Shown here piece by piece: positions 1 to 64,000 of a DNA stretch of 64,000 bases. The DNA comes from Conus ventricosus (lineage: Eukaryota > Mollusca > Gastropoda > Neogastropoda > Conidae). The notes beneath the pieces were generated by a model. It did no database searches, had not been told where the DNA came from, and saw nothing but the letters and a program-made list of their open reading frames with translations. The translations under genes and the position numbers were made by a program. The stretch spans positions 141,680,332 to 141,744,331 of the forward strand of contig CM031595.1 in assembly GCA_018398815.1 (NCBI GenBank). Reading direction: 5' to 3'. Numbering within the stretch: the first letter of the stretch is position 1; each line of letters starts with the position of its first letter.

Positions 1-1236
1 TCAGACTGGGTTTATTCCTAACAGGTATTTGGGAGATAATATTCGTCTTATCTATGACATACTTAATTTAATGATTGTATCAAAAAAATCAGGCTTACTT
101 CTTTGCCTGGATTTTGAAAAAGCATTTGACAGTGTAAGTTATGATTTTATGTTCAAGGTATTACATGCCTTTGGCTTTGGTCCAAGCTTCTGTCAATGGA
201 TACAAACATTTTATACAAATATTAAGTCAACTGTGTCTGTGAATGGGAAATTGGCTGGGTGGTTCCATATTGAGAGGTGATGCCGTCAAGGTGACCCAAT
301 CTCTCCATATTTATTTGTTATGTGTGTTGAGATTTTGGCAAATATGATAAGACAAAATGAAAATATAAAAGGAATTCAAGTAGCCGATAATGAAAACAAG
401 ATATCACAGTACGCAGATGATACTGAACTATTGCTAGAGGGAGATCGAATATTATTTGAGGAATCAATTTGCATTATTGAATATTTTGGAAGAGTGTCTG
501 GACTCATACTAAACGCAGAAAAAACAAACGCAGTTTGGCTAGGTAGTAAACGAAATTCCCCTGTTAAGTATATGCCACATTTGAACATAAAGTGGAACCC
601 TCCAAAATTTAAGATCTTGGGTATCTGGTTTACATGTGACTTAAAACAATGCGAAATTATGAATCTTGAAGAAAAGTTTGCAGAAATTAGAGCACTGTAT
701 AAAACTTGGCTCAAAAGACAGATAACGCCTCTTGGCAGAGTAGCCGTGCTTAAATCTATGATGCTTTCTAAACTAACCCATCTATGGATGTTATTACCAA
801 ACCCACCGGATTATATAATTGATGAAATCCAGAAATTTATATTTAAGTTCGTTTGGGGCAAAAAAGAGACAGAATTAACAGGAAAACATCTGTGAAAAGT
901 ATAGAACAGGGAGGAATCGGAATACCAAACATAAAGAAGCATATAAATGCTTTAAAAGTAACTTGGATTCGTAAGCTCTTATCCAGTAAACATAGATGGA
1001 AGAAAGTGCTTGTTTCGGTGTATGAAAAAACAGAAATTATCAACAAACTAGGATCCGATCTGCCACGGAGTGATAAACTAAATAAGTTCTGGAGAGATGT
1101 ATTCGACGCTTATAGAGAGACAGGCAAGATTGTTTATGTTAAAACTGCGGAAGAATTCTGTTCAGAACCTTTGTTCTGCAATCACAACTTAAAAATTGGG
1201 GGCAGATCAACCTCAGGGATGAAAACAGTTTTTTAA
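1..1236 (+). pseudogene. LINE reverse transcriptase (L1/Tx1-type), broken, 5' part off window
   Basis: Plus-strand RT of a non-LTR retrotransposon. Visible motifs are LLCLDFEKAFDSVSYDFM (block with catalytic D), then CRQGDPISPYLFVMCVEIL, then ISQYADDTELLL (the YADD active site). A conserved C-terminal stretch follows: RQITPLGRVAVLKSMMLSKL and EQGGIGIPNIKKHINALK. Damage includes an in-frame TGA at about 279 just before CRQGDP, and a frameshift near 860-870. At about 1,205 the protein stops at a foreign insertion and resumes at about 2,815. The motif style is that of the L1/Tx1 group; the clade is not certain. It lies in an intron of the STK31-like gene, in antisense orientation. Confidence 0.9.
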
Positions 1237-1732
1237 AAAAAAGAGGAGATTGGCGGGGATCTCGGGGTTCACCATGGGCCCCCAGTGGGGTACATGGGCA
1301 ACAGCCTGGCGGGGGTCAGGGGGCGGCGCCCCCTGAAGCTGAAGCATATTTTGTATTAAATATGGCATAAAAATCTTTAGAAATCACTTTCTTGCTTCTA
1401 AACAACTCATTCTATAGAACAGCTTTCAACACCATGAAGACTGAGACTGATGTGGAAAGAAACTATGTCAATTGAGACAAACATTTAGTATGATGAATCC
1501 TCAGAACTCTAGCTAAAGAAAATTTGACAAACAGTGCTTTCAGGACATAAAGAATAAGGCCTGTAGATAAGTAAATCAGAGTGGGAAATCAAACAAAGTA
1601 AATCAGATGTATGAAAACGACTGCTGGACTTCAATAAACACAATATGAAAAATGATTACTTTGAAGTCCTTTAAAAAAAAAACTGAAGCTTTTGGGCCTT
1701 AGACCCTTCGTCAGGAAACACTAAACACAAAA

Positions 1733-1894
1733 AAGAACATAAAAGAACAAATGACATAAAAACAAACTGATGTCACAACAGTACACCCCCCCCCCCCTCT
1801 TACAACTAATCATATCCCCCCCCCCCCCCCCCCCCCCCCCCCCGTCTTGACAAGTGTGTGTGTGTGTGTGTGTGTGTGGGGGGGGGTTTGTGTG

Positions 1895-1925
<31 letters not shown>

Positions 1926-2208
1926 GGGTTGCGTGTGTGTGAGGTGGGGACGGGGGTGGGGGGAGAGGGGGCGAAGTGTGTGGGGTATGTGTGTTGTGGG
2001 GTGAGGGTTGGGGGAGAAGGAGGAGGAGTAGAGGAAGTATATAGGTAGTGGGGGGAGTGGGCTGGTGGAAAAGGATTTCATAGGGGGGCTGTTAGCAGAC
2101 ACCTAACAAATGTAGCAAACGTTTGCATTATACCAGGGGAAAAGTGTTACACAATACTGTTGTGACATCAGTTTATTTTGATGTCATTTGTTCTTTTATA
2201 TTCTTTTC
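1733..2208. repeat. Inverted repeat with poly-C / GT / poly-G core
   Basis: The arms at about 1,733-1,785 and 2,157-2,208 are reverse complements with few mismatches (arm core TGTTGTGACATCAGTTT on the right). Between them are C runs (1,786-1,843), (GT)n (1,854-1,877) and several G runs (1,877-1,929, 1,948-2,090). It could form a large hairpin, and the G-rich part could form quadruplexes. Confidence 0.8.
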
Positions 2209-2275
2209 GTCACTTTGACGTTTTTCCCTTGCTTTGAAGACTCTACGAGTGGAAGTACTTAGAGTAGGAGTCAAA

Positions 2276-2620
2276 CTATCTTTGGAAATTAAACGTAGAT
2301 TGTTGCATACCCAATGATCTGAAAACATGCTGTAATGGTGTGGGAAACACACACATTTTCTGTTGGTGACTGGGACGCTCGATGTGATCTCTGATTGCCA
2401 CAAAGCCACGACTACCAAAGTAGACACGTTTTTGGCAAGGCTCGCAAAACACTTCAAATTCGCCGTCTTTGTCATGTTTTCTGATTACATCCACGACTCT
2501 GCGGTCACACACGTCCTTCTGCTGCCACTCGGTCTTCTAGTGGTTCACATACTTCTTTCTTTTTTTTTTCGTTTTGTTTGCACTCACTGGCGGCAAACTC
2601 TCACTGTGAATCGACACCAT
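2276..2620 (-). pseudogene. CGGBP1/hAT-like C2H2 (BED-type) zinc finger
   Basis: Minus-strand frame from an ATG near 2,620 (MVSIHSESLPPVSANKTK), with one in-frame TAG near 2,540. It continues VCDRRVVDVIRKHDKDGEFE, then VFCEPCQKRVYFGSRGFVAI and RDHIERPSHQQKM. The C-x2-C then H-x5-H pattern with a Phe/Val core resembles the BED-like finger of hAT-derived proteins such as CGGBP1. The C-terminus changes frame after residue 90 or so. It is probably the remnant of the insertion's own coding capacity. Confidence 0.5.
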
Positions 2621-2811
2621 GATGAGAAATGATACTGGAAGGAAACAGAATGAGAACTACGCCGTTTGAGAACATTACCGACAGAGAAGAAATTCGCTGT
2701 GCAGACAAGTTGAGATCGTTTCTGAGCATCATTCTTCGAATAATTTTCGGCGGAGACTTTTTCTTTCGGCGGAGATGCGAAAAAATAACGGCGGAGACGG
2801 CGGAAACGGCG

Positions 2812-3630
2812 GAGGAGTTTTCATCCCTGCAACCTTTTATAAAAACTGGGTTGAAAATGATGTATTCTGCATACAGAATCTTCTGGATGAGAACAGTGAA
2901 TTTTTGAGTTTTCAATCCTTTGTTGATAAATATAGTGTCAATACGGATTTTGTAACATACAATGGTTACGTTAGTGCGGTGAAAAAGTATTCGAGAGAAA
3001 CTGGACTAGAAACGAAATACTGTGAGGAAAGTAGGACAAGTAAATTATTAACTGAAATCTGTTCAGTTTCAAGAGGAGCCTCACATTACTACGGTTTATT
3101 AAATCAGGACACAACAGAACCAGGTTTTTGCAATAAATGGAATGTAAGATTACAGAAGGAAGTTATATGGGTTAAAACTTTTCACAAAATTCGACAGATA
3201 AAAGACATAAAGCTAAAATGGTTTCAAATGAGAATTATTAACAGAATATTGGCAACCAATGTTATTTTGCAAAACATGGGAATTGAAGAGTCAGAAAAAT
3301 GCTCTTTTTGTGAGAGAGAAAAAGAAAACATTCAGCATATATTTTGGCACTGCCAGCATGTACGAAACTTTTGGTTGGCAAGAGTTTCAAAATGTGGTTA
3401 ACAGAAAATGTGAATTCATGAAACTGTTGCTTGATGAAAACATAATCCTGTTTGGTTGTGATTGTAATTTTAATCTGATAGAACGTTTGACTTAATCCTG
3501 CTACTCGCCAAATTTTATATTTATAAGTGTAAGTATGAAAAGAGTCTACCTTCAGTTCAAATATTTATTGTGTTGTTGAAAGCCAGATATGAAATAGAAA
3601 AGTATGCTGCTCATCTTAACATGTCCCATG
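2812..3630 (+). pseudogene. LINE ORF2 C-terminal part with zinc-binding RT tail
   Basis: This continues the RT protein after the insertion. It reads FYKNWVENDVFCIQNLLDEN, then a 3' domain with CSFCEREKENIQHIFWHC, the cysteine/histidine motif of the RT-associated zinc-binding tail (zf-RVT). A frameshift near 3,375 moves the frame to EFQNVVNRKCEFMKLL. A stop at about 3,493 interrupts before FYIYKCKYEKSLPSVQIFIV. Confidence 0.85.
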
Positions 3631-3719
3631 GAAACTTTGTAACACATGGCGTCCATATTTGTCATTATTGCAGTGAAATGCAAGTTGTGCAATGTAAACA
3701 AAGGCTATGGCAATGCCCA

Positions 3720-3779
<60 letters not shown>

Positions 3780-4231
3780 TGTGTGCGTGTGTGTTAGGGT
3801 TTGTTTTTTTTTGTTTTGTTTTGTTTTTCGCTTTTTCGGTTAGAAAAGAAATCTTATATGTCTTATTTTCTTCGCTAGTTAATATCTTCACAGATGTTCA
3901 TACATGTATGTAATTTGATGCACAAACAAACTGCTATAACTTGTTAAGGAATTACTCCAATCATTTTGTGGTACTGAATCGAAGATACCTTTTTTTTCTT
4001 AGCTACTTTCTTGTTCATAAATGTGATTTGATGTAAATTGATACCTTTTTTTTCTTAGCTACTTTCTTGTTCATAAATGTGATTTGATGTAAATCAACTG
4101 TAGTTAATTGTTAATGCATTAAGTCTAAGCGTTTTGTTGTATTGATTCAAATATGCATTTGTATTTGTATTCATTATCTGATTTATATTTTCTGAGTTCG
4201 GAATAAAAGCTATTTATTTAAAAAAAAAAAG
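3631..4231 (+). mobile_element. LINE 3' UTR ending in poly(A)
   Basis: AT-rich non-coding tail. It holds a (GT)n tract at 3,723-3,795 and a 54-bp direct duplication (about 3,988-4,041 and 4,042-4,095). It ends with AATAAAAGCTATTTATTT and an A run at about 4,220-4,231. The polyadenylation-like signal followed by an A tract marks the 3' end of the LINE copy. Confidence 0.7.
3723..3795. repeat. (GT)n microsatellite
   Basis: Uninterrupted GT dinucleotides with a few A/C changes at the right end. It lies in the LINE 3' UTR. Confidence 0.95.
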
Positions 4232-4565
4232 AGACGCCCACTTACTACCCTACCGCATGTGCCCCAGTGTTTCTGCATTGAGCCAGCCAGCACTGACTGA
4301 CTGTTCACTGACTCTATGTGAGGGAGCGAACTAAGACTTTAGGCAATGAACTTCACACACACGCTGTGGGCGGACTCTTGCTGGTCGAGGTTGAAGGGGG
4401 CGTGGCCGACTGACACGTGAGAGGCGAGCAGCAGAGACGTGTTTGAGTGGGTGTACAGCTGATCATATAGATCAGCTGAATGGCAAGGGTTCAGAGACCA
4501 ACAGGCACATGAATGACTTTGTGTTCATAAAAAAACATTACTGCTGAGAGTGAAAGGGACATGTG

Positions 4566-4621
<56 letters not shown>

Positions 4622-4742
4622 TTTTGTGTGTGTGCGTGTGTGTGTGTGCGTGTGTGTGTATGTGTGTGTTCCCTTTTTCTTTCTTACATGTGTACCAGTT
4701 AGGCATAAGAATGTGTGTGTGTGTGTGTGTGTTGTGTGTGTG

Positions 4743-4779
<37 letters not shown>

Positions 4780-5360
4780 CCCTGCTATTGGAGTGGTTGT
4801 ATTTGTGGCTGTTTCTTCCACTTTTCTGTTGGAAATACCATACTTTCTTGTCTTCAATTGTGAGTGGACTATTTTGCCTCCCTTGTTAGTTTGTTGGCAT
4901 TCTTTCTTCATTTTTTACGTTTAGAAGAAACATATTCTTTTTTTTTATTTTGCTTTTTTTTTGCACTTGAAATTACTAAAAATTTGAAATTGTTGTTGAC
5001 TTACCATTATTAACATGTTATGACATAATAAAAGTACAGTGTATCTCCTCCATTTTACAAAAAATAGCATGAGAATTGGTTGTTTAGTTCCAGAGATATC
5101 CGCGTTTCACATATGCTGGTATAAAATAAAAGCTTTTTTGGAAAAATGGCTGGCGATGGGGATTTATGCAAAATAGAATGTCTGGCAGTGAAAGGGTTAA
5201 GTAATGAAGCCGAGTAGTATGTAACACCTCTCTTCTCTCTCTCTCTCACTCTTCTGTTTCTTCTTCTCTGCTTCTTTCTCCCTATGCCTCTCAAAGTCAC
5301 ATTCTCTCTGTTTCTTAAGGTGTCTCGCTTTCTCTCTCCCTCGCTCTCTCTGTGACTGAC
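4232..5360. other. Intron with GT microsatellites
   Basis: No coding signal. It holds (GT)n at 4,563-4,660 and 4,712-4,778, and a TC-rich tract at 5,225-5,350 beside the exon at 5,361. The direction of the microsatellites varies. Confidence 0.7.
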
Positions 5361-5455
5361 CTTCAGCTCCTGGTACTGGGTGACAGCAGTACTGAGGTCT
5401 GGGTAGGGTTCCACAGGCTTGTTGAAGTAATTGTCATAGTTCTTCATCAGCATTC
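5361..5455 (-). CDS. Exon: most 3' exon seen in the window
   Basis: The donor is GTCAGTCAC and the likely acceptor CAATGCACAG. It encodes GMLMKNYDNYFNKPVEPYPD then LSTAVTQYQELK. It needs one base from the previous exon, but the exon at 7,489 ends in phase 0, so an unseen exon or another acceptor is likely. The intron after it starts with a long CT-rich stretch (as read on plus, 5,225-5,350) and then the LINE. Confidence 0.65.
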
Positions 5456-7488
5456 CTGTGCATTGCTGTAATCATACCAATGACACCCCTCTTTACCATT
5501 TCTGTAGAAAATCCCATACTTTGCTGTACCAATGGTCACACAACCACTCAACAGTTCTGCTACGTCTCCTGCTAATGTTGCTACAGTTCCACCGTATTTC
5601 GCCCATCCACTAACCTGTCAGTCCACTCTATTCCACCTGTTGAAGGCAACCCCACAGTTCGTTCCTTTGTGAGTATATGGAAAGCTTTGAATGTTAAAAT
5701 GTGCCACTGGAGGGAAGCTGAGACTGCAAACAGCTTCAATTTGCCCCTTAAAAAGTTAGAACATTTTTCAACTAGTGTTGAATGAGACTATTCGTGACAC
5801 TGATAGGTGACTCAATACAACTGAGGACTACCATATGGCTCTACTACCGCTGAATCGTTGATAACAGCTCACAAAACTGTGCAGACCGTACACGTGAACT
5901 TCAAACCTCAATGGTGGTGTCCAGAGTGACTAAGAATTGGGAAGTCACTTTTGCAATTGTATGTGGATTCTGGATTTTCTGGAATAAGGTAAGAGACTAC
6001 AATAAATTAAAAATCTACAATAGCTGGTTATGAACATGATCAACACAAATACAGACACATGCAGAGCAAACTCATCTACCACTAGATTTTTTATGCAAAA
6101 TTTGGTGTCATTTAGATCTAAATTTTGCCTGGTGATTTTTCTTTTTTTTGAGTAACCGTTTTAAAACTTTTGTTTGGGTTAATTTGATGCTGTAAAAATA
6201 CACTTGGTAGCTGCAGAAATACATGGCAAAAATTTGGCAGTTTAACATTACAATTCAATCTTAAATACATTTCATGTCATGCTAAAATGGCAAGGACTAC
6301 TAATAGACACCATCTGACAAAAAAGGCTCTCATACACTTTATTTACTGCCATGTCAACCACAAAGGCTGTCTCCAGGCTCTCTATTCAAATCATGTTTTT
6401 AGTCCAGCCAATCATGGAGGCCACATCTTACAAACAGAAATACATGTAAATTAGGCTCTTTTAAGATCAAACCTTCTACAGCCATAACAGTATGCAAAAA
6501 ACCCAAAAAGACAAGTAATAACAGTATGTAAAAAATTGCAAACACTTTTCTCCAATCTGTAAATGAAACCAATCAATCTTTGTGAGCAAAGACAGTCTAG
6601 CATTGCCTAGTGAACTTAACAGCCTTAAGTCCTGGAAATAAAGTGCCATTATACCTGTCTGCAATCTTTCACTGGTTCATTTGCTGATCTGCTGTTCAGT
6701 ACAAAAACAGCACAGTGACACGATTCTCAGATGAATATTTAGTTTACCCAGAAAATGCATTCACAAAAATGAAAAGTAACATGAAGTTGTCTTGATTGCC
6801 CAAGTTACCTCCAACTATTGAGAATTAAATCTACTTCGGTCATGACAGTTATTTCCCCTAATTTTCACCCCAGAAGAGTCAGCGCCATTCAATCCCCATC
6901 CCCATCCCTCCACATTTCCCAAGGAAAAAAAAAATCACAGTAAGTAAATTACTCTCAGTCAGGTAATAAAATATTCATTAAATCAGTAACACGTTCAATT
7001 ACTTGCTGAAGAAGAATACAGTTTCTTGTTCAGCTCAGTCCTCTGGTGACACGATGTGGTTTACCTCAGTTCCAACCTGAAGAACCCACAACCAGTCCAG
7101 TCAAAAACGTTTAAATCACATTCATGCTTTGCTTTCCCAAATTCTGGATCTGAAACGCTTGAATGAAATAACATAAACTGAACATCCCAACTCTGGAATA
7201 CTGTATGGGAAGAGTTTACCCATTTTAGAGCAAAGAAGACTGTTGCATCTTGGCATCTTACAACCCTTTGATTTAGGCCTCAAGGGCTAGCTTGTGTCAT
7301 GCATTGAGGCTAGCTTGTGTCATGCACTAAAAGTGCTCAAAGTCAAAACCAAAACAGTTGTATCATATTTGGGGTACATTTAGTTACCTTATTTCAAAAC
7401 ACAAACTAGACAGAAACAGAACCTCATGCAAAAATATGGGTGTGGTTAATCAATGCCACTCCAGAGATCACAAGTCAGAGAAACTTAC
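5456..7488. other. Intron, no clear feature
   Basis: AT-rich non-coding DNA. A missing exon of the STK31-like gene is expected here from the phase break, but no candidate has convincing splice sites. A 25-bp direct duplication (GGCTAGCTTGTGTCATGCA) sits at about 7,286-7,335. Confidence 0.5.
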
Positions 7489-7608
7489 GGTTATGCTTTG
7501 GGCACGTTCAGTGAAAGGTATGCCCTCCATCTCTGTAATGCATTCACAAAGCTGCTCGTACAGCGTTTTACGTAGTGTGTCCCTCTCCTTCACCGTCTCC
7601 TCACACAC
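7489..7608 (-). CDS. Exon: helical, charged region
   Basis: The acceptor is GCTGTTTGTCAG and the donor GTAAGTTTC, giving 40 codons, phase 0 to 0. It encodes VCEETVKERDTLRKTLYEQL then CECITEMEGIPFTERAQSIT. It is helical and probably part of the long coiled region. Confidence 0.8.
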
Positions 7609-7918
7609 CTGACAAACAGCACTTCACTCAGTACACACTACACAATATTTCATACACTACACAGTGATCACACACAAAACAGTTGAATGCACTATGTATA
7701 AACGCACCACATATTCCAATACACATAATGTGGTTTCACATACTATGCACTAATATTTACATCACATCCCTTCAGCAAACTTTTTTTTTAAAGTGTATGT
7801 TACTACCTCCATACACATTACAAATACTATCAGAGAGAGACAAAAAGTACAAATACCAACCAGAGATAGACAAAAGGAAGACTGGCAGAGATGTGCTATT
7901 TGTTTTCACTTACATGTG

Positions 7919-7971
7919 ACTGATTTTCAGATCAAGGCAAAGGAACAGATTTTCAGATCAAGGCAAAGGAA
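7919..7971. repeat. Short direct duplication plus CA tract
   Basis: GATTTTCAGATCAAGGCAAA occurs twice, followed by (CA)n at 7,971-7,988. The flanking intron at 7,609-8,182 shows nothing else. Confidence 0.8.
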
Positions 7972-8182
7972 ACACACACACACACACAGGCAGACAGAGG
8001 CATACAGGCAATAAACACAGTGACAGATTGAGAAGAAAAGTCACAAAGTAACATTCATGAGAAAAATGTCATAAGGACATCAGTTTTAAACTTAACATGA
8101 TTACGCAGTTTGCTCAGTCACCAAAAACCAAACACCTATGCCATTTGCAGAATAAGGAGAAAGGTAGAGAGATTAAGCAGTA

Positions 8183-9977
8183 GTTTACCTGTGCGTTGTC
8201 CTAGCAGCAAATGTCCAGAGACTGACAGCCATAAGGAGAGGAAGTGGGGAACAGACAGAAGTGTACAGATGTGTCATCTAGCCACAAACATCTTCCCGCT
8301 GAGTGCTGAAGGAGGTAACCATGAGAGAGAGGAAGGAGGGGAAACAGGTAGAAGTACACCTGTCAGTTATCAAGCCACAAACATCTTCATGCCGAGTACT
8401 GAGGAGGTAAAGGTAACCACTAGAGAAGGGAGCGACAAGGAGCAGACTGAAGTGTACCTGAGTGCTATCTATCCACAAACATATTCATGCTAAGTGCAGC
8501 AGACAGTAAAAGTAGCAATGAGAGGGGTGGGAGAGGGAGAAGACCCAAGCGTACCTGTGTGTCATTTATCCACAACCATCTTAACGCCAAGTGTAGCAGG
8601 AGGTAAAAGTAGCCATGAGAGAGAAGAGAGAGAAGGAACAGGTAGAAGTGTACCTGTTTTAGACACACAGCAGTAGGGTGCAGCAGATGCTAAAGGTATC
8701 TACGAGAGAAGGAAGGGAGATGGAACAAACAGGAGTGTGCCTGCATGTTAGACACAAAGCACAAGACATCTTAATGCGGGGTGCAGCAGACGGTAAAGGT
8801 AGGCATGAGAGAGGGGAGAAGGTACAGGTACAAGTGTACCTGTGAGTTAGACATAAAACAAAAGGCATCTTCATGCGGGGGCAACAGATGGTAAAGGTGG
8901 GCATGAGAAAGGATTCCCTCAGGTACAAGTGTACCTGTGAGTTAGACACAAAACAAAATGGCATCTTCATGCCAGGTGCAGCAGATGGTAAAGAAAGGTA
9001 TGAGAGAGGGGAGGGAGAGGGAACAGGTAGAAGTATACCTGTGAGTTAGACACACAGTAAAAGCCGTCGTAATGCAAGGTGCAGCTGATGCTAATAGGAG
9101 AGATAAAAAGAAACAGTAGCAGGCAGTTTACCTGAGTGATATCCTGGACAGACCTTGTCCCAGCTAAAAATGTTTTACTGAAGGTAACAGTAGGTGGTGA
9201 GAGCAACCATTCAGAGAGGAGAGGGATGGTCAGTGATACTTTACTTGCGCTGTGAACTTGTCCTAGATATACATCTTGTTTTAGGCAACAGTAGATCATA
9301 AGAGTGCCATGAAAGGACAACTTGAATTCAGTTTACCTGTGCGATGTTCTGGAGACATACCTTTTTATCGTGAGCAATGGCAGGTGGTGAAGATTGCTAT
9401 GAAAGAAGAGAGTAAGGGTTGGTGGTAGTTTACCTGTGCGTTTTCCCATATATATCTTTCATACAGATAAAGAACAGTAAGTTATGAGAGCACCATGCAA
9501 GGAGAGGACGAGTCAATAACTTACCTGTGCCATGTTCTGGTGACAAAGTTCCTGTTGCAAAAAACAGTAATTGATAAGGGTAACCATGACTATAGGGGAG
9601 GGAAGGTTGGTAGTAGTCTACCTATGTGCTGTCCCAGATATGTCTATCCCACAGGTAAGGAACAGCAGGTGGTGACTGCCATGAGAGGCAAGTCAAAGGC
9701 ATTTTACTGTGTCCTGTTCTGGTAACACATCTGTTGTTCCAAGGAACAGTGAGTGATAAGAGAAGCTATTGGTCAGGCAATGAAAACAAGGCAGGTGGCA
9801 GTTTACCTGTCCTAGCTACACATCTTGTTTCATAAGGAAAACAGTGACAGCGGAGGGAGTAATGTCGATGGAAGTTTACCCACATGCTGTTCTAGCTACA
9901 CAGCTCCTTTTAAGGAATACTATGTCGTCAGAGTAGCCACATGACAGCAGAGGGAATGACAGTAAGTGATAGTTCAC
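8183..9977 (-). repeat. Degenerate ~95-110 bp tandem array made of 5' splice-site copies
   Basis: About 19 diverged units run from 8,183 to the exon at 9,978. On minus each ends in a GTAAA or GTGAA-like donor, for example AGCTAGAACAGCATGTGGGTAAA ending near 9,872. The exon end reads CAGCAAGACAGCACGCAG then GTGAAC. The block with CCATGAGAG also recurs in both exon and units. The last unit therefore overlaps roughly 90 bp of coding sequence. Confidence 0.8.
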
Positions 9978-10146
9978 CTGCGTGCTGTCTTGCTGACAGA
10001 TCTCTTGTTGCAGGCTGCGGTAGGTGTTGAGCGTGGCCATGAGAGGGGGTAGAGATGTGACAGAGTCATCCATCAGTTTGTGCTCGCTGCAGGCCAACTC
10101 TAGGGCTTCATCTAATGCCGTCGGCTGTTCCCAGGAAAACTGGGCC
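9978..10146 (-). CDS. Exon: helical region after coiled coil
   Basis: The acceptor is GACGTTCTCAG and the donor GTGAACTAT; it enters in phase 2 and exits in phase 0. It encodes AQFSWEQPTALDEALELACS, then EHKLMDDSVTSLPPLMATLN and TYRSLQQEICQQDSTQ. It is helical and charged, consistent with the region between coiled coil and kinase in STK31. The last roughly 90 bp are the end unit of the degenerate tandem array at 8,183-9,977. Confidence 0.82.
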
Positions 10147-10735
10147 CTGAGAACGTCACCATTCATTCCTTTAGATTATCAGAACTCTATGCATGTGCCC
10201 ACACGCATGCATTCTTGCTTGCATGGATGTGCATGCACATGTGCATAGGGTGGGAACATGCGTGTTTCATTTCTATGTATCTGCGTTGTGTGAATGTGCC
10301 AGTTTAATGGGGTATATAAGAGGAGTTAGGCAGTAAAGATAAGGACTACATATGTGCAAGTCCACCAGTTTCTACCAGAGTGGATATGGGCATACATGAA
10401 CATGTATGTGTGCCTATATATAGTTTTAACTTTTAAGGGTCATCGCTATTATTCTACCTCCAACAAATGCACATAAACCATGTTTCTCTGGATCAGTACA
10501 CAATTCAAGCAAAAGCCCTCAAGACATGAGGCAGTATATAATAATAACAGTAAAAATGAAGGCAGGATCCCCTTCACACTGCTGAAGGAAATTAATAGTG
10601 TGAATAGACAATCTGATTCTTCTGTAAAATGAAAAAAAAAAAAAAAAAATCAACAATAATACATGAGAGGAAGCCAGCATGGGGACCTTCATAAAGCTTT
10701 GCACGTTCAGTGAACATGTGAGAACAATGACTCAC

Positions 10736-10779
10736 CTGAGCTGTCGCACGTTCCCTGCCAGGCTGACCACCACTTTCAG
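10736..10779 (-). CDS. Exon: coiled-coil region (44 nt)
   Basis: The acceptor is GTGTGTTGCAG and the donor GTGAGTCAT. It reads LKVVVSLAGNVRQL plus two bases, and the leftover AG joins G of the next exon to give R. Phase agrees on both sides. Confidence 0.75.
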
Positions 10780-11223
10780 CTGCAACACACAGCACACCCA
10801 GTGTCATCATCGTCCTTTCATAAGCCTTTCTTTTTTTCACAGTGCAACAGCACTTACACATCTGTCAAGATGTCCACCTAGTGGCACTTGGCTGCTCTCT
10901 CAGTGTCGGTCATTGTCTGTCTGTTACACTCTGTTACATTCTGCCTGCATGACTATCATTGTGACCCTCTACCACTACATCATCAAAGGTAACTACTGTG
11001 TAGTTTGCTATGTTAAACTTGTTGCAAGCAACTACCTCTGTTCGGCCTGTTTTCCCCAACCAAGCCAGTATTAAGATACACAGCAGACCATCTTTCATTT
11101 TTTAATCTATACCTCACATCCACTAGCATTTCCTTTCATTTCTATGGCCAAATGCTGAAGAAAACATTCCTGTGAAGTTTTTACTTTGTCTCGAACCTTT
11201 GCATGAGCTTCATGTTACTACAC

Positions 11224-11292
11224 CTGCCTAAGCTTCAAGAGAGACTGAGGCCAGTTTGGAACAATGTGCTGAGCAGCCAGCTGGTCTTGGCG
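11224..11292 (-). CDS. Exon: coiled-coil region
   Basis: The acceptor CACCTCTCTCTTCAG is strong; the donor is GTGTAGTA. It has 23 codons, phase 0 to 0: RQDQLAAQHIVPNWPQSLLK then LRQ. No specific domain. Confidence 0.7.
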
Positions 11293-11436
11293 CTGAAGAG
11301 AGAGGTGAAAAAATGAGGTTGCCCAAACAACTGTGATGTTGAACCAACCCAGACAGTTTCCATGGGACAAAGAGCAAGGGTACACTCATTCTGTGGATAC
11401 CCCCAAAGCATATCTGGATAGGACAAGAAGCCATAC

Positions 11437-11812
11437 CTGATTCACCATGTTGTTCCAGGTGAAGTACTGATCTGATTTACAATGTTGTTCCAGGTGAAGT
11501 ACTCACCTGATTCACCATGTTGTTCCAGGTGAAGTACTGATCTGATTTACAATGTTGTTCCAGGTGAAGTACTCACCTGATTCACGATGTTGTTCCAGGT
11601 GAAGTACTCACCTGATTCATAATGTTGTTCCAGGTGAAGTACTGACCTGATTCCATGTTGTTCCAGGTGAAGTACTGACCTGATTCCATGTTGTTCCAGG
11701 TGAAGTACTGATCTGATTCACAATGTTGTTCCAGGTGAAGGACTGACCTGATTCACGATGTTGTTCCAGGTCAAGTACTGACCTGACTTGTTGCTCCAGG
11801 TGAAGTACTGAC
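11437..11812 (-). repeat. 35-bp minisatellite made of exon end plus 5' splice site
   Basis: About 11 units of 35 bp. On minus each reads AACATCGTGAATCAG then GTGAGTAC or GTCAGTAC and TTCACCTGG. The exon at 11,813 ends AACATCGTGAATCAG then GTCAGTAC, so each unit carries the last codons and the donor. Several copies have the stronger GTGAGT consensus. Reading through in the exon frame meets TGA near 11,773. Confidence 0.92.
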
Positions 11813-11875
11813 CTGATTCACGATGTTGTTCTCCTCCATTCTGGTGACCAGGCCCTGGAACTCCTGCTGCAGGGT
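11813..11875 (-). CDS. Exon: coiled coil
   Basis: The acceptor is GTTTTGACAG and the donor GTCAGTAC, giving 21 codons, phase 0 to 0. It encodes TLQQEFQGLVTRMEENNIVN ending in Q. The heptad-like spacing continues the preceding exon. The donor side continues into a 35-bp tandem array at 11,437-11,812 that repeats the final six codons and the 5' splice site. Confidence 0.82.
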
Positions 11876-12361
11876 CTGTCAAAACACAGTCAGAACATTT
11901 CTCCCACATCTTCTCACATATATGTTCCTTTAAGTTTGCTTACTGTGGTAACAATGTCAAAATTACATTCCTGGGCGCAGTTCCTAATCAGAAATACATG
12001 CTTCATATAATCATGAAAAAAAAATCTTTATGTATTGTTGTAAACAAGGAGATAATCTCTATTACATTCACTTCAATCAATATGAAGAGAGACATCCCTC
12101 TCCTGTTCACACAAATAGCAGTCTCAAGTAGCACACTGGACAAACACTGCAAAAACAGTCATGCTGGATCACCTTTAGTTACTCTAACGAATTTTTTTTT
12201 CTCTCTCTATCTTCATTGAGTATAAAGAGAGAAAGCATTCCACCAACAAAAGCTACTGAGCATCAATCAAAGACAGCAAAACTATGTACAAGTTCCAGTC
12301 TGCATTTCATCCTGAAGACAGCCCCATTTCATTCAATACATCCTAACAGACAGACACCCAC

Positions 12362-12583
12362 CTTGATCTTGACACGCTCCGCGGAGAGCTCGGCGCTGGC
12401 TTTCTCCAGAGCTCGCTGTTTGTTGTGCAGGTCAATCTTCAGGTCAGTGAAAGCAGGACCAGGTCCTTGCATCATCCCAGTCCCCAGGTGAGCTGGGGGG
12501 TCCCCCAGCACCGATCCCTTCTCCCCTCCCTTTCCTCCGACACCGAGGACAGGACTGGGACCACCCAACCTGATCACAGACAA
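12362..12583 (-). CDS. Exon: Gly/Pro-rich linker then coiled coil start
   Basis: It is 74 codons, phase 0 to 0, if the acceptor is TTTCAGTCAG; the donor is GTGGGTGTC. It begins LSVIRLGGPSPVLGVGGKGG and has a Gly/Pro-rich part including DPPAHLGTGMMQGPGPAF. It then turns into a charged heptad region, TDLKIDLHNKQRALEKASAE then LSAERVKIK, with regular L/A spacing. This matches the start of the long coiled coil that follows the Tudor part in STK31. An alternative acceptor 16 bases further in would break phase. Confidence 0.8.
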
Positions 12584-13574
12584 CTGACTGAAACATCCCG
12601 CCAATACCGCATCCAATCAACCTGGGTCAGTACTTCAAAGGTCAGCACCTCTTTACTTATAATTCGTAGGGCTAAAATTTAAAAACATTGGGTCAGCCCA
12701 TCAAAAACATGGAAAGCACTTTAAAACAAGGGCAACATTTCAAAATCTGAGGTAAAAAAAATTCAATGCAAAGAGTTAATTCGTCAAAGCATATAGAAGT
12801 CACAGCATTAAACTTCAAAAGTTAAGATCAAACTTTGACCTTTTGCCTATCAATCCATGCATATGAGCTGTTTTCCATTCACTACCAGCCCACCTGTATC
12901 TGCTCATTAAGGGTTACTCAACGCCTCATGTCCATACAGCTTATTTGGAAAAGAGTAAGCATAAAACAGCGCTTTCAACCGTCTTCTCCAGCCCCTGTAT
13001 TTATACCATTTGCAATGTGCTTCAATATATGCACCCCATTACGTTTTTCTTTAGCTCACCTTGTTGCAAGCGTCACCAACAAAAACAATGTGTGACAGTC
13101 ACAGAGGACCATCCATTTAACATGATTGTGGACAGTTTAACAGTCCAGGTGCCACGTAACTGGCAACAATGTCCTAATCATCAACACGGATTGAACAGGC
13201 GTGTCAAGTGGAAACAAGTAAGCTACCAAGAAGTGGTATTTTGGGATCTTCTTTATATAGGCTAGTGACTGCATCAGTTAGTCATAAACATCAACACCAA
13301 ACAAACGGACATGTGCATATCAAAATACATCCACTGCATATCAAAATACATCTACTACAAGGTTTTTAAACAAACTTTGCTGCAATTTGAGCTTGAAGGA
13401 TTTGGGAGGTTACAATACCTAGTGTCATGAGCTTATCTGGCGCTGTTAAAAATTCATTTGTGAGTTTCGTCTTTGCTGTGTACAGGAGAAAAGAAAGAAA
13501 AAAAAAGCCATAACAGTCAAAAGGTTTTAAAACATGCTGCTAGAAAAGAAGTGACTTGATGATCAGATTCTCAC
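12584..13574. other. Intron, no feature seen
   Basis: AT-rich sequence without coding signal or recognisable repeats. Confidence 0.6.
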
Positions 13575-13658
13575 CTTGAAGAACTGTTTCTCATGGCTCT
13601 GGTTCCCCAAGACCTGACGACCTTGCATCATCCCAAAAGACTTTGGCCACGATTCAAC
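13575..13658 (-). CDS. Exon: linker between eTud and coiled coil
   Basis: The acceptor is CAATGTATCAG and the donor GTGAGAATC, giving 28 codons, phase 0 to 0. It encodes VESWPKSFGMMQGRQVLGNQ then SHEKQFFK. No domain is recognised. Position, phase and exon borders support it. It is separated from the preceding exon by the DIRS element. Confidence 0.75.
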
Positions 13659-13874
13659 CTGATACATTGTCAGGTAAACTGTCGTCTCCCCCATGCCCCC
13701 AAGATCCCCCACTGTTGTACCCCCCCCATCACTCATGTGTGCTGGGAGGCTTCATTGGCCGGCTGCTGTAAGGACTGCAATGGCTGTGGATGTTGTTGCT
13801 GTTGCTTTGGCTGCACAAGACCATGAAGACAGTTTTACTACCCAGAACATACAGTTCACTGCACAAGGACAAAC

Positions 13875-14223
13875 ATGGGGATTTGTATTATACTCCCTGT
13901 TTGGCTAGTATACTTACCATGTCAGACAATAGCATTCACGGCAGTTAGTCAGCTCTGTCAGCCGAAGTTTTTGTGTGGCTAATGCAGTAATAAGACAGTC
14001 ACGTGATGACCAACCCGCTTCCGCCGTAGGAAGAAGCCAGTGTCAACCTCCCGTACCTCATTCATCGAGGCCTGCGCGCAAGGTAACCCCAGAACCTTGG
14101 CGCTAGTGGGGAAGGCAGGGCGGGCCATTAGAGTCTGACATGGTAAGTATACTAGCCAAACAGGGAGTATAATACAAACTCCCCATTTTGGGCGTCATAT
14201 ACTGTACCATGTCAGACAATAGC
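13875..14223. repeat. Palindromic segments at the DIRS left end
   Basis: 13,875-13,926 is inverted at 14,136-14,185 (GGCTAGTATACTTACCATG and its complement). Then 14,186-14,223 repeats the sequence seen, inverted, across the right outer edge (GGCGTCATATACTGTACC). This fits the complex complementary regions used by DIRS elements in their circular intermediate, or a nested second copy. Confidence 0.7.
13916..14062 (+). repeat. DIRS inverted terminal repeat, left
   Basis: About 147 bp beginning ACCATGTCAGACAATAGC and ending CTCCCGTACCTCATT. It is the reverse complement of 21,214-21,363 with few differences. Confidence 0.95.
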
Positions 14224-14228
14224 AGAAT

Positions 14229-15201
14229 TCATAGGAAAAGGAGGAGGGCGAGTGCCCTAGTGGTTCCTGGGTTACCCGATATGGATGCATTAGCCGCCAC
14301 AAAGGATATCCCATTAGAACCATCAGCCCTGGTCATGCGGATGTCCCTTAAAATAAATTTTATGAAGGGATTTTCCGAACGCCAGAAGGCTGCCTCCAGG
14401 AGGTGGCGCATGGGAACAGAGTGCCGGAAGGCTGCCGAAGCGGCCAGCGCTCTGACCTCATGAGCCCGGGGGGGACAAGACGGGGCGTCCTTGGAGGCCT
14501 GGGAATAGGCCGTTCTGACCGTCTTGGAGAGCCACCTAGAGACAGTGCCACTGAGATGTCTTTCGTGTTACTGGGGTTGATGGAAATAAGAAGACGTCTT
14601 CATGAAACGCGCCTGGGGCGCGAGCGTTCCCAGTAGTGTTTTAGACATCGAGAGGGGCAAAGGGCTATGTCCAAAGAGGTGTCTCCCCCTAGTGTATCTG
14701 CCAGCGGCGGATGACGAGGTAAGGAGAGGCCAAACCGGGTTCTGGTTCTTCGCTAGAATTCGGGAAGGAATTTAAGAGAGACGGAGCCGTCTCTGTGGAA
14801 GGCAATGTCTCTAGGGTCCCCGCTAGGGGCATGGATCTCGCCTCGCCTTCTGGCGGAAGCGAGGGCGAGGAGAAAGGTAGTCTTCATAGACAGAAGGTCG
14901 AAAGGAATGGAGGACACAGGCTCAAAGGGTTTTATTGAGGACGTCAAGTACAGTGAAGAGTCCCAAAGGGGGACACGTCTAGGGATCGGGCCTCACGAAG
15001 AGCAGCCCCTCTGGAGATCTCTCTGAGAAGGAAGTCATTCTCAAAGGAAGGTCCGCCCATTTGGCGGATGGTCGTGCAGATGGCCGACCTGTAGCCCCGG
15101 ATGGAGCTAGCAGAGAGGTTAAGGTGGGACAGGAAATTTCCTATCTGGATATTGGAGGGGCGATTTGAGGGACAGAATTGTCTTTGCACCATGAGACCCA
15201 T
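14229..15201 (-). pseudogene. DIRS tyrosine recombinase
   Basis: Three minus-strand frame pieces. The N-terminal core-binding part has NIQIGNFLSHLNLSASSIRG then YRSAICTTIRQMGG. The catalytic part has TTFLLALASARRRGEIHA, with the first catalytic R in a typical context. The C-terminal part contains HEVRALAASAAF (H-x-x-R box) and LLEAAFWRSENPFIKFILRD, matching the DIRS YR ending W-x-x-x-N-x-F-x-x-x-Y/F. At least two frameshifts. Confidence 0.88.
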
Positions 15202-15750
15202 TTCTCTCCATCTGTAATAGTAAAGGGACTCCGTGCTAGCTCTGGGGAGAGGACATGGCTAGGTCTCGAAGTTCCTGAGAGGCCCCGGCGATGGAGAGGA
15301 TACTGAGGACGGACTGGGACCTGTCGTTCGAGAAGGTGGATTTAGATGCTCACAACCGGCTGGCACAGAAGCCAGGCGTGGAGGCGAAGCATCTGGGGAT
15401 TGGAGTGAGGCGACCCGAACGGGGTTGCCTGAGCATGTCCCACCTGGTGTTCAACTGGAGAGGGGGTGCGTGAGTGAGGGACTTGAGGTCCGGGAACCAG
15501 GACTGAGTGGGCCACCATGGGGCTATGAGAATGAGCCGGGGTCTCTCGAGTCTCGCCTTCCTGATCACCTTGTGGAGGATCGGAAGGGAGGGAAGGCGTA
15601 AGCTATGAGGCCGGACCAGGGAAGGATAGGGCGTCGATGGCGTAAGCCTGGGGGTCCGGGACCAGAGACACATACACTGGCAGACGATGGTTGAATCGTG
15701 TGGCAAAAAGGTCGACCATGGGTCTGAACCAATGTTCCCACAGGGTTTTG

Positions 15751-17330
15751 TTAGGGTATGCCTGCTGAGGGCCCAAATTCCGTGTGGAGGACAGACTTGG
15801 AGCGGCTGAGAGAGTCTGCCAGGATGTTGTGTGTCCCTGCTATGTGTCTCGCGCGAAGGGTGACCCCCTGCGTGTGACACCAGCGAGGAGGGCCCCTGTA
15901 CGGAGGGAGAGGCCGATGGAGTGTGCCCCCCCCCCCACCCCCTTGTTGATGTAACAAGCTACCGAAGTGTTGTCCGTGAAAAGGAGAACGAATCGTGGGA
16001 GACCATGGACTGGAAGTGGAGGAGGCGAGCCTGACCGCCTCCAGTTCCAAGATGTTTGATGTGAAGACGAGAAGTGAAGTCAGAGGATCCCAAACCCCCG
16101 AGGCGTGACTGCTCTCCAAATGGGCCCCCCAGCCCGAGTTGGAGGTTCTGTGTAAAGTTCCAGGGCCTGGATGGGAGGGGGATGGGAACTCCGGGGGCCA
16201 GGGTGGAGGGGCTGAGCCACTCCTCCGTGGCCCAAACGAACCAAGGCCCTAGGGGAATGGTCTGGTTCCAGCTGTCGTTGGTCTGGGACCAACGACGGAG
16301 ATGAGGTCCACTAGGCGGGCAGACCTCTCCGGGGTAGGGGCGACTATCATGGAGGTGGTGTCGAAGCTCATGCCCAGAAAGGTGAATCGCTGACTGGGCG
16401 AGAGCTCGCATTTGGAGGGGTTGGTGACGAACCCCAGAGAGGAACAAAGGTGTAGTAGTTTGGAGGGGTGGGATTGGGCCAGGCCTGAGTGGGAGCCAAG
16501 ACAAGCCAGTCGTCGAGGTAAACCAAGAGGCGAATGTCCTCCTGTCTGGCAAGGGCGGCCATCTCCTTGACTACCTTCGTGAAGAGGAAGGGAGCCAGGG
16601 AGAGTCCGAAGGGGAGAGCACTGAATTGAAACACCCGGCCCCGCCAGACAAAACGAAGGTATTGTCTGTGGGACGGGTGAATGAGGATCTGAAAGTAGGA
16701 ATCTTTCAGAAACTATAGAAGTGGCCCAGTCCAGATGGTGGATGGAGTCCCTGATCTGGGCCGGGGTCTCCATCTTGAATCTGGTTGGCCCGAGAAAGGG
16801 GGGCGTTCGTGTGCCCAGGGTAGACGGAACCCCTCCCATTTGAACAGATACTACCCAGGGGTTGAGACCCATGCGCCGCCACTGGGGGGCATGCCGGAAC
16901 AGATTGCCTGCCAGGGGGCAGAGGGGCCGAGGGAGGTAGAGAAGACTGACATTTCCCGCCTCTCGGAAGGTGAGTCTGCTAGTCACCTCCAGGGCCGGGC
17001 CTGTTGGCCGAACCGAAAATTCTGTTGGGGGGTTTTTCGGTTTGGGCCTAGGCGGGGTGGAAGTAGGGTGTTTGGCGGGCCTTGAGGGACGCTGCTTGGG
17101 GGAGGGCTGGGGTCTGGCTGGGGGTAGGGCCTGACAAAGGAATGGTCTAGAAGGGCGATGCTGACGAGGGGTCTTGGTCGCAAAAGAAGCGGCCTGTTTG
17201 CGCTCCTCGACGGCATGGGTAATGACAGCAGCAGAGTAGTCGCCGAAAAGCGACTGCTCCTGACCCGGAATGCAGCGTAAGGCCGCCTTGAGCGCTGGGG
17301 GGAGATGGGCCTGTGATAGCATAGCATCTC
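15751..17330 (-). pseudogene. DIRS reverse transcriptase and RNase H
   Basis: A Pro/Arg-rich stretch, then RT motifs MFQFSALPFGLSLAPFLFTK and IRLLVYLDDWLVLAPTQ (YLDD active site, about 16,500). RNase H follows with LEAVRLA, then LRARHIAGTHNILADSLSRS near 15,810-15,870. The first RT blocks are spread over two frames. A poly-G/C run at about 15,926-15,940 adds a frame break. Confidence 0.88.
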
Positions 17331-17533
17331 TCACTGCCAAAAGGCAGTTAAAGTGACTCCTGGCTGCGCTGTCCGCCGCAGCCCAAGGTGGTGCGCTATC
17401 TTGTTGACAAGAAAACGCATCAGGGGGTCATCAAACAGGCTGGAGTAAGCCTCAGTGTCGTCAGGGTCCGAAGACGCTGAGACAGTGCCAGCCTCCTTTG
17501 GCCAGAGTTCCTCAGCTCGCTGTAGGAACATGT

Positions 17534-18702
17534 CAGGGCTGCCTACCCCCTTCCGCCACTTTCAGGGACATACATTTTCAAAACCAGGGACACAGACTGA
17601 TTTCCAGGGACACATGCAGCGGTAGCACATATCACAACCACATCAACATTAAAGTGAAAGCTTACCTTTATTTACAATATGTACAACTTCTACCATGGCT
17701 TTTGGTTAATTCAGGTCCTGCACTGCAGGCTGAAGAGAACGGTAATAGGCACTCTTCAAATCCTGCAGCTGTATAGTGTCTCCATAGTGTCTGGATCAAC
17801 AGTCCTCACAATCAGTGGAAAAAGTTTCTGTCCTCCTTTGTCATTGCTTCCATCTGTTGAAATTGTGAAAGGCTGTTTTTTCATTCTATCCCCGAGAGTA
17901 AGGGTAACTTGGGCAGCATTTTCTTTCAAAATCGCCGTGCCTTTGCTTCTAGCGCACTGAAATTTCTTTGCGATGTCCGAGTCAGGAAACATCAATTTAT
18001 TTTAACTCCTTTGTTTAATCCAACGCGGCCATCGGCAAATTCAGTTCAGCTGCAAGGTCAACCATCAACGTTTCAGCTCTTATGACGTCAAAAGTTTCCT
18101 GACTGGTTGACGTCTGAGCACGTTGAAAGAATCCCCTAATGTTGCAAGATTTCTCGCTCTCACGGATTTTTGTGTTCTTCTTGTGCTTCTCAGTAGCGAC
18201 GTGACGGGTTATTTCGTCCCTACCTCCAGATCCGATGGAGAACTCACACGCACAAATTTCACACGACGCGTATGTCTCGATCTTGCCACGCTTGATGAAC
18301 GGCCAGGTTTCCGTATATTTCGACAGGAACGTCTGCTGACGTTTCTTCTTCTTGACAGTAGCCCCATTGTCGAGATCGCCATCGGCATTTTTTCGTTTTC
18401 CCTGTTTCGCGTCCATTTTTCTCGCTTTCAAAACTCGGGAAGACGGTGTATGCGCATGCGCACTGATCAGTTCGGCAATGTTCGGGTCTTTTCGACGGAT
18501 TTGGTCGGGATGGCCATGACCAAAGTCGGTCAGTCGGTGATCGGCTAACGAACTCGACTTCGGGGGTTTTTTTGTTTTGTTTTTCTCCCGGATATTTTTT
18601 TTCGCGGGACATCGAATAAAAAAGTGGATTCCAGGGACAGGCTGCATGATTTTATTATTTCGGGGGACAAATACGGATACTCCGGGACGGTAGGCAGGTC
18701 TG
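17534..18702 (-). mobile_element. hAT-like element nested in the DIRS
   Basis: The 13-bp ends CAGGGCTGCCTAC (17,534) and GTAGGCAGGTCTG (18,690-18,702) are inverted with one or two mismatches and flanked by ACATGT on both sides. Inside is a degraded BED finger plus transposase-like sequence. hAT elements usually make 8-bp duplications; only 6 bp are visible here. Confidence 0.75.
17756..18647 (-). pseudogene. hAT-like transposase-derived protein, BED zinc finger, fragment
   Basis: Minus strand. The N-terminal basic region KRKNADGDLDNGATVKKKKR is followed by a BED-like finger, FIKRGKIETYASCEICACEF and then GGRDEITRHVATEKHKKN (C-x2-C, H-x4-H). After a stop and a short frame loss near 18,000 it continues FPDSDIAKKFQCARSKGTAI and PFTISTDGSNDKGGQKLFPL, the D-G-S-N-D block of this transposase-like family. 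It ends about 17,756, without the catalytic C-terminal part. Confidence 0.75.
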
Positions 18703-20059
18703 ACATGTCAATGAGGACATGTCCCGCGGTGGTGTGTAGAATGCCAGCCCTGGCAATTCTGTCCCACTCTATCAGGGTTTTGATAGAAAGAGAGGTGGAT
18801 GTGGAGGGGGAGGTTGGGAGTGAGCCTGAGGTCGGACGGGGAAATGGCAATCTCCCTGGTGGCCGGATTGGCAGAGAAAAGAGAAAAGACATGGGGGACC
18901 TGACGCGAGTCCTTGAGGAATACTCCTACTGGGGCCGCGTTGGGGGCTGACAAGAAGTCATTCCCCGGTGGAGGGACGGCATGTGCACCCCTGGCAAGAG
19001 AGGCCGATCTGTCCCACAAAGGAGTGAGGGTCTGGGGGGCGGCTATCCTTGGCCGTGATCGCTGGGTAGGGGGGGACCCAGTGAAACGGGAAAGGGAGAA
19101 GATGTTGTTAGAGGGAGGGGATTCCCTAACAACAAGATCAGGGCGCCAGCTCTCCAAAATGGAAAGGTCCCCAGACTGGGGGAGGGAATCCTCGAACCCC
19201 TCCTCAAGTTGTGGGTCGTGAAGGGGAAGTTCAGGTCCACCTTCGGAAGGCCAGGTCAGGGGTGCGTGGGAGTCCTGACCTCATTGGGAAGAGGGGAAAA
19301 ACGTGGACGGCTCCCCGGTGATTCCATAATCGACGTGTAAACTAGGGGACCGCCGATCGGACAGCGCCCGAGAGGAAGGGGGGCCCAGGTCGATCCAGCT
19401 CTGGGAGGCCGGATGCCACATGAGGCCAAAGATGGAGTCAGGGGAAGAGTCCGCGCTAAGCCACTGATTCCTCTCGGGGGAATAGAACCACCGGTCCCCG
19501 GGGAGAAAGACGGGCTGTGGCGGCCCAGAGGCAGAGTCTCCTCGGGGACCCGGGTAACCTTGAGCACCAAGGGAGACCACTGCCTCCTGCATCTCCCGGG
19601 TGGGGTCCGTGCCGGCCCCCTGCGTGGCAGAGGGGTCGGTGGGTGTTACGGTCACCGAGCCTCCTGGCCGTGTGGTAGCGGACGGGGATGGCTGAGTCGA
19701 CGCGTAAGCCTCAAGGGACGAAAGGTTACCCCTGGTCCCGCTGGTCGATCATCCCCCCGGAGGAACGGGACCGCGGACGTTGCCCAATAGGGGAGCGGAA
19801 GAAGTCCGCTCCCCAACGTCCTGTACCCCTAGGGGAGATTGAAACGATCGATCGGGGTGGTTCGACCGTCGGGGGTGAGGGCGCAGATCCGAGCTAGTCG
19901 ATGCCTGCGTACCTGACCCGGGGTTGTGGTCAGTGGGGGGGTACCACCAAAGACTGTCCAGAGCCCCTCCACCGGAGAGTCGACGCTCCTCGTGTCCGAG
20001 TTGTGGCTGAACCCGGACACGGTTGGGGAGAGCGCGATGAGATGGGTGACGTTAGTGGT

Positions 20060-20094
<35 letters not shown>

Positions 20095-21213
20095 CTAGCG
20101 TCACGAGTCTCATTAGATCGGGTGACGTGCGGTGATTCCTGCCGCGAGTCGTCACCCGTGCCGGTCCGGGTCTCGGCAAGGGTCCCCAGGGGCCGATGAT
20201 TGCCGGACGCGGCATGAGAGGAGAGAGTCTCCTTACGCGATCGAAGGCGAACAGGCGATCCAGTCGGGGAACGGGAAGATTTAGAACGGGCAGGTCCTTT
20301 CATGGGGGCCTTGCCCTTGGATTTCGGCTTAGTGAGGATGAGAATGAAAAACAGTCGGCGATGATGGCCGATTGCCCGTTCGACTGAGACTGCCTGTTGG
20401 ACTTCGATCGCGACGATCGTGTGTCCGCCATCCGGTAGAGGGGGAATCGTAATGATGGTCGCGCGTCCCCTGCGCGGAACCCTCCTCTACACCGATCGTA
20501 CGCTCATCGTGTGCGTGAGCGGTTTGTCCCGTGGAATCGACACGCGGCCCCTCCGGGGTAGAGAGCGACTGCCGAACAATGGAGCGTCTCGAGCCGTTAG
20601 TGCCCTTCACCATGTTGGGCACTGGTGGTGGGGGACAAACACGGAACGCACGATCGCAAAGGGGAGACAAAGAGGTGGATCGAGGGATAGAAAGAGCTCG
20701 ACCAACCTCGGGAGAGACACTGGAAGTGTACTAAATGTAACGAGATCTCAGTGTTAGATCGAGGAAGGTCGATCGTAAGTGACGCCGGTTTTGGCCGGTC
20801 GAAAACAAAATGGCGGAACGACCGGTGGAGAAATGGAAACCGAGTGGACGACGTGGAAGTTAGTCGAATCGGAGTCCGAATGGAAGGAGAAGGGACTGAG
20901 ACTCGGAGAACAAGGGGCCGTAAAGGCAAAAAGGGGGGGAGAAGAGGTGAAACCGGCGATGGAGTTCCGACTTTCGAAGATCGAAAAGAACGGAAGGCGA
21001 AGTCGCGAGTGCCGAGACAAAGGCACAAGGCGAGGATGGCGTGGTTAAATAGATTAATAAAGCACACCAAACCAAAGCCCACCGGCTACAGTAAAAGGGC
21101 GAAAAGCGCAAGCCACAACAAATAAGCAAACACAAAGCTATCTTAACACAACGGCAAAGAGAAGGCGAGACAGAGCACAAGACTTATCTTGCTTGGACGG
21201 CAGGCCGAGAGAG

Positions 21214-21363
21214 AATGAGGTACGGGAGGTTGACACTGGCTTCTTCCTACGGCGGAAGCGGGTTGGTCATCACGTGACTGTCTTATATTACTGCATTAGC
21301 CACACAAAAACTTCGGCCTGGCAGAGCTGACTAACTGCCGTGAATGCTATTGTCTGACATGGT
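21214..21363 (-). repeat. DIRS inverted terminal repeat, right
   Basis: Partner of the left repeat. It ends GCTATTGTCTGACATGGT. Confidence 0.95.
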
Positions 21364-22289
21364 ACAGTATATGACGCCAAAAGTTGTTTACACAAGACAA
21401 TACACACACTTTTAAGGACACAAGATAATGCCAAGGATATACATTTGCTGCACATGCACACACAGGTAGTCACAGCACACATTCAGAGACAGTCTGTCTA
21501 CCAATTTATCATAAGGAAACCTTATCACACTACAATCTGTGCTTATTTTTTGTATAGTCACACATGGCTACATGTACAGTTTATGGTACAACAAATGTTC
21601 CGGTACAGTTACTCAGGGATGCATACAAAGTTTGTTGCACAATAATGAATCAATAAATTCAAAATTTATCACACACCATGGCAGAATTAGTACAAGCCGA
21701 TTTCCTCTAAAAATAGTAAAGTCTTTCATATTTGACAAAACAGCAGTTCAAGCGGAGATAAATAATCAGCACAATGTTTGCTGTGTTCCCCATGTAACAT
21801 GCTTCTGCTCAAAATACATTCCAAAAAATTTAACGGAAAAACTTCTCATTTTACATTCTACATTGACAAAATGTGTTTGTGAAATTGACATCATGAGCCA
21901 ACAAAAGTGCACTGTTGAATGACATCTGACAATGCTTCCTCTGAAAATCAGCTGGCTGACAAGAACCAAGCAGATCCATTTCCGAACCTTCAGACAGTAA
22001 AATCTTTGTTTCAGATCAAGTTATTTCAAGGCCTCTTGTTCCGCAGGACATACGGTTGAATGGGAAAAAGCAGCCCAAACCAGAGTGCTGGGTCTCACGG
22101 ACAAATAATGAAGAGCAACAGTCTAACACCTAATGGTGCAGTGTAACTATTCCAACCTGGCACTTGCCCATGTGCATTTTATCCTGTGAAAAGCCTTCAA
22201 GAAAACAATTGTAAGATACACATTTCTATAGAAACTTTTGGGTGGAAATGTCATGTGTCATAGGTCTCAGTATGTGTCCACAATGATAT
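21364..22289. other. Intron, no feature seen
   Basis: AT-rich and non-coding; the array at 22,290 may begin gradually before this border. Confidence 0.5.
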
Positions 22290-23028
22290 TTTCATATTTT
22301 CCAGATCGTTACAGAAAAGTTGTCCTGCAACTCAGACTGACAACTTATTTTCACTTTCTTGGTAGGTGTTCTTGTTATCAAAACAAAGGCTGACAATATG
22401 CTTTCTTGAAAAGTGTTCAAGTTACTACAGGGTTCAAGTCCTCAAGAGTGACATCAAGCATTCTTGACTTTTCAGGCAAGTATTTAATTATTACAGATCA
22501 ACAATATCCTTTCCTGCCTGTTCACAAAACCATCATGTTATTACACACTGACACCATACACTTTTCACTTTTATCACAAGTGTTTGAACTGTTGCAGACT
22601 AATCAGAAGCATTTTTTTCCCACAAGCATTCATGTTTTTACAGACTAACAACATACATTCTTGACTTTTTGTTATATACATTCATGTTATTGCAGGTTAC
22701 AATATACATTTTTGACTCTTGTCTCAAGCATTCATGTTATTACTAACACTAAATTCCTGATTTTTTAAAAAACAAGATATCATGTTTTAACCGATTGACA
22801 ATGTACACACTTGACTTATGTCACAATTATTCAAGTTTAACTGACAACGCATTTTTCATTTTTCTACGAAGTGTGCATGTTATCATTGATTGACTCTTTT
22901 CACAAACATTCATATTACAACAAATTGACAGCATACATTTCTGACATCTGTTACATCTGCTCCAATTATCTAACAAACCTTTAGCTTAACACTTCAGGAT
23001 ATCCATCAATGTGTGTGTGCCTACTTAC
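22290..23028 (-). repeat. Degenerate ~55-60 bp tandem array next to eTud exon
   Basis: Units contain, on plus, TTCATGTTATTACAGACTGACAACATACATTCTTGAC-like sequence. The exon's donor side on plus reads CTTACAGGCTTGACGACAGC then AAATCCTTG. The alignment of TTACAG, GAC-ACA and the later CTTG suggests the array derives from this 5' splice junction, but divergence is higher than in the other arrays. Confidence 0.55.
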
Positions 23029-23188
23029 AGGCTTGACGACAGCAAATCCTTGTCTATGAGGTACTGATTGAGATTGCCCGTAGCCTCAGTGAACAACTGA
23101 GCAAACTGCCCCGTCCGTCAGGTAAACGAAATGTGGGGCAGACCATGCATGACTGACCAAGGACTGCAGTCTCCAGGAATTTGCGTGC
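23029..23188 (-). CDS. STK31-like: Exon: SN-like half of extended Tudor, two one-base frame breaks
   Basis: The acceptor is TTCTTTGTAG and the donor GTAAGTAGG. It opens in phase with ARKFLETAVLGQSCMVCPTF, then changes frame to GQFAQLFTEATGNLNQYLID, then again to GFAVVKP. Staphylococcal-nuclease-like halves of eTud domains have this layout: a FL-x-x-V-x-G-x-x-V strand, then NLN-x-x-L and a K-G-F/L-A end. Both breaks lie in G runs (about 23,105 and 23,047) and each is explained by one missing G. With two more bases the exon would be 54 codons and phase 0 to 0, fitting both neighbours. This favours assembly error over gene decay, but decay is not excluded. Confidence 0.8.
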
Positions 23189-23855
23189 CTACAAAGAACC
23201 CAAGAACTGTCCATTAGTAAGACAATAAACAGACATGGATTTGAACACACGTAAGACAACACGGAGTGAGAGAGAGAGAAAAGCATGAAATAGAACAAGA
23301 TAGAGAGAGAAGCATAAAGTAGAACAACAGGTTTAAAAAAAAAAAAAAAGAAAAAGAACAATTTTCTTTTTCATGTTTTCCACTTATTTACATGTATATT
23401 TCATTGTTTTCATGAGGGGAAAGTGAACGAAGATATAAAGTAGTCACCACCAGAGGCAGTAATAAAGCACTAAAACACAGACATACACGCTCCAAATACT
23501 GTATGCAACTGACACTACCACCATCTCTTCACTCCCCATCCACTTCCTACCCAAACACTTCCCCCACCATCCCTTTGTCATTACACATAATACACATAAA
23601 AAATGCATGAAGCAGATACATGAGACAGGTCCAAAAACTTCAAGCATGAACTTTCGTTTCTTGGATGCCTCCATCTCCAACCCACCGTCAAACAAACACA
23701 CACGTGTTGAAGTGTATGCGAGTGTGTATGTGTGTGCCTTGTGTTTTGGCGAAGCCGTGTCAATCAGACATCTGTGGGTATGCACACATCTACAGTAGTG
23801 CACTGCATGTAATGCTACGATGTTTCTGGTTTAGGGTGGAGGTTGTGCGCATTAC

Positions 23856-23999
23856 CTCCCTCTCCTTAGGTCCCACATAGCGTGTGTTGTGCAGCATGAC
23901 TTTCTGAGCGTAGGGTTTGACAGACGCCATCTCCTCCGGCAGCTCCACCAGGTCCTTGAACTTCACATCCTCACAGTTTCCGTAGTCAATGTACTGAAT
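23856..23999 (-). CDS. STK31-like: Exon: Tudor core, strands 3-5, and linker helix
   Basis: It encodes IQYIDYGNCEDVKFKDLVEL, then PEEMASVKPYAQKVMLHNTR and YVGPKERE, with donor GTAATGCG. The x-Y-I-D-Y-G-N motif is the hallmark Tudor cage strand, with the conserved N in the binding pocket. The acceptor ending GTGAAG gives a phase-0 join. An upstream AG (TTATCAG) would add V-K but needs one extra base. The exon start is continuous with the array at 24,000-25,160, whose units repeat this acceptor and the KIQYID codons. Confidence 0.92.
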
Positions 24000-25160
24000 C
24001 TTCACTGATAATATAACACAGGTCACAACCTCAATGAACTGAAGTGTGAATCTTCACTTGAAAACATAACACAAGTCGCAACATTAGTGAACTGAATTTT
24101 CACATGACAAACAATATGAATCAAAATCAGTGTGTTCGATATCTTTGCATGAAAATATAGTCCAGGATCTGAATCTTCACTTGAGAAGATAGTACAGGTC
24201 AAAAAGTCAGTGAACTGAATCTTTTCCTAAAAGATTCAAGTCATAATCTGTGAATTCAAACTTTATTCAAAAATATCGCTCAGGTCACAAAATGTTGACT
24301 CTTCATATGAATATACAACTCAGGTCATAAAGTCAAGGTACTGAATCTTCATATGAAAATATAACTCAGTCCACAGTATACTCAGATTTCATCTGAAAAT
24401 GTAACTCAAGTCAAAAAGTCAATACACTGAGCCTTCATCTTAAAATAACTCATATCGAGTCATAACAAAATCAGTTTACCAAGTCTTCATCTGAAAATAT
24501 AAGTCTGGTCACAAAGTTAATACACTGAGCCTTCATCTAAAAGTGTAACTTGAATCACAAAGTTAATGTACTGAATTTCATCTGAAAATATAACTGACAT
24601 CACTGAGTAAATGCACTTAATCTTTACTAAAAGTATAACACAGATCACAAAGTCAATGCTCCGAATCTTTACTTGAAAATATAGTACAGGTCGCAAAGTC
24701 AATGCGCTGGATCTTTACTATGAAATATAACTCTGGTAACAAAGTAAATATTGAATCTTCACCTGAAAAATACAACTTGAGTTACAAAGTCAATGTATTG
24801 AATCTTAATCTGAAAATATAAAACTGATGACGAAGTCAATGTATTAAATCTTATCTGAAGATATACTCTGGATCACAAAATCAATTCATCAAATCTTCAT
24901 CTAAAATTATAACTTAAGTCATACAGACAATGTATTGAATGAATCTTCATACAAAATATAACTCAGGTCGTGCAGTCAATGTATTGCATCTTCATCTAAA
25001 ATATAGCACAAGTAACAAAGTCACTGCATTGAATCTTTACTTAAAAACATAACTTCATGTTACAGTGTCAGTGTATCATATTTGTGCCTTATGACACAAG
25101 TCACAAATGCAGTACATTCAGTCTTCACTGAAAATTCTTCACTTCAAAACAATACACAGT
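24000..25160 (-). repeat. ~47-bp array made of 3' splice-site copies of Tudor exon
   Basis: About 22-24 units. On minus a unit reads GTTATATTTTCAG then ATGAAGATTCAATACATTGA; the real exon reads GTTATATTATCAG then TGAAGATTCAGTACATTGAC. The units thus repeat the acceptor and the codons for KIQYID. Spacing is 45-50 bp with small indels. Confidence 0.92.
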
Positions 25161-25325
25161 TCATAGTGTCAGTGCACTGAATATACTGAATATATGCTTT
25201 CAGTTAGCAGATCTGCCTTAACACTATCATAAAGTACACATAGTCAAAATTGTCAATCTTCATCTCAAGTACCAGGTGTAAATGACATACAGAAAGAAAG
25301 ACAGCAACATAAAAACCACACAAAC

Positions 25326-25406
25326 CTTTTCACCACCGCCAGAGCTGTTTATCTTCAGCTGGCACCTATACCACTCTCCATCCTCCGAAAACTTGCCTCC
25401 GTAAAT
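25326..25406 (-). CDS. STK31-like: Exon: Tudor core, strands 1-2
   Basis: The acceptor is TTTATGTGTCAG and the donor GTTTGTGTGG, giving 27 codons, phase 0 to 0. It encodes IYGGKFSEDGEWYRCQLK then INSSGGGEK. The A/G-x-F-x-E-D-x-x-W-Y-R-C block carries aromatic residues that in Tudor domains form the methyl-arginine cage (W and Y here). This is the segment that most directly identifies the gene as STK31-like. Confidence 0.92.
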
Positions 25407-27208
25407 CTGACACATAAACATAAGCCATCCACTTCAAAACTACCTTCAGCAGATTTTGCATAACACAGCCTCTCCTGCATATTATAAATATCATTCATTT
25501 GAAAATAGGATTCATACAGATTTTACTCAACATTTGGCATTTTCCTGAAAAACAAGTTGCATCTTCATAAAAAACCAACACTTTTCTCACATATGTACCA
25601 CTCCTCTGAAAATCGGATTAACAGAGGTTTCAAATGTAATCATGCTTTGATCCGAAAATTCAGGCATGAAAACAGCAGAAGACAAAAAGAGAGAGGGGAG
25701 AAAGGTGGGGGTCCCGGAACCACAGATTGCACCAAGTAGGGCCTCTGGTGAGATTCAGGGACTTTGCCCCCTGAAGCATGGAGGGGGTGGGGGTGGGTGG
25801 GGGGGGGGGGGGGGGGGGTGCTAAGCATTTCTGAAGCCAACCATGGACAATGAAATGTACATGCAAGTTTTAAAGAGGCCTCCTGAAAATGACATTGTTG
25901 CAAGCATTTCAAAAAGTTTTGATGAGTATCAAAATGCAAATATGTATGAGGACCTGATGCCAGGACTTGTTACATTTCTAAAAATCTTCTTCACAAATTA
26001 GGTCTTAATGAGGGACAGTAGTAAATGTTTGAAACTAAAAATAAGCAAGAAAACGAACATGAGCACTAATCTGTTGCAGTGGAGAACACCCACACCAAAT
26101 TCAAAGACATAACACAAATCTTTTCCTGCTGAAAGACTTCTGTTATCAAAAGCATGTAAAGCTTTTCAATCTACCTACTCCACACACCTGAAATTCTAAA
26201 ATCACAATGTTCCGAGTAGAAAAAACGAATGTCCCAGTTTAGAGACCCCAGCTTCTGCCCATGTGTGAGCCAAGCAATACCCTCAACAGAAAGGGAGGCT
26301 TGTAAACTAGGACTCCACTACAACAGTGTTTGATATTAATAGCGGTAGGTCTTTACTCTCACTTTGACAAGCCCTCCCCTCCACCCCCCAAAACAAATCA
26401 GTTGTGGTTATGGTAACCCTTGAGACACTATATTTTTTGTTTGCCAGTGCTAAATTGTTTTCAATAGATAGAAACAAAGAAAGAAACATTCACACACTAT
26501 CTGATGGTATTATAGAGAATGAATTGCTCCCTGTCCAATTTCAAGTGTCAAAAAAGGAGGAGGTAATTCTCTGTGCATGCCTCTCCACCACCCTCTCCCC
26601 CTCTCAAAAAACAAACAAAACTTGCATTCAAACTGGTGCAATCTGACATTAATCTCAGCATCCAGAGGTGCATTATCCATTTTTCTGTCCATCATGGACA
26701 CCACCACTAATTTGTACAATTGCTGTTGATATCCTTCACTTGTGAATATCATGCTGATGTGATGCATGTCATTCTGCTCACACAAAGAAGTTTAAACGAA
26801 ATCTGAAGACGTCAGAGTCATCTGGTGACATACCAAATACAAGCATTCAGCTGATTTCCCCAACTCTTTTCCTCACCCTTTCCCTACCCTTCACCACCCA
26901 AATCAAGCAGTAATTTGATCAGTTTTTTTAAGCCCAGCAAGGAGCAGAACAGTTGTCTTTGAGCTGAACAAAGAAGCTAAATTTCGATTTTACACCAATG
27001 AGAAATTTTTTAAAATCTTCATTGCTGATAAAAGTATGTATCCACTGAGCTTGCAAGGCAAGCATCCACTGGCCATTTAGGGGGAGGAGGAAGGCTTTCC
27101 CAGACTATTCTGGGCTTAGCATTACAGTGTTTTTAAACAGATAGATAAAAAAAAAATGTAGGACCAGAGTGATCATGCAAAGGACAGTATGAGTACAGGG
27201 CGACTTAC
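25407..27208. other. Intron with G tract
   Basis: Non-coding. A G-rich tract at about 25,780-25,820 (T/G then a G run of about 19) could form a quadruplex. Otherwise nothing is recognised. Confidence 0.6.
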
Positions 27209-27361
27209 CTTTCCAGGCTCAGGCCGACTCTGCAATGTGGGAGCATTTGCGCAGATTTCAGCCAATTTCGCCCTGAGATTTTCCACTTCAACCTGAAGAG
27301 TCTCGTTCAGATCTTGACACCAGTACAGCGTGGGAGTCTCAACGTGTGTCACGTACATAAG
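27209..27361 (-). CDS. STK31-like: Exon: Tudor domain N-terminal part
   Basis: The acceptor is GTTGTTGAACAG and the donor GTAAGTCGC, giving 51 codons, phase 0 to 0. It encodes LMYVTHVETPTLYWCQDLNE, then a helix-forming stretch with VENLRAKLAEICANAP, ending SRPEPGK. The pattern of beta strand, then F/Y-W-x-Q, then amphipathic helix is the standard opening of extended Tudor domains (V-x-x-V-x-S-P-x-x-F/Y-W-x-Q), where the helix precedes the aromatic-cage core in the next exon. The helix length and the closing GK just before IYGG match the STK31 family. Confidence 0.88.
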
Positions 27362-29738
27362 CTGTTCAACAACCAGTCAGAAATGTCTCACTTTAGACAA
27401 CACGAATCATTTTGAGAAGTGATAAAGAGTTTTGGTCTATCAACACATCTTACATGTTGCTTTAGTTACCATTCACCTAGTGACTCAGTATGCATGATAA
27501 CAGACATGGAAGAAGATGGTTTAGTTTAATGTCCACTCAGCATGACTTTTATTATTTTTAGTGACATACTGTGTACTGCTTTGAAAAGGAGGCACCCTGC
27601 ATAGTCCTTCCCTCCCACAGGAGCCTGGATCAAATTATTCGTTTGTTTGTAGTCGGTGTTCTCTTCTTCCATTGTCAGTCGTCCTAGAATGAGTCTGAGT
27701 GATGATAGTGCCTTCCCTTGTTGCCTTCCCTCCATGGCCGTTTTCAAGACTATCAGGCGGCCTTCTTCTTGCTGAGTGGTGACGGTCCTGTGCTGTCTGA
27801 GGCCAACTCAGGAAACATGTAGGACAACAATCACCTAGGTCCACATCCATTTTGTGCCTGTGGAGAACGTTATCACCACTCCCTTCCCCATGGAGAGGGC
27901 CCTGCTGGTCGTGCCAGCCACAGTGAAGTTGCACAGTGGCAGCTGCTCATTGCCCAACTGCCCCACAGCCTCAAGAGCCGTCCTACAGCAACACTTGCTA
28001 GATCCATCTGCATTGCTGATGACAAAGAAATTAGGTTGTATTGCCATGTGCCTACCTGTCACATCGGCCCCTTCCAACGATAATGCCACTTCAAGCAGGT
28101 ATGTTGACAATGTCAAACATGGACATACAGTGAGCATGATACACGTGCTGTAACTTGTGATGAATGTGCAGCATCAGCTCTGCAAGAACTGGTTTGTGGC
28201 TCCAGCACAATTTGTCATGATCAATATCAATGTGTATGTAGAGTTGTGTTTGCTATGAACTTTTACATGTCCAAGCTTCAAGTCAGTTGAATCTTCGTCA
28301 GTTGAGTCTTTTTTCAACATTTCATTTTCATATTTGACTTCTGCCATTAGTTAAAATATATTACTTGAAAACAGCTTAGCTGTTGCCCAGAGTGGCCTTG
28401 GTTCCCTTATCATCCACTAGAAGATGAAATGCACTTTATTCCTTACAAATTAATGATGTAATGACGCATAAACAAAAATATATAACCTCACAAAACCTAA
28501 AATCAACTTACCCTGGTTTTCACATTCTACCTGCTGAATTAAGAGTAATTTATCATAACAGGAACTAATTTCAGTGACTTCACACAAACAAAACATGAAG
28601 AAAAAAAACCAAGAATACTCAACAACGGACACAACCGCTTGTCAGTTTCTTTCACATTGTATTTGCCAGTGAGCAGACAGATTTTTTCCCAAAGTTTCTT
28701 TGAGAACAATAGTTTAGCCACCAAAGCATAGACATTCAGACATTCTCCACCCATTCAACTCAGGCCAACAATGCCAGTGCAGCCAGTACAGCAGCAGCAG
28801 CATTGCTTTGCATTGCAAAAGATTGTGGCTGCTCATCTACATCAAATCTGCAAAATTTTATAAGCTGTGATCATAGCCAAATTTCTAATAATTTTGGATA
28901 ATCTATAACAAAATGAATATCATTTTCTGTGAAAAAGAACTGCATGAAACTATTCTATTCGTATGCTTAGCATTGTTTCTTATGGAAATTTCTTTTTGTG
29001 TGTGTGTGTATTATATCTTCTATAAATATATGCCGGTTTGATCATTTGTAATGACTGCAGTACCAGATTAACTCCACTCTTAAATCTTGAGTGGTTCGTA
29101 CTGAATCAATAGGCAATTGATAATTATTCAATTACAGGTATGCAAGGAAGATGTAATTTTATTGGAATTAAAACAAGTCTATCAGGATGTATCGAGCCTG
29201 GCTTCTGCGATGATTCCATAAAACTAATCCTCCCTATAGGTCATAAGTCCAGTGGCCACACTGTTCTTGAAATGGATGGCCATGCAGTGCCTGATACTCC
29301 CATGATTCCTCACTGCGTCTTCACAACTTCATTATAATTCTATTGTTAAATACCATGTTTCATGCATAAGTCTAGTTAATGGAAACTTGAGAGATTCAAT
29401 TGATCATTTCTATATACAGAAACTGGTAACTTGCATATAGTATTGACATACTCTTGTTACCTTCCTTTGGAATGCCTCATTGTCTTTCTTTTTTTTTTTT
29501 TTTTTTTGTTGTTGCTAGCACAGGTATGGTGCTCTCCTTCCCTCTCTCTTTCTCTCCTTTCTTTGATGTATCTGCTTTAAATTTCTCTCTCTCTTTCTTG
29601 CTCACTAGCTTTGTTTTGCACTTGCTCTTACGTCTCTTTCCGACATGACAACACGAATGCACACACAGAAACGCATACACAAAAGCACACACATATGTAA
29701 TTTAAACATTTTTAACAATTTTAAAAAAAATTACATAC
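27362..29738. other. Intron with an unidentified double-open stretch
   Basis: At 27,835-28,153 both strands are open for about 100 codons, with a further open stretch on minus at 27,526-27,934. GC is higher than in the flanks. It could be a decayed transposable element; no motif is recognised. A poly-T at 29,491-29,508 lies near a TC-rich stretch. Confidence 0.4.
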
Positions 29739-29785
29739 CACTGACCCAGGAAGGCGGTTGGCCCATAATGCAGAGGTATATTGGT
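29739..29785 (-). CDS. Exon: lead-in to Tudor domain (47 nt)
   Basis: The acceptor is TTTAATTTCTAG and the donor GTATGTAA. Read with one base from the preceding exon it gives QYTSALWANRLPGSV and ends in phase 0. It joins the next exon in frame as PGSV-LMYVTHVETPTLYWCQ, a typical first Tudor strand with an aromatic W. The other two frames are also open but do not match the next exon's phase. Confidence 0.65.
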
Positions 29786-29930
29786 CTAGAAATTAAACAC
29801 AAAAGAAAAATCATAACAATAATATCACCATAACAATAACAATAACAATAAAACAATCAGGCAAGGTACAATATTAATTACAATGACAGGAATACAATAA
29901 TGATAATGATACTACTTTTACAACTACTGG

Positions 29931-30281
29931 CTACTGATGATAATAGTCATAATAAAGCAAAATCAATGTAAAATTTGCCATTAGCAATGCATTAACTCTG
30001 ACATTTGGATCATTATTAGTGAATTGTATCACAAGAACAGAACTGTACTGATCCAGTAAATCACAAACAAATAACTTTTCTTTTAAACAAATTTTTTTTT
30101 TTAACAAACATCCACATTCTCTATGTGGTTTCAAAGTAATGTGAGTCTGAGAGGCTAGAAGTTCCCACATAACTTCAGATATAGGTCCATTAAATATCCA
30201 TGCAGAAAGAACAGACTGTGGACACACATGTTGGCTGTAGCTTCAAGTAAACACAAAGCAATTTTCAGTGTCATGCCAACG
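29931..30281 (-). other. Possible exon or orphan open stretch
   Basis: A good acceptor (TTTTTGTCTGCAG, ending near 30,282) is followed by DVGMTLKIALCLLEATANMC. A frame shift later, a 98-codon open stretch includes SAWIFNGPISEVMWELLASQ. No donor fits well and no family is recognised. It may be part of the STK31-like gene that joins the exons at 30,956 and 29,739, or it may be chance. Confidence 0.25.
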
Positions 30282-30955
30282 TCCTGCAGACAAAAAGGAA
30301 GAAAATACTACAAATGCAGTAGATAGGAGTGGAAGGGGCAATGGGAAAGGTGAAAAAAAAAAAGTAGACAGTGCTCTACTAGAGCACCCGTTTCATATCG
30401 CAAAGTAACATAATTGCTGGTTTCAACTATATTAACAACAAGTTTTCATTTAGATTTATGTCATCGATTGGAAAAAAATCAAGGATTAGAAGTGGCATTC
30501 CAAAAATTTCCAGCAGCAAAAATGACGAGGAAATCAACTGAAAGAAAAGTGGAAATCAGATAAAAGATGACAAATAACATGCCTGTTATTTTTTCATGGC
30601 TATTACAACTACAGGACCCTTTCAGGGCTGGTTACCATACACACAAAAATCCCGTCGTGAAAGAAAAAAAACCTATACACTGCCCAATATGATGCTATAC
30701 TATTGACCAATAAAACCTAGTTTTGGAGACTTTGGATAGTGTTTAACAATACTACCACTTGTAGTTAGATTTCTGAAAAAGAAAAAAGGTCAAATATCAT
30801 AAACTGTGATGAGGAAGAAAGTGTAAAGACTTCTTAGAACAGAGACAGAGAAATACGGCAGGAAAAACAGAAAATTAGAAGAATCATGAAAAAAAAAGAC
30901 AATCATAAAAAACGAAAGAGAATCACAGAGACAGAGAAAAAAGGAAAATACTAAC

Positions 30956-30987
30956 ACATTTTCCTGAAGGTGGAGACATAACTCATT
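30956..30987 (-). CDS. Possible small exon
   Basis: The acceptor TTCTTCTTTTCAG has a strong pyrimidine tract. The exon reads NELCLHLQEN and continues from phase 0. Two overlapping donors are possible (GTGTTAGT, or two bases later GTTAGTAT). The link to the next certain exon (29,739, which needs one leading base) is not resolved by either, so another exon probably lies in between. It may include the open stretch at 29,931-30,281. Confidence 0.4.
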
Positions 30988-31519
30988 CTGAAAAGAAGAA
31001 GAAAAAAAGAAGCGTCAAGGGGCATGGACACAGTTTTACAAAAGAAAAACCTAGTAATGACCACACCGGACCCGTCACTACAGTAGTGACAAGTAAACAG
31101 GTGTACAGCAGTGACAGATAACATAAATGCAATTAGCCAACAACAAATCATGTACGCACTAAAACGACAGACGAAAGAAAGGAGAAAGCAGAACATGGGG
31201 ACGGTCAGCGCCAAACATGAGCAAACAGTCTCCATGGTGAAATGGCGGTCACTGGGAGGTGGCCAGGTTGAACCTCTGAGGCATCTACTGGCTGGCTTTT
31301 TCAGCCCTCACACAGACCCAAGAACTGCTGGGACTTGGAAGTGTTATCACCAAAAACTCCAACACAGCCAGGTCAGCAACAAGCCATTTCTCACAATGGG
31401 TGCAAACTCACAGCTTTAATGTTCTAACACCCAAATGGAAGGAAAATGGAACATTCTCGTAACGCAGCTGCAGGTACTCAGGAGAATCCGAATGAAGGCT
31501 GTAACGTAACGTTTCTTAC

Positions 31520-31569
31520 CTCTCCTTCAGGGCCTGGTGACGGAGATCCTGTGGGCTCCACTGCAGGCA
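31520..31569 (-). CDS. Exon: Pro/Glu-rich linker (50 nt)
   Basis: The acceptor is GTTGTGGTGACAG, immediately next to a (CA/GT)n tract, and the donor is GTAAGAAAC. With the leftover G of the previous exon it reads [17 protein letters not shown] and ends in phase 0. It is short and has no domain, but the phase fit and both splice sites are good. The microsatellite at 31,580-31,690 occupies the place of a normal polypyrimidine tract. Confidence 0.65.
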
Positions 31570-31579
31570 CTGTCACCAC

Positions 31580-31635
<56 letters not shown>

Positions 31636-31690
31636 TACATACACACACACGCGCGCCCGCGCACACACACACACACACACAGACACACAC
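31580..31690. repeat. (CA)n microsatellite beside exon acceptor
   Basis: CA dinucleotides with a GCGCGCCCGCGC interruption. It begins about 10 bp from the acceptor of the exon at 31,520-31,569. Confidence 0.95.
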
Positions 31691-32362
31691 GATTCAAAAA
31701 CATGCATACAATCAACAACACTTTATTCTGACAGACGATTAGTGCAGCATGCTAGTACATGAAGAGATTAGGGACAAGGAAATATTAACACCTGACAAAG
31801 GTGAGTCATAAAGTTCGACATAGGTGACAAGAAACCCTGCTGACAGTTATGTAACTGTAATAAACTCACTGATAACAAGCATGTGCTCATATGTGAAAAC
31901 TCACCATAGATAAGAAAGGTTAAATAAGAAAAGTTAAATACATACAGATAAAATGTGAAATGAGCTACTCTCCTTGGTTTTAGATGTGGGTGCTGCGCTG
32001 AACTGAGCTACACTAAAACTGCAAGTGGCAAGTTAAAAAAAAAGTTAAAATAAAAACGCAAATACCATAGAAATTGAAAAATCTCACTATGTCAAGTGTG
32101 TTACCAATAACGAGTGGAAAAGAAAAAAACAGTCACACCCCCACACACACACACACACACACACACACTGAAATGAACATGATAAAACTGACAGATATCA
32201 TGTGTTTGTGTCAGTATAATGTAAAGTGAAGAAAGCAAGAAAACAAAAACCAACTCCCCGAAAAGTGTGGTGTCAGAAATGAGCAACATTAAACACACAC
32301 AGAGAGACTCAAAAAACAGATCAAAAACAAAAAAACATAAAACCCCACCCCTCTGATATCAG

Positions 32363-32366
32363 GTGT

Positions 32367-32441
<75 letters not shown>

Positions 32442-32532
32442 CTGAGAAGTCTGCAACAATTTTCTTAAAAATCACTGATGCTGATGTGAATTTAGCAATG
32501 GTAACACACATGCAAACACACACACACACACA

Positions 32533-32575
<43 letters not shown>
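32363..32575. repeat. (GT)n and (CA)n microsatellites in opposite orientation
   Basis: A GT tract of about 75 bp (32,363-32,438) and a CA tract (32,513-32,575) are 75 bp apart. They are complementary and could form a hairpin. The intron at 31,700-32,360 shows nothing else apart from a short CA tract at 32,146-32,168. Confidence 0.9.
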
Positions 32576-32577
<2 letters not shown>

Positions 32578-32579
32578 CA

Positions 32580-33842
32580 GTGATGGCAGAGTAAAGGATA
32601 TGACCACACTGACATCAGACATGTGCCAATAAGTGAGAAGGAACATCAGGTGTTGCACCAATACAGTGACCACCAATCAAAACCTCATGGATGTCAGGTG
32701 TGCACGCCAGTAATGTGAGAAGTAACCATTAATCAGAAACTCACTGTCAGGTGTATGCTCCAGAAAAGTGAGATGAGATCACCAATAACAAACTCTCTGA
32801 TTTCAGGTGTGGGTACCAGTAAAACGAAATATGACCACCAATAAGAAACTCACTGATGTCAGGTGTGTGCACCAGAAAAGTGAGATGAGATCACCAATTG
32901 CAAACTCTGATTTCAGGTGTGGGTACCAGTAAAACGAAATATGACCACCAATAAGAAACTCGATCACATCAGGTGTGTGCACAAAGAAAGTGTGATGTGA
33001 CTGCCAAAACAGAAACTCGATGATGTCAGGTGTGTGTGCCAGCAATACGCTCACCGATCCTAGATGAGTGCCCATAAAGTACCCCAGTAAAAATAAATCT
33101 GATATGACACGAATAGAAGCTCACTAATCTGGTTATATGCACATTACCTCCCATGCATTCTTCAACTTGAATATGTAAAAGAAACTTTAACTTGCATGTA
33201 CTCATGCACATGGTACTTTGAGAAACTTGCTTTTCAATTCTTCACACAAAAGAGTACACAGAGATAATTGTGGATATTGTCAATCTCAGGTGTGTGCCCT
33301 GTAAGTGAAATGTGACTGCTGATAAAAAAACTCACTGATCTCAAATGTATCCCCTGGTAAAGTGAGATGCATCCCAAAGACACAAATTCACAGAGGTCAG
33401 GTGTGTGTGCCAGTAAAGTAAGATGTGATCACCAATGAGAACTCACTGATCTCAGGTGTGTGCCCCACTGAAGTGAATTATGACCACCCATAAGAAACTC
33501 ACTGATCTCAGGTGTGTGCCACAGTGAAGTACATTGTGACCACTCATAAGAAATTCACTTATGTCAGGTGTGTGCCCTGGCAGAGCGAGATGTGTACCCC
33601 AATCAGAAACTCACTGATGTTGGGTGTCTGCGTCAGTAAAGTGAGATGTGACCGCCAACAAAGAAAGCTTACTGATCTCAGGTGTGTGCACCATAAAAAC
33701 GAGATGCGACCACAAATAAATACTCACCGATCTCATTAAAGCTGTGATGTGAGCACCAGCAAGTTTCTGATGTAATGTGCATGTTCACATATAGTAAGAA
33801 GCAAGAAACCCATTAAAAAAAAAAGAACAATTAGGAACTCAC
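32580..33842 (-). repeat. ~55-60 bp array made of 5' splice-site copies of linker exon
   Basis: About 18-20 units. On minus a unit reads GGGCACACACCTGAGATCA then GTGAGTTTCTTAT; the real exon end reads GGGCAAAAATCCTGACATTG then GTGAGTTCCTAAT. GTGAGT is kept in most copies, so decoy donors are strong. Confidence 0.88.
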
Positions 33843-33985
33843 CAATGTCAGGATTTTTGCCCAATTGAGTTTTGCCGGTACCATCCTTAGTGGCCACCCA
33901 GGTGCCCCCTGTTACCACCACCCCGGACCCACCACCACTGCCACTTACACCACCTCCGCCTGCTCCTGCACCAGCCGGTGGTTTG
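33843..33985 (-). CDS. Exon: Gly/Pro-rich linker
   Basis: The acceptor is GTTTACAG and the donor GTGAGTTCC. It encodes KPPAGAGAGGGGVSGSGGGS and then GVVVTGGTWVATKDGTGKTQ and LGKNPDI. No domain is recognised; it looks like a flexible linker between the RRM-like and Tudor parts. Entry in phase 2 and exit in phase 1 agree with both neighbours. The donor side passes directly into the intronic array at 32,580-33,842. Confidence 0.75.
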
Positions 33986-35419
33986 CTGTAAACACAAAGT
34001 TTGATTAGATAATCCCTGTTTGACAGGCATACCTGTGTATCTGCATCATCTGATTTGGATGAGTACTCCCTGCGGCACATCCTTCTAATACACCTATTTT
34101 GTATAAATGCACAGTTGTATAGGTGCACACACACACACACACACCACACACACACACACATATACACACATACTACATCAGCCCTGAGTGGCCCTTTGCG
34201 GTCGGCTGGGCTATAAGCAACATTATCTGATCTGACATACATACACACACACATACCACAGTTTAAGCTGAAAATGTGAAATCAACAGAAAAAGAAATCA
34301 GATCAATTTAACAGCCTTCAATTATGACTACTGCTAGAAAAACCCACAAGGGCTTTGGCCAGAACGAACAAACTGCTCCCCTGAACAGACTTTCAGTACA
34401 ATCATTTTAATCGTTTACTAATAGACTGAACTTAACAATCAACAAGAGCACTTTTATGCATGTACTTTTTATGCATGTATAAGCATAGTGGCATACAAAC
34501 TGATTATTACAACCTCTGTCTTTAAGGTTATTTTCTCATCCACATTGTTGGTCTCATTGTCTGTCAGAGTCTGTCAGCAAGATTATGCAAAAACAATGAA
34601 CTGATTTTAATGAAACCTGCTGGTGAGTCATCTCGGATGAATCCATGAAATTTGGTACAGATCAAGATCAAGCAAAGCTTCAGGAATTTTGCTCACTTTC
34701 TTCAACATTGCAAGACAAGGCATTTTTTGACATTTCTGTGAATTTCTCAAAAAAAAAAATGCATGAAATATATTCAAGCAATTTACATGTACTGTTACCT
34801 AAGTGGGTTTTTTTTTTGTAAGATCTTGTGTGGATACAGAAGACAGCCTGAACCCTGTGAGCAAACTAACATTCATACTGGAACAGGGATACATACTTTG
34901 TCAGAGTTTACCAACAAACTAAGCTAGGATCTACGCTTCCATCAAAGGATGGCCGAGATGGTGAGGATCCAAGAAGGTACAACCATTTTGATGTTCAATG
35001 TATTTACAATAGGTTTGGATAGACACAATGGATTCCAGACTGGTTTCATTAAAGTCTAGGGTACTGTTCAATCTTGGCGGGCATCTGCTTTCTCCTGAGT
35101 GCCCTTCTAGTGGATGTTTGTCTTGGATGACCAATCAGTGGATGGAGGGTACACAATCTTAGTAGATGCAACATGTCCAGCTATGCTCTTTCTCACTTTT
35201 TTTTCTTTTTTCATTTTCTTTCCATTATGCAACTACCGTCAGAAAAAAAAATTTTTAAAAAGAAAACAAAATATTAGGCTTGGTCATTACCAAGTCTGAC
35301 TCACTACAGCTGTGCTGGGGGTCATAAAAATAAGCCACAGATAGGAGCAAATGACATCTATAAAAAGTGACATAATAAAGAAAAATCAGCATGTGCATGC
35401 CAACAGATGTTCCTTGTGT

Positions 35420-35461
<42 letters not shown>

Positions 35462-35480
35462 ATGTGTGTGAGTGTCTGTG

Positions 35481-35554
<74 letters not shown>

Positions 35555-35661
35555 GTGCGTGTATGAGTGGATGTGTGCATGCATGCGTGAATGTGTGTGT
35601 GTGTGTGTTCATGCATACTTGCATGTATGCATGTGTGTAAATGTAAACATACATATCAGCA

Positions 35662-35709
<48 letters not shown>

Positions 35710-35766
35710 GTGTGTGTGTGTGTGTTAAGTACTTAACAGGCTTAAAAGCCAACAGCACAATCATAC
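33986..35766. other. Intron with CA/GT tracts
   Basis: CA tracts at 34,126-34,168, and two long GT tracts at 35,415-35,560 and 35,660-35,726. The rest is AT-rich with no coding signal. Confidence 0.7.
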
Positions 35767-35877
35767 TTGGTCTTCCTCTCCATGCGGCGGACAAGGATGG
35801 GCATGCCGTCCAGTAGGATTCCATTGGATTCGCTCACTGCACGGTCAGCGTCTGGCTCTGACAGGTATTTCACCACC
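35767..35877 (-). CDS. Exon: RRM-like C-terminal half
   Basis: The acceptor is TGTGTGGTCAG and the donor GTATGATTG. The exon encodes VVKYLSEPDADRAVSESNG followed by ILLDGMPILVRRMERKTK. The pattern of a beta strand (RNP1-like), a helix with D-A-D-R-A, a Gly turn and a closing strand is typical of the second half of an RNA recognition motif. It ends in phase 2, which matches the next exon at 33,843 exactly. Its acceptor side is continuous with a minisatellite made of copies of that acceptor (35,878-36,520). TDRD10 is a known case of RRM plus Tudor; the same pairing is inferred here. Confidence 0.7.
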
Positions 35878-36520
35878 CTGACCACACACAGACCACCCCG
35901 TCTCTGTTAATGCTAACATCTTCACCACCCCATCTCTGTTAATGTTAACATCTTCACCACCCTGACCACACACAGACCACCTCCTCTCTGTTAATGCTAA
36001 CATCTTCACCACCCTGACCACACACAGACCACCTCCTCTCTGTTAATGCTAACATCTTCACCACCCTGACCACACACAGACCACCTCCTCTCTGTTAATG
36101 CTAACATCTTCACCACTCTGACCACACACAGACACCCTTTGTAATGCAACATCTTCACCACCCTGACCACACACAACCACCCGTCTCTGTTAATGCTAAC
36201 ATCTTCACCACCCTGACCACACACAGACCACCCTCTCTGTTAATGCTAACATCTTCACCACCTGACCACACACAGACCACCCCCTCTGTTAATGCTAACA
36301 TCTTCACCACCCTGACCACACACGACCACCCCTCTCTGTTAATGCTAACATCTTCACCACCCTGACCACACACAGACCACCTCCTCTCTGTTAATGCTAA
36401 CATCTTCACCACCTGACCCCACAAGACACCCTCCTTTTACATCTTCACACGACCACCCGACCCCTCTCTGTTAATGCTAACACTTCACCACCTGACCACA
36501 CACAGACACCCTCTTGTATG
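35878..36520 (-). repeat. ~59-bp array made of 3' splice-site copies of RRM exon, runs into gap
   Basis: About 11 units. On minus a unit reads GTCTGTGTGTGGTCAG then GGTGGTGAAGATGTTAGC; the exon starts GTGTGTGGTCAG then GGTGGTGAAATACC. Copies near the gap have more indels, as expected from poor consensus. Confidence 0.92.
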
Positions 36521-36620
36521 NNNNNNNNNNNNNNNNNNNNNNNNNNNNNNNNNNNNNNNNNNNNNNNNNNNNNNNNNNNNNNNNNNNNNNNNNNNNNNNN
36601 NNNNNNNNNNNNNNNNNNNN
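36521..36620. other. Assembly gap (100 N)
   Basis: Exactly 100 N, the usual placeholder for unknown length. The array at 35,878 breaks here, so its true length is unknown. Confidence 0.98.
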
Positions 36621-38060
36621 GTTAATTTTAAACCCTGAATTTTTCCAAGGATCAAATAGCCCCAAAGTTTACTTTCAAACATCTTTTTTTCTGCCCCAAA
36701 ATGCCAGCTTCGTATATTTTTCTCTACAATGATTTGAAAAAAAGGGCAAGCGTGCACACCGCTTTTTTTGCATGGTTTTACGCTGTATTGTCGAATCTGC
36801 TTAATCTTTTTACTTGTTGGTTTTTCAGTCTGAGTGTAAATCGTAAGTCTGCGGTGACCGAGATATGGTGAATGTGTGAAACCCAAGAGTGTGAGTGCGA
36901 AGCAGCGTCTTAATAAATTTTTTCTGAACAAATAAGAACGTAAAAGAAAGCCACGCTAATAAATTTAGGGACAGCGGTCTAATTTTTTGCAGGATTATTT
37001 ACTTTTACCCTCTGGCAGCAATTCCAGTTTTCAAAAGTTGAAAACATTCCGAACTAAAAGCAGGAAAATCAGTTCTGATTTTTATCAGCTATACCTCAGG
37101 TAACTCTCTTGTCCACCTGTATCATGCTTTTACCCCTTTTCCTCCCCAAAAGCTGCAATGGTCTTTCTTCAAAGTGATCCACCTTGGCTGGCTGTGTCGG
37201 GCCAATTGACATAGGCTAGAACACCAAGGCTACATCAAAATGTTGTTATGCTTGCATAGTTATGCGGGGATTGTTCTTTAGTTGTGTCAAGCTCTAGAAT
37301 AACATTATCAGTCTCCTAAATCCCCGAAGTCGGAGTGGTGGCTGCCCACATGGCGGTGTAATCAAAAACGGTCACACAGTAATGTCCTCATCCCTAGCTG
37401 ATGCATTTTGTACCATAGTGTTAAAGTGTTTTGGGTGTTCGGATGATCCCTGGAGTCTTTTAGCCAGGGTACGACAACAACAACAAAACAACAACTTAAA
37501 GTGATTTTAAGAACTGAATGCGAACGTCTTTCCCCCATTAGTATTCGGTTTGTCTCTCTAAACTTTTTGTGTTCAACAGCTATGTAAATGTAGATCACTG
37601 AACGAATTAACTTCCTACTAGCATTTCCCATTATCATGCCCGCCCCCCCCCCCCCCCACCCCCCCCCCCAAAAGGGTCCATTTGTGAGTCACAGCTTTAT
37701 CCTCAGTGAAATTTGTGGGGAAATCTGTTCATGTTGCTATGCCCTGTCTACATTACTTGGTCTTATTTGACTAAGTCTTTCGTTGACGGAAACATCGTAC
37801 TGGCAAACAACAAAGTAATGTTGCTACTTAACAGGCTCTACTCCACTTAGTGGCACTTACTTACTTGTCTACAGCTGCCAAGAAAAAACACACTTTTCCG
37901 CTCTGACCCTCAGTTTCATTAGGGCACTGATTCGATGCCACACGTCCATCCGCCCGCTTTTTCCCTGTAAAGGACTTGTCCTACTAGTTCTTTGTATCGG
38001 GGCGGACTAGAGCGTCACCAGAAAGACAAACTACGCACGCACGCGCGCGCACACCCCCCA
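36621..38060. other. Intron after the gap
   Basis: No coding signal recognised. A C-rich run lies at about 37,642-37,672. Confidence 0.5.
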
Positions 38061-38168
38061 TCCCCCCCCCACGTGTGTGGTGTGTGTGTGTGTGTGTGGT
38101 GTGTGTGTGTGCGTGTGCGTTGTGTGTGTGTGTGTGTGCGCGCGCGCGTGCGTGCGTGCGTGCTTTGC

Positions 38169-38232
<64 letters not shown>

Positions 38233-38332
38233 CGTGCGTGCGTGCGCGAGCGCGGGTGCGTGTGTTTGAGTGGTGTGTGTGTGCTTGTGCGTGTTTGTGC
38301 GCGCGCACGCGCGCGCGTTCGCGTGTTGGTGT

Positions 38333-38367
<35 letters not shown>

Positions 38368-38385
38368 ATGCATAAGAAAGCGTGC

Positions 38386-38446
<61 letters not shown>

Positions 38447-38778
38447 GTGTGTGTGTGTGTGTGCGTGCGCGCGCGTATGAATACGTGCGGGCATATGTGT
38501 GTGTTTAGGCGCGCGTATGAATACGTGCGGGCATATGTGTGTGTTTAGGCGGCGGGGCCCCGAGTGTGTGTTTTTTGTGTGTGCCACGGTGCGTGCGTGC
38601 GTGGTGGTGTGTGTGTGTGTGTGTGGTGTGTGTGTGTGTGGTGGTGTGTGTGTGTGTGAGTGTGCGCGCGCGGGGCCGCGTGCATGCGTGCATACATGCG
38701 TGTGTTATGTGCATACATGCGTGTATATGTGTGGTGTGTGGTGTGTTGTATGTGTGGTGTGTGTGTGTGTGGTGTGTG

Positions 38779-38815
<37 letters not shown>

Positions 38816-38822
38816 GTGTGAC

Positions 38823-38866
<44 letters not shown>

Positions 38867-38890
38867 AGAGAGAGAGTGTGTGTGTGTGTC
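38060..38890. repeat. Long alternating purine-pyrimidine tract (GT/GC) then GA
   Basis: About 830 bp almost wholly of GT, with islands of GCGCGC and CGTGCG, and a 42-bp direct duplication (about 38,467-38,508 and 38,509-38,550). The right end is a GA tract (38,822-38,876). This composition favours Z-DNA. It lies in the intron after the 5' exon of the STK31-like gene. Confidence 0.93.
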
Positions 38891-39051
38891 CTATGAACTG
38901 GTATGGTGGATGAGGTAACGGGAAGTATGAGATGGTGACAGCATCTCACTTCATTGAAATAACTTGCTTAGAAAGAAGAGGGAAGATTAACTTTCTGTTG
39001 TAGCTCTAGATCATACCCAAAAACAGTCTAAAAGATGTTACATGCACTGAC

Positions 39052-39663
39052 CTTGGCTTGCTCCTTGCTGCCCTTGAACCCATGCTTGGTGATGACCTGA
39101 AGCCCCTTCATCAAAGGACAGGTAACCGTTTTTGCTCTGTCAGCTTCATCAAATGAAAAACCCGGGAAATTTCCAGTTGTCGTTGAACCCACTCAGCACT
39201 CATTTTGAGGGTGATTTCTTGGTACTGACCAGGTGGAGTGGGGCCGGTGGGGGAGGCGGGGGGGTTTTGGGGGCGGTGGTGGGAGGTGGGGCGGCAGATG
39301 TCCTGGTGGCTGTTGTCTTGGTGAAGGAGGCAGACGAGGTCGAAGGCGGTGCTGAACTGGTCTGGTTGCCGGCCTTGGCAGTGATGGGCTGAGTGTTCAC
39401 CGGGTAAGGTCCCCTTTGACACGGCGGTCATCTGGGTGGGGGAGGTAGGGGGGGGTTCTTGGGAAAAGTCACGTGTCTGGCGGCGACGGCGGGACAGCTG
39501 GGCGACCTGGGCCTTGGCCTTGAGGCGACTGTTTTCCGCCACTGTTGTCGTCAGCCGCTGGAGAACTGTTACTGGGGGTGGTGGAGGTGGTGGTAGTGCC
39601 ACAAGAGTTGATCTGGATGTAGGGTCTGAGAGCCCAGCCTAGGAACCAGGGCACCGACAACAT
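39052..39663 (-). CDS. 5' exon(s): Pro/Thr/Ser-rich N-terminus and start of RRM-like region
   Basis: A candidate start ATG at 39,663 in good context (GCC before ATG) begins MLSVPWFLGWALRPYIQINS. It continues into low-complexity Thr/Ser/Pro sequence, with Pro runs near 39,240-39,270. No single frame stays open to the donor at 39,051 (AAG then GTCAGTGC), so this is either more than one exon or contains indels. A second possible donor (GTCAGTACC) lies near 39,230, and a possible acceptor (GCTGACAG) near 39,140. The last part reads KGLQVITKHGFKGSKEQAK, which would be beta2 and the start of the RNP1 strand of an RRM continued by the next exon. The join to that exon is off by one base. Confidence 0.5.
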
Positions 39664-40795
39664 GGCGCTGACTGACTGCTGCAGTCACAGGTTGGTGTGT
39701 GCCTGTAGGTAGATGGTTGATTATATATGTAATACTGTTTATCTTCTCCCCCTCAAGAACTCACGACGTGCACTCCTGTCCTTTGCACCACTGCCACCAG
39801 TATTGACACCTTTCTCCCTTTAGCTCTGTCGGCGCCGTTCACGTCAGTCAGCCCTTTGAGTGGGCATGCCGCCAGTCCTGGTCCTACCACTCTCACCTCC
39901 CCCGCCCCCTCCCTTCCTCCACCCTCCCTCCACCACCACCTCCCCATACAATCACCTTTCCATCGTTGTTACCCCCTCCTGAAACTCGCAGTCCCGTTCT
40001 CCATCTCTCCGTCTCCTCCTCCCCCACATCTTTGGCTGCGGATTCTTTCCTCCCCTCTCCGTCTCCTATCCGGGTCGGCGATGTGTGTTCTGTTTAGTTC
40101 CACGCAACCTTGTACACAGGCATCCCGGCACAAACTTCCCCGCGAGGTTCGGATCCTCCCCCTCCGCCCCCCCCCTCCCAAAAGCCCCCCTCCCCCCCCC
40201 CTTTTTTTTTCTTCCCCCGCTCTGCTCTGCCAGCAGTAGCAATGAACACCGGTTCTACACCACAGTGGGCCAAAAGAATTTCGGGGGATGAGAGAGGGAG
40301 ATAAAACGTCCCTGAACGTCGGTTCTCTGTGTATGTGTTGTTGTTGTTGTCAGTTATTGCAGACATGGGAGAGAGAGACACACACACAGAGAAGAGAGAT
40401 AGAGACAGAGAGAGAGAGAGAGGAGAGAGATGAGAGAGAGAGAGAGAGGAGAGAGACGAGAGAGAGAGAGAGAGAGAGGAGGAGGAGGGACGAGGAGGAG
40501 GAGAGGGAAACAGCGATGGCATAGAAACAACATATGACCAGAAGCGTATGTACTGTGCAGCTGAAAAATTTTGATAACGATACGGATCGTAATGACAGTT
40601 AAATCCCTTGACAGACCAAAAAAAAACACACACAAAAACAAACAAAACAACAACAAAAAACAGAGACAGACAGACTGGGAGAGTTGGCTGGGAGATAATT
40701 ATACTGGATAAATAGTAGCACATGACGTGTGATGCAGCAAATAAGCTGGATTGTCGACAGCACTGGCATACAACCACTTACACACAATACACGAG

Positions 40796-40859
<64 letters not shown>

Positions 40860-40883
40860 ACACACAACACACACACACCACAC

Positions 40884-40920
<37 letters not shown>

Positions 40921-41121
40921 TATGCACACCCGCACGCACGTACGCACGCACGCACACACACACACACACACACACACCACACACACACACACACACCCAC
41001 ACACACAACACACACACACCACACACACTCGCACGCACGCAGAGAGAGAGAGAGAATCTGAATCTGAATCTGAAATCTTTAATGAGGATAACTGAATAAG
41101 CATTTCAATATTTTTTTCATC

Positions 41122-41162
<41 letters not shown>

Positions 41163-41395
41163 ATGAGAGAGAGAGAGAGGGGAGGAGAGAGAGAGAGAGA
41201 GAGAGAAGAGAGAGAAGTTGATACAGTGCGCCTGAAACTTGGCAGTTCGTCAATAATATTATCATCTGCATTTAAAGTGTAGAGAGACAGAGACAAGGAG
41301 GAAGTCAGAAAGAGACGAGGGGGAGAGTGAAGCTTAGCGGGGAGGGGGAATGGGGGAAAGTGGGGGAAAGGGGGGGAGACGGGGGGGGGGGGGGG

Positions 41396-41449
<54 letters not shown>

Positions 41450-42744
41450 TGGGGGTGGTGGGGGTGGTGAGGTAGTAGTGATCGCTCGAGAATGTTGATA
41501 ATAAATTCAGCTGCTGTCTGACAATGTCGACAATTACATTGACTTGTTGATAAACTGAAATAAGCGAGCAGGGTAGGAGGGGGGGGGGGGAGATGGTGGA
41601 AGAGCAGAAAAGAGGCGAGGTGAAAAGGGGCAGGATGGGGGGAGATGGAGGGGAGAACTGGATGCTGTGGTGTGTCCTCTGAAGCATTCTGAGCATGTGA
41701 AAAGATTTCAGATGCACCAGTGGAATTATGGCCAAAGTTTGTTTTTAATGACCCCCATGATGAACTAGTGTCGTCTTCATTCGGATCCACTGTTGGTTAG
41801 TTTTCTTGGATTAGTTTGTTAGAAAGGTGCCAAGGTCTGACCAGCGCATCGTGTTCAGAAACAGGTCACACGTCTGCTGCGTCGTATTCATGAGACCCTC
41901 GTCTTTACTCCTCCCATCTCAGCTGTAAATCATGCGCAGTGTGGTCTCGAAACCTAGCAGACGAGATGTATGGACTAGTCCGCACGCAATGGCACCTTGA
42001 AACTGAAACTGTTTCCCTCCATACCGAGCCAAGAAAGTGATCTTTTTTTTTTTTACCAGTGTCTGTGTTTGTGGCTTACCTGTCGCCAGCTACGGGGCCG
42101 ATTCAGCTGGAATGGAACGTAGCCACTAAAATGTGAACCGACGCGTAGATCCGCGGTGCGGATATGAATCAAATATGGCTGATCCAGGATCCGTTTACGC
42201 GGCAACGACATTAATACCAATTTCGACCGCAAAACGGAAACACTGATAAACTTCAGTTTCATTCAGTTCATGTTGCTGATCACGAGTCCAGCCGACCGCA
42301 AAGGGCTGTCATCTCGAAATTCAACTCAACATAGATTCAATACACGCGCACACGTATGCTCACGCACATGCACACTTTTTTTTTTTTTTTAATATGCATG
42401 AGGATCTACTCGCTTTTGGAGAGTTTCCTTTTCACTTACATGGGCTCCTCTGCAGCAGGTGACCAGGATCATATAGGCAGCCTGATGAGCTCCTCAGACA
42501 GAAAAACAGCTTTTCTTTAGGGGAACAATCAAACCTACAGAGTACCCACTGGACTATTAGGCCTACTTCTCATGTCCCCTTTCCCGTAAATACAAGTTTG
42601 TCTTTTAAAGTTACATACGTTAAATTAATCAGGGGCGGGTTTTGATGTTCATTCCCTGTCATGAAATCAAAAGCATTTGGGCCCAGGTGTTATCATTTTC
42701 ATTTTTGCATGTTCTTCATAACATGTGAGCCCTTCAGGCTTGTG
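39664..42744. other. Upstream region with CA and GA repeats
   Basis: It would contain the promoter if 39,663 is the start codon, but no TATA or other element can be named. GA tracts at 40,366-40,505, 41,040-41,055, 41,123-41,215 and 41,400-41,446, and CA tracts at 40,797-41,040. No coding sequence recognised. Confidence 0.6.
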
Positions 42745-43027
42745 GAACGGAGTCCATCGTTTCAAACTCGGGATTTTTTGTCACTGATGAGTCCGATTCA
42801 GAGGTGGAAAGTTGACCCTGGACATACGATATGAATGGTTCTGTTTTCAGGATGGACTTTGATGGTCTCACATGCCACTAGTGATGTATTTTTATATTCA
42901 CATTCTAACATCCTCTTTTTCATACCGATTTTCTTTTCCCTTATCACTTCATCCACCCCCTTTATCAATCTCTTTAACTGCGATAATGACAGATGAATCG
43001 TTGGCCTGGGCTTGTTTTCTCTACTTA

Positions 43028-43062
43028 CACACACACACACACACACCACACACACACACACA

Positions 43063-43098
<36 letters not shown>

Positions 43099-43107
43099 AC
43101 ACACACA

Positions 43108-43155
<48 letters not shown>

Positions 43156-43339
43156 ACTGACTGAACCAATTTATTGTCAGATTAACTCAAGGTTGTATGA
43201 CATTTAAGAAAACATTATGAACAGAATATGAACGTTTTTCATTCAAAGCAAATAAGCATAATTAACACACAAAAATACGTGCGCACACATACACGTACAC
43301 ACACACACAACACACACACACACACACCACACACACACA

Positions 43340-43370
<31 letters not shown>

Positions 43371-43530
43371 CACGTACACACATACACACACACACACGCA
43401 CTTACATAAATACACAAATACACACATCTCAATACAAACACACCCATACCCTCACATATACTCAAACTTACACACACGCACACACAGACATACACACGCC
43501 CACACACACACGCGCACACACACCCGCGCG

Positions 43531-43599
<69 letters not shown>

Positions 43600-43720
43600 C
43601 ACACACGCACGTACACACCACATTCATACTCGAGCACTCGTACACACATGCATTCACTCTCACAAACACACTCTTTCACGCACACATACACGCGCGCACG
43701 CACATACACACCCACGCTCA

Positions 43721-43782
<62 letters not shown>

Positions 43783-43790
43783 GCACACAC
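43028..43790. repeat. CA-rich microsatellite cluster in P1
   Basis: CA tracts at 43,028-43,155 and 43,270-43,795 with small GCGC and TA changes. The equivalent in P3 is 54,638-55,315 but shorter and with different unit counts. P1 also has a (TTCG)n at 44,738-44,760. Confidence 0.93.
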
Positions 43791-43799
43791 GCACAACAG

Positions 43800-44830
43800 A
43801 GAAAAAAAATTCTGCCAATTATATACAATCTGTACCCCTTTGCACCTCCCCCCCCCCCCCCCCACCCCCCCTCCCCAGCCAGGAGCGACAGGATCAAGAG
43901 AGATCGGAGCAGCAGAACGGACGACATGAACAGGTTGGAGCTGGTCTCGGTACCACTTGTGTCGCGAATGAAACTGGCCGTACCTAACATCGAATTGGAT
44001 GAACATAGTACACAACACAGGAGGAACACATCAAGCGATTCGAGATGATGATGACACGTCGCATATTCAGGATACGCTTCGGTGTTTGCGTTCCGATGTA
44101 GGAGTGAAACAGCAGGGGCCCAGAAATCCACCCGTCGGACATCGACACAAGTTGGAGCAAGCTATAGACAAAATTATCGCTGGTTTTTGACACGGGAATG
44201 GTTAAGGGTTATGCCGTTACTCTTACAGAGCGACAGGTGCAGAGACGATTCCGAGATCCGCACAGAAATCAAGCTTTTCGGAGGTCGTGCTCCATCAACG
44301 GATGACGTGGGTGTGCTGCTGTGTGAATCAGACGACGTCGTTCTAGAATATTCCTGCGATCGTGTTCGGAAGATGACTGCTTATTCTGTTTTGACAAGCA
44401 GGAGAAAGCACATGTCATCGGAGGAATGTGTTAAATTGGCTGTCTTCTGAAAAGAAGACGCAGCGGCAACACGAAGCATGCAGAGACCCAAGCATGTGCT
44501 CAATGGCGCCTGCACGCTGTCCACGGACTGATCCAGTTTTACCTGGGGTGGACCGTCGTCTACAGAACTGACAGTGAATACCAGTGACATGTTCTCGTTC
44601 TCAAATTCATTCATGTAAAGTGAAAGAAAAGGACATTGCTGTGGTTTCCATGTTAATGAAATCGAAATTGAGTCGCGTTTTGTTATTGTCCATCGCGTCG
44701 ATTTGCTTAATGGGTATTACAGCCTAACATCATTAAACTTCGTTCGTTCGTTCGTTCGTCCACAAACATCAAAGCAATATGGCTATAGACGAGATCATTT
44801 CTTACATACACAAACATAAGCAACACAACA
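43800..44830. other. Unidentified P1 sequence
   Basis: Between CA tracts. On plus an open stretch at 44,082-44,450 includes LLCESDDVVLEYSCDRVRKM. The copy in P3 (55,712-56,050) keeps the same stretch with frame changes. No family recognised and no evidence that it is a gene. A C run (43,850-43,870) marks the left side. Confidence 0.4.
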
Positions 44831-44835
44831 ACACA

Positions 44836-44915
<80 letters not shown>

Positions 44916-45299
44916 GCGCGCACACACACTAAGAACCATATATATGGTATTCAGAAACACCAATTCTGTGTGATTACATGTATATCCAATACATGGTAAT
45001 CAAGGATCATTAAAGTATGGAACTGGCTGACATATTACTCGTAAGAGTCGAACAGCTTATGAGTGTGTATGGGGAAGGGGAGAAGAGGGAGGAAGAGAGT
45101 GGGTGGGGGGAATGAAAAAGCCTTGCTCTACGTGCAAATTAGACGCCGAACCATACTGATATGGTTTTTGCCTAGAATAAGATTTTAACATTTCAAAAAT
45201 TTGCAAATTGGAGAAGAAACACACACACACACACACCACACACACACACACACACAACACACACACACACACACCACACACACACACACACACACCTGT

Positions 45300-46400
45300 T
45301 AGGGGGAAGGGAGCAGTGACGAGGGGGTGGGGCGGTGGAAGAGTTAAAAATATCTTCCAAGTGGATGAGATTTAATAAGATAAACAGCCAACATTGCCAG
45401 ACTCCAACCGTTCTCATAACTGGGATTGAAAACACTAGACATAGTCGCGGAAGCTTGAAGGACTTCATCTTATCATGAAGAGGCCGAAAGTGATTTTTTG
45501 TACTAGTACAGTCAAATAAAAAATGAGGGATATCGGAGTCTGACCACATGCACAAGCAGGTGCCGGTTTTAAATACCCTACATAACCAACCATTAACCGC
45601 AGCCTATGTACAAGGTTACGATTTGGGATTGGCCCGGAGGATTACAACATTTGCTTGTTGGTTTAGTCACATCCATCTGTGCTTCCGAGCTGAATCTTCA
45701 AGGTACTGATTCTGTCTTATGCTCCAGATTGAACTTGTCAGAATGTGAATAGCTTCAGATGAGAAAGAGGGATATCACAATTCAAAACATCAGATTTATT
45801 TCTTGCAGCTTCCTTTGCATAAAAGTCAGCTAAATCATTGCCACGTAAACTGGAGTGTCCTGGGACCCATAACAAAGTTACATTGATACCCGGGTTATTA
45901 GCTGATGAATGAGATATAAGATCTCACACACCAAGTCTGAACGACTAGATTTTGATTGACAATGTAGAGCGTAAGCGCTGATTTTGAGTCCGATAGTATA
46001 GTATTTGTCTATGTATAACAGGCATGTCAAGTATAAAATCTAGTGCGTTCAAAATGGCAAATAACTCTGCTGTAAATATAGAACTCCTTTCGTAATATGG
46101 TATTTCTTTCTAATGCTGAGCGCTGGTATTACAAAGGAAGCCCCAACATCGGAGAATCTAAAACAGAACCATCCGTGAAAAGTGTAGATAGGAATCGTAT
46201 TTCCTATCTATCAAGTCTTTGGCATGGATGATAGTAACAGAGGATTATCTTTTTTATTCAGATTCTCCGTAAGTGTAAATGATTTCAGCCTGCTCTGACA
46301 ACCACGAAGGGTATGAACAACATGGAACCTCGGCAATACCATCAAGAGACAGGTTACAGTTCTGAATAATGGGGAAACATAATCACCTAGGGACATGTAT
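45300..46400 (-). pseudogene. LINE fragment: RNase H and C-terminal tail (copy 1)
   Basis: Minus strand. Pieces match the better-read copies: an RNase H core and, at 45,450-45,555, CMWSDSDIPHFLFDCTSTKN, a C-x-W then H-x-L-x-x-C ending. Several frameshifts. LINEs with RNase H include the I, Nimb and LOA groups; the clade cannot be set here. Confidence 0.75.
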
Positions 46401-46453
46401 ACCGATTTGTTACGGATCTCTCTTGAAAATACGTACTTCCATCCAGTTCAGTC

Positions 46454-46455
<2 letters not shown>

Positions 46456-46523
<68 letters not shown>

Positions 46524-46555
46524 ACACACACACACACGCACGCGCGCGCGCGTGA
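46456..46555. repeat. (CA)n-(CG)n microsatellite in Q1
   Basis: CA tract ending in CGCGCGCGCG. Copies are at 50,341-50,430 and 57,904-57,976, with different lengths. Confidence 0.95.
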
Positions 46556-46785
46556 TTATTGAATCTTGGGCCAGATGCATTCAATTTTCGCACACTTGTG
46601 TACACATATTGTGGCCTTCATGTTTCAACCTTGTGGTGACTACCATTTCGATTTCCTCTGCACACCCACATCTCTGGTCAAAGTCCTTGGTGACAGCAGA
46701 CCTGGATCGTCTTTATAGAGATGTGGAGATGCCTGCCTGCAGGCTGGAGGATTGAGGATGTAGGAGACTGAGTGGGGGTGTAGGG

Positions 46786-47192
46786 GGCCGGAATAGCTCA
46801 GTTGGTAGAGCGCTGGACTCGTGATCCTGGGGTTGCAGGTTCTTAATTTCGGAACAGGGATTTTTCCCTCGGAGTTAACATTGGTTCTGACTCCATTCCC
46901 CCACACAGTCCTTCGAATAAGACTTATAAACCGCGGTTCCGTGTGTGAACGCACCCACATCATCTTGCACACACGTAAAATCCTATCACCAACTTTCGGA
47001 GGAGAAGACCAGTTTGGCCGTTGGTGTGGATGACACGTTACACATAGCATGCACCTTCCGCGAAGATGGAGTATGGCTGCCTTAATGGCGGGATAGAAAA
47101 TGGTCATACATACAAAACTCCACTGCTTGTCTATACAGGCAGTGTCCGCAGGAGTATCAGCTGCGTATGCTGAAAGAAAGAAAGAAAAAAAA
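46786..47192 (+). mobile_element. tRNA-derived SINE, copy 1
   Basis: The head GGCCGGAATAGCTCAGTTGG holds a Pol III A box (TAGCTCAGTTGGTAGAGC). The B box region is GGTTGCAGGTTC. The anticodon loop CTCGTGA suggests a CGT (Thr-like) tRNA origin. The body has CACACACGTAAAATCC and ends GCTGAAAGAAAGAAAG plus an A run. Flanking GAGTG(G/T)GGGTGT(G)AG on both sides is a likely target duplication within a minisatellite unit. Confidence 0.88.
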
Positions 47193-47195
47193 GAG

Positions 47196-49345
47196 TGTGG
47201 GTGTGAGGAGATGTGGTGATGACTGCCTCCAGCCTGGAGGATTGAGGGATGTGGGGGACTGAGTGGGGGGGGGGGGGGGGTGAGGAGATGTGGTGATGAC
47301 TGCCTCCAGCCTGGAGGATTGAGGATGTGGGGGACTGAGTGGGGGGGGGGGGGGTGAGGAGATGTGGTGATGACTGCCTCCAGCCTGGAGGATTGAGGAT
47401 GTGGGGGATGAGTGGGGGGGGGGTGAGGAGATGTGGTGATGACTGCCTCCAGCCTGGAGGATTGAGGATGTGGGGGACTGAGTGGGGGTGTGAGGAGATG
47501 TGGTGATGACTGCCTCCAGCCTGGAGGATTGAGGATGTGGGGGACTGAGTGGGGGGGCGGGGGTGAGGAGATGTGGTGATGACTGCCTCCAGCCTGGAGG
47601 ATTGAGGATGTGGGGGACTGAGAGGGGTGGGTGGGTGAGGAGATGTGTGGTGTGACTGCCTCCAGCCTGGAGGATTGAGGATGTGGGGGACTGAATGGGG
47701 GGGCGGGGTGAGGAGATGTGGTGATGACTGCCTCCAGCCTGGAGGATTGAGGATGTGGGGGACTGAGTGGGGGGAGGGGGGGGGGAGGGAGGATGTGGTG
47801 ATGACTGCCTCCAGCCTGGAGGATTGAGGATGTGGGGGACTGAGTGGGGATGTGAGGAGATGTGGTGATGACTGCCTCAGCCTGGAGGATTGAGGATGTG
47901 GGGACTGAGAGGGGTGGGTGGGTGAGGAGATGTGGTGATGACTGCCTCCAGCCTGGAGGGATTGAGGATGTGGGGGACTGAGAGGGATGGGTGGGTGAGG
48001 AGATGTGGTGATGACTGCCTCCAGCCTGGAGGATTGAGGATGTGGGGGACTGAGTGGGTGGTGGTGGTGAGGAGATGTGGTGATGACTGCCTCCAGCCTG
48101 GAGGATTGAGGATGTGGGGGAATGAGTGGGGTGTGAGGAGATGTGGTGATGACTGCCTCCAGACTGGAGGATTGAGGATGTGGGGGACTGAGTGGGGTGG
48201 AGGAGATGTGGTGATGACTGCCTCCAGACTGGAGGATTGAGGATGTGGGGGACTGAGTGGGGGGTGAGGAGATGTGGTGATGACTGCCTCGAGCCTGGAG
48301 GATTGAGGATGTGGGAGACTGAGTGGGGGTGTGAGATGTGGTGATGACTGCCTCCACGCCTGGAGGATTGAGGATGTGGGAGACTGAATGGGGGTGTGAG
48401 ATGTGGGATGACTGCCTCCAGCCTGGAGGATTGAGGATGTGGGAGACTGAGTGGGGGTGTGAGTGTGGTGATGACTGCCTCCAGCCTGGAGGATTGAGGA
48501 TGTGGGAGACTGAGTGGGGGTGTGAGATGTGGTGATGACTGCCTCCAGCCTGGAGGATGAGGATGTGGGGGACTGAGTGGGGGTGTGAGATGTGGTGATG
48601 ACTGCCTCCAGACTGAAGGATTGAGGATGTGGGGGGCTGAGAGGAGATGTGGTGATGCCTCCCCAGGCTGGAGGATTGAGGATGTGGGGGGCTGAGTGGG
48701 GGTGTGAGGAGATGTGGTGATGACTGCCTCCAGCCTGGAGGATTGAGGATGTGGGGGACTGAGTGGGGGTGTGTGAGGAGATGTGGTGATGACTGCCTCC
48801 AGACTGGAGGATTGAGGATGTGGGGGGACTGAGTGGGGGGTGTGAGGAGATGTGGTGATGACTGCCTCCAGCCTGGAGGATTGAGGATGTGGGGGACTGA
48901 GTGGGGGGTGGGGTGGTGGAGATGTGGTGTGACTGCTTCCAGAGGAGGATTGAGGATGTGGGAGCTGAGTGGGGGTGTGAGATGTGGTGATGCCTCCTCC
49001 AGACTGGAGGATTGAGGATGTGGGAGACTGAGTGGGGGTGTGAGATGTGATGCCTCCTCCAGGCTGGAGGATTGAGGATGTGGGGGACTGAGTGGGGGTG
49101 TGAGGAGATGTGGTGATGCCTGCCTCCAGCCTGGGGATTGAGGATGTGGGAGACTGAGTGGGGGTGTGAGGAGATGTGGTGATGACTGCCTCCAGCCTGG
49201 AGGATTGAGGATGTGGGGGACTGAGTGGGGGGTGGGGGGTGGTGGAGATGTGGTGATGACTGCCTCCAGACTGGAGGATTGAGGATGTGGGAGACTGAGT
49301 GGGGGTGTGAGATGTGGTGATGCCTCCCCAGGCTGGAGGATTGAC
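47196..49345. repeat. 60-70 bp minisatellite with hairpin unit, copy 1
   Basis: About 34 units containing GATGTGGTGATGACTG, the perfect inverted repeat CCTCCAGCCTGGAGG, ATTGAGGATGTGGG and a G run of variable length. One lone unit precedes the SINE at about 46,700-46,785. Confidence 0.95.
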
Positions 49346-49429
49346 CTATTTATTAAAAAAAGAAAGGCTGAGAAAAAAACTAGGAATGAAAGAAAGAGGG
49401 GAAAAAAAGAACAGAAGTAAGAAAGAAAA

Positions 49430-49730
49430 GCCTCATTGATATGTTTGGTTAGTACTATATCGCAATTCATTTCAGAAAGAAAGGAAAGCCTCATTGAAAT
49501 GTTTGGTTAGTACTATATCGCAAATCATTTCAGAAAGAAAGGAAAGCCTCATTGAAATGTTTGGTTAGTACTATATCGCAAATCATTTCAGAAAGAAAGG
49601 AAAGCTCATTGAATGTTTGGTTAGTACTATATCGCAAATCATTTCAGAAAGAAAGGAAAGCCTCATTGAAATGTTTGGTTAGTACTATATCGCAAATCAT
49701 TTCAAAAAGAAAGGAAAGCCTCATTGAAAT
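49430..49730. repeat. 58-bp tandem repeat, copy 1 (about 5 units)
   Basis: Unit core GTTTGGTTAGTACTATATCG then CAAATCATTTCAGAAAGAAA. Confidence 0.95.
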
Positions 49731-50290
49731 GGAGTGTCCTGGGACCCATAACAAGTTACATTGATACCCGGGTTATTAGCTGATGAATGAGAAATAAGAT
49801 CTCACACACCAAGTCTGAACGACTAGATTTTGATTGACAATGTAGAGCCGTAAGCGCTGATTTTGAGTCCGATAGTATAAGTATTTGTCTATGTATAACA
49901 GGCATGTCAAGTATAAAATCTAGTGCGTTCAAAATGGCAAATAACTCTGCTGTAAATATAGAACATCCTTTCGTAATATGGTATTTCTTTCTAATGCTGA
50001 GCGCTGGTATTACAAAGGAAGCCCCACAACATCGGAAGAATCTAAAACAGAACCATCCGTGAAAAATGTGTAGATAGGAATCGTATTTCCTATCTATCAA
50101 GTCTTTGGCATAGGATGATAGTAACAGAGGGATTATCTTTTTATTCAGATCTCCGTAAGTGTAAATGATTTCAGCCTGCTCTGACAACCACGAAGGGTAT
50201 GAACAACATGGAACCTCGGCAATACCATCAGAGACAGGTTACAGTTCTGAAATAATGGGGAAACATAATCACCTAGGGACATGTATACGA
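49731..50290 (-). pseudogene. LINE RNase H fragment (copy 2, truncated by segment junction)
   Basis: Minus strand, reading GASFVIPALSIRKKYHITKG, then CSIFTAELFAILNALDFILD and ILILSDSKSALTALHCQSKS. The E-L-x-A-I and S-D-S-x-x-A blocks are the RNase H catalytic E and D contexts. It stops at the Q1/Q2 junction. Confidence 0.85.
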
Positions 50291-50338
50291 TTTGTTACGG
50301 ATCTCTCTTGAAACATACGTACTTCATCCAGTTCAGTC

Positions 50339-50419
<81 letters not shown>

Positions 50420-50664
50420 GCGCGCGCGCGTGATTATTGAATCTTGGGCCAGATGCATTCAATTTTCGCACACTTGTGTACACATATTGTGGCCCTTCAT
50501 GTTTCAACCTTGTGGTGACTACCATTTCGATTTCCTCTGCACACCCACATCTCTGGTCAAAGTCCTTGGTGACAGCAGACCCTGGATCGTCTTTATAGAG
50601 ATGTGGAGATGCCTGCCTGCAGGCTGGAGGATTGAGGATGTAGGAGACTGAGTGGGGGTGTAGG

Positions 50665-51069
50665 GGGCGGAATAGCTCAGTTGGTAGAGCGCTGGACTCG
50701 TGATCTGGGGTTGCAGGTTCTTAATTTCGGAAAGGGATTTTTCCCTCGGAGTTAACATTGGTTTCGACTCCATTCCCCCACACAGTCCTTCGAATAAGAC
50801 TATAAACCGCGGTTCCGTGTGTGAACGCACCCACATCATCTTGCACACACGTAAAATCCTATCACCAACTTTCGGAGGAGAAGACCAGTTTGGCCGTTGG
50901 TGTGGATGACACGTTACACTAGCATGCACCTTCCGCGAAGATGGAGTTATGGCTGCCTTAATGGCGGGATAGAAAATGGTCATACATACAAAACTCCACT
51001 GCTTGTCTATACAGGCAGTGTCCGCAGGAGTATCAGCCTGCGTATGCTGAAGAAAGAAAGAAAAAAAAG
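50665..51069 (+). mobile_element. tRNA-derived SINE, copy 2
   Basis: The same element and same insertion site as copy 1, so duplicated with the segment. A few one-base differences (head GGCGGAATAGCTCAG). Confidence 0.88.
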
Positions 51070-53238
51070 AGTGTGGGTGTGAGGAGATGTGGTGATGACT
51101 GCCTCCAGCCTGGAGGATTGAGGATGTGGGGGACTGAGTGGGGGGTGGGGGGGGGTGAGGAGATGTGGTGATGACTGCCTCCAGCCTGGAGGATTGAGGA
51201 TGTGGGGGACTGAGTGGGGGGGGGGGTGTGTGAGGAGATGTGGTGATGACTGCCTCCAGCCTGGAGGATTGAGGATGTGGGGGACTGAGTTGGGGGGGGG
51301 GGGGGGGGTGAGGAGATGTGGTGATGACTGCCTCCAGCCTGGAGGATTGAGGATGTGGGGGACTGAGTGGGGGTGTGAGGAGATGTGGTGATGACTGCCT
51401 CAGCCTGGAGGATTGAGGATGTGGGGGACTGAGTGGGGGGGCGGGGTGAGGAGATGTGGTGATGACTGCCTCCAGCCTGGAGGATTGAGGATGTGGGGGA
51501 CTGAGAGGGGTGGGTGGGTGAGGAGATGTGGTGATGACTGCCTCAGCCTGGAGGATTGAGGATGTGGGGGACTGAATGGGGGGCGGGGTGAGGAGATGTG
51601 GTGATGACTGCCTCCAGCCTGGAGGATTGAGGATGTGGGGGACTGAGTGGGGGGAGGGGGGGGGGAGGAGATGTGGTGATGACTGCCTCCAGCCTGGAGG
51701 ATTGAGGATGTGGGGGACTGAGTGGGGATGTGAGGAGATGTGGTGATGACTGCCTCCAGCCTGGAGGATTGAGGATGTGGGGGACTGAGAGGGGTGGGTG
51801 GGTGAGGAGATGTGGTGATGACTGCCTCCAGCCTGGAGGATTGAGGATGTGGGGGACTGAGAGGGATGGGTGGGTGAGGAGATGTGGTGATGACTGCCTC
51901 CAGCCTGGAGGATTGAGGATGTGGGGGACTGAGTGGGTGGTGGGTGGTGAGGAGATGTGGTGATGACTGCCTCCGCTGGAGGATTGAGGATGTGGGGGAA
52001 TGAGTGGGGTGTGATGGAGATGTGGTGATGACTGCCTCCAGACTGGAGGATTGAGGATGTGGGGGACTGAGTGGGGTGTGAGGAGATGTGGTGATGACTG
52101 CCTCCAGACTGGAGGATTGAGGATGTGGGGGACTGAGTGGGGGGTGAGGAGATGTGGTGATGACTGCCTCGAGCCTGGAGGATTGAGGATGTGGGAGACT
52201 GAGTGGGGGTGTGAGATGTGGTGATGACTGCCTCAGCCTGGAGGATTGAGGATGTGGGGACTGAATGGGGGTGTGAGATGTGGTGATGACTGCCTCCAGC
52301 CTGGAGGATTGAGGATGTGGGAGACTGAGTGGGGGGGTGTGAGATGTGGTGATGACTGCCTCCAGCCTGGAGGATTGAGGATGTGGGAGACTGAGTGGGG
52401 GGGGTGTGAGATGTGGTGATGACTGCCTCCAGCCTGGAGGATTGAGGATGTGGGGGACTGAGTGGGGGTGTGAGATGTGGTGATGACTGCCTCCAGACTG
52501 AAGGATTGAGATGTGTGGGGGCTGAGAGGAGATGTGGTGATGCCTCCCCAGGCTGGAGGATTGAGGATGTGGGGGGCTGAGTGGGGGTGGTGAGGAGATG
52601 TGGTGATGACTGCCTCCAGCCTGGAGGATTGAGGATGTGGGGGACTGAGTGGGGGTGTGTGAGGAGATGTGGTGATGACTGCCTCCAGACTGGAGGATTG
52701 AGGATGTGGGGGGACTGAGTGGGGGTGTGTGAGGAGATGTGGTGATGACTGCCTCCAGCCTGGAGGATTGAGGATGTGGGGGACTGAGTGGGGGGGTGGG
52801 GTGGTGGAGATGTGGTGATGACTGCTTCCAGACTGGAGGATTGAGGATGTGGGAGACTGAGTGGGGGTGTGAGATTGTGGTGATGCCTCCTCCAGACTGG
52901 AGGATTGAGGATGTGGGAGACTGAGTGGGGGTGTGAGATTGTGATGCCTCCTCCAGGCTGGAGGATTGAGGATGTGGGGGACTGAGTGGGGTGTGAGGAG
53001 ATGTGGTGTGCCTGCCTCCAGCCTGGAGGATTGAGGATGTGGGAGACTGAGTGGGGGTGTGAGGAGAGTGTGGTGATGACTGCCTCCAGCCTGGAGGATT
53101 GAGGATGTGGGGGACTGAGTGGGGGGTGGGGGGGGTGGTGGAGATGTGGTGATGACTGCCTCCAGATGGAGGATTGAGGATGTGGGAGACTGAGTGGGGG
53201 TGTGAGATGTGGTGATGCCTCCCCAGGCTGGAGGATTG
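51070..53238. repeat. 60-70 bp minisatellite with hairpin unit, copy 2
   Basis: The same unit order as copy 1, including the variants (CCCCAGGCTGG at the right end), so it was copied as a block. Confidence 0.95.
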
Positions 53239-53321
53239 ACACTATTTATTAAAAAAAGAAAGGCTGAGAAAAACTAGGAATGAAAGAAAGAGGGGAAAAA
53301 AGAACAGAAGTAAAGAAAGAA

Positions 53322-53722
53322 AAGCCTCATTGAAATGTTTGGTTAGTACTATATCGCAAATCATTTCAGAAAGAAAGGAAAGCCTCATTGAATGTTTGGT
53401 TAGTACTATATCGCAAATCATTTCAGAAAGAAGGAAAGCCTCATTGAAATGTTTGGTTAGTACTATATCGCAAATCATTTCAGAAAGAAAGGAAAGCCTC
53501 ATTGAAATGTTTGGTTAGTACTATATCGCAAATCATTTCAGAAAGAAAGGAAGCCTCATTGAAATGTTTGGTTAGTACTATATCGCAAATCATTTCAGAA
53601 AGAAAGGAAAGCCTCATTGAAATGTTTGGTTAGTACTATATCGCAATCATTTCAGAAAGAAAGGAAAGCCTCATTGAAATGTTTGGTTAGTACTATATCG
53701 CAAATCATTTCAGAAAGAAAGG
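53322..53722. repeat. 58-bp tandem repeat, copy 2 (about 7 units)
   Basis: Same unit as at 49,430. Confidence 0.95.
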
Positions 53723-54356
53723 AGGGGCGAAAATAAATGAAAGGAAGAAAAGAAATAAAGAAACAAAAATATAGTTTTAAAAATTCTAGCAAAACCGCCT
53801 GGAACTGATCATGATTTCCAGTTCTACATTATTTTACCTCAAGTAGTAACATCTATCCTCTAGATCTATAATATTTCCTTCCAAGCAATAATGTCTATCT
53901 TCATTCTCTCCATTTACACAAAGATGAAGTCAAAATATCACATGATTCTGAAAATTCTTTTATTATGAATTTTCTTTTTACCTGAAAAAAAAATCCACCA
54001 ATAATCATGTAAACATCACGACGAAATGAGTCATGATCACTGTGAACCATATATTGTTAGCTGTGCCAGAAATGTTAGTTTGTGCCAGGAATAGCATATT
54101 GCACATTATATATACCAGCTATCATAAAGCTTTTCTCTCTCTCACACACACACACACACATAATATATGCTAAAATACACACACACATACACACACAACA
54201 TCAAGAAAACACACATACACATACCCCTTACTGCCTTCACTTCAAAACTGGCATGTACTGTTCCATCACAATCTGACAATCTTCTCTTAATCAGAATGCG
54301 ATTAGTCATATGCACTGCATTCTAATCGCCATCACATTATCACACATACACATTAC
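53722..54356. repeat. Segment R, copy 2
   Basis: Non-coding AT-rich sequence with a short CA tract; near identical to 60,842-61,485. Confidence 0.9.
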
Positions 54357-54635
54357 GAACGGAGTCCATCGTTTCAAACTCGGGATTTTTTGTCACTGAT
54401 GAGTCCGATTCAGAGGTGGAAAGTTGACCCTGGACATACGATATGAATGGTTCTGTTTTCAGGATGGACTTTGATGGTCCCCACATGCCACTAGTGATGT
54501 ATTTTATATTCACATTCTAACATCCTCTTTTTCATACCGATTTTCTTTTTCCCTTATCACTTCATCCACCCTTTTATCAATCTCTTTAACTGCGATAATG
54601 CAGATGAATCGTTGGCCTGGGCTTGTTTTCTCTAC

Positions 54636-54702
<67 letters not shown>

Positions 54703-54875
54703 ACTGACTGAAACCAATTTATTGTCAGATTAACTCAAGGTTGTACTGACATTTAAGAAAACATTATGAACAGAATATGAACGTTTTTCATTCAAAGCAA
54801 AGAAGCATAATTAACACACAAAAATACGTGCGCACACATACACGTACACACACACACACACACACCACACACACA

Positions 54876-54906
<31 letters not shown>

Positions 54907-55078
54907 CACGTACACACATACACACACACCACGCACAAACACACGCACTTACATAAATACACAAATACACACATCTCAATACAAACACACCCATACCCTC
55001 ACATATACTCAAACTTACACCACGCACACACAGACATACACACGCCCACACACACGCGCACACACACCCGCGTGCCCA

Positions 55079-55125
<47 letters not shown>

Positions 55126-55248
55126 GCACACACACACATTCATACTCGAGCACTCGTACACACATGCATTCACTCTCACAAAACACACTCTTTCACGCAC
55201 ACATACACGCGCGCACGCACATACACACCCACGCTCACACACACACCA

Positions 55249-55295
<47 letters not shown>

Positions 55296-56675
55296 GCACG
55301 CACGCACGCACACACAGAGAAAAAAAAATTCTGCCATTATATACAATCCTGTACCCCTTTGCACCTCCCGCCCCCCCCCCCCCCCCCCTCCCCAGCCAGG
55401 AGCGACGGGATCAAGAGAGATCGGAGCAGCAGAACGGACGACATGAACAGGTTGGAGCTGGTCTCGGTACCACTTGTGTCGCGAATGAATGGCCGTACCT
55501 AACACGAATTGGATGAACATAGTACACAACACAGGAGGAACACATCAAGCCGATTCGAGATGATGATGACACGTCGCATATTCAGGATACGCTTCGGTGT
55601 TTGCGTTCCGATGTAGGAGTGAAACAGCAGGGGCCCAGAAATCCACCGTCGGACATCGACACAAGTCTGGAGCAGCTATAGACAAAATTATCGCTGGTTT
55701 TTGACACGGGAATGGTTAAGGGTTATTGCCGTTACTCTTACAGAGCGACAGGTGCAGAGACGATTCCGAGATCCGCACAGAAATCAAGCTTTTCGGAAGG
55801 TCGTGTCCATCAACGGATGACGTGGTGTGTGCTGCTGTGTGAATCAGACGACGTCGTTCTAGAATATTCCTGCGATCGTGTTCGGAAGATGACTGCTTAT
55901 TCTGTTTTGACAAGCAGGAAGAAAGACACATGTCATCGGAGGAATGTGTTAAATTGGCCTGCCTTCGGACAAGAAGACGCAGCGGCAACACGAAGCATGC
56001 AGAGACCCAAGCATGTGCTCAATGGCGCCTGCACGCTGTCCACGGACTGATCCAGTTTTACTGGGGTGACCTTCGTCTACAGAACTGACAGTGAATACCA
56101 GTGACATGTTCTCGTTCTCAAATTCATCATGTAAAGTGAAAGAAAAGGACATTGCTGTGGTTTCATGTTAATGAAATCAAAATTGAGTCGCGTTTTGTTA
56201 TTGTCCATCGCGTCGATTTGCTTAATGGGTATTACAGCCTAACATCATTAAACTTCGTTCGTTCGTTCGTTCGTCCACAAACATCAAAGCAATATGGCTA
56301 TAGACGAGATCATTCTACATACACAAACATAAGCACACACAAACACACACACACACGCGCGGCGCGCGCGCGCGCACACACTAAGAACCCATATAGCCTA
56401 TACTGGTATTCAGAAACACCAATTCTGTGTGATTACATGTATATCAATACATGGTAATCAAGGATCATTAAAGTATGGAACTGGCTGACATATTACTCGT
56501 AAGAGTCGAACAGCTTATGAGTGTGTATGGGGAAGGGGAGAGAGAGGAGGAAGAGAGTGGGTGGGGGCAATGAAAAAGCCTTGCTTCTACGTGCAAATTA
56601 GACGCCGAACCATACTGATATGGTTTTTGCTAGAATAAGATTTTAACATTTCAAAAATTTGCAAAATTGGAGAAG

Positions 56676-56719
<44 letters not shown>

Positions 56720-56739
56720 CACACACACACACACACACC

Positions 56740-57850
56740 TGTTAGGGGGAAGGGAGGCAGTGACGAGGGGGTGGGGCGGTGGAAGAGTTAAAAATATCTT
56801 CCAAGTGGATGAGATTTAATAAGATAAACAGCCAACATCGCCAGACTCCAACCGTTCTCATACTGGGATTGAAAACACTAGACATAGTCAGCGGAAGCTT
56901 GAAGGACTTCCTCTTATCATGAAGAGGCCGAAAGTGATTTTTTGTACTGTACAGTCAAATAAAAAATGAGGGATATCGAGAGTCTGAACCACATGCACAA
57001 GCAGGTGCCGGTTTTAAATACCTACATAACCAACCATTAACCCGCAGCCTATGTACAAGGTTACGATTTGGGATTGGCCCGGAGGATTACAACATTTGCT
57101 TGTTGGTTTAGTCACATCCCATCTGTGCTTCCGAGCTGAATCTTCAAGGTACTGATTCTGTCTTATGCTCCAGATTGAACTTGTCAGAATGTGGATAGCT
57201 TCAGATGAAGAAAGAGGGATATCACAATTCAAAACATCAGATTTATTTCTTGCAGCTTCCTTTGCATAAAAGTCAGCTAAATCATTGCCACGTAAACTGG
57301 AGTGTCCTGGGCCCATAACAAAGTTACATTGATACCCGGGTTATTAGCTGATGAATGTGAAATAAGATCTCACACACCAAGTCTGAACGACTACATTTTG
57401 ATTGACAATGTAGAGCCGTAAGCGCTGATTTTGAGTCCGATAGTATAAAGTATTTGTCTTGTATAACAGGCATGTCAAGTATAAATCTAGTGCTTTCAAA
57501 ATGGCAAATAACTCTGCTGTAAATATAGAACATCCTTTCGTAATATGGTATTTCTTTCTAATGCTGAGCGTGGTATTACAAAGGAGCCCCAACATCGGAA
57601 GAATCTAAAACAGAACCATCCGTGAAATGTGTAGATAGGAATCGTATTTCCTATCTATCAAGTCTTTGGCATAGGATGATAGTAACAGAGGATTATCTTT
57701 TTTTTTCAGATCTCCGTAAGTGTAAATGATTTCAGCCTGCTCTGACAACCACGAAGGGTATGAACAACATGGAACCTCGCAATACCATCAAGAGGACAGG
57801 TTACAGTTCTGAAATAATGGGGGAAACATAATCACTAGGACATGTATACC
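56740..57850 (-). pseudogene. LINE RNase H fragment (copy 3)
   Basis: The same fragment, with the section after RNase H readable: GHSSLRGNDLADFYAKEAAR, the G-H-x-x-x-x-G-N-x-x-A-D box with the last catalytic D. Then SSSEAIHILTSSIWSIRQNQ. Frame breaks by single bases. Confidence 0.85.
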
Positions 57851-57901
57851 GATTTGTTACGGATCTCTCTTGAAACATACGTACTTCCATCCAGTTCAGT
57901 C

Positions 57902-57932
<31 letters not shown>

Positions 57933-58202
57933 CACACACACACACACACACACACGCACGCACGCGCGCGCGCGTGATTATTGAATCTTGGGCAGATGCA
58001 TTCAATTTTCGCACACTTGTGTACAATATTGTGGCCTTCATGTTTCAACCTTGTGGTGACTACCATTTCGATTTCCTCTGCACACCCACATCTTGGTCAA
58101 AGTCCTTGGTGACAGCAGACCTGGATCGTCTTTATAGAGATGTGGAGATGCCTGCCTGCAGGCTGGAGGATTGAGGATGTAGGAGACTGAGTGGGGGTGT
58201 GG

Positions 58203-58607
58203 GGGCCGGAATAGCTCAGTTGTTAGAGCGCTGGACTCGTGATCCTGGGGTTGCGGGTTTCTAATTTCGGAACAGGGATTTTTCCTCGGAGTTAACATTG
58301 GTTCGGGACTCCATTCCCCACACAGTCCTTCGAATAAGACTATAAACCGCGGTTCCGTGTGTGAACGCACCCACATCATCTTGCACACACGTAAAAATCC
58401 TATCACAACTTTCGGAGGAGAAGACCAGTTTGGCCGTTGGGTGTGGATGACACGTTACACATAGCATGCACCTTCCGCGAAGATGGAGTATGGCTGCCTT
58501 AATAGCGGGATAGAAATGGTCATACATACAAACTCCACTGCTTGTCTTACAGGCAGTGTCGCAGGAGTATCAGCGTGCGTATGCTGAAAGAAAGAAAGAA
58601 AAAAAAA
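58203..58607 (+). mobile_element. tRNA-derived SINE, copy 3
   Basis: Same element and site. The B box here is GGTTGCGGGTTTC and the A box has TTGTTAGAGC. Confidence 0.88.
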
Positions 58608-60298
58608 GAGTGTGGGTGTGAGGAGATGTGGTGATGACTGCCTCCAGCCTGGAGGATTGAGGATGTGGGGGACTGAGTGGGGGGGGGGGGGGGGGGGTGT
58701 TTAAGTGTGGTGATGACTGCTCCAGCCTGGAGGATGGGGGATTGGGGGGATGAGTGGGTGTGTGAGGAGATGTGGTTGATGACTGCCTCCAGCTGGAGGA
58801 TTGAGGATGTGGGGGCTGAATGGGGGGGCGGGGTGAGGAGATGTGGTGATGACTGCCTCCAGCCTGGAGGATTGAGGATGTGGGGGACTGAATGGGGGGG
58901 GGGGTGAGGAGTGTGGTGATGACTGCCTCAGCTGGAGGATGAGGATGTGGGGGGACGAATGGGGGGGGGGGGGGGGGGGGAGGAGATGTGGTGATGACTG
59001 CCTCCAGCCTGGAGGATTGAGGATGTGGGGGGACTGAGTGGGGGTGTGAGGAGATGTGGTGATGACTGCTCCAGCCTGGAGGATTGAGGATGGGGGGGGA
59101 CTGAGAGGGGTGGGTGGGTGGGTGAGGAGATGTGGTGATGACTGCCTCCGCCTGGAGGATTGAGGATGTGGGGGACTGAGTGGGGGGGGGGGGGGGGGGT
59201 GAGGAGATGTGGTGATGACTGCCTCCAGCCTGGAGGATTGAGGATGTGGGGGACTGAGTGGGGGGGGGTGGTGGTGGTGAGGAGATGTGGTGATGACTGC
59301 CTCCGGGACTGGAGGATTGAGGATGTGGGGGACGAGTGGGGGTGTGAGATGTGGTGATGACTGCCTCCAGCCTGGAGGATTGAGGATGTGGGAGACTGAG
59401 TGGGGGTGTGAGATGTGGTGATGACTGCCCCCACCCTGGAGGATTGAGGATGTGGGGGACTGAGTGGGGGTGTGAGATGTGGTGATGACTGCCTCCAGAC
59501 TGAAGGATTGAGGATGTGGGGGACTGAGTGGGGGTGTGAGATGTGGTGATGACTGCCTCCAGACTGAAGGATTGAGGATGTGGGGGGCTGAGTGGGGGTG
59601 TGAGGAGAGGGGGTGATGACTGCCTCCAGCCTGGAGGATTGAGGATGTGGGGGATGAGTGGGGGGGGGGGGGGGGTGGAGATGTGGTGATGACTGCCTCC
59701 AGACTGGAGGATTGAGGATGTGGGAGACTGAGTGGGTGTGTGAGATGTGGTGATGCCTCCTCCAGACTGGAGGATTGAGGATGTGGGGGACTGAGTGGGG
59801 GTGTGAGGAGATGTGGTGATGACTGCCTCCAGCCTGGAGGATTGAGGATGTGGGAGACTGAGTGGGGGGTGAGGAGATGTGGTGATGACTGCCTCCAGAC
59901 TGGAGGATTGAGGATGTGGGGGACTGAGTGGGGGTGTGAGATGTGTGCCTCCTCCAGGCTGGGGATTGAGGATGTGGGGGACTGAGTGGGGGTGTGAGGA
60001 GATGTGGTGATGCCTGCCTCCAGCCTGGAGGATTGAGGATGTGGGGGATGAGTGGGGGTGTGAGGAGATGTGGTGATGACTGCCTCCAGCCTGGAGGATT
60101 GAGGATGTGGGGGACTGAGTGGGGGTTGTGAGGAGATGTGGTGATGCCTCCCCAGGCTGGAGGATTGAGGATGTGGGAGACTGAGTGGGGGTGTGATGAG
60201 ATGTGGTGATGCCTCTCCAGGCTGGAGGATTGAGGATGTGGGGGACTGAGTGGGGGTGTGAGGAGATGTGGTGATGCCTCCCCAGGCTGGAGGATTGA
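58608..60298. repeat. 60-70 bp minisatellite with hairpin unit, copy 3
   Basis: Same family but about 0.45 kb shorter and with a different unit order. Confidence 0.95.
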
Positions 60299-60381
60299 CC
60301 TATTTATTAAAAAAGAAAGGCTGAGAAAAACTAGGAATGAAAGAAAGAGGGGAAAAAAAGAACAGAAGTAAAGAAAGAAAA

Positions 60382-60842
60382 GCCTCATTGAAATGTTTGG
60401 TTAGTACTATATCGCAAATCATTTCAGAAAGAAAGAAAAGCCTCATTGAAATGTTTGGTTAGTACTATATCGCAAATCATTTCAGAAAGAAAGGAAAGCC
60501 TCATTGAAATGTTTGGTTAGTACTATATCGCAAATCATTTCAGAAAGAAAGGAAAGCCTCATTGAAATGTTTGGTTAGTATCTATATCGCAAATCATTTC
60601 AGAAAGAAAGGAAAGCCTCATTGAAATGTTTGGTTAGTACTATATCGCAAATCATTTCAGAAAGAAAGGAAAGCCTCATTGAAATGTTTGGTTAGTACTA
60701 TATCGCAAATCATTTCAGAAAGAAAGGAAACCCTCATTGAAATGTTTGGTTAGTACTATATCGCAAATCATTTCAGAAAGAAAGGAAAGCCTCATTGAAA
60801 TGTTTGGTTAGTACTATATCGCAAATCATTTCAGAAAGAAAG
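60382..60842. repeat. 58-bp tandem repeat, copy 3 (about 8 units)
   Basis: Same unit as at 49,430. Confidence 0.95.
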
Positions 60843-61485
60843 GAGGGGCGAAATAAATGAAAGGAAGAAAAGAAATAAAGAAACAAAATATAAGTTTTTA
60901 AAAAATTCTAGCAAACCGCCTGGAACTGATCAATGATTTCCAGTTCTACATTATTTTACCTCAAGTTGTAACATCTATCCTCTAGATCTATAAATATTTC
61001 CTTCCAAGCAATAATGTCTATCTTCATTCTCTCCATTTACACAAAGATGAAGTCAAAATAATCACATGATTCTGAAATTCTTTTATTATGAATTTTCTTT
61101 TTACCTGGAAAAAAAATCCACCAATAATCATGTAAACATCACGACGAAATGAGTCATGATCACTGTGAACCATATATTGTTAGCTGTGCCAGAAATGTTA
61201 GTTTGTGCCAGGAATAGCATTTTTGCACATTATATATACCGCTATCATTAAAGCTTTTCTCTCTCACACACACACACACACCACACATAATATATGCTAA
61301 AATACACACAACCCTACACACACACATCAAGAAAACACACATACACATACCCCTTACTGCCTTCACTTCAAAACTGGCAAGTACTGTTCCATCACAATCT
61401 GACAATCTTCTCTTAATCAAAATGCAGATTAGTATATGCACTGCATTCTAATCGCCAATCACATTATCACAACATACACATTACA

Positions 61486-64000
61486 GTAATTTCCCTTCAG
61501 AATGTTCAAACAGTAAATTTTTTTCACTACATGTAATAAAATACAGCACCTATTTCTGACAAATCCTTTGGATTTAAACTGCATAACAACAACCTTTCGG
61601 GGCCACTGCTGGAAGATCTTCATTTGTGCGTAAATAATGCTCACACACGAAAGCCAGCTCTGTATGCAATGCAAGGGTACACTTTTAAAATCTGAAAAAA
61701 AGAAAATGAGGCAGGGGTCCAGGGGCCGCCCAGGCCCGGGCGGGGAAAACTTTTTCTACCAGCACAATGGTGCGACGTAGGCTAACAAAGATCGCTGGAC
61801 CTGTATCGTCTTCAACGACAGAGAACGCTTCCTCATTTCCGGAAAAGAGTGGCACCTATGGCAATGGTCAGTGAAATGCTACAGGTTACAAAACGAAATA
61901 ATTGTAAACTGAATCAAGGATCACCTGATTCACAGTCAACTGACTTACTAACACACACCATTTTTTGAGTCATGCTTGAAATGGACACAAAACTCACTGA
62001 ATGTAAGATTATCTACACATGCACATATGAATAAAGCTTATTAGTCACTATAATTCTTATCTACACTAAAGCATCAGGTTCAATACTTTCTTGAAGAAGA
62101 TAAAGCTACAAAAGAGGATAGAACCAGAATTTGTACATGCATATGATTGTAAAGGGTGCATCCTTTAAAAGAATATGGCATACCTAAAATGGCTTGGAGA
62201 AAATAACATTACTCTCGCATTTCATAATGCTCACTTTGAATGGATACACATAAAGTTCACATAAACAGAAATCTGATCACTGCACAAACACATAAGTGTT
62301 AAATGTACACCCGATAGACTAACACAGAAAAGACAAAATCCCACATTGTGACACAAATGTGATACACTCATTCCCATGAATTTCTTTCAGCATTCTAGCT
62401 GTCAATTAGGTATTGATCAGCACCATCAGAAAGACTTATGTATAGGCCTACTGGCAATGGAAACTTCCTTACTTTTCCTTTCGACTAGAAAGGCCAATTT
62501 TTAGCAACTGCTCAAAGGTCGTTTCCACTGCATGTCGACCCAATCCAAGTTGTGGCTACAATATATTTTATAAGCATTTTTCCTCTATTCAAACATGACA
62601 AGTCAGGCATGCATGACACACTCATTGGTCAGAGTTTTACACACAAATTTGGATTTAAAATGAGTTTGATGAATGTTTCATAACTGACAGTGAATCATTT
62701 TAAATGAGCAAGACACAGGCACTTGTATTTTCACACTTTTTAAAAGAAAAAGAAACAGAATTGGAAAGTGGTGCTTTTTCCTATGCTTCTGCAGGGTGAT
62801 CTTTTATTTTTTATAAATTTAACAGACTTGTGCAACATTTTCTTTGTAGCAATAACACAAGATCCACCAGTACTAAATCATGAAATATTGTGCAGTACTG
62901 TAAGAATATTTTTCTAAAGCACACGCGCACACACACAAATCACAAATAAAATTAATACTTGAAAATACCTACAACTTTTGTCTCTAAAAACTTGACATTT
63001 CTGCCTTGGTATAAAAGAGTAGTTTCTGAGCAAAAGATACCAAATTTAGTACCTGACAAAGTCTCAGCAGTGCACACCAGCTGTACTGGTGCAGTGTGGA
63101 CAAACAGTGCTGAAAGAGTTAAAGCAGTGGACACATCTGATCTACAGGTGCATATAATGAATATGGAAGTGAGTGGAACTGGACACAACCTGCAGAACTG
63201 ACCACATCAACACAGACACCTTATAATCCTTGCCAACTGTTGCAGTCTTTCCGATTGGTTTAGCACATTCACTTAAAAAAAACAAAAAAAAACCCATGTC
63301 AGTTATGATGAATAGAACATTTTTATAAAAAAAAACTACTGACTAACGCACCACAGGCAGGCAGTGGCCATTCAGTGTTTTAAAACCTAATTTGATTCAT
63401 TGCCAAATAACGGCAACACGTTTGACATGTTGATTGATTGTGACAAGAGACAAAAAAAAAGAAGCAAAAACTCTCTATAACAATGTAAAATGGGTGAATG
63501 GACCACAAACCCACACATAAAACACACAAACCCTGGGGCAACGGTTAAAAAAAGTAGAAATTGTGAAAAAATTTTAAGAGGGGACACAGACAAGGGAAAA
63601 TGTCCAGTACATTTCCTAAAGGAGGAGTTCCCCTACATAGATGCCCTAAAATGAAGGGCAGCAATTTCTACGACTGACGAAATTCATAAACCAATTAGAA
63701 TACTGGCTCTCACACCTTAGTTATACCCTTAAAGCTGTCCCCAAAATTAACACAATAACCTGTGAAAGTGGGGACATCTTTTAAAAGCCTTGCTCTTTAA
63801 ACTCACTCAATACCTTTGCCACTCACACTCAGCTCCCTCAGGAATAAATGATATGAGCATGGAAGTATATTTAGGAGAAAAAAAAGATGTCATTTTCCAA
63901 GCCTGCACACCCACTGTTGCCTTCATTCATCCTTAATGCTACTAAATCAACAAACTAGCATTACTGTTTTACATCCAAGTCAGTCTGCAATAACTTATTC
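61486..64000. other. Unique right flank, nothing recognised
   Basis: AT-rich. A GC-rich piece at about 61,711-61,745 (CAGGGGCCGCCCAGGCCCGG) may be the end of a transposable element. No exon with convincing splice sites and homology was found. Confidence 0.5.

Follow-up and report, generated by a model that had tools for sequence, protein, structure and literature searches.

Minisatellites built on exon/intron borders in a Tudor-domain gene of Conus ventricosus

Border repeats in other animals

Tandem repeats of exon/intron borders are known from amphioxus, where they have been named mirages and occur in the genes for Adh3, the globins BflGb6 and BflGb9 and troponin C; they are described there as leaving normal splicing apparently undisturbed (PMC3087553, PMC3902484). 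The lancelet PGBD5 gene is described with imperfect tandem repeats of 60 and 108 bp covering 5′ and 3′ splice sites, the 108 bp repeat being a triplication (PMC3902484). A related idea, the Rogers model, derives new introns from AG/GT proto-splice sites that were duplicated in tandem (PMC3087553, PMC2891723). Stretches of GT, CA and GA are mentioned for Conus introns in another report, and they resemble what is seen in the present DNA (PMC3862624). For earthworm metallothionein introns, large minisatellites are described and exon duplications mentioned (PMC12783039). Among the matches listed, judged by titles and the beginnings of abstracts in open-licence PubMed Central, we recognised no report of border repeats outside amphioxus.

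We analysed a 64,000-nucleotide stretch of the Conus ventricosus genome (the window), in which a single gene carries six minisatellite arrays, A1 to A6. The kind of structure is already known from the amphioxus mirages (PMC3087553). As in the mirages (PMC3087553), the repeat unit spans the exon/intron border, here in five arrays; the duplicated border may be a donor or an acceptor, here three donors (E12, E10 and E2) and two acceptors (E6 and E1); and many copies, although not all, keep AG or GT (here 71/90, or 63/90 with an alternative E6 acceptor). Unlike the published mirages, the present arrays are five unrelated ones of differing age in one gene. The lancelet PGBD5 repeats share with them the imperfect tandem repetition of splice sites, but lie in a different gene, and each array here has 11–27 hits besides the junction copy. 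The Rogers model likewise involves tandem duplication with splice signals, whereas here existing introns have been lengthened and no new intron was seen.

The host gene and its arrays

The host is an intron-rich Tudor-domain gene on the minus strand, spanning about 5.4–35.9 kb of the window, for which we modelled 14 exons. The gene and the exons that matter below are as follows.

5361..35877, minus strand: Tudor-domain gene, 14 modelled exons (E1 to E14), both gene ends outside the model
35767-35877, minus strand: exon E1, from the exon model
33843..33985, minus strand: exon E2, from the exon model
23856..24004, minus strand: exon E6, start at 23999, or at 24004 if E5 is shortened to end at 25337
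13575-13810, minus strand: exon E8, from the exon model, tentative
11813..11875, minus strand: exon E10, from the exon model
9978..10146, minus strand: exon E12, its last 65 bases present in the A1 unit
5361-5465, minus strand: exon E14, from the exon model

In this model, splice sites and phases are consistent for E1–E6 and E9–E14, and neither E7 nor E8 has a frame open throughout in the present assembly. Both versions of the E6 acceptor yield an open frame, with a slight preference for the alternative in the Pfam TUDOR score (89.5 bits versus 87.6 with the first model). The spliced E1–E7 part matches Pfam TUDOR with an E value of 2.6e-24, and the E6 frame matches it on its own. STK31 combines a Tudor domain with a C-terminal protein kinase domain. 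The first-pass annotation, made from the sequence alone, had called the gene STK31-like, a tentative name; the Tudor domain fits it, and Pfam found no kinase domain on the minus strand in the stretches scanned, 4501-14100 (in the three frames) and 23001-46500, the 3′ end of the gene lying beyond the modelled exons. A repeat-like motif in intron 1 had no match in scans of genome contig and viral contig collections.

The six arrays, with hits counted besides the junction copy, are listed here.

8178..9977, minus strand: A1, unit ~98 bp, 19 hits with a profile of the array body; unit made of the last 65 bases of E12, the donor and the intron start
11435..11812, minus strand: A2, unit 35 bp, 11 hits with a profile of the array body (11.6 copies at 88% by TRF); unit made of the last 19 bases of E10, the donor and the intron start
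22333..22945, minus strand: A3, unit ~50 bp, lying in the intron that follows E7, with 12 copies detected
24000..25265, minus strand: A4, unit ~46 bp, 27 hits, two of them below 5 bits; unit made of the intron end, the acceptor and the first 15 bases of E6 (20 with the alternative acceptor)
32605..33842, minus strand: A5, unit ~56 bp, 20 hits; unit made of the last 10 bases of E2 (perhaps 26 in a looser alignment) and the donor
35878..36520, minus strand: A6, unit ~51 bp, 13 hits, adjoining a run of N at 36521-36620; unit made of the intron end, the acceptor and the first 9 bases of E1

Five arrays as copies of the adjacent border

To link arrays to borders, we built profiles from the array bodies with the junction copy excluded and compared them with border targets of 80–169 bases each. 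On these short targets, the A1 profile found the E12 donor (30.6 bits, E 2e-11), A2 the E10 donor (38.7 bits, E 3e-14), A4 the E6 acceptor (30.5 bits, E 3e-11), A5 the E2 donor (6.9 bits, E 3e-4) and A6 the E1 acceptor (36.6 bits, E 2e-13). Run against the reversed window as a control, the six profiles scored no higher than 2.5–4.9 bits. In an independent test, border windows of 25+25 bases were compared with up to 2500 bases of their own intron at all 28 modelled edges, and P fell below 0.05 only at the five borders that the profiles had found (P 0.003–0.007). This confirms that A1, A2, A4, A5 and A6 are each made of copies of the exon/intron border beside them.

The exonic share of the units is uneven, at about 9–65 bases, and so is its power to reveal the link. 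When 30 exonic bases were compared with up to 3000 bases of adjacent intron, the E6 acceptor, E10 donor and E12 donor were flagged (P up to 0.01), and the E1 acceptor, E2 donor and E7 donor were not; to detect E1 and E2, the intronic side had to be included as well. The exonic part alone gave P 0.015 for A5 and was not significant for A6 (P 0.13). The A1 consensus from TRF, which represents the distal, best-conserved part of the array, did not match the E12 edge in pairwise comparison (rank 23 of 28); the match appears with the profile of all copies. A3 is a genuine array, and its link to the E7 donor is an unproven candidate at most: its TRF consensus ranks the E7 border 2 of 28 (P 0.045–0.047), and its profile did not find that border. 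The earlier count of five or six arrays copying the neighbouring splice site thus holds for five, the array at 22.3–22.95 kb being the one that the profile fails to tie to an exon.

No array copies deeper inside the exons were detected by the profiles, so expansion has been on the intron side, as the first-pass annotation had it. For A4, the direction of copying is also shown. The Tudor-domain stretch (VK)IQYIDYGN stands at the start of E6 and is the one that A4 copies; because this copied exon start encodes part of a domain recognised by Pfam, the exon is the source of the array unit.

The five units are unlike each other, and outside its own array each profile scores at most 12.3 bits. The top case is a decayed tail of A5 in the same intron, which reaches ~31862 and gives hits of 8.3–12.3 bits at 31862-32370. 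These scores agree with the view that one process was repeated at different junctions, as opposed to one repeat family. Mean column conservation ranges from 0.71 in A1 through 0.81 in A4, 0.82 in A5 and 0.93 in A2 to 0.94 in A6, which indicates that the arrays differ in age. In published accounts of mirages, copies at the array edge escape homogenisation; here, copies come closer to the consensus with distance from the exon in A1 (rho 0.66, P 0.002), the opposite holds in A6 (rho -0.68, P 0.015), and the relation is not significant in A2, A4 and A5. Outward growth from the exon was considered as a general pattern and rejected, identity to the true junction falling significantly with distance in A6 only (rho -0.71, P 0.009) and not in A1, A2, A4 or A5.

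Origin of the arrays and placement at junctions

We favour, with a probability of roughly 0.75, the interpretation that these are mirage-type junction-spanning minisatellites that arose by neutral duplication bridging the junction, followed by ordinary array turnover. Each such array would have begun with the tandem duplication of 35–98 bp of exon plus intron, the new copy lying on the intron side. Splicing at the exon-proximal site would leave the protein unchanged, so the duplication would be tolerated. Through slippage, unequal exchange and neutral mutation, each array may then have grown and become disordered on its own and in its own time. The mechanism of duplication, its neutrality and the use of exon-proximal sites are our inferences. 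Of the three explanations offered at first pass, simple slippage with exon-side expansions removed by selection fits best.

That annotation had also raised the idea that decoy sites tune splicing; in that case, selection would have kept the copies as decoys or spare splice sites that adjust the splicing of the host gene. GT or AG is indeed retained in most of the 90 non-junction copies counted, weak hits included (A1 16/19, A2 8/11, A4 23/27 or 15/27 with the alternative E6 acceptor, A5 13/20, A6 11/13), and four pseudo-donors, one in A1 and three in A2, match the consensus at 9/9 positions, compared with 7/9 and 8/9 at the true sites. Their strength implies that some factor must make splicing favour the exon-proximal site, and it counts against the neutral interpretation, as does the fact that the splice dinucleotide of A1, like that of A4 under the first acceptor model, ranks in about the top tenth of column pairs. 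The fraction of column pairs as conserved as the splice dinucleotide is 0.10 in A1 and 0.11 in A4, but 0.82 in A2, 0.66 in A5 and 0.65 in A6, and the A4 value rises to 0.84 with the alternative acceptor. Over all five arrays together, the dinucleotides show no excess of conservation over other pairs of adjacent columns (Fisher P 0.35; 0.73 with the alternative acceptor), so that column conservation carries no signal of decoy-site selection. Moreover, 3/11 A2 copies have AT, and use of 76/77 additional sites examined would cause a frameshift or a stop (68/69 among those still with GT or AG), a test run with the first E6 acceptor model (start 23999). We therefore regard a splicing-tuning role as very unlikely. 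The reverse history, in which the arrays came first and exon edges were carved from pre-existing minisatellites by splice-site shift, gains some plausibility from A6, whose exonic share is just 9 bases and whose E1 acceptor is predicted from the exon model. It is still less probable, since the exonic part of A4 codes for a conserved Tudor-domain segment, and the 65 exonic bases of A1 read as open coding frame within a gene model that is consistent. Least probable of all is an assembly artefact. A6 does lie next to the N run, E7 and E8 are without a continuous open frame in the assembly, and several A6 and A2 copies are almost identical among themselves; however, units differ from array to array, and copies deviate from the consensus by up to ~44% in A1, 32% in A4 and 29% in A5 over the columns compared, where a looping assembler would yield near-identical copies.

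A harder question for the tolerated-duplication interpretation is placement. Junction placement is more biased than a model of random duplication predicts, and pure neutrality with uniform starting points is therefore incomplete. The gene also holds four interior two-copy duplications (period at least 20), none of them at a junction, whereas 5/6 of the multi-copy arrays lie at one. Tandem duplication might accordingly begin preferentially at splice junctions, one conceivable route being damage at the border that is linked to transcription or splicing. The product of chances that five randomly placed arrays would all span a junction is 1.3e-6 over 13 introns, a figure that did not count A3 as a miss and includes A6, whose intron, interrupted by the N run, falls outside the 13; conditional on the host intron, and without A6 (four arrays), it is 7e-4. 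Both donors and acceptors are among the 5/28 modelled edges affected in this one gene. Set against this, the random model assumes ancestral intron sizes, a single gene was picked for its striking appearance, and large arrays also lie beyond the gene at 47–60 kb with no known exon (the Pfam exon search near there covered 36.6–46.5 kb of the minus strand). We consider a seeding preference of this kind improbable on present evidence.

The host is not a cephalochordate, and splice junctions may thus be recurrent minisatellite seeds in another animal lineage as well. A broader reading, which we offer only tentatively, is that duplication is generally biased towards junctions and lengthens introns, and that it acted at least five times in this gene at different ages. 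Five independent, differently aged cases in one gene provide a test bed for intron growth and for the mutation-proneness of junctions, and the dense, strong extra splice sites would allow a test of spliceosome selectivity towards nearly identical sites. As a minor observation, Rfam returned one tRNA match at the gathering threshold.

Model of the Tudor-domain gene

We modelled the gene from the sequence as 14 minus-strand exons with GT/AG sites, running from E1 (35767–35877) to E14 (5361–5465). The open frame and phases agree across E1–E6 and E9–E14. Neither E7 (23029–23188) nor E8 (13575–13810), a tentative exon, has a frame open throughout; their sequence was left unmended, and the breaks are perhaps assembly or read errors, suspected near runs of G. 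The spliced E1–E7 part matches Pfam TUDOR (E = 2.6e-24) and Tudor proteins of the PDB, the best being a TDRD1 entry (3e-11). Because Pfam found no kinase in the minus-strand frames scanned (4501–14100 and 23001–46500), STK31, the likeness proposed in the first-pass annotation, is only a candidate name. E1 presumably resembles the second half of an RRM, and Pfam did not call an RRM in this exon. The E6 acceptor is ambiguous by five bases (23999 versus 24004); the alternative model, with a shorter E5 ending at 25337 and E6 starting at 24004 after a standard TCAG, is slightly preferred by its TUDOR score (89.5 versus 87.6 bits). Intron 7 holds two further features:

14000–22000: GC-rich insert (50–57% GC) with long frames
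13870–14190: inverted repeat of 58 bases, 91% complementary, 205 bases apart, at one edge of the insert

We take the long frames to resemble a DIRS-type retroelement; Pfam gave no match up to E 0.1 for three frames at 15350–17427 and one at 18015–18707.

Tandem arrays and the exon edges they adjoin

The gene carries six tandem arrays (A1–A6), each of which had been proposed, less clearly for one, to copy the adjoining splice site. We built a profile of each array from its copies minus the junction copy, the one at the exon edge itself, and ran it on that edge. Five profiles match and that of A3 does not; on the reversed window, used as a control, best scores reached only 2.5–4.9 bits.

Arrays, profile scores (bits) and copy statistics. 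Kept, non-junction copies retaining GT or AG; pair fraction, share of adjacent column pairs conserved at least as well as the splice dinucleotide in copies above 5 bits, a rank among columns and not a strict P value; chance, modelled chance of spanning a junction. A4 values are for the first E6 model.
Array; position; edge; score at edge; best score beyond own array; exonic bases per unit; mean column conservation; kept; pair fraction; chance
A1; 8178–9977; E12 donor; 30.6; 4.2; 65; 0.71; 16/19; 0.10; 0.132
A2; 11435–11812; E10 donor; 38.7; 9.3; 19; 0.93; 8/11; 0.82; 0.039
A3; 22333–22945; E7 donor; no match; 7.8
A4; 24000–25265; E6 acceptor; 30.5; 7.8; 15; 0.81; 23/27; 0.11; 0.056
A5; 32605–33842; E2 donor; 6.9; 12.3; 10; 0.82; 13/20; 0.66; 0.071
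A6; 35878–36520; E1 acceptor; 36.6; 4.8; 9; 0.94; 11/13; 0.65; 0.064

An independent edge test compared 25 exonic plus 25 intronic bases at each of the 28 modelled edges with the rest of the same intron (up to 2,500 bases; for the E1 acceptor up to the N run, for the E14 donor up to 4800), against 300 dinucleotide shuffles per edge (lowest attainable P 0.003). Five edges reached P < 0.05, where chance predicts one or two: the E1 and E6 acceptors and the E2, E10 and E12 donors, at P 0.003–0.007. Profiles and edge test thus uphold the copying claim for A1, A2, A4, A5 and A6, and the A3 profile does not. The A3 consensus ranks the E7 donor second of 28 edges (P 0.045–0.047), and the closest of its 12 detected copies begins 84 bases from the exon end; a putative derivation from the E7 border is unproven. 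Exactly 100 N (36521–36620) lie directly beside A6, so the span given for this array is provisional.

The A5 junction match scores below matches in its own tail, and the link to E2 rests mainly on a pairwise comparison, in which the E2 donor comes first among the 28 edges with 40 points (P 0.0005). The tail comprises the 12.3-bit match and three others of 8.3–9.6 bits in the same intron, at 31862–32370, and is probably decayed A5. These probable remnants come within ~300 bases of E3, and much of intron 2 may therefore be old array.

The exonic part of the A4 unit grows to 20 bases under the alternative E6 acceptor. Tested alone, the exonic share gave P 0.0145 for A5 and a nonsignificant P 0.13 for A6; in both, the alignment continues unbroken from the intron across the splice site into the exon. 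The exon start copied in A4 encodes IQYIDYGN, inside the Tudor part that Pfam recognises in that frame alone, which makes the exon the source and A4 the copy. Growth on the intron side only, as first proposed, was borne out, the profile scan detecting no copies farther inside the five exons. Column conservation points to a recent origin for A2 and A6 and an older one for A1, and arrays of differing age indicate that the process has recurred.

Mirages, splicing and placement

A1, A2, A4, A5 and A6 are well supported as genuine arrays of an already described kind, the mirages, tandem repeats of exon/intron borders. The amphioxus account (PMC3087553) gives units of 10–160 bp at either border, many copies retaining AG/GT, length instability, data said to suggest that regular splicing is not disturbed and an origin called unclear; PGBD5 and troponin C are further cases in PMC3902484. 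The present arrays share three of the four anatomical features tested with mirages as described there. For the fourth, an escape of array-edge copies from homogenisation, the signal is mixed: copies approach the consensus with distance from the exon in A1 (rho 0.66, P 0.002), the trend is reversed in A6 (rho -0.68, P 0.015), and A2, A4 and A5 show no significant trend. Five arrays in one gene exceed the number per gene in the relevant passages of the two accounts.

The copies had also been read as decoys that tune splicing. In copies retained as splice sites, GT or AG would be expected to outlast other positions. The dinucleotide is kept in 71 of 90 non-junction copies, weak matches included (63 with the alternative E6 acceptor, A4 then keeping AG in 15/27). 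It is not better conserved than other column pairs: the five fractions combine to Fisher P 0.35, or 0.73 with the alternative A4 site (fraction 0.84), which makes the decoy reading a little weaker but leaves the weighting of the readings as it was. The reading frame also speaks against decoys. Under the first E6 model, we followed 77 pseudo-sites, the corresponding positions in the other copies (A1 17, A2 11, A4 24, A5 13, A6 12). An A1 site lacking G, two A4 sites with weak matches and five A5 sites lacking GT were dropped beforehand; eight that have no GT or AG remain in the set (A1 one, A2 three, A4 three, A6 one). Their use would destroy the open frame in 76/77, or 68/69 of those with GT or AG. 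The sole exception, the first A2 copy, lies 30 bases on, in frame and without a stop (11783–11813), and could possibly yield a ten-residue splice variant. Four pseudo-donors (A1 one, A2 three) match the consensus at 9/9, versus 7/9 and 8/9 in the true sites; if expression is normal, the exon-proximal site must therefore be preferred for other reasons, a preference of the cell that we infer from sequence. The mirage-type arrays are most likely neutral.

Placement was modelled by letting a single duplication of the array's unit length fall at random in 13 introns, with at least 9 exonic bases required and introns shortened by their arrays and the 8 kb inserted in intron 7. The product of the five chances is 1.3e-6, or 8e-8 with present-day intron lengths. 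With arrays fixed to their present introns, the chances for the four that can be tested are 0.26, 0.07, 0.46 and 0.08 (product 7.4e-4). None of these products enters A3 as a miss, the intron of A6 lies outside the 13, ancestral intron sizes are assumed, and the gene was picked for its striking look. The gene also holds four two-copy interior duplications of period at least 20 (7819, 7922, 13314, 23269), none at junctions, and the large arrays outside the gene, at 47–60 kb, have no known exon tie, nearby exons having been sought by Pfam on the minus strand at 36.6–46.5 kb. Given the model assumptions, the choice of gene and the arrays beyond junctions, a bias of tandem duplication to splice junctions is suggested, not established.

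Repeats outside the gene

281–895, plus strand: reverse transcriptase fragment of a LINE-like element (Pfam RVT_1, E 4.6e-12)
45847–49731 and 49727–53624: segmental copies, 97% alike
44879–48884 and 56334–60298: segmental copies, 92% alike
46710–46854: tRNA-like stretch (Rfam tRNA, 29.8 bits; cut-off 29)
49756–50238, minus strand: weak RNase H-like match (Pfam RVT_3, E 0.0012, under the curated cut-off)

Within 44879–60844 lie three G-rich arrays of period 64–73 bp, and a 58 bp array comes after every one of them. The tRNA-like stretch adjoins sequence similar to the repeat unit of one G-rich array (47193–49344), so a SINE-like element may have been the starting point of that array.
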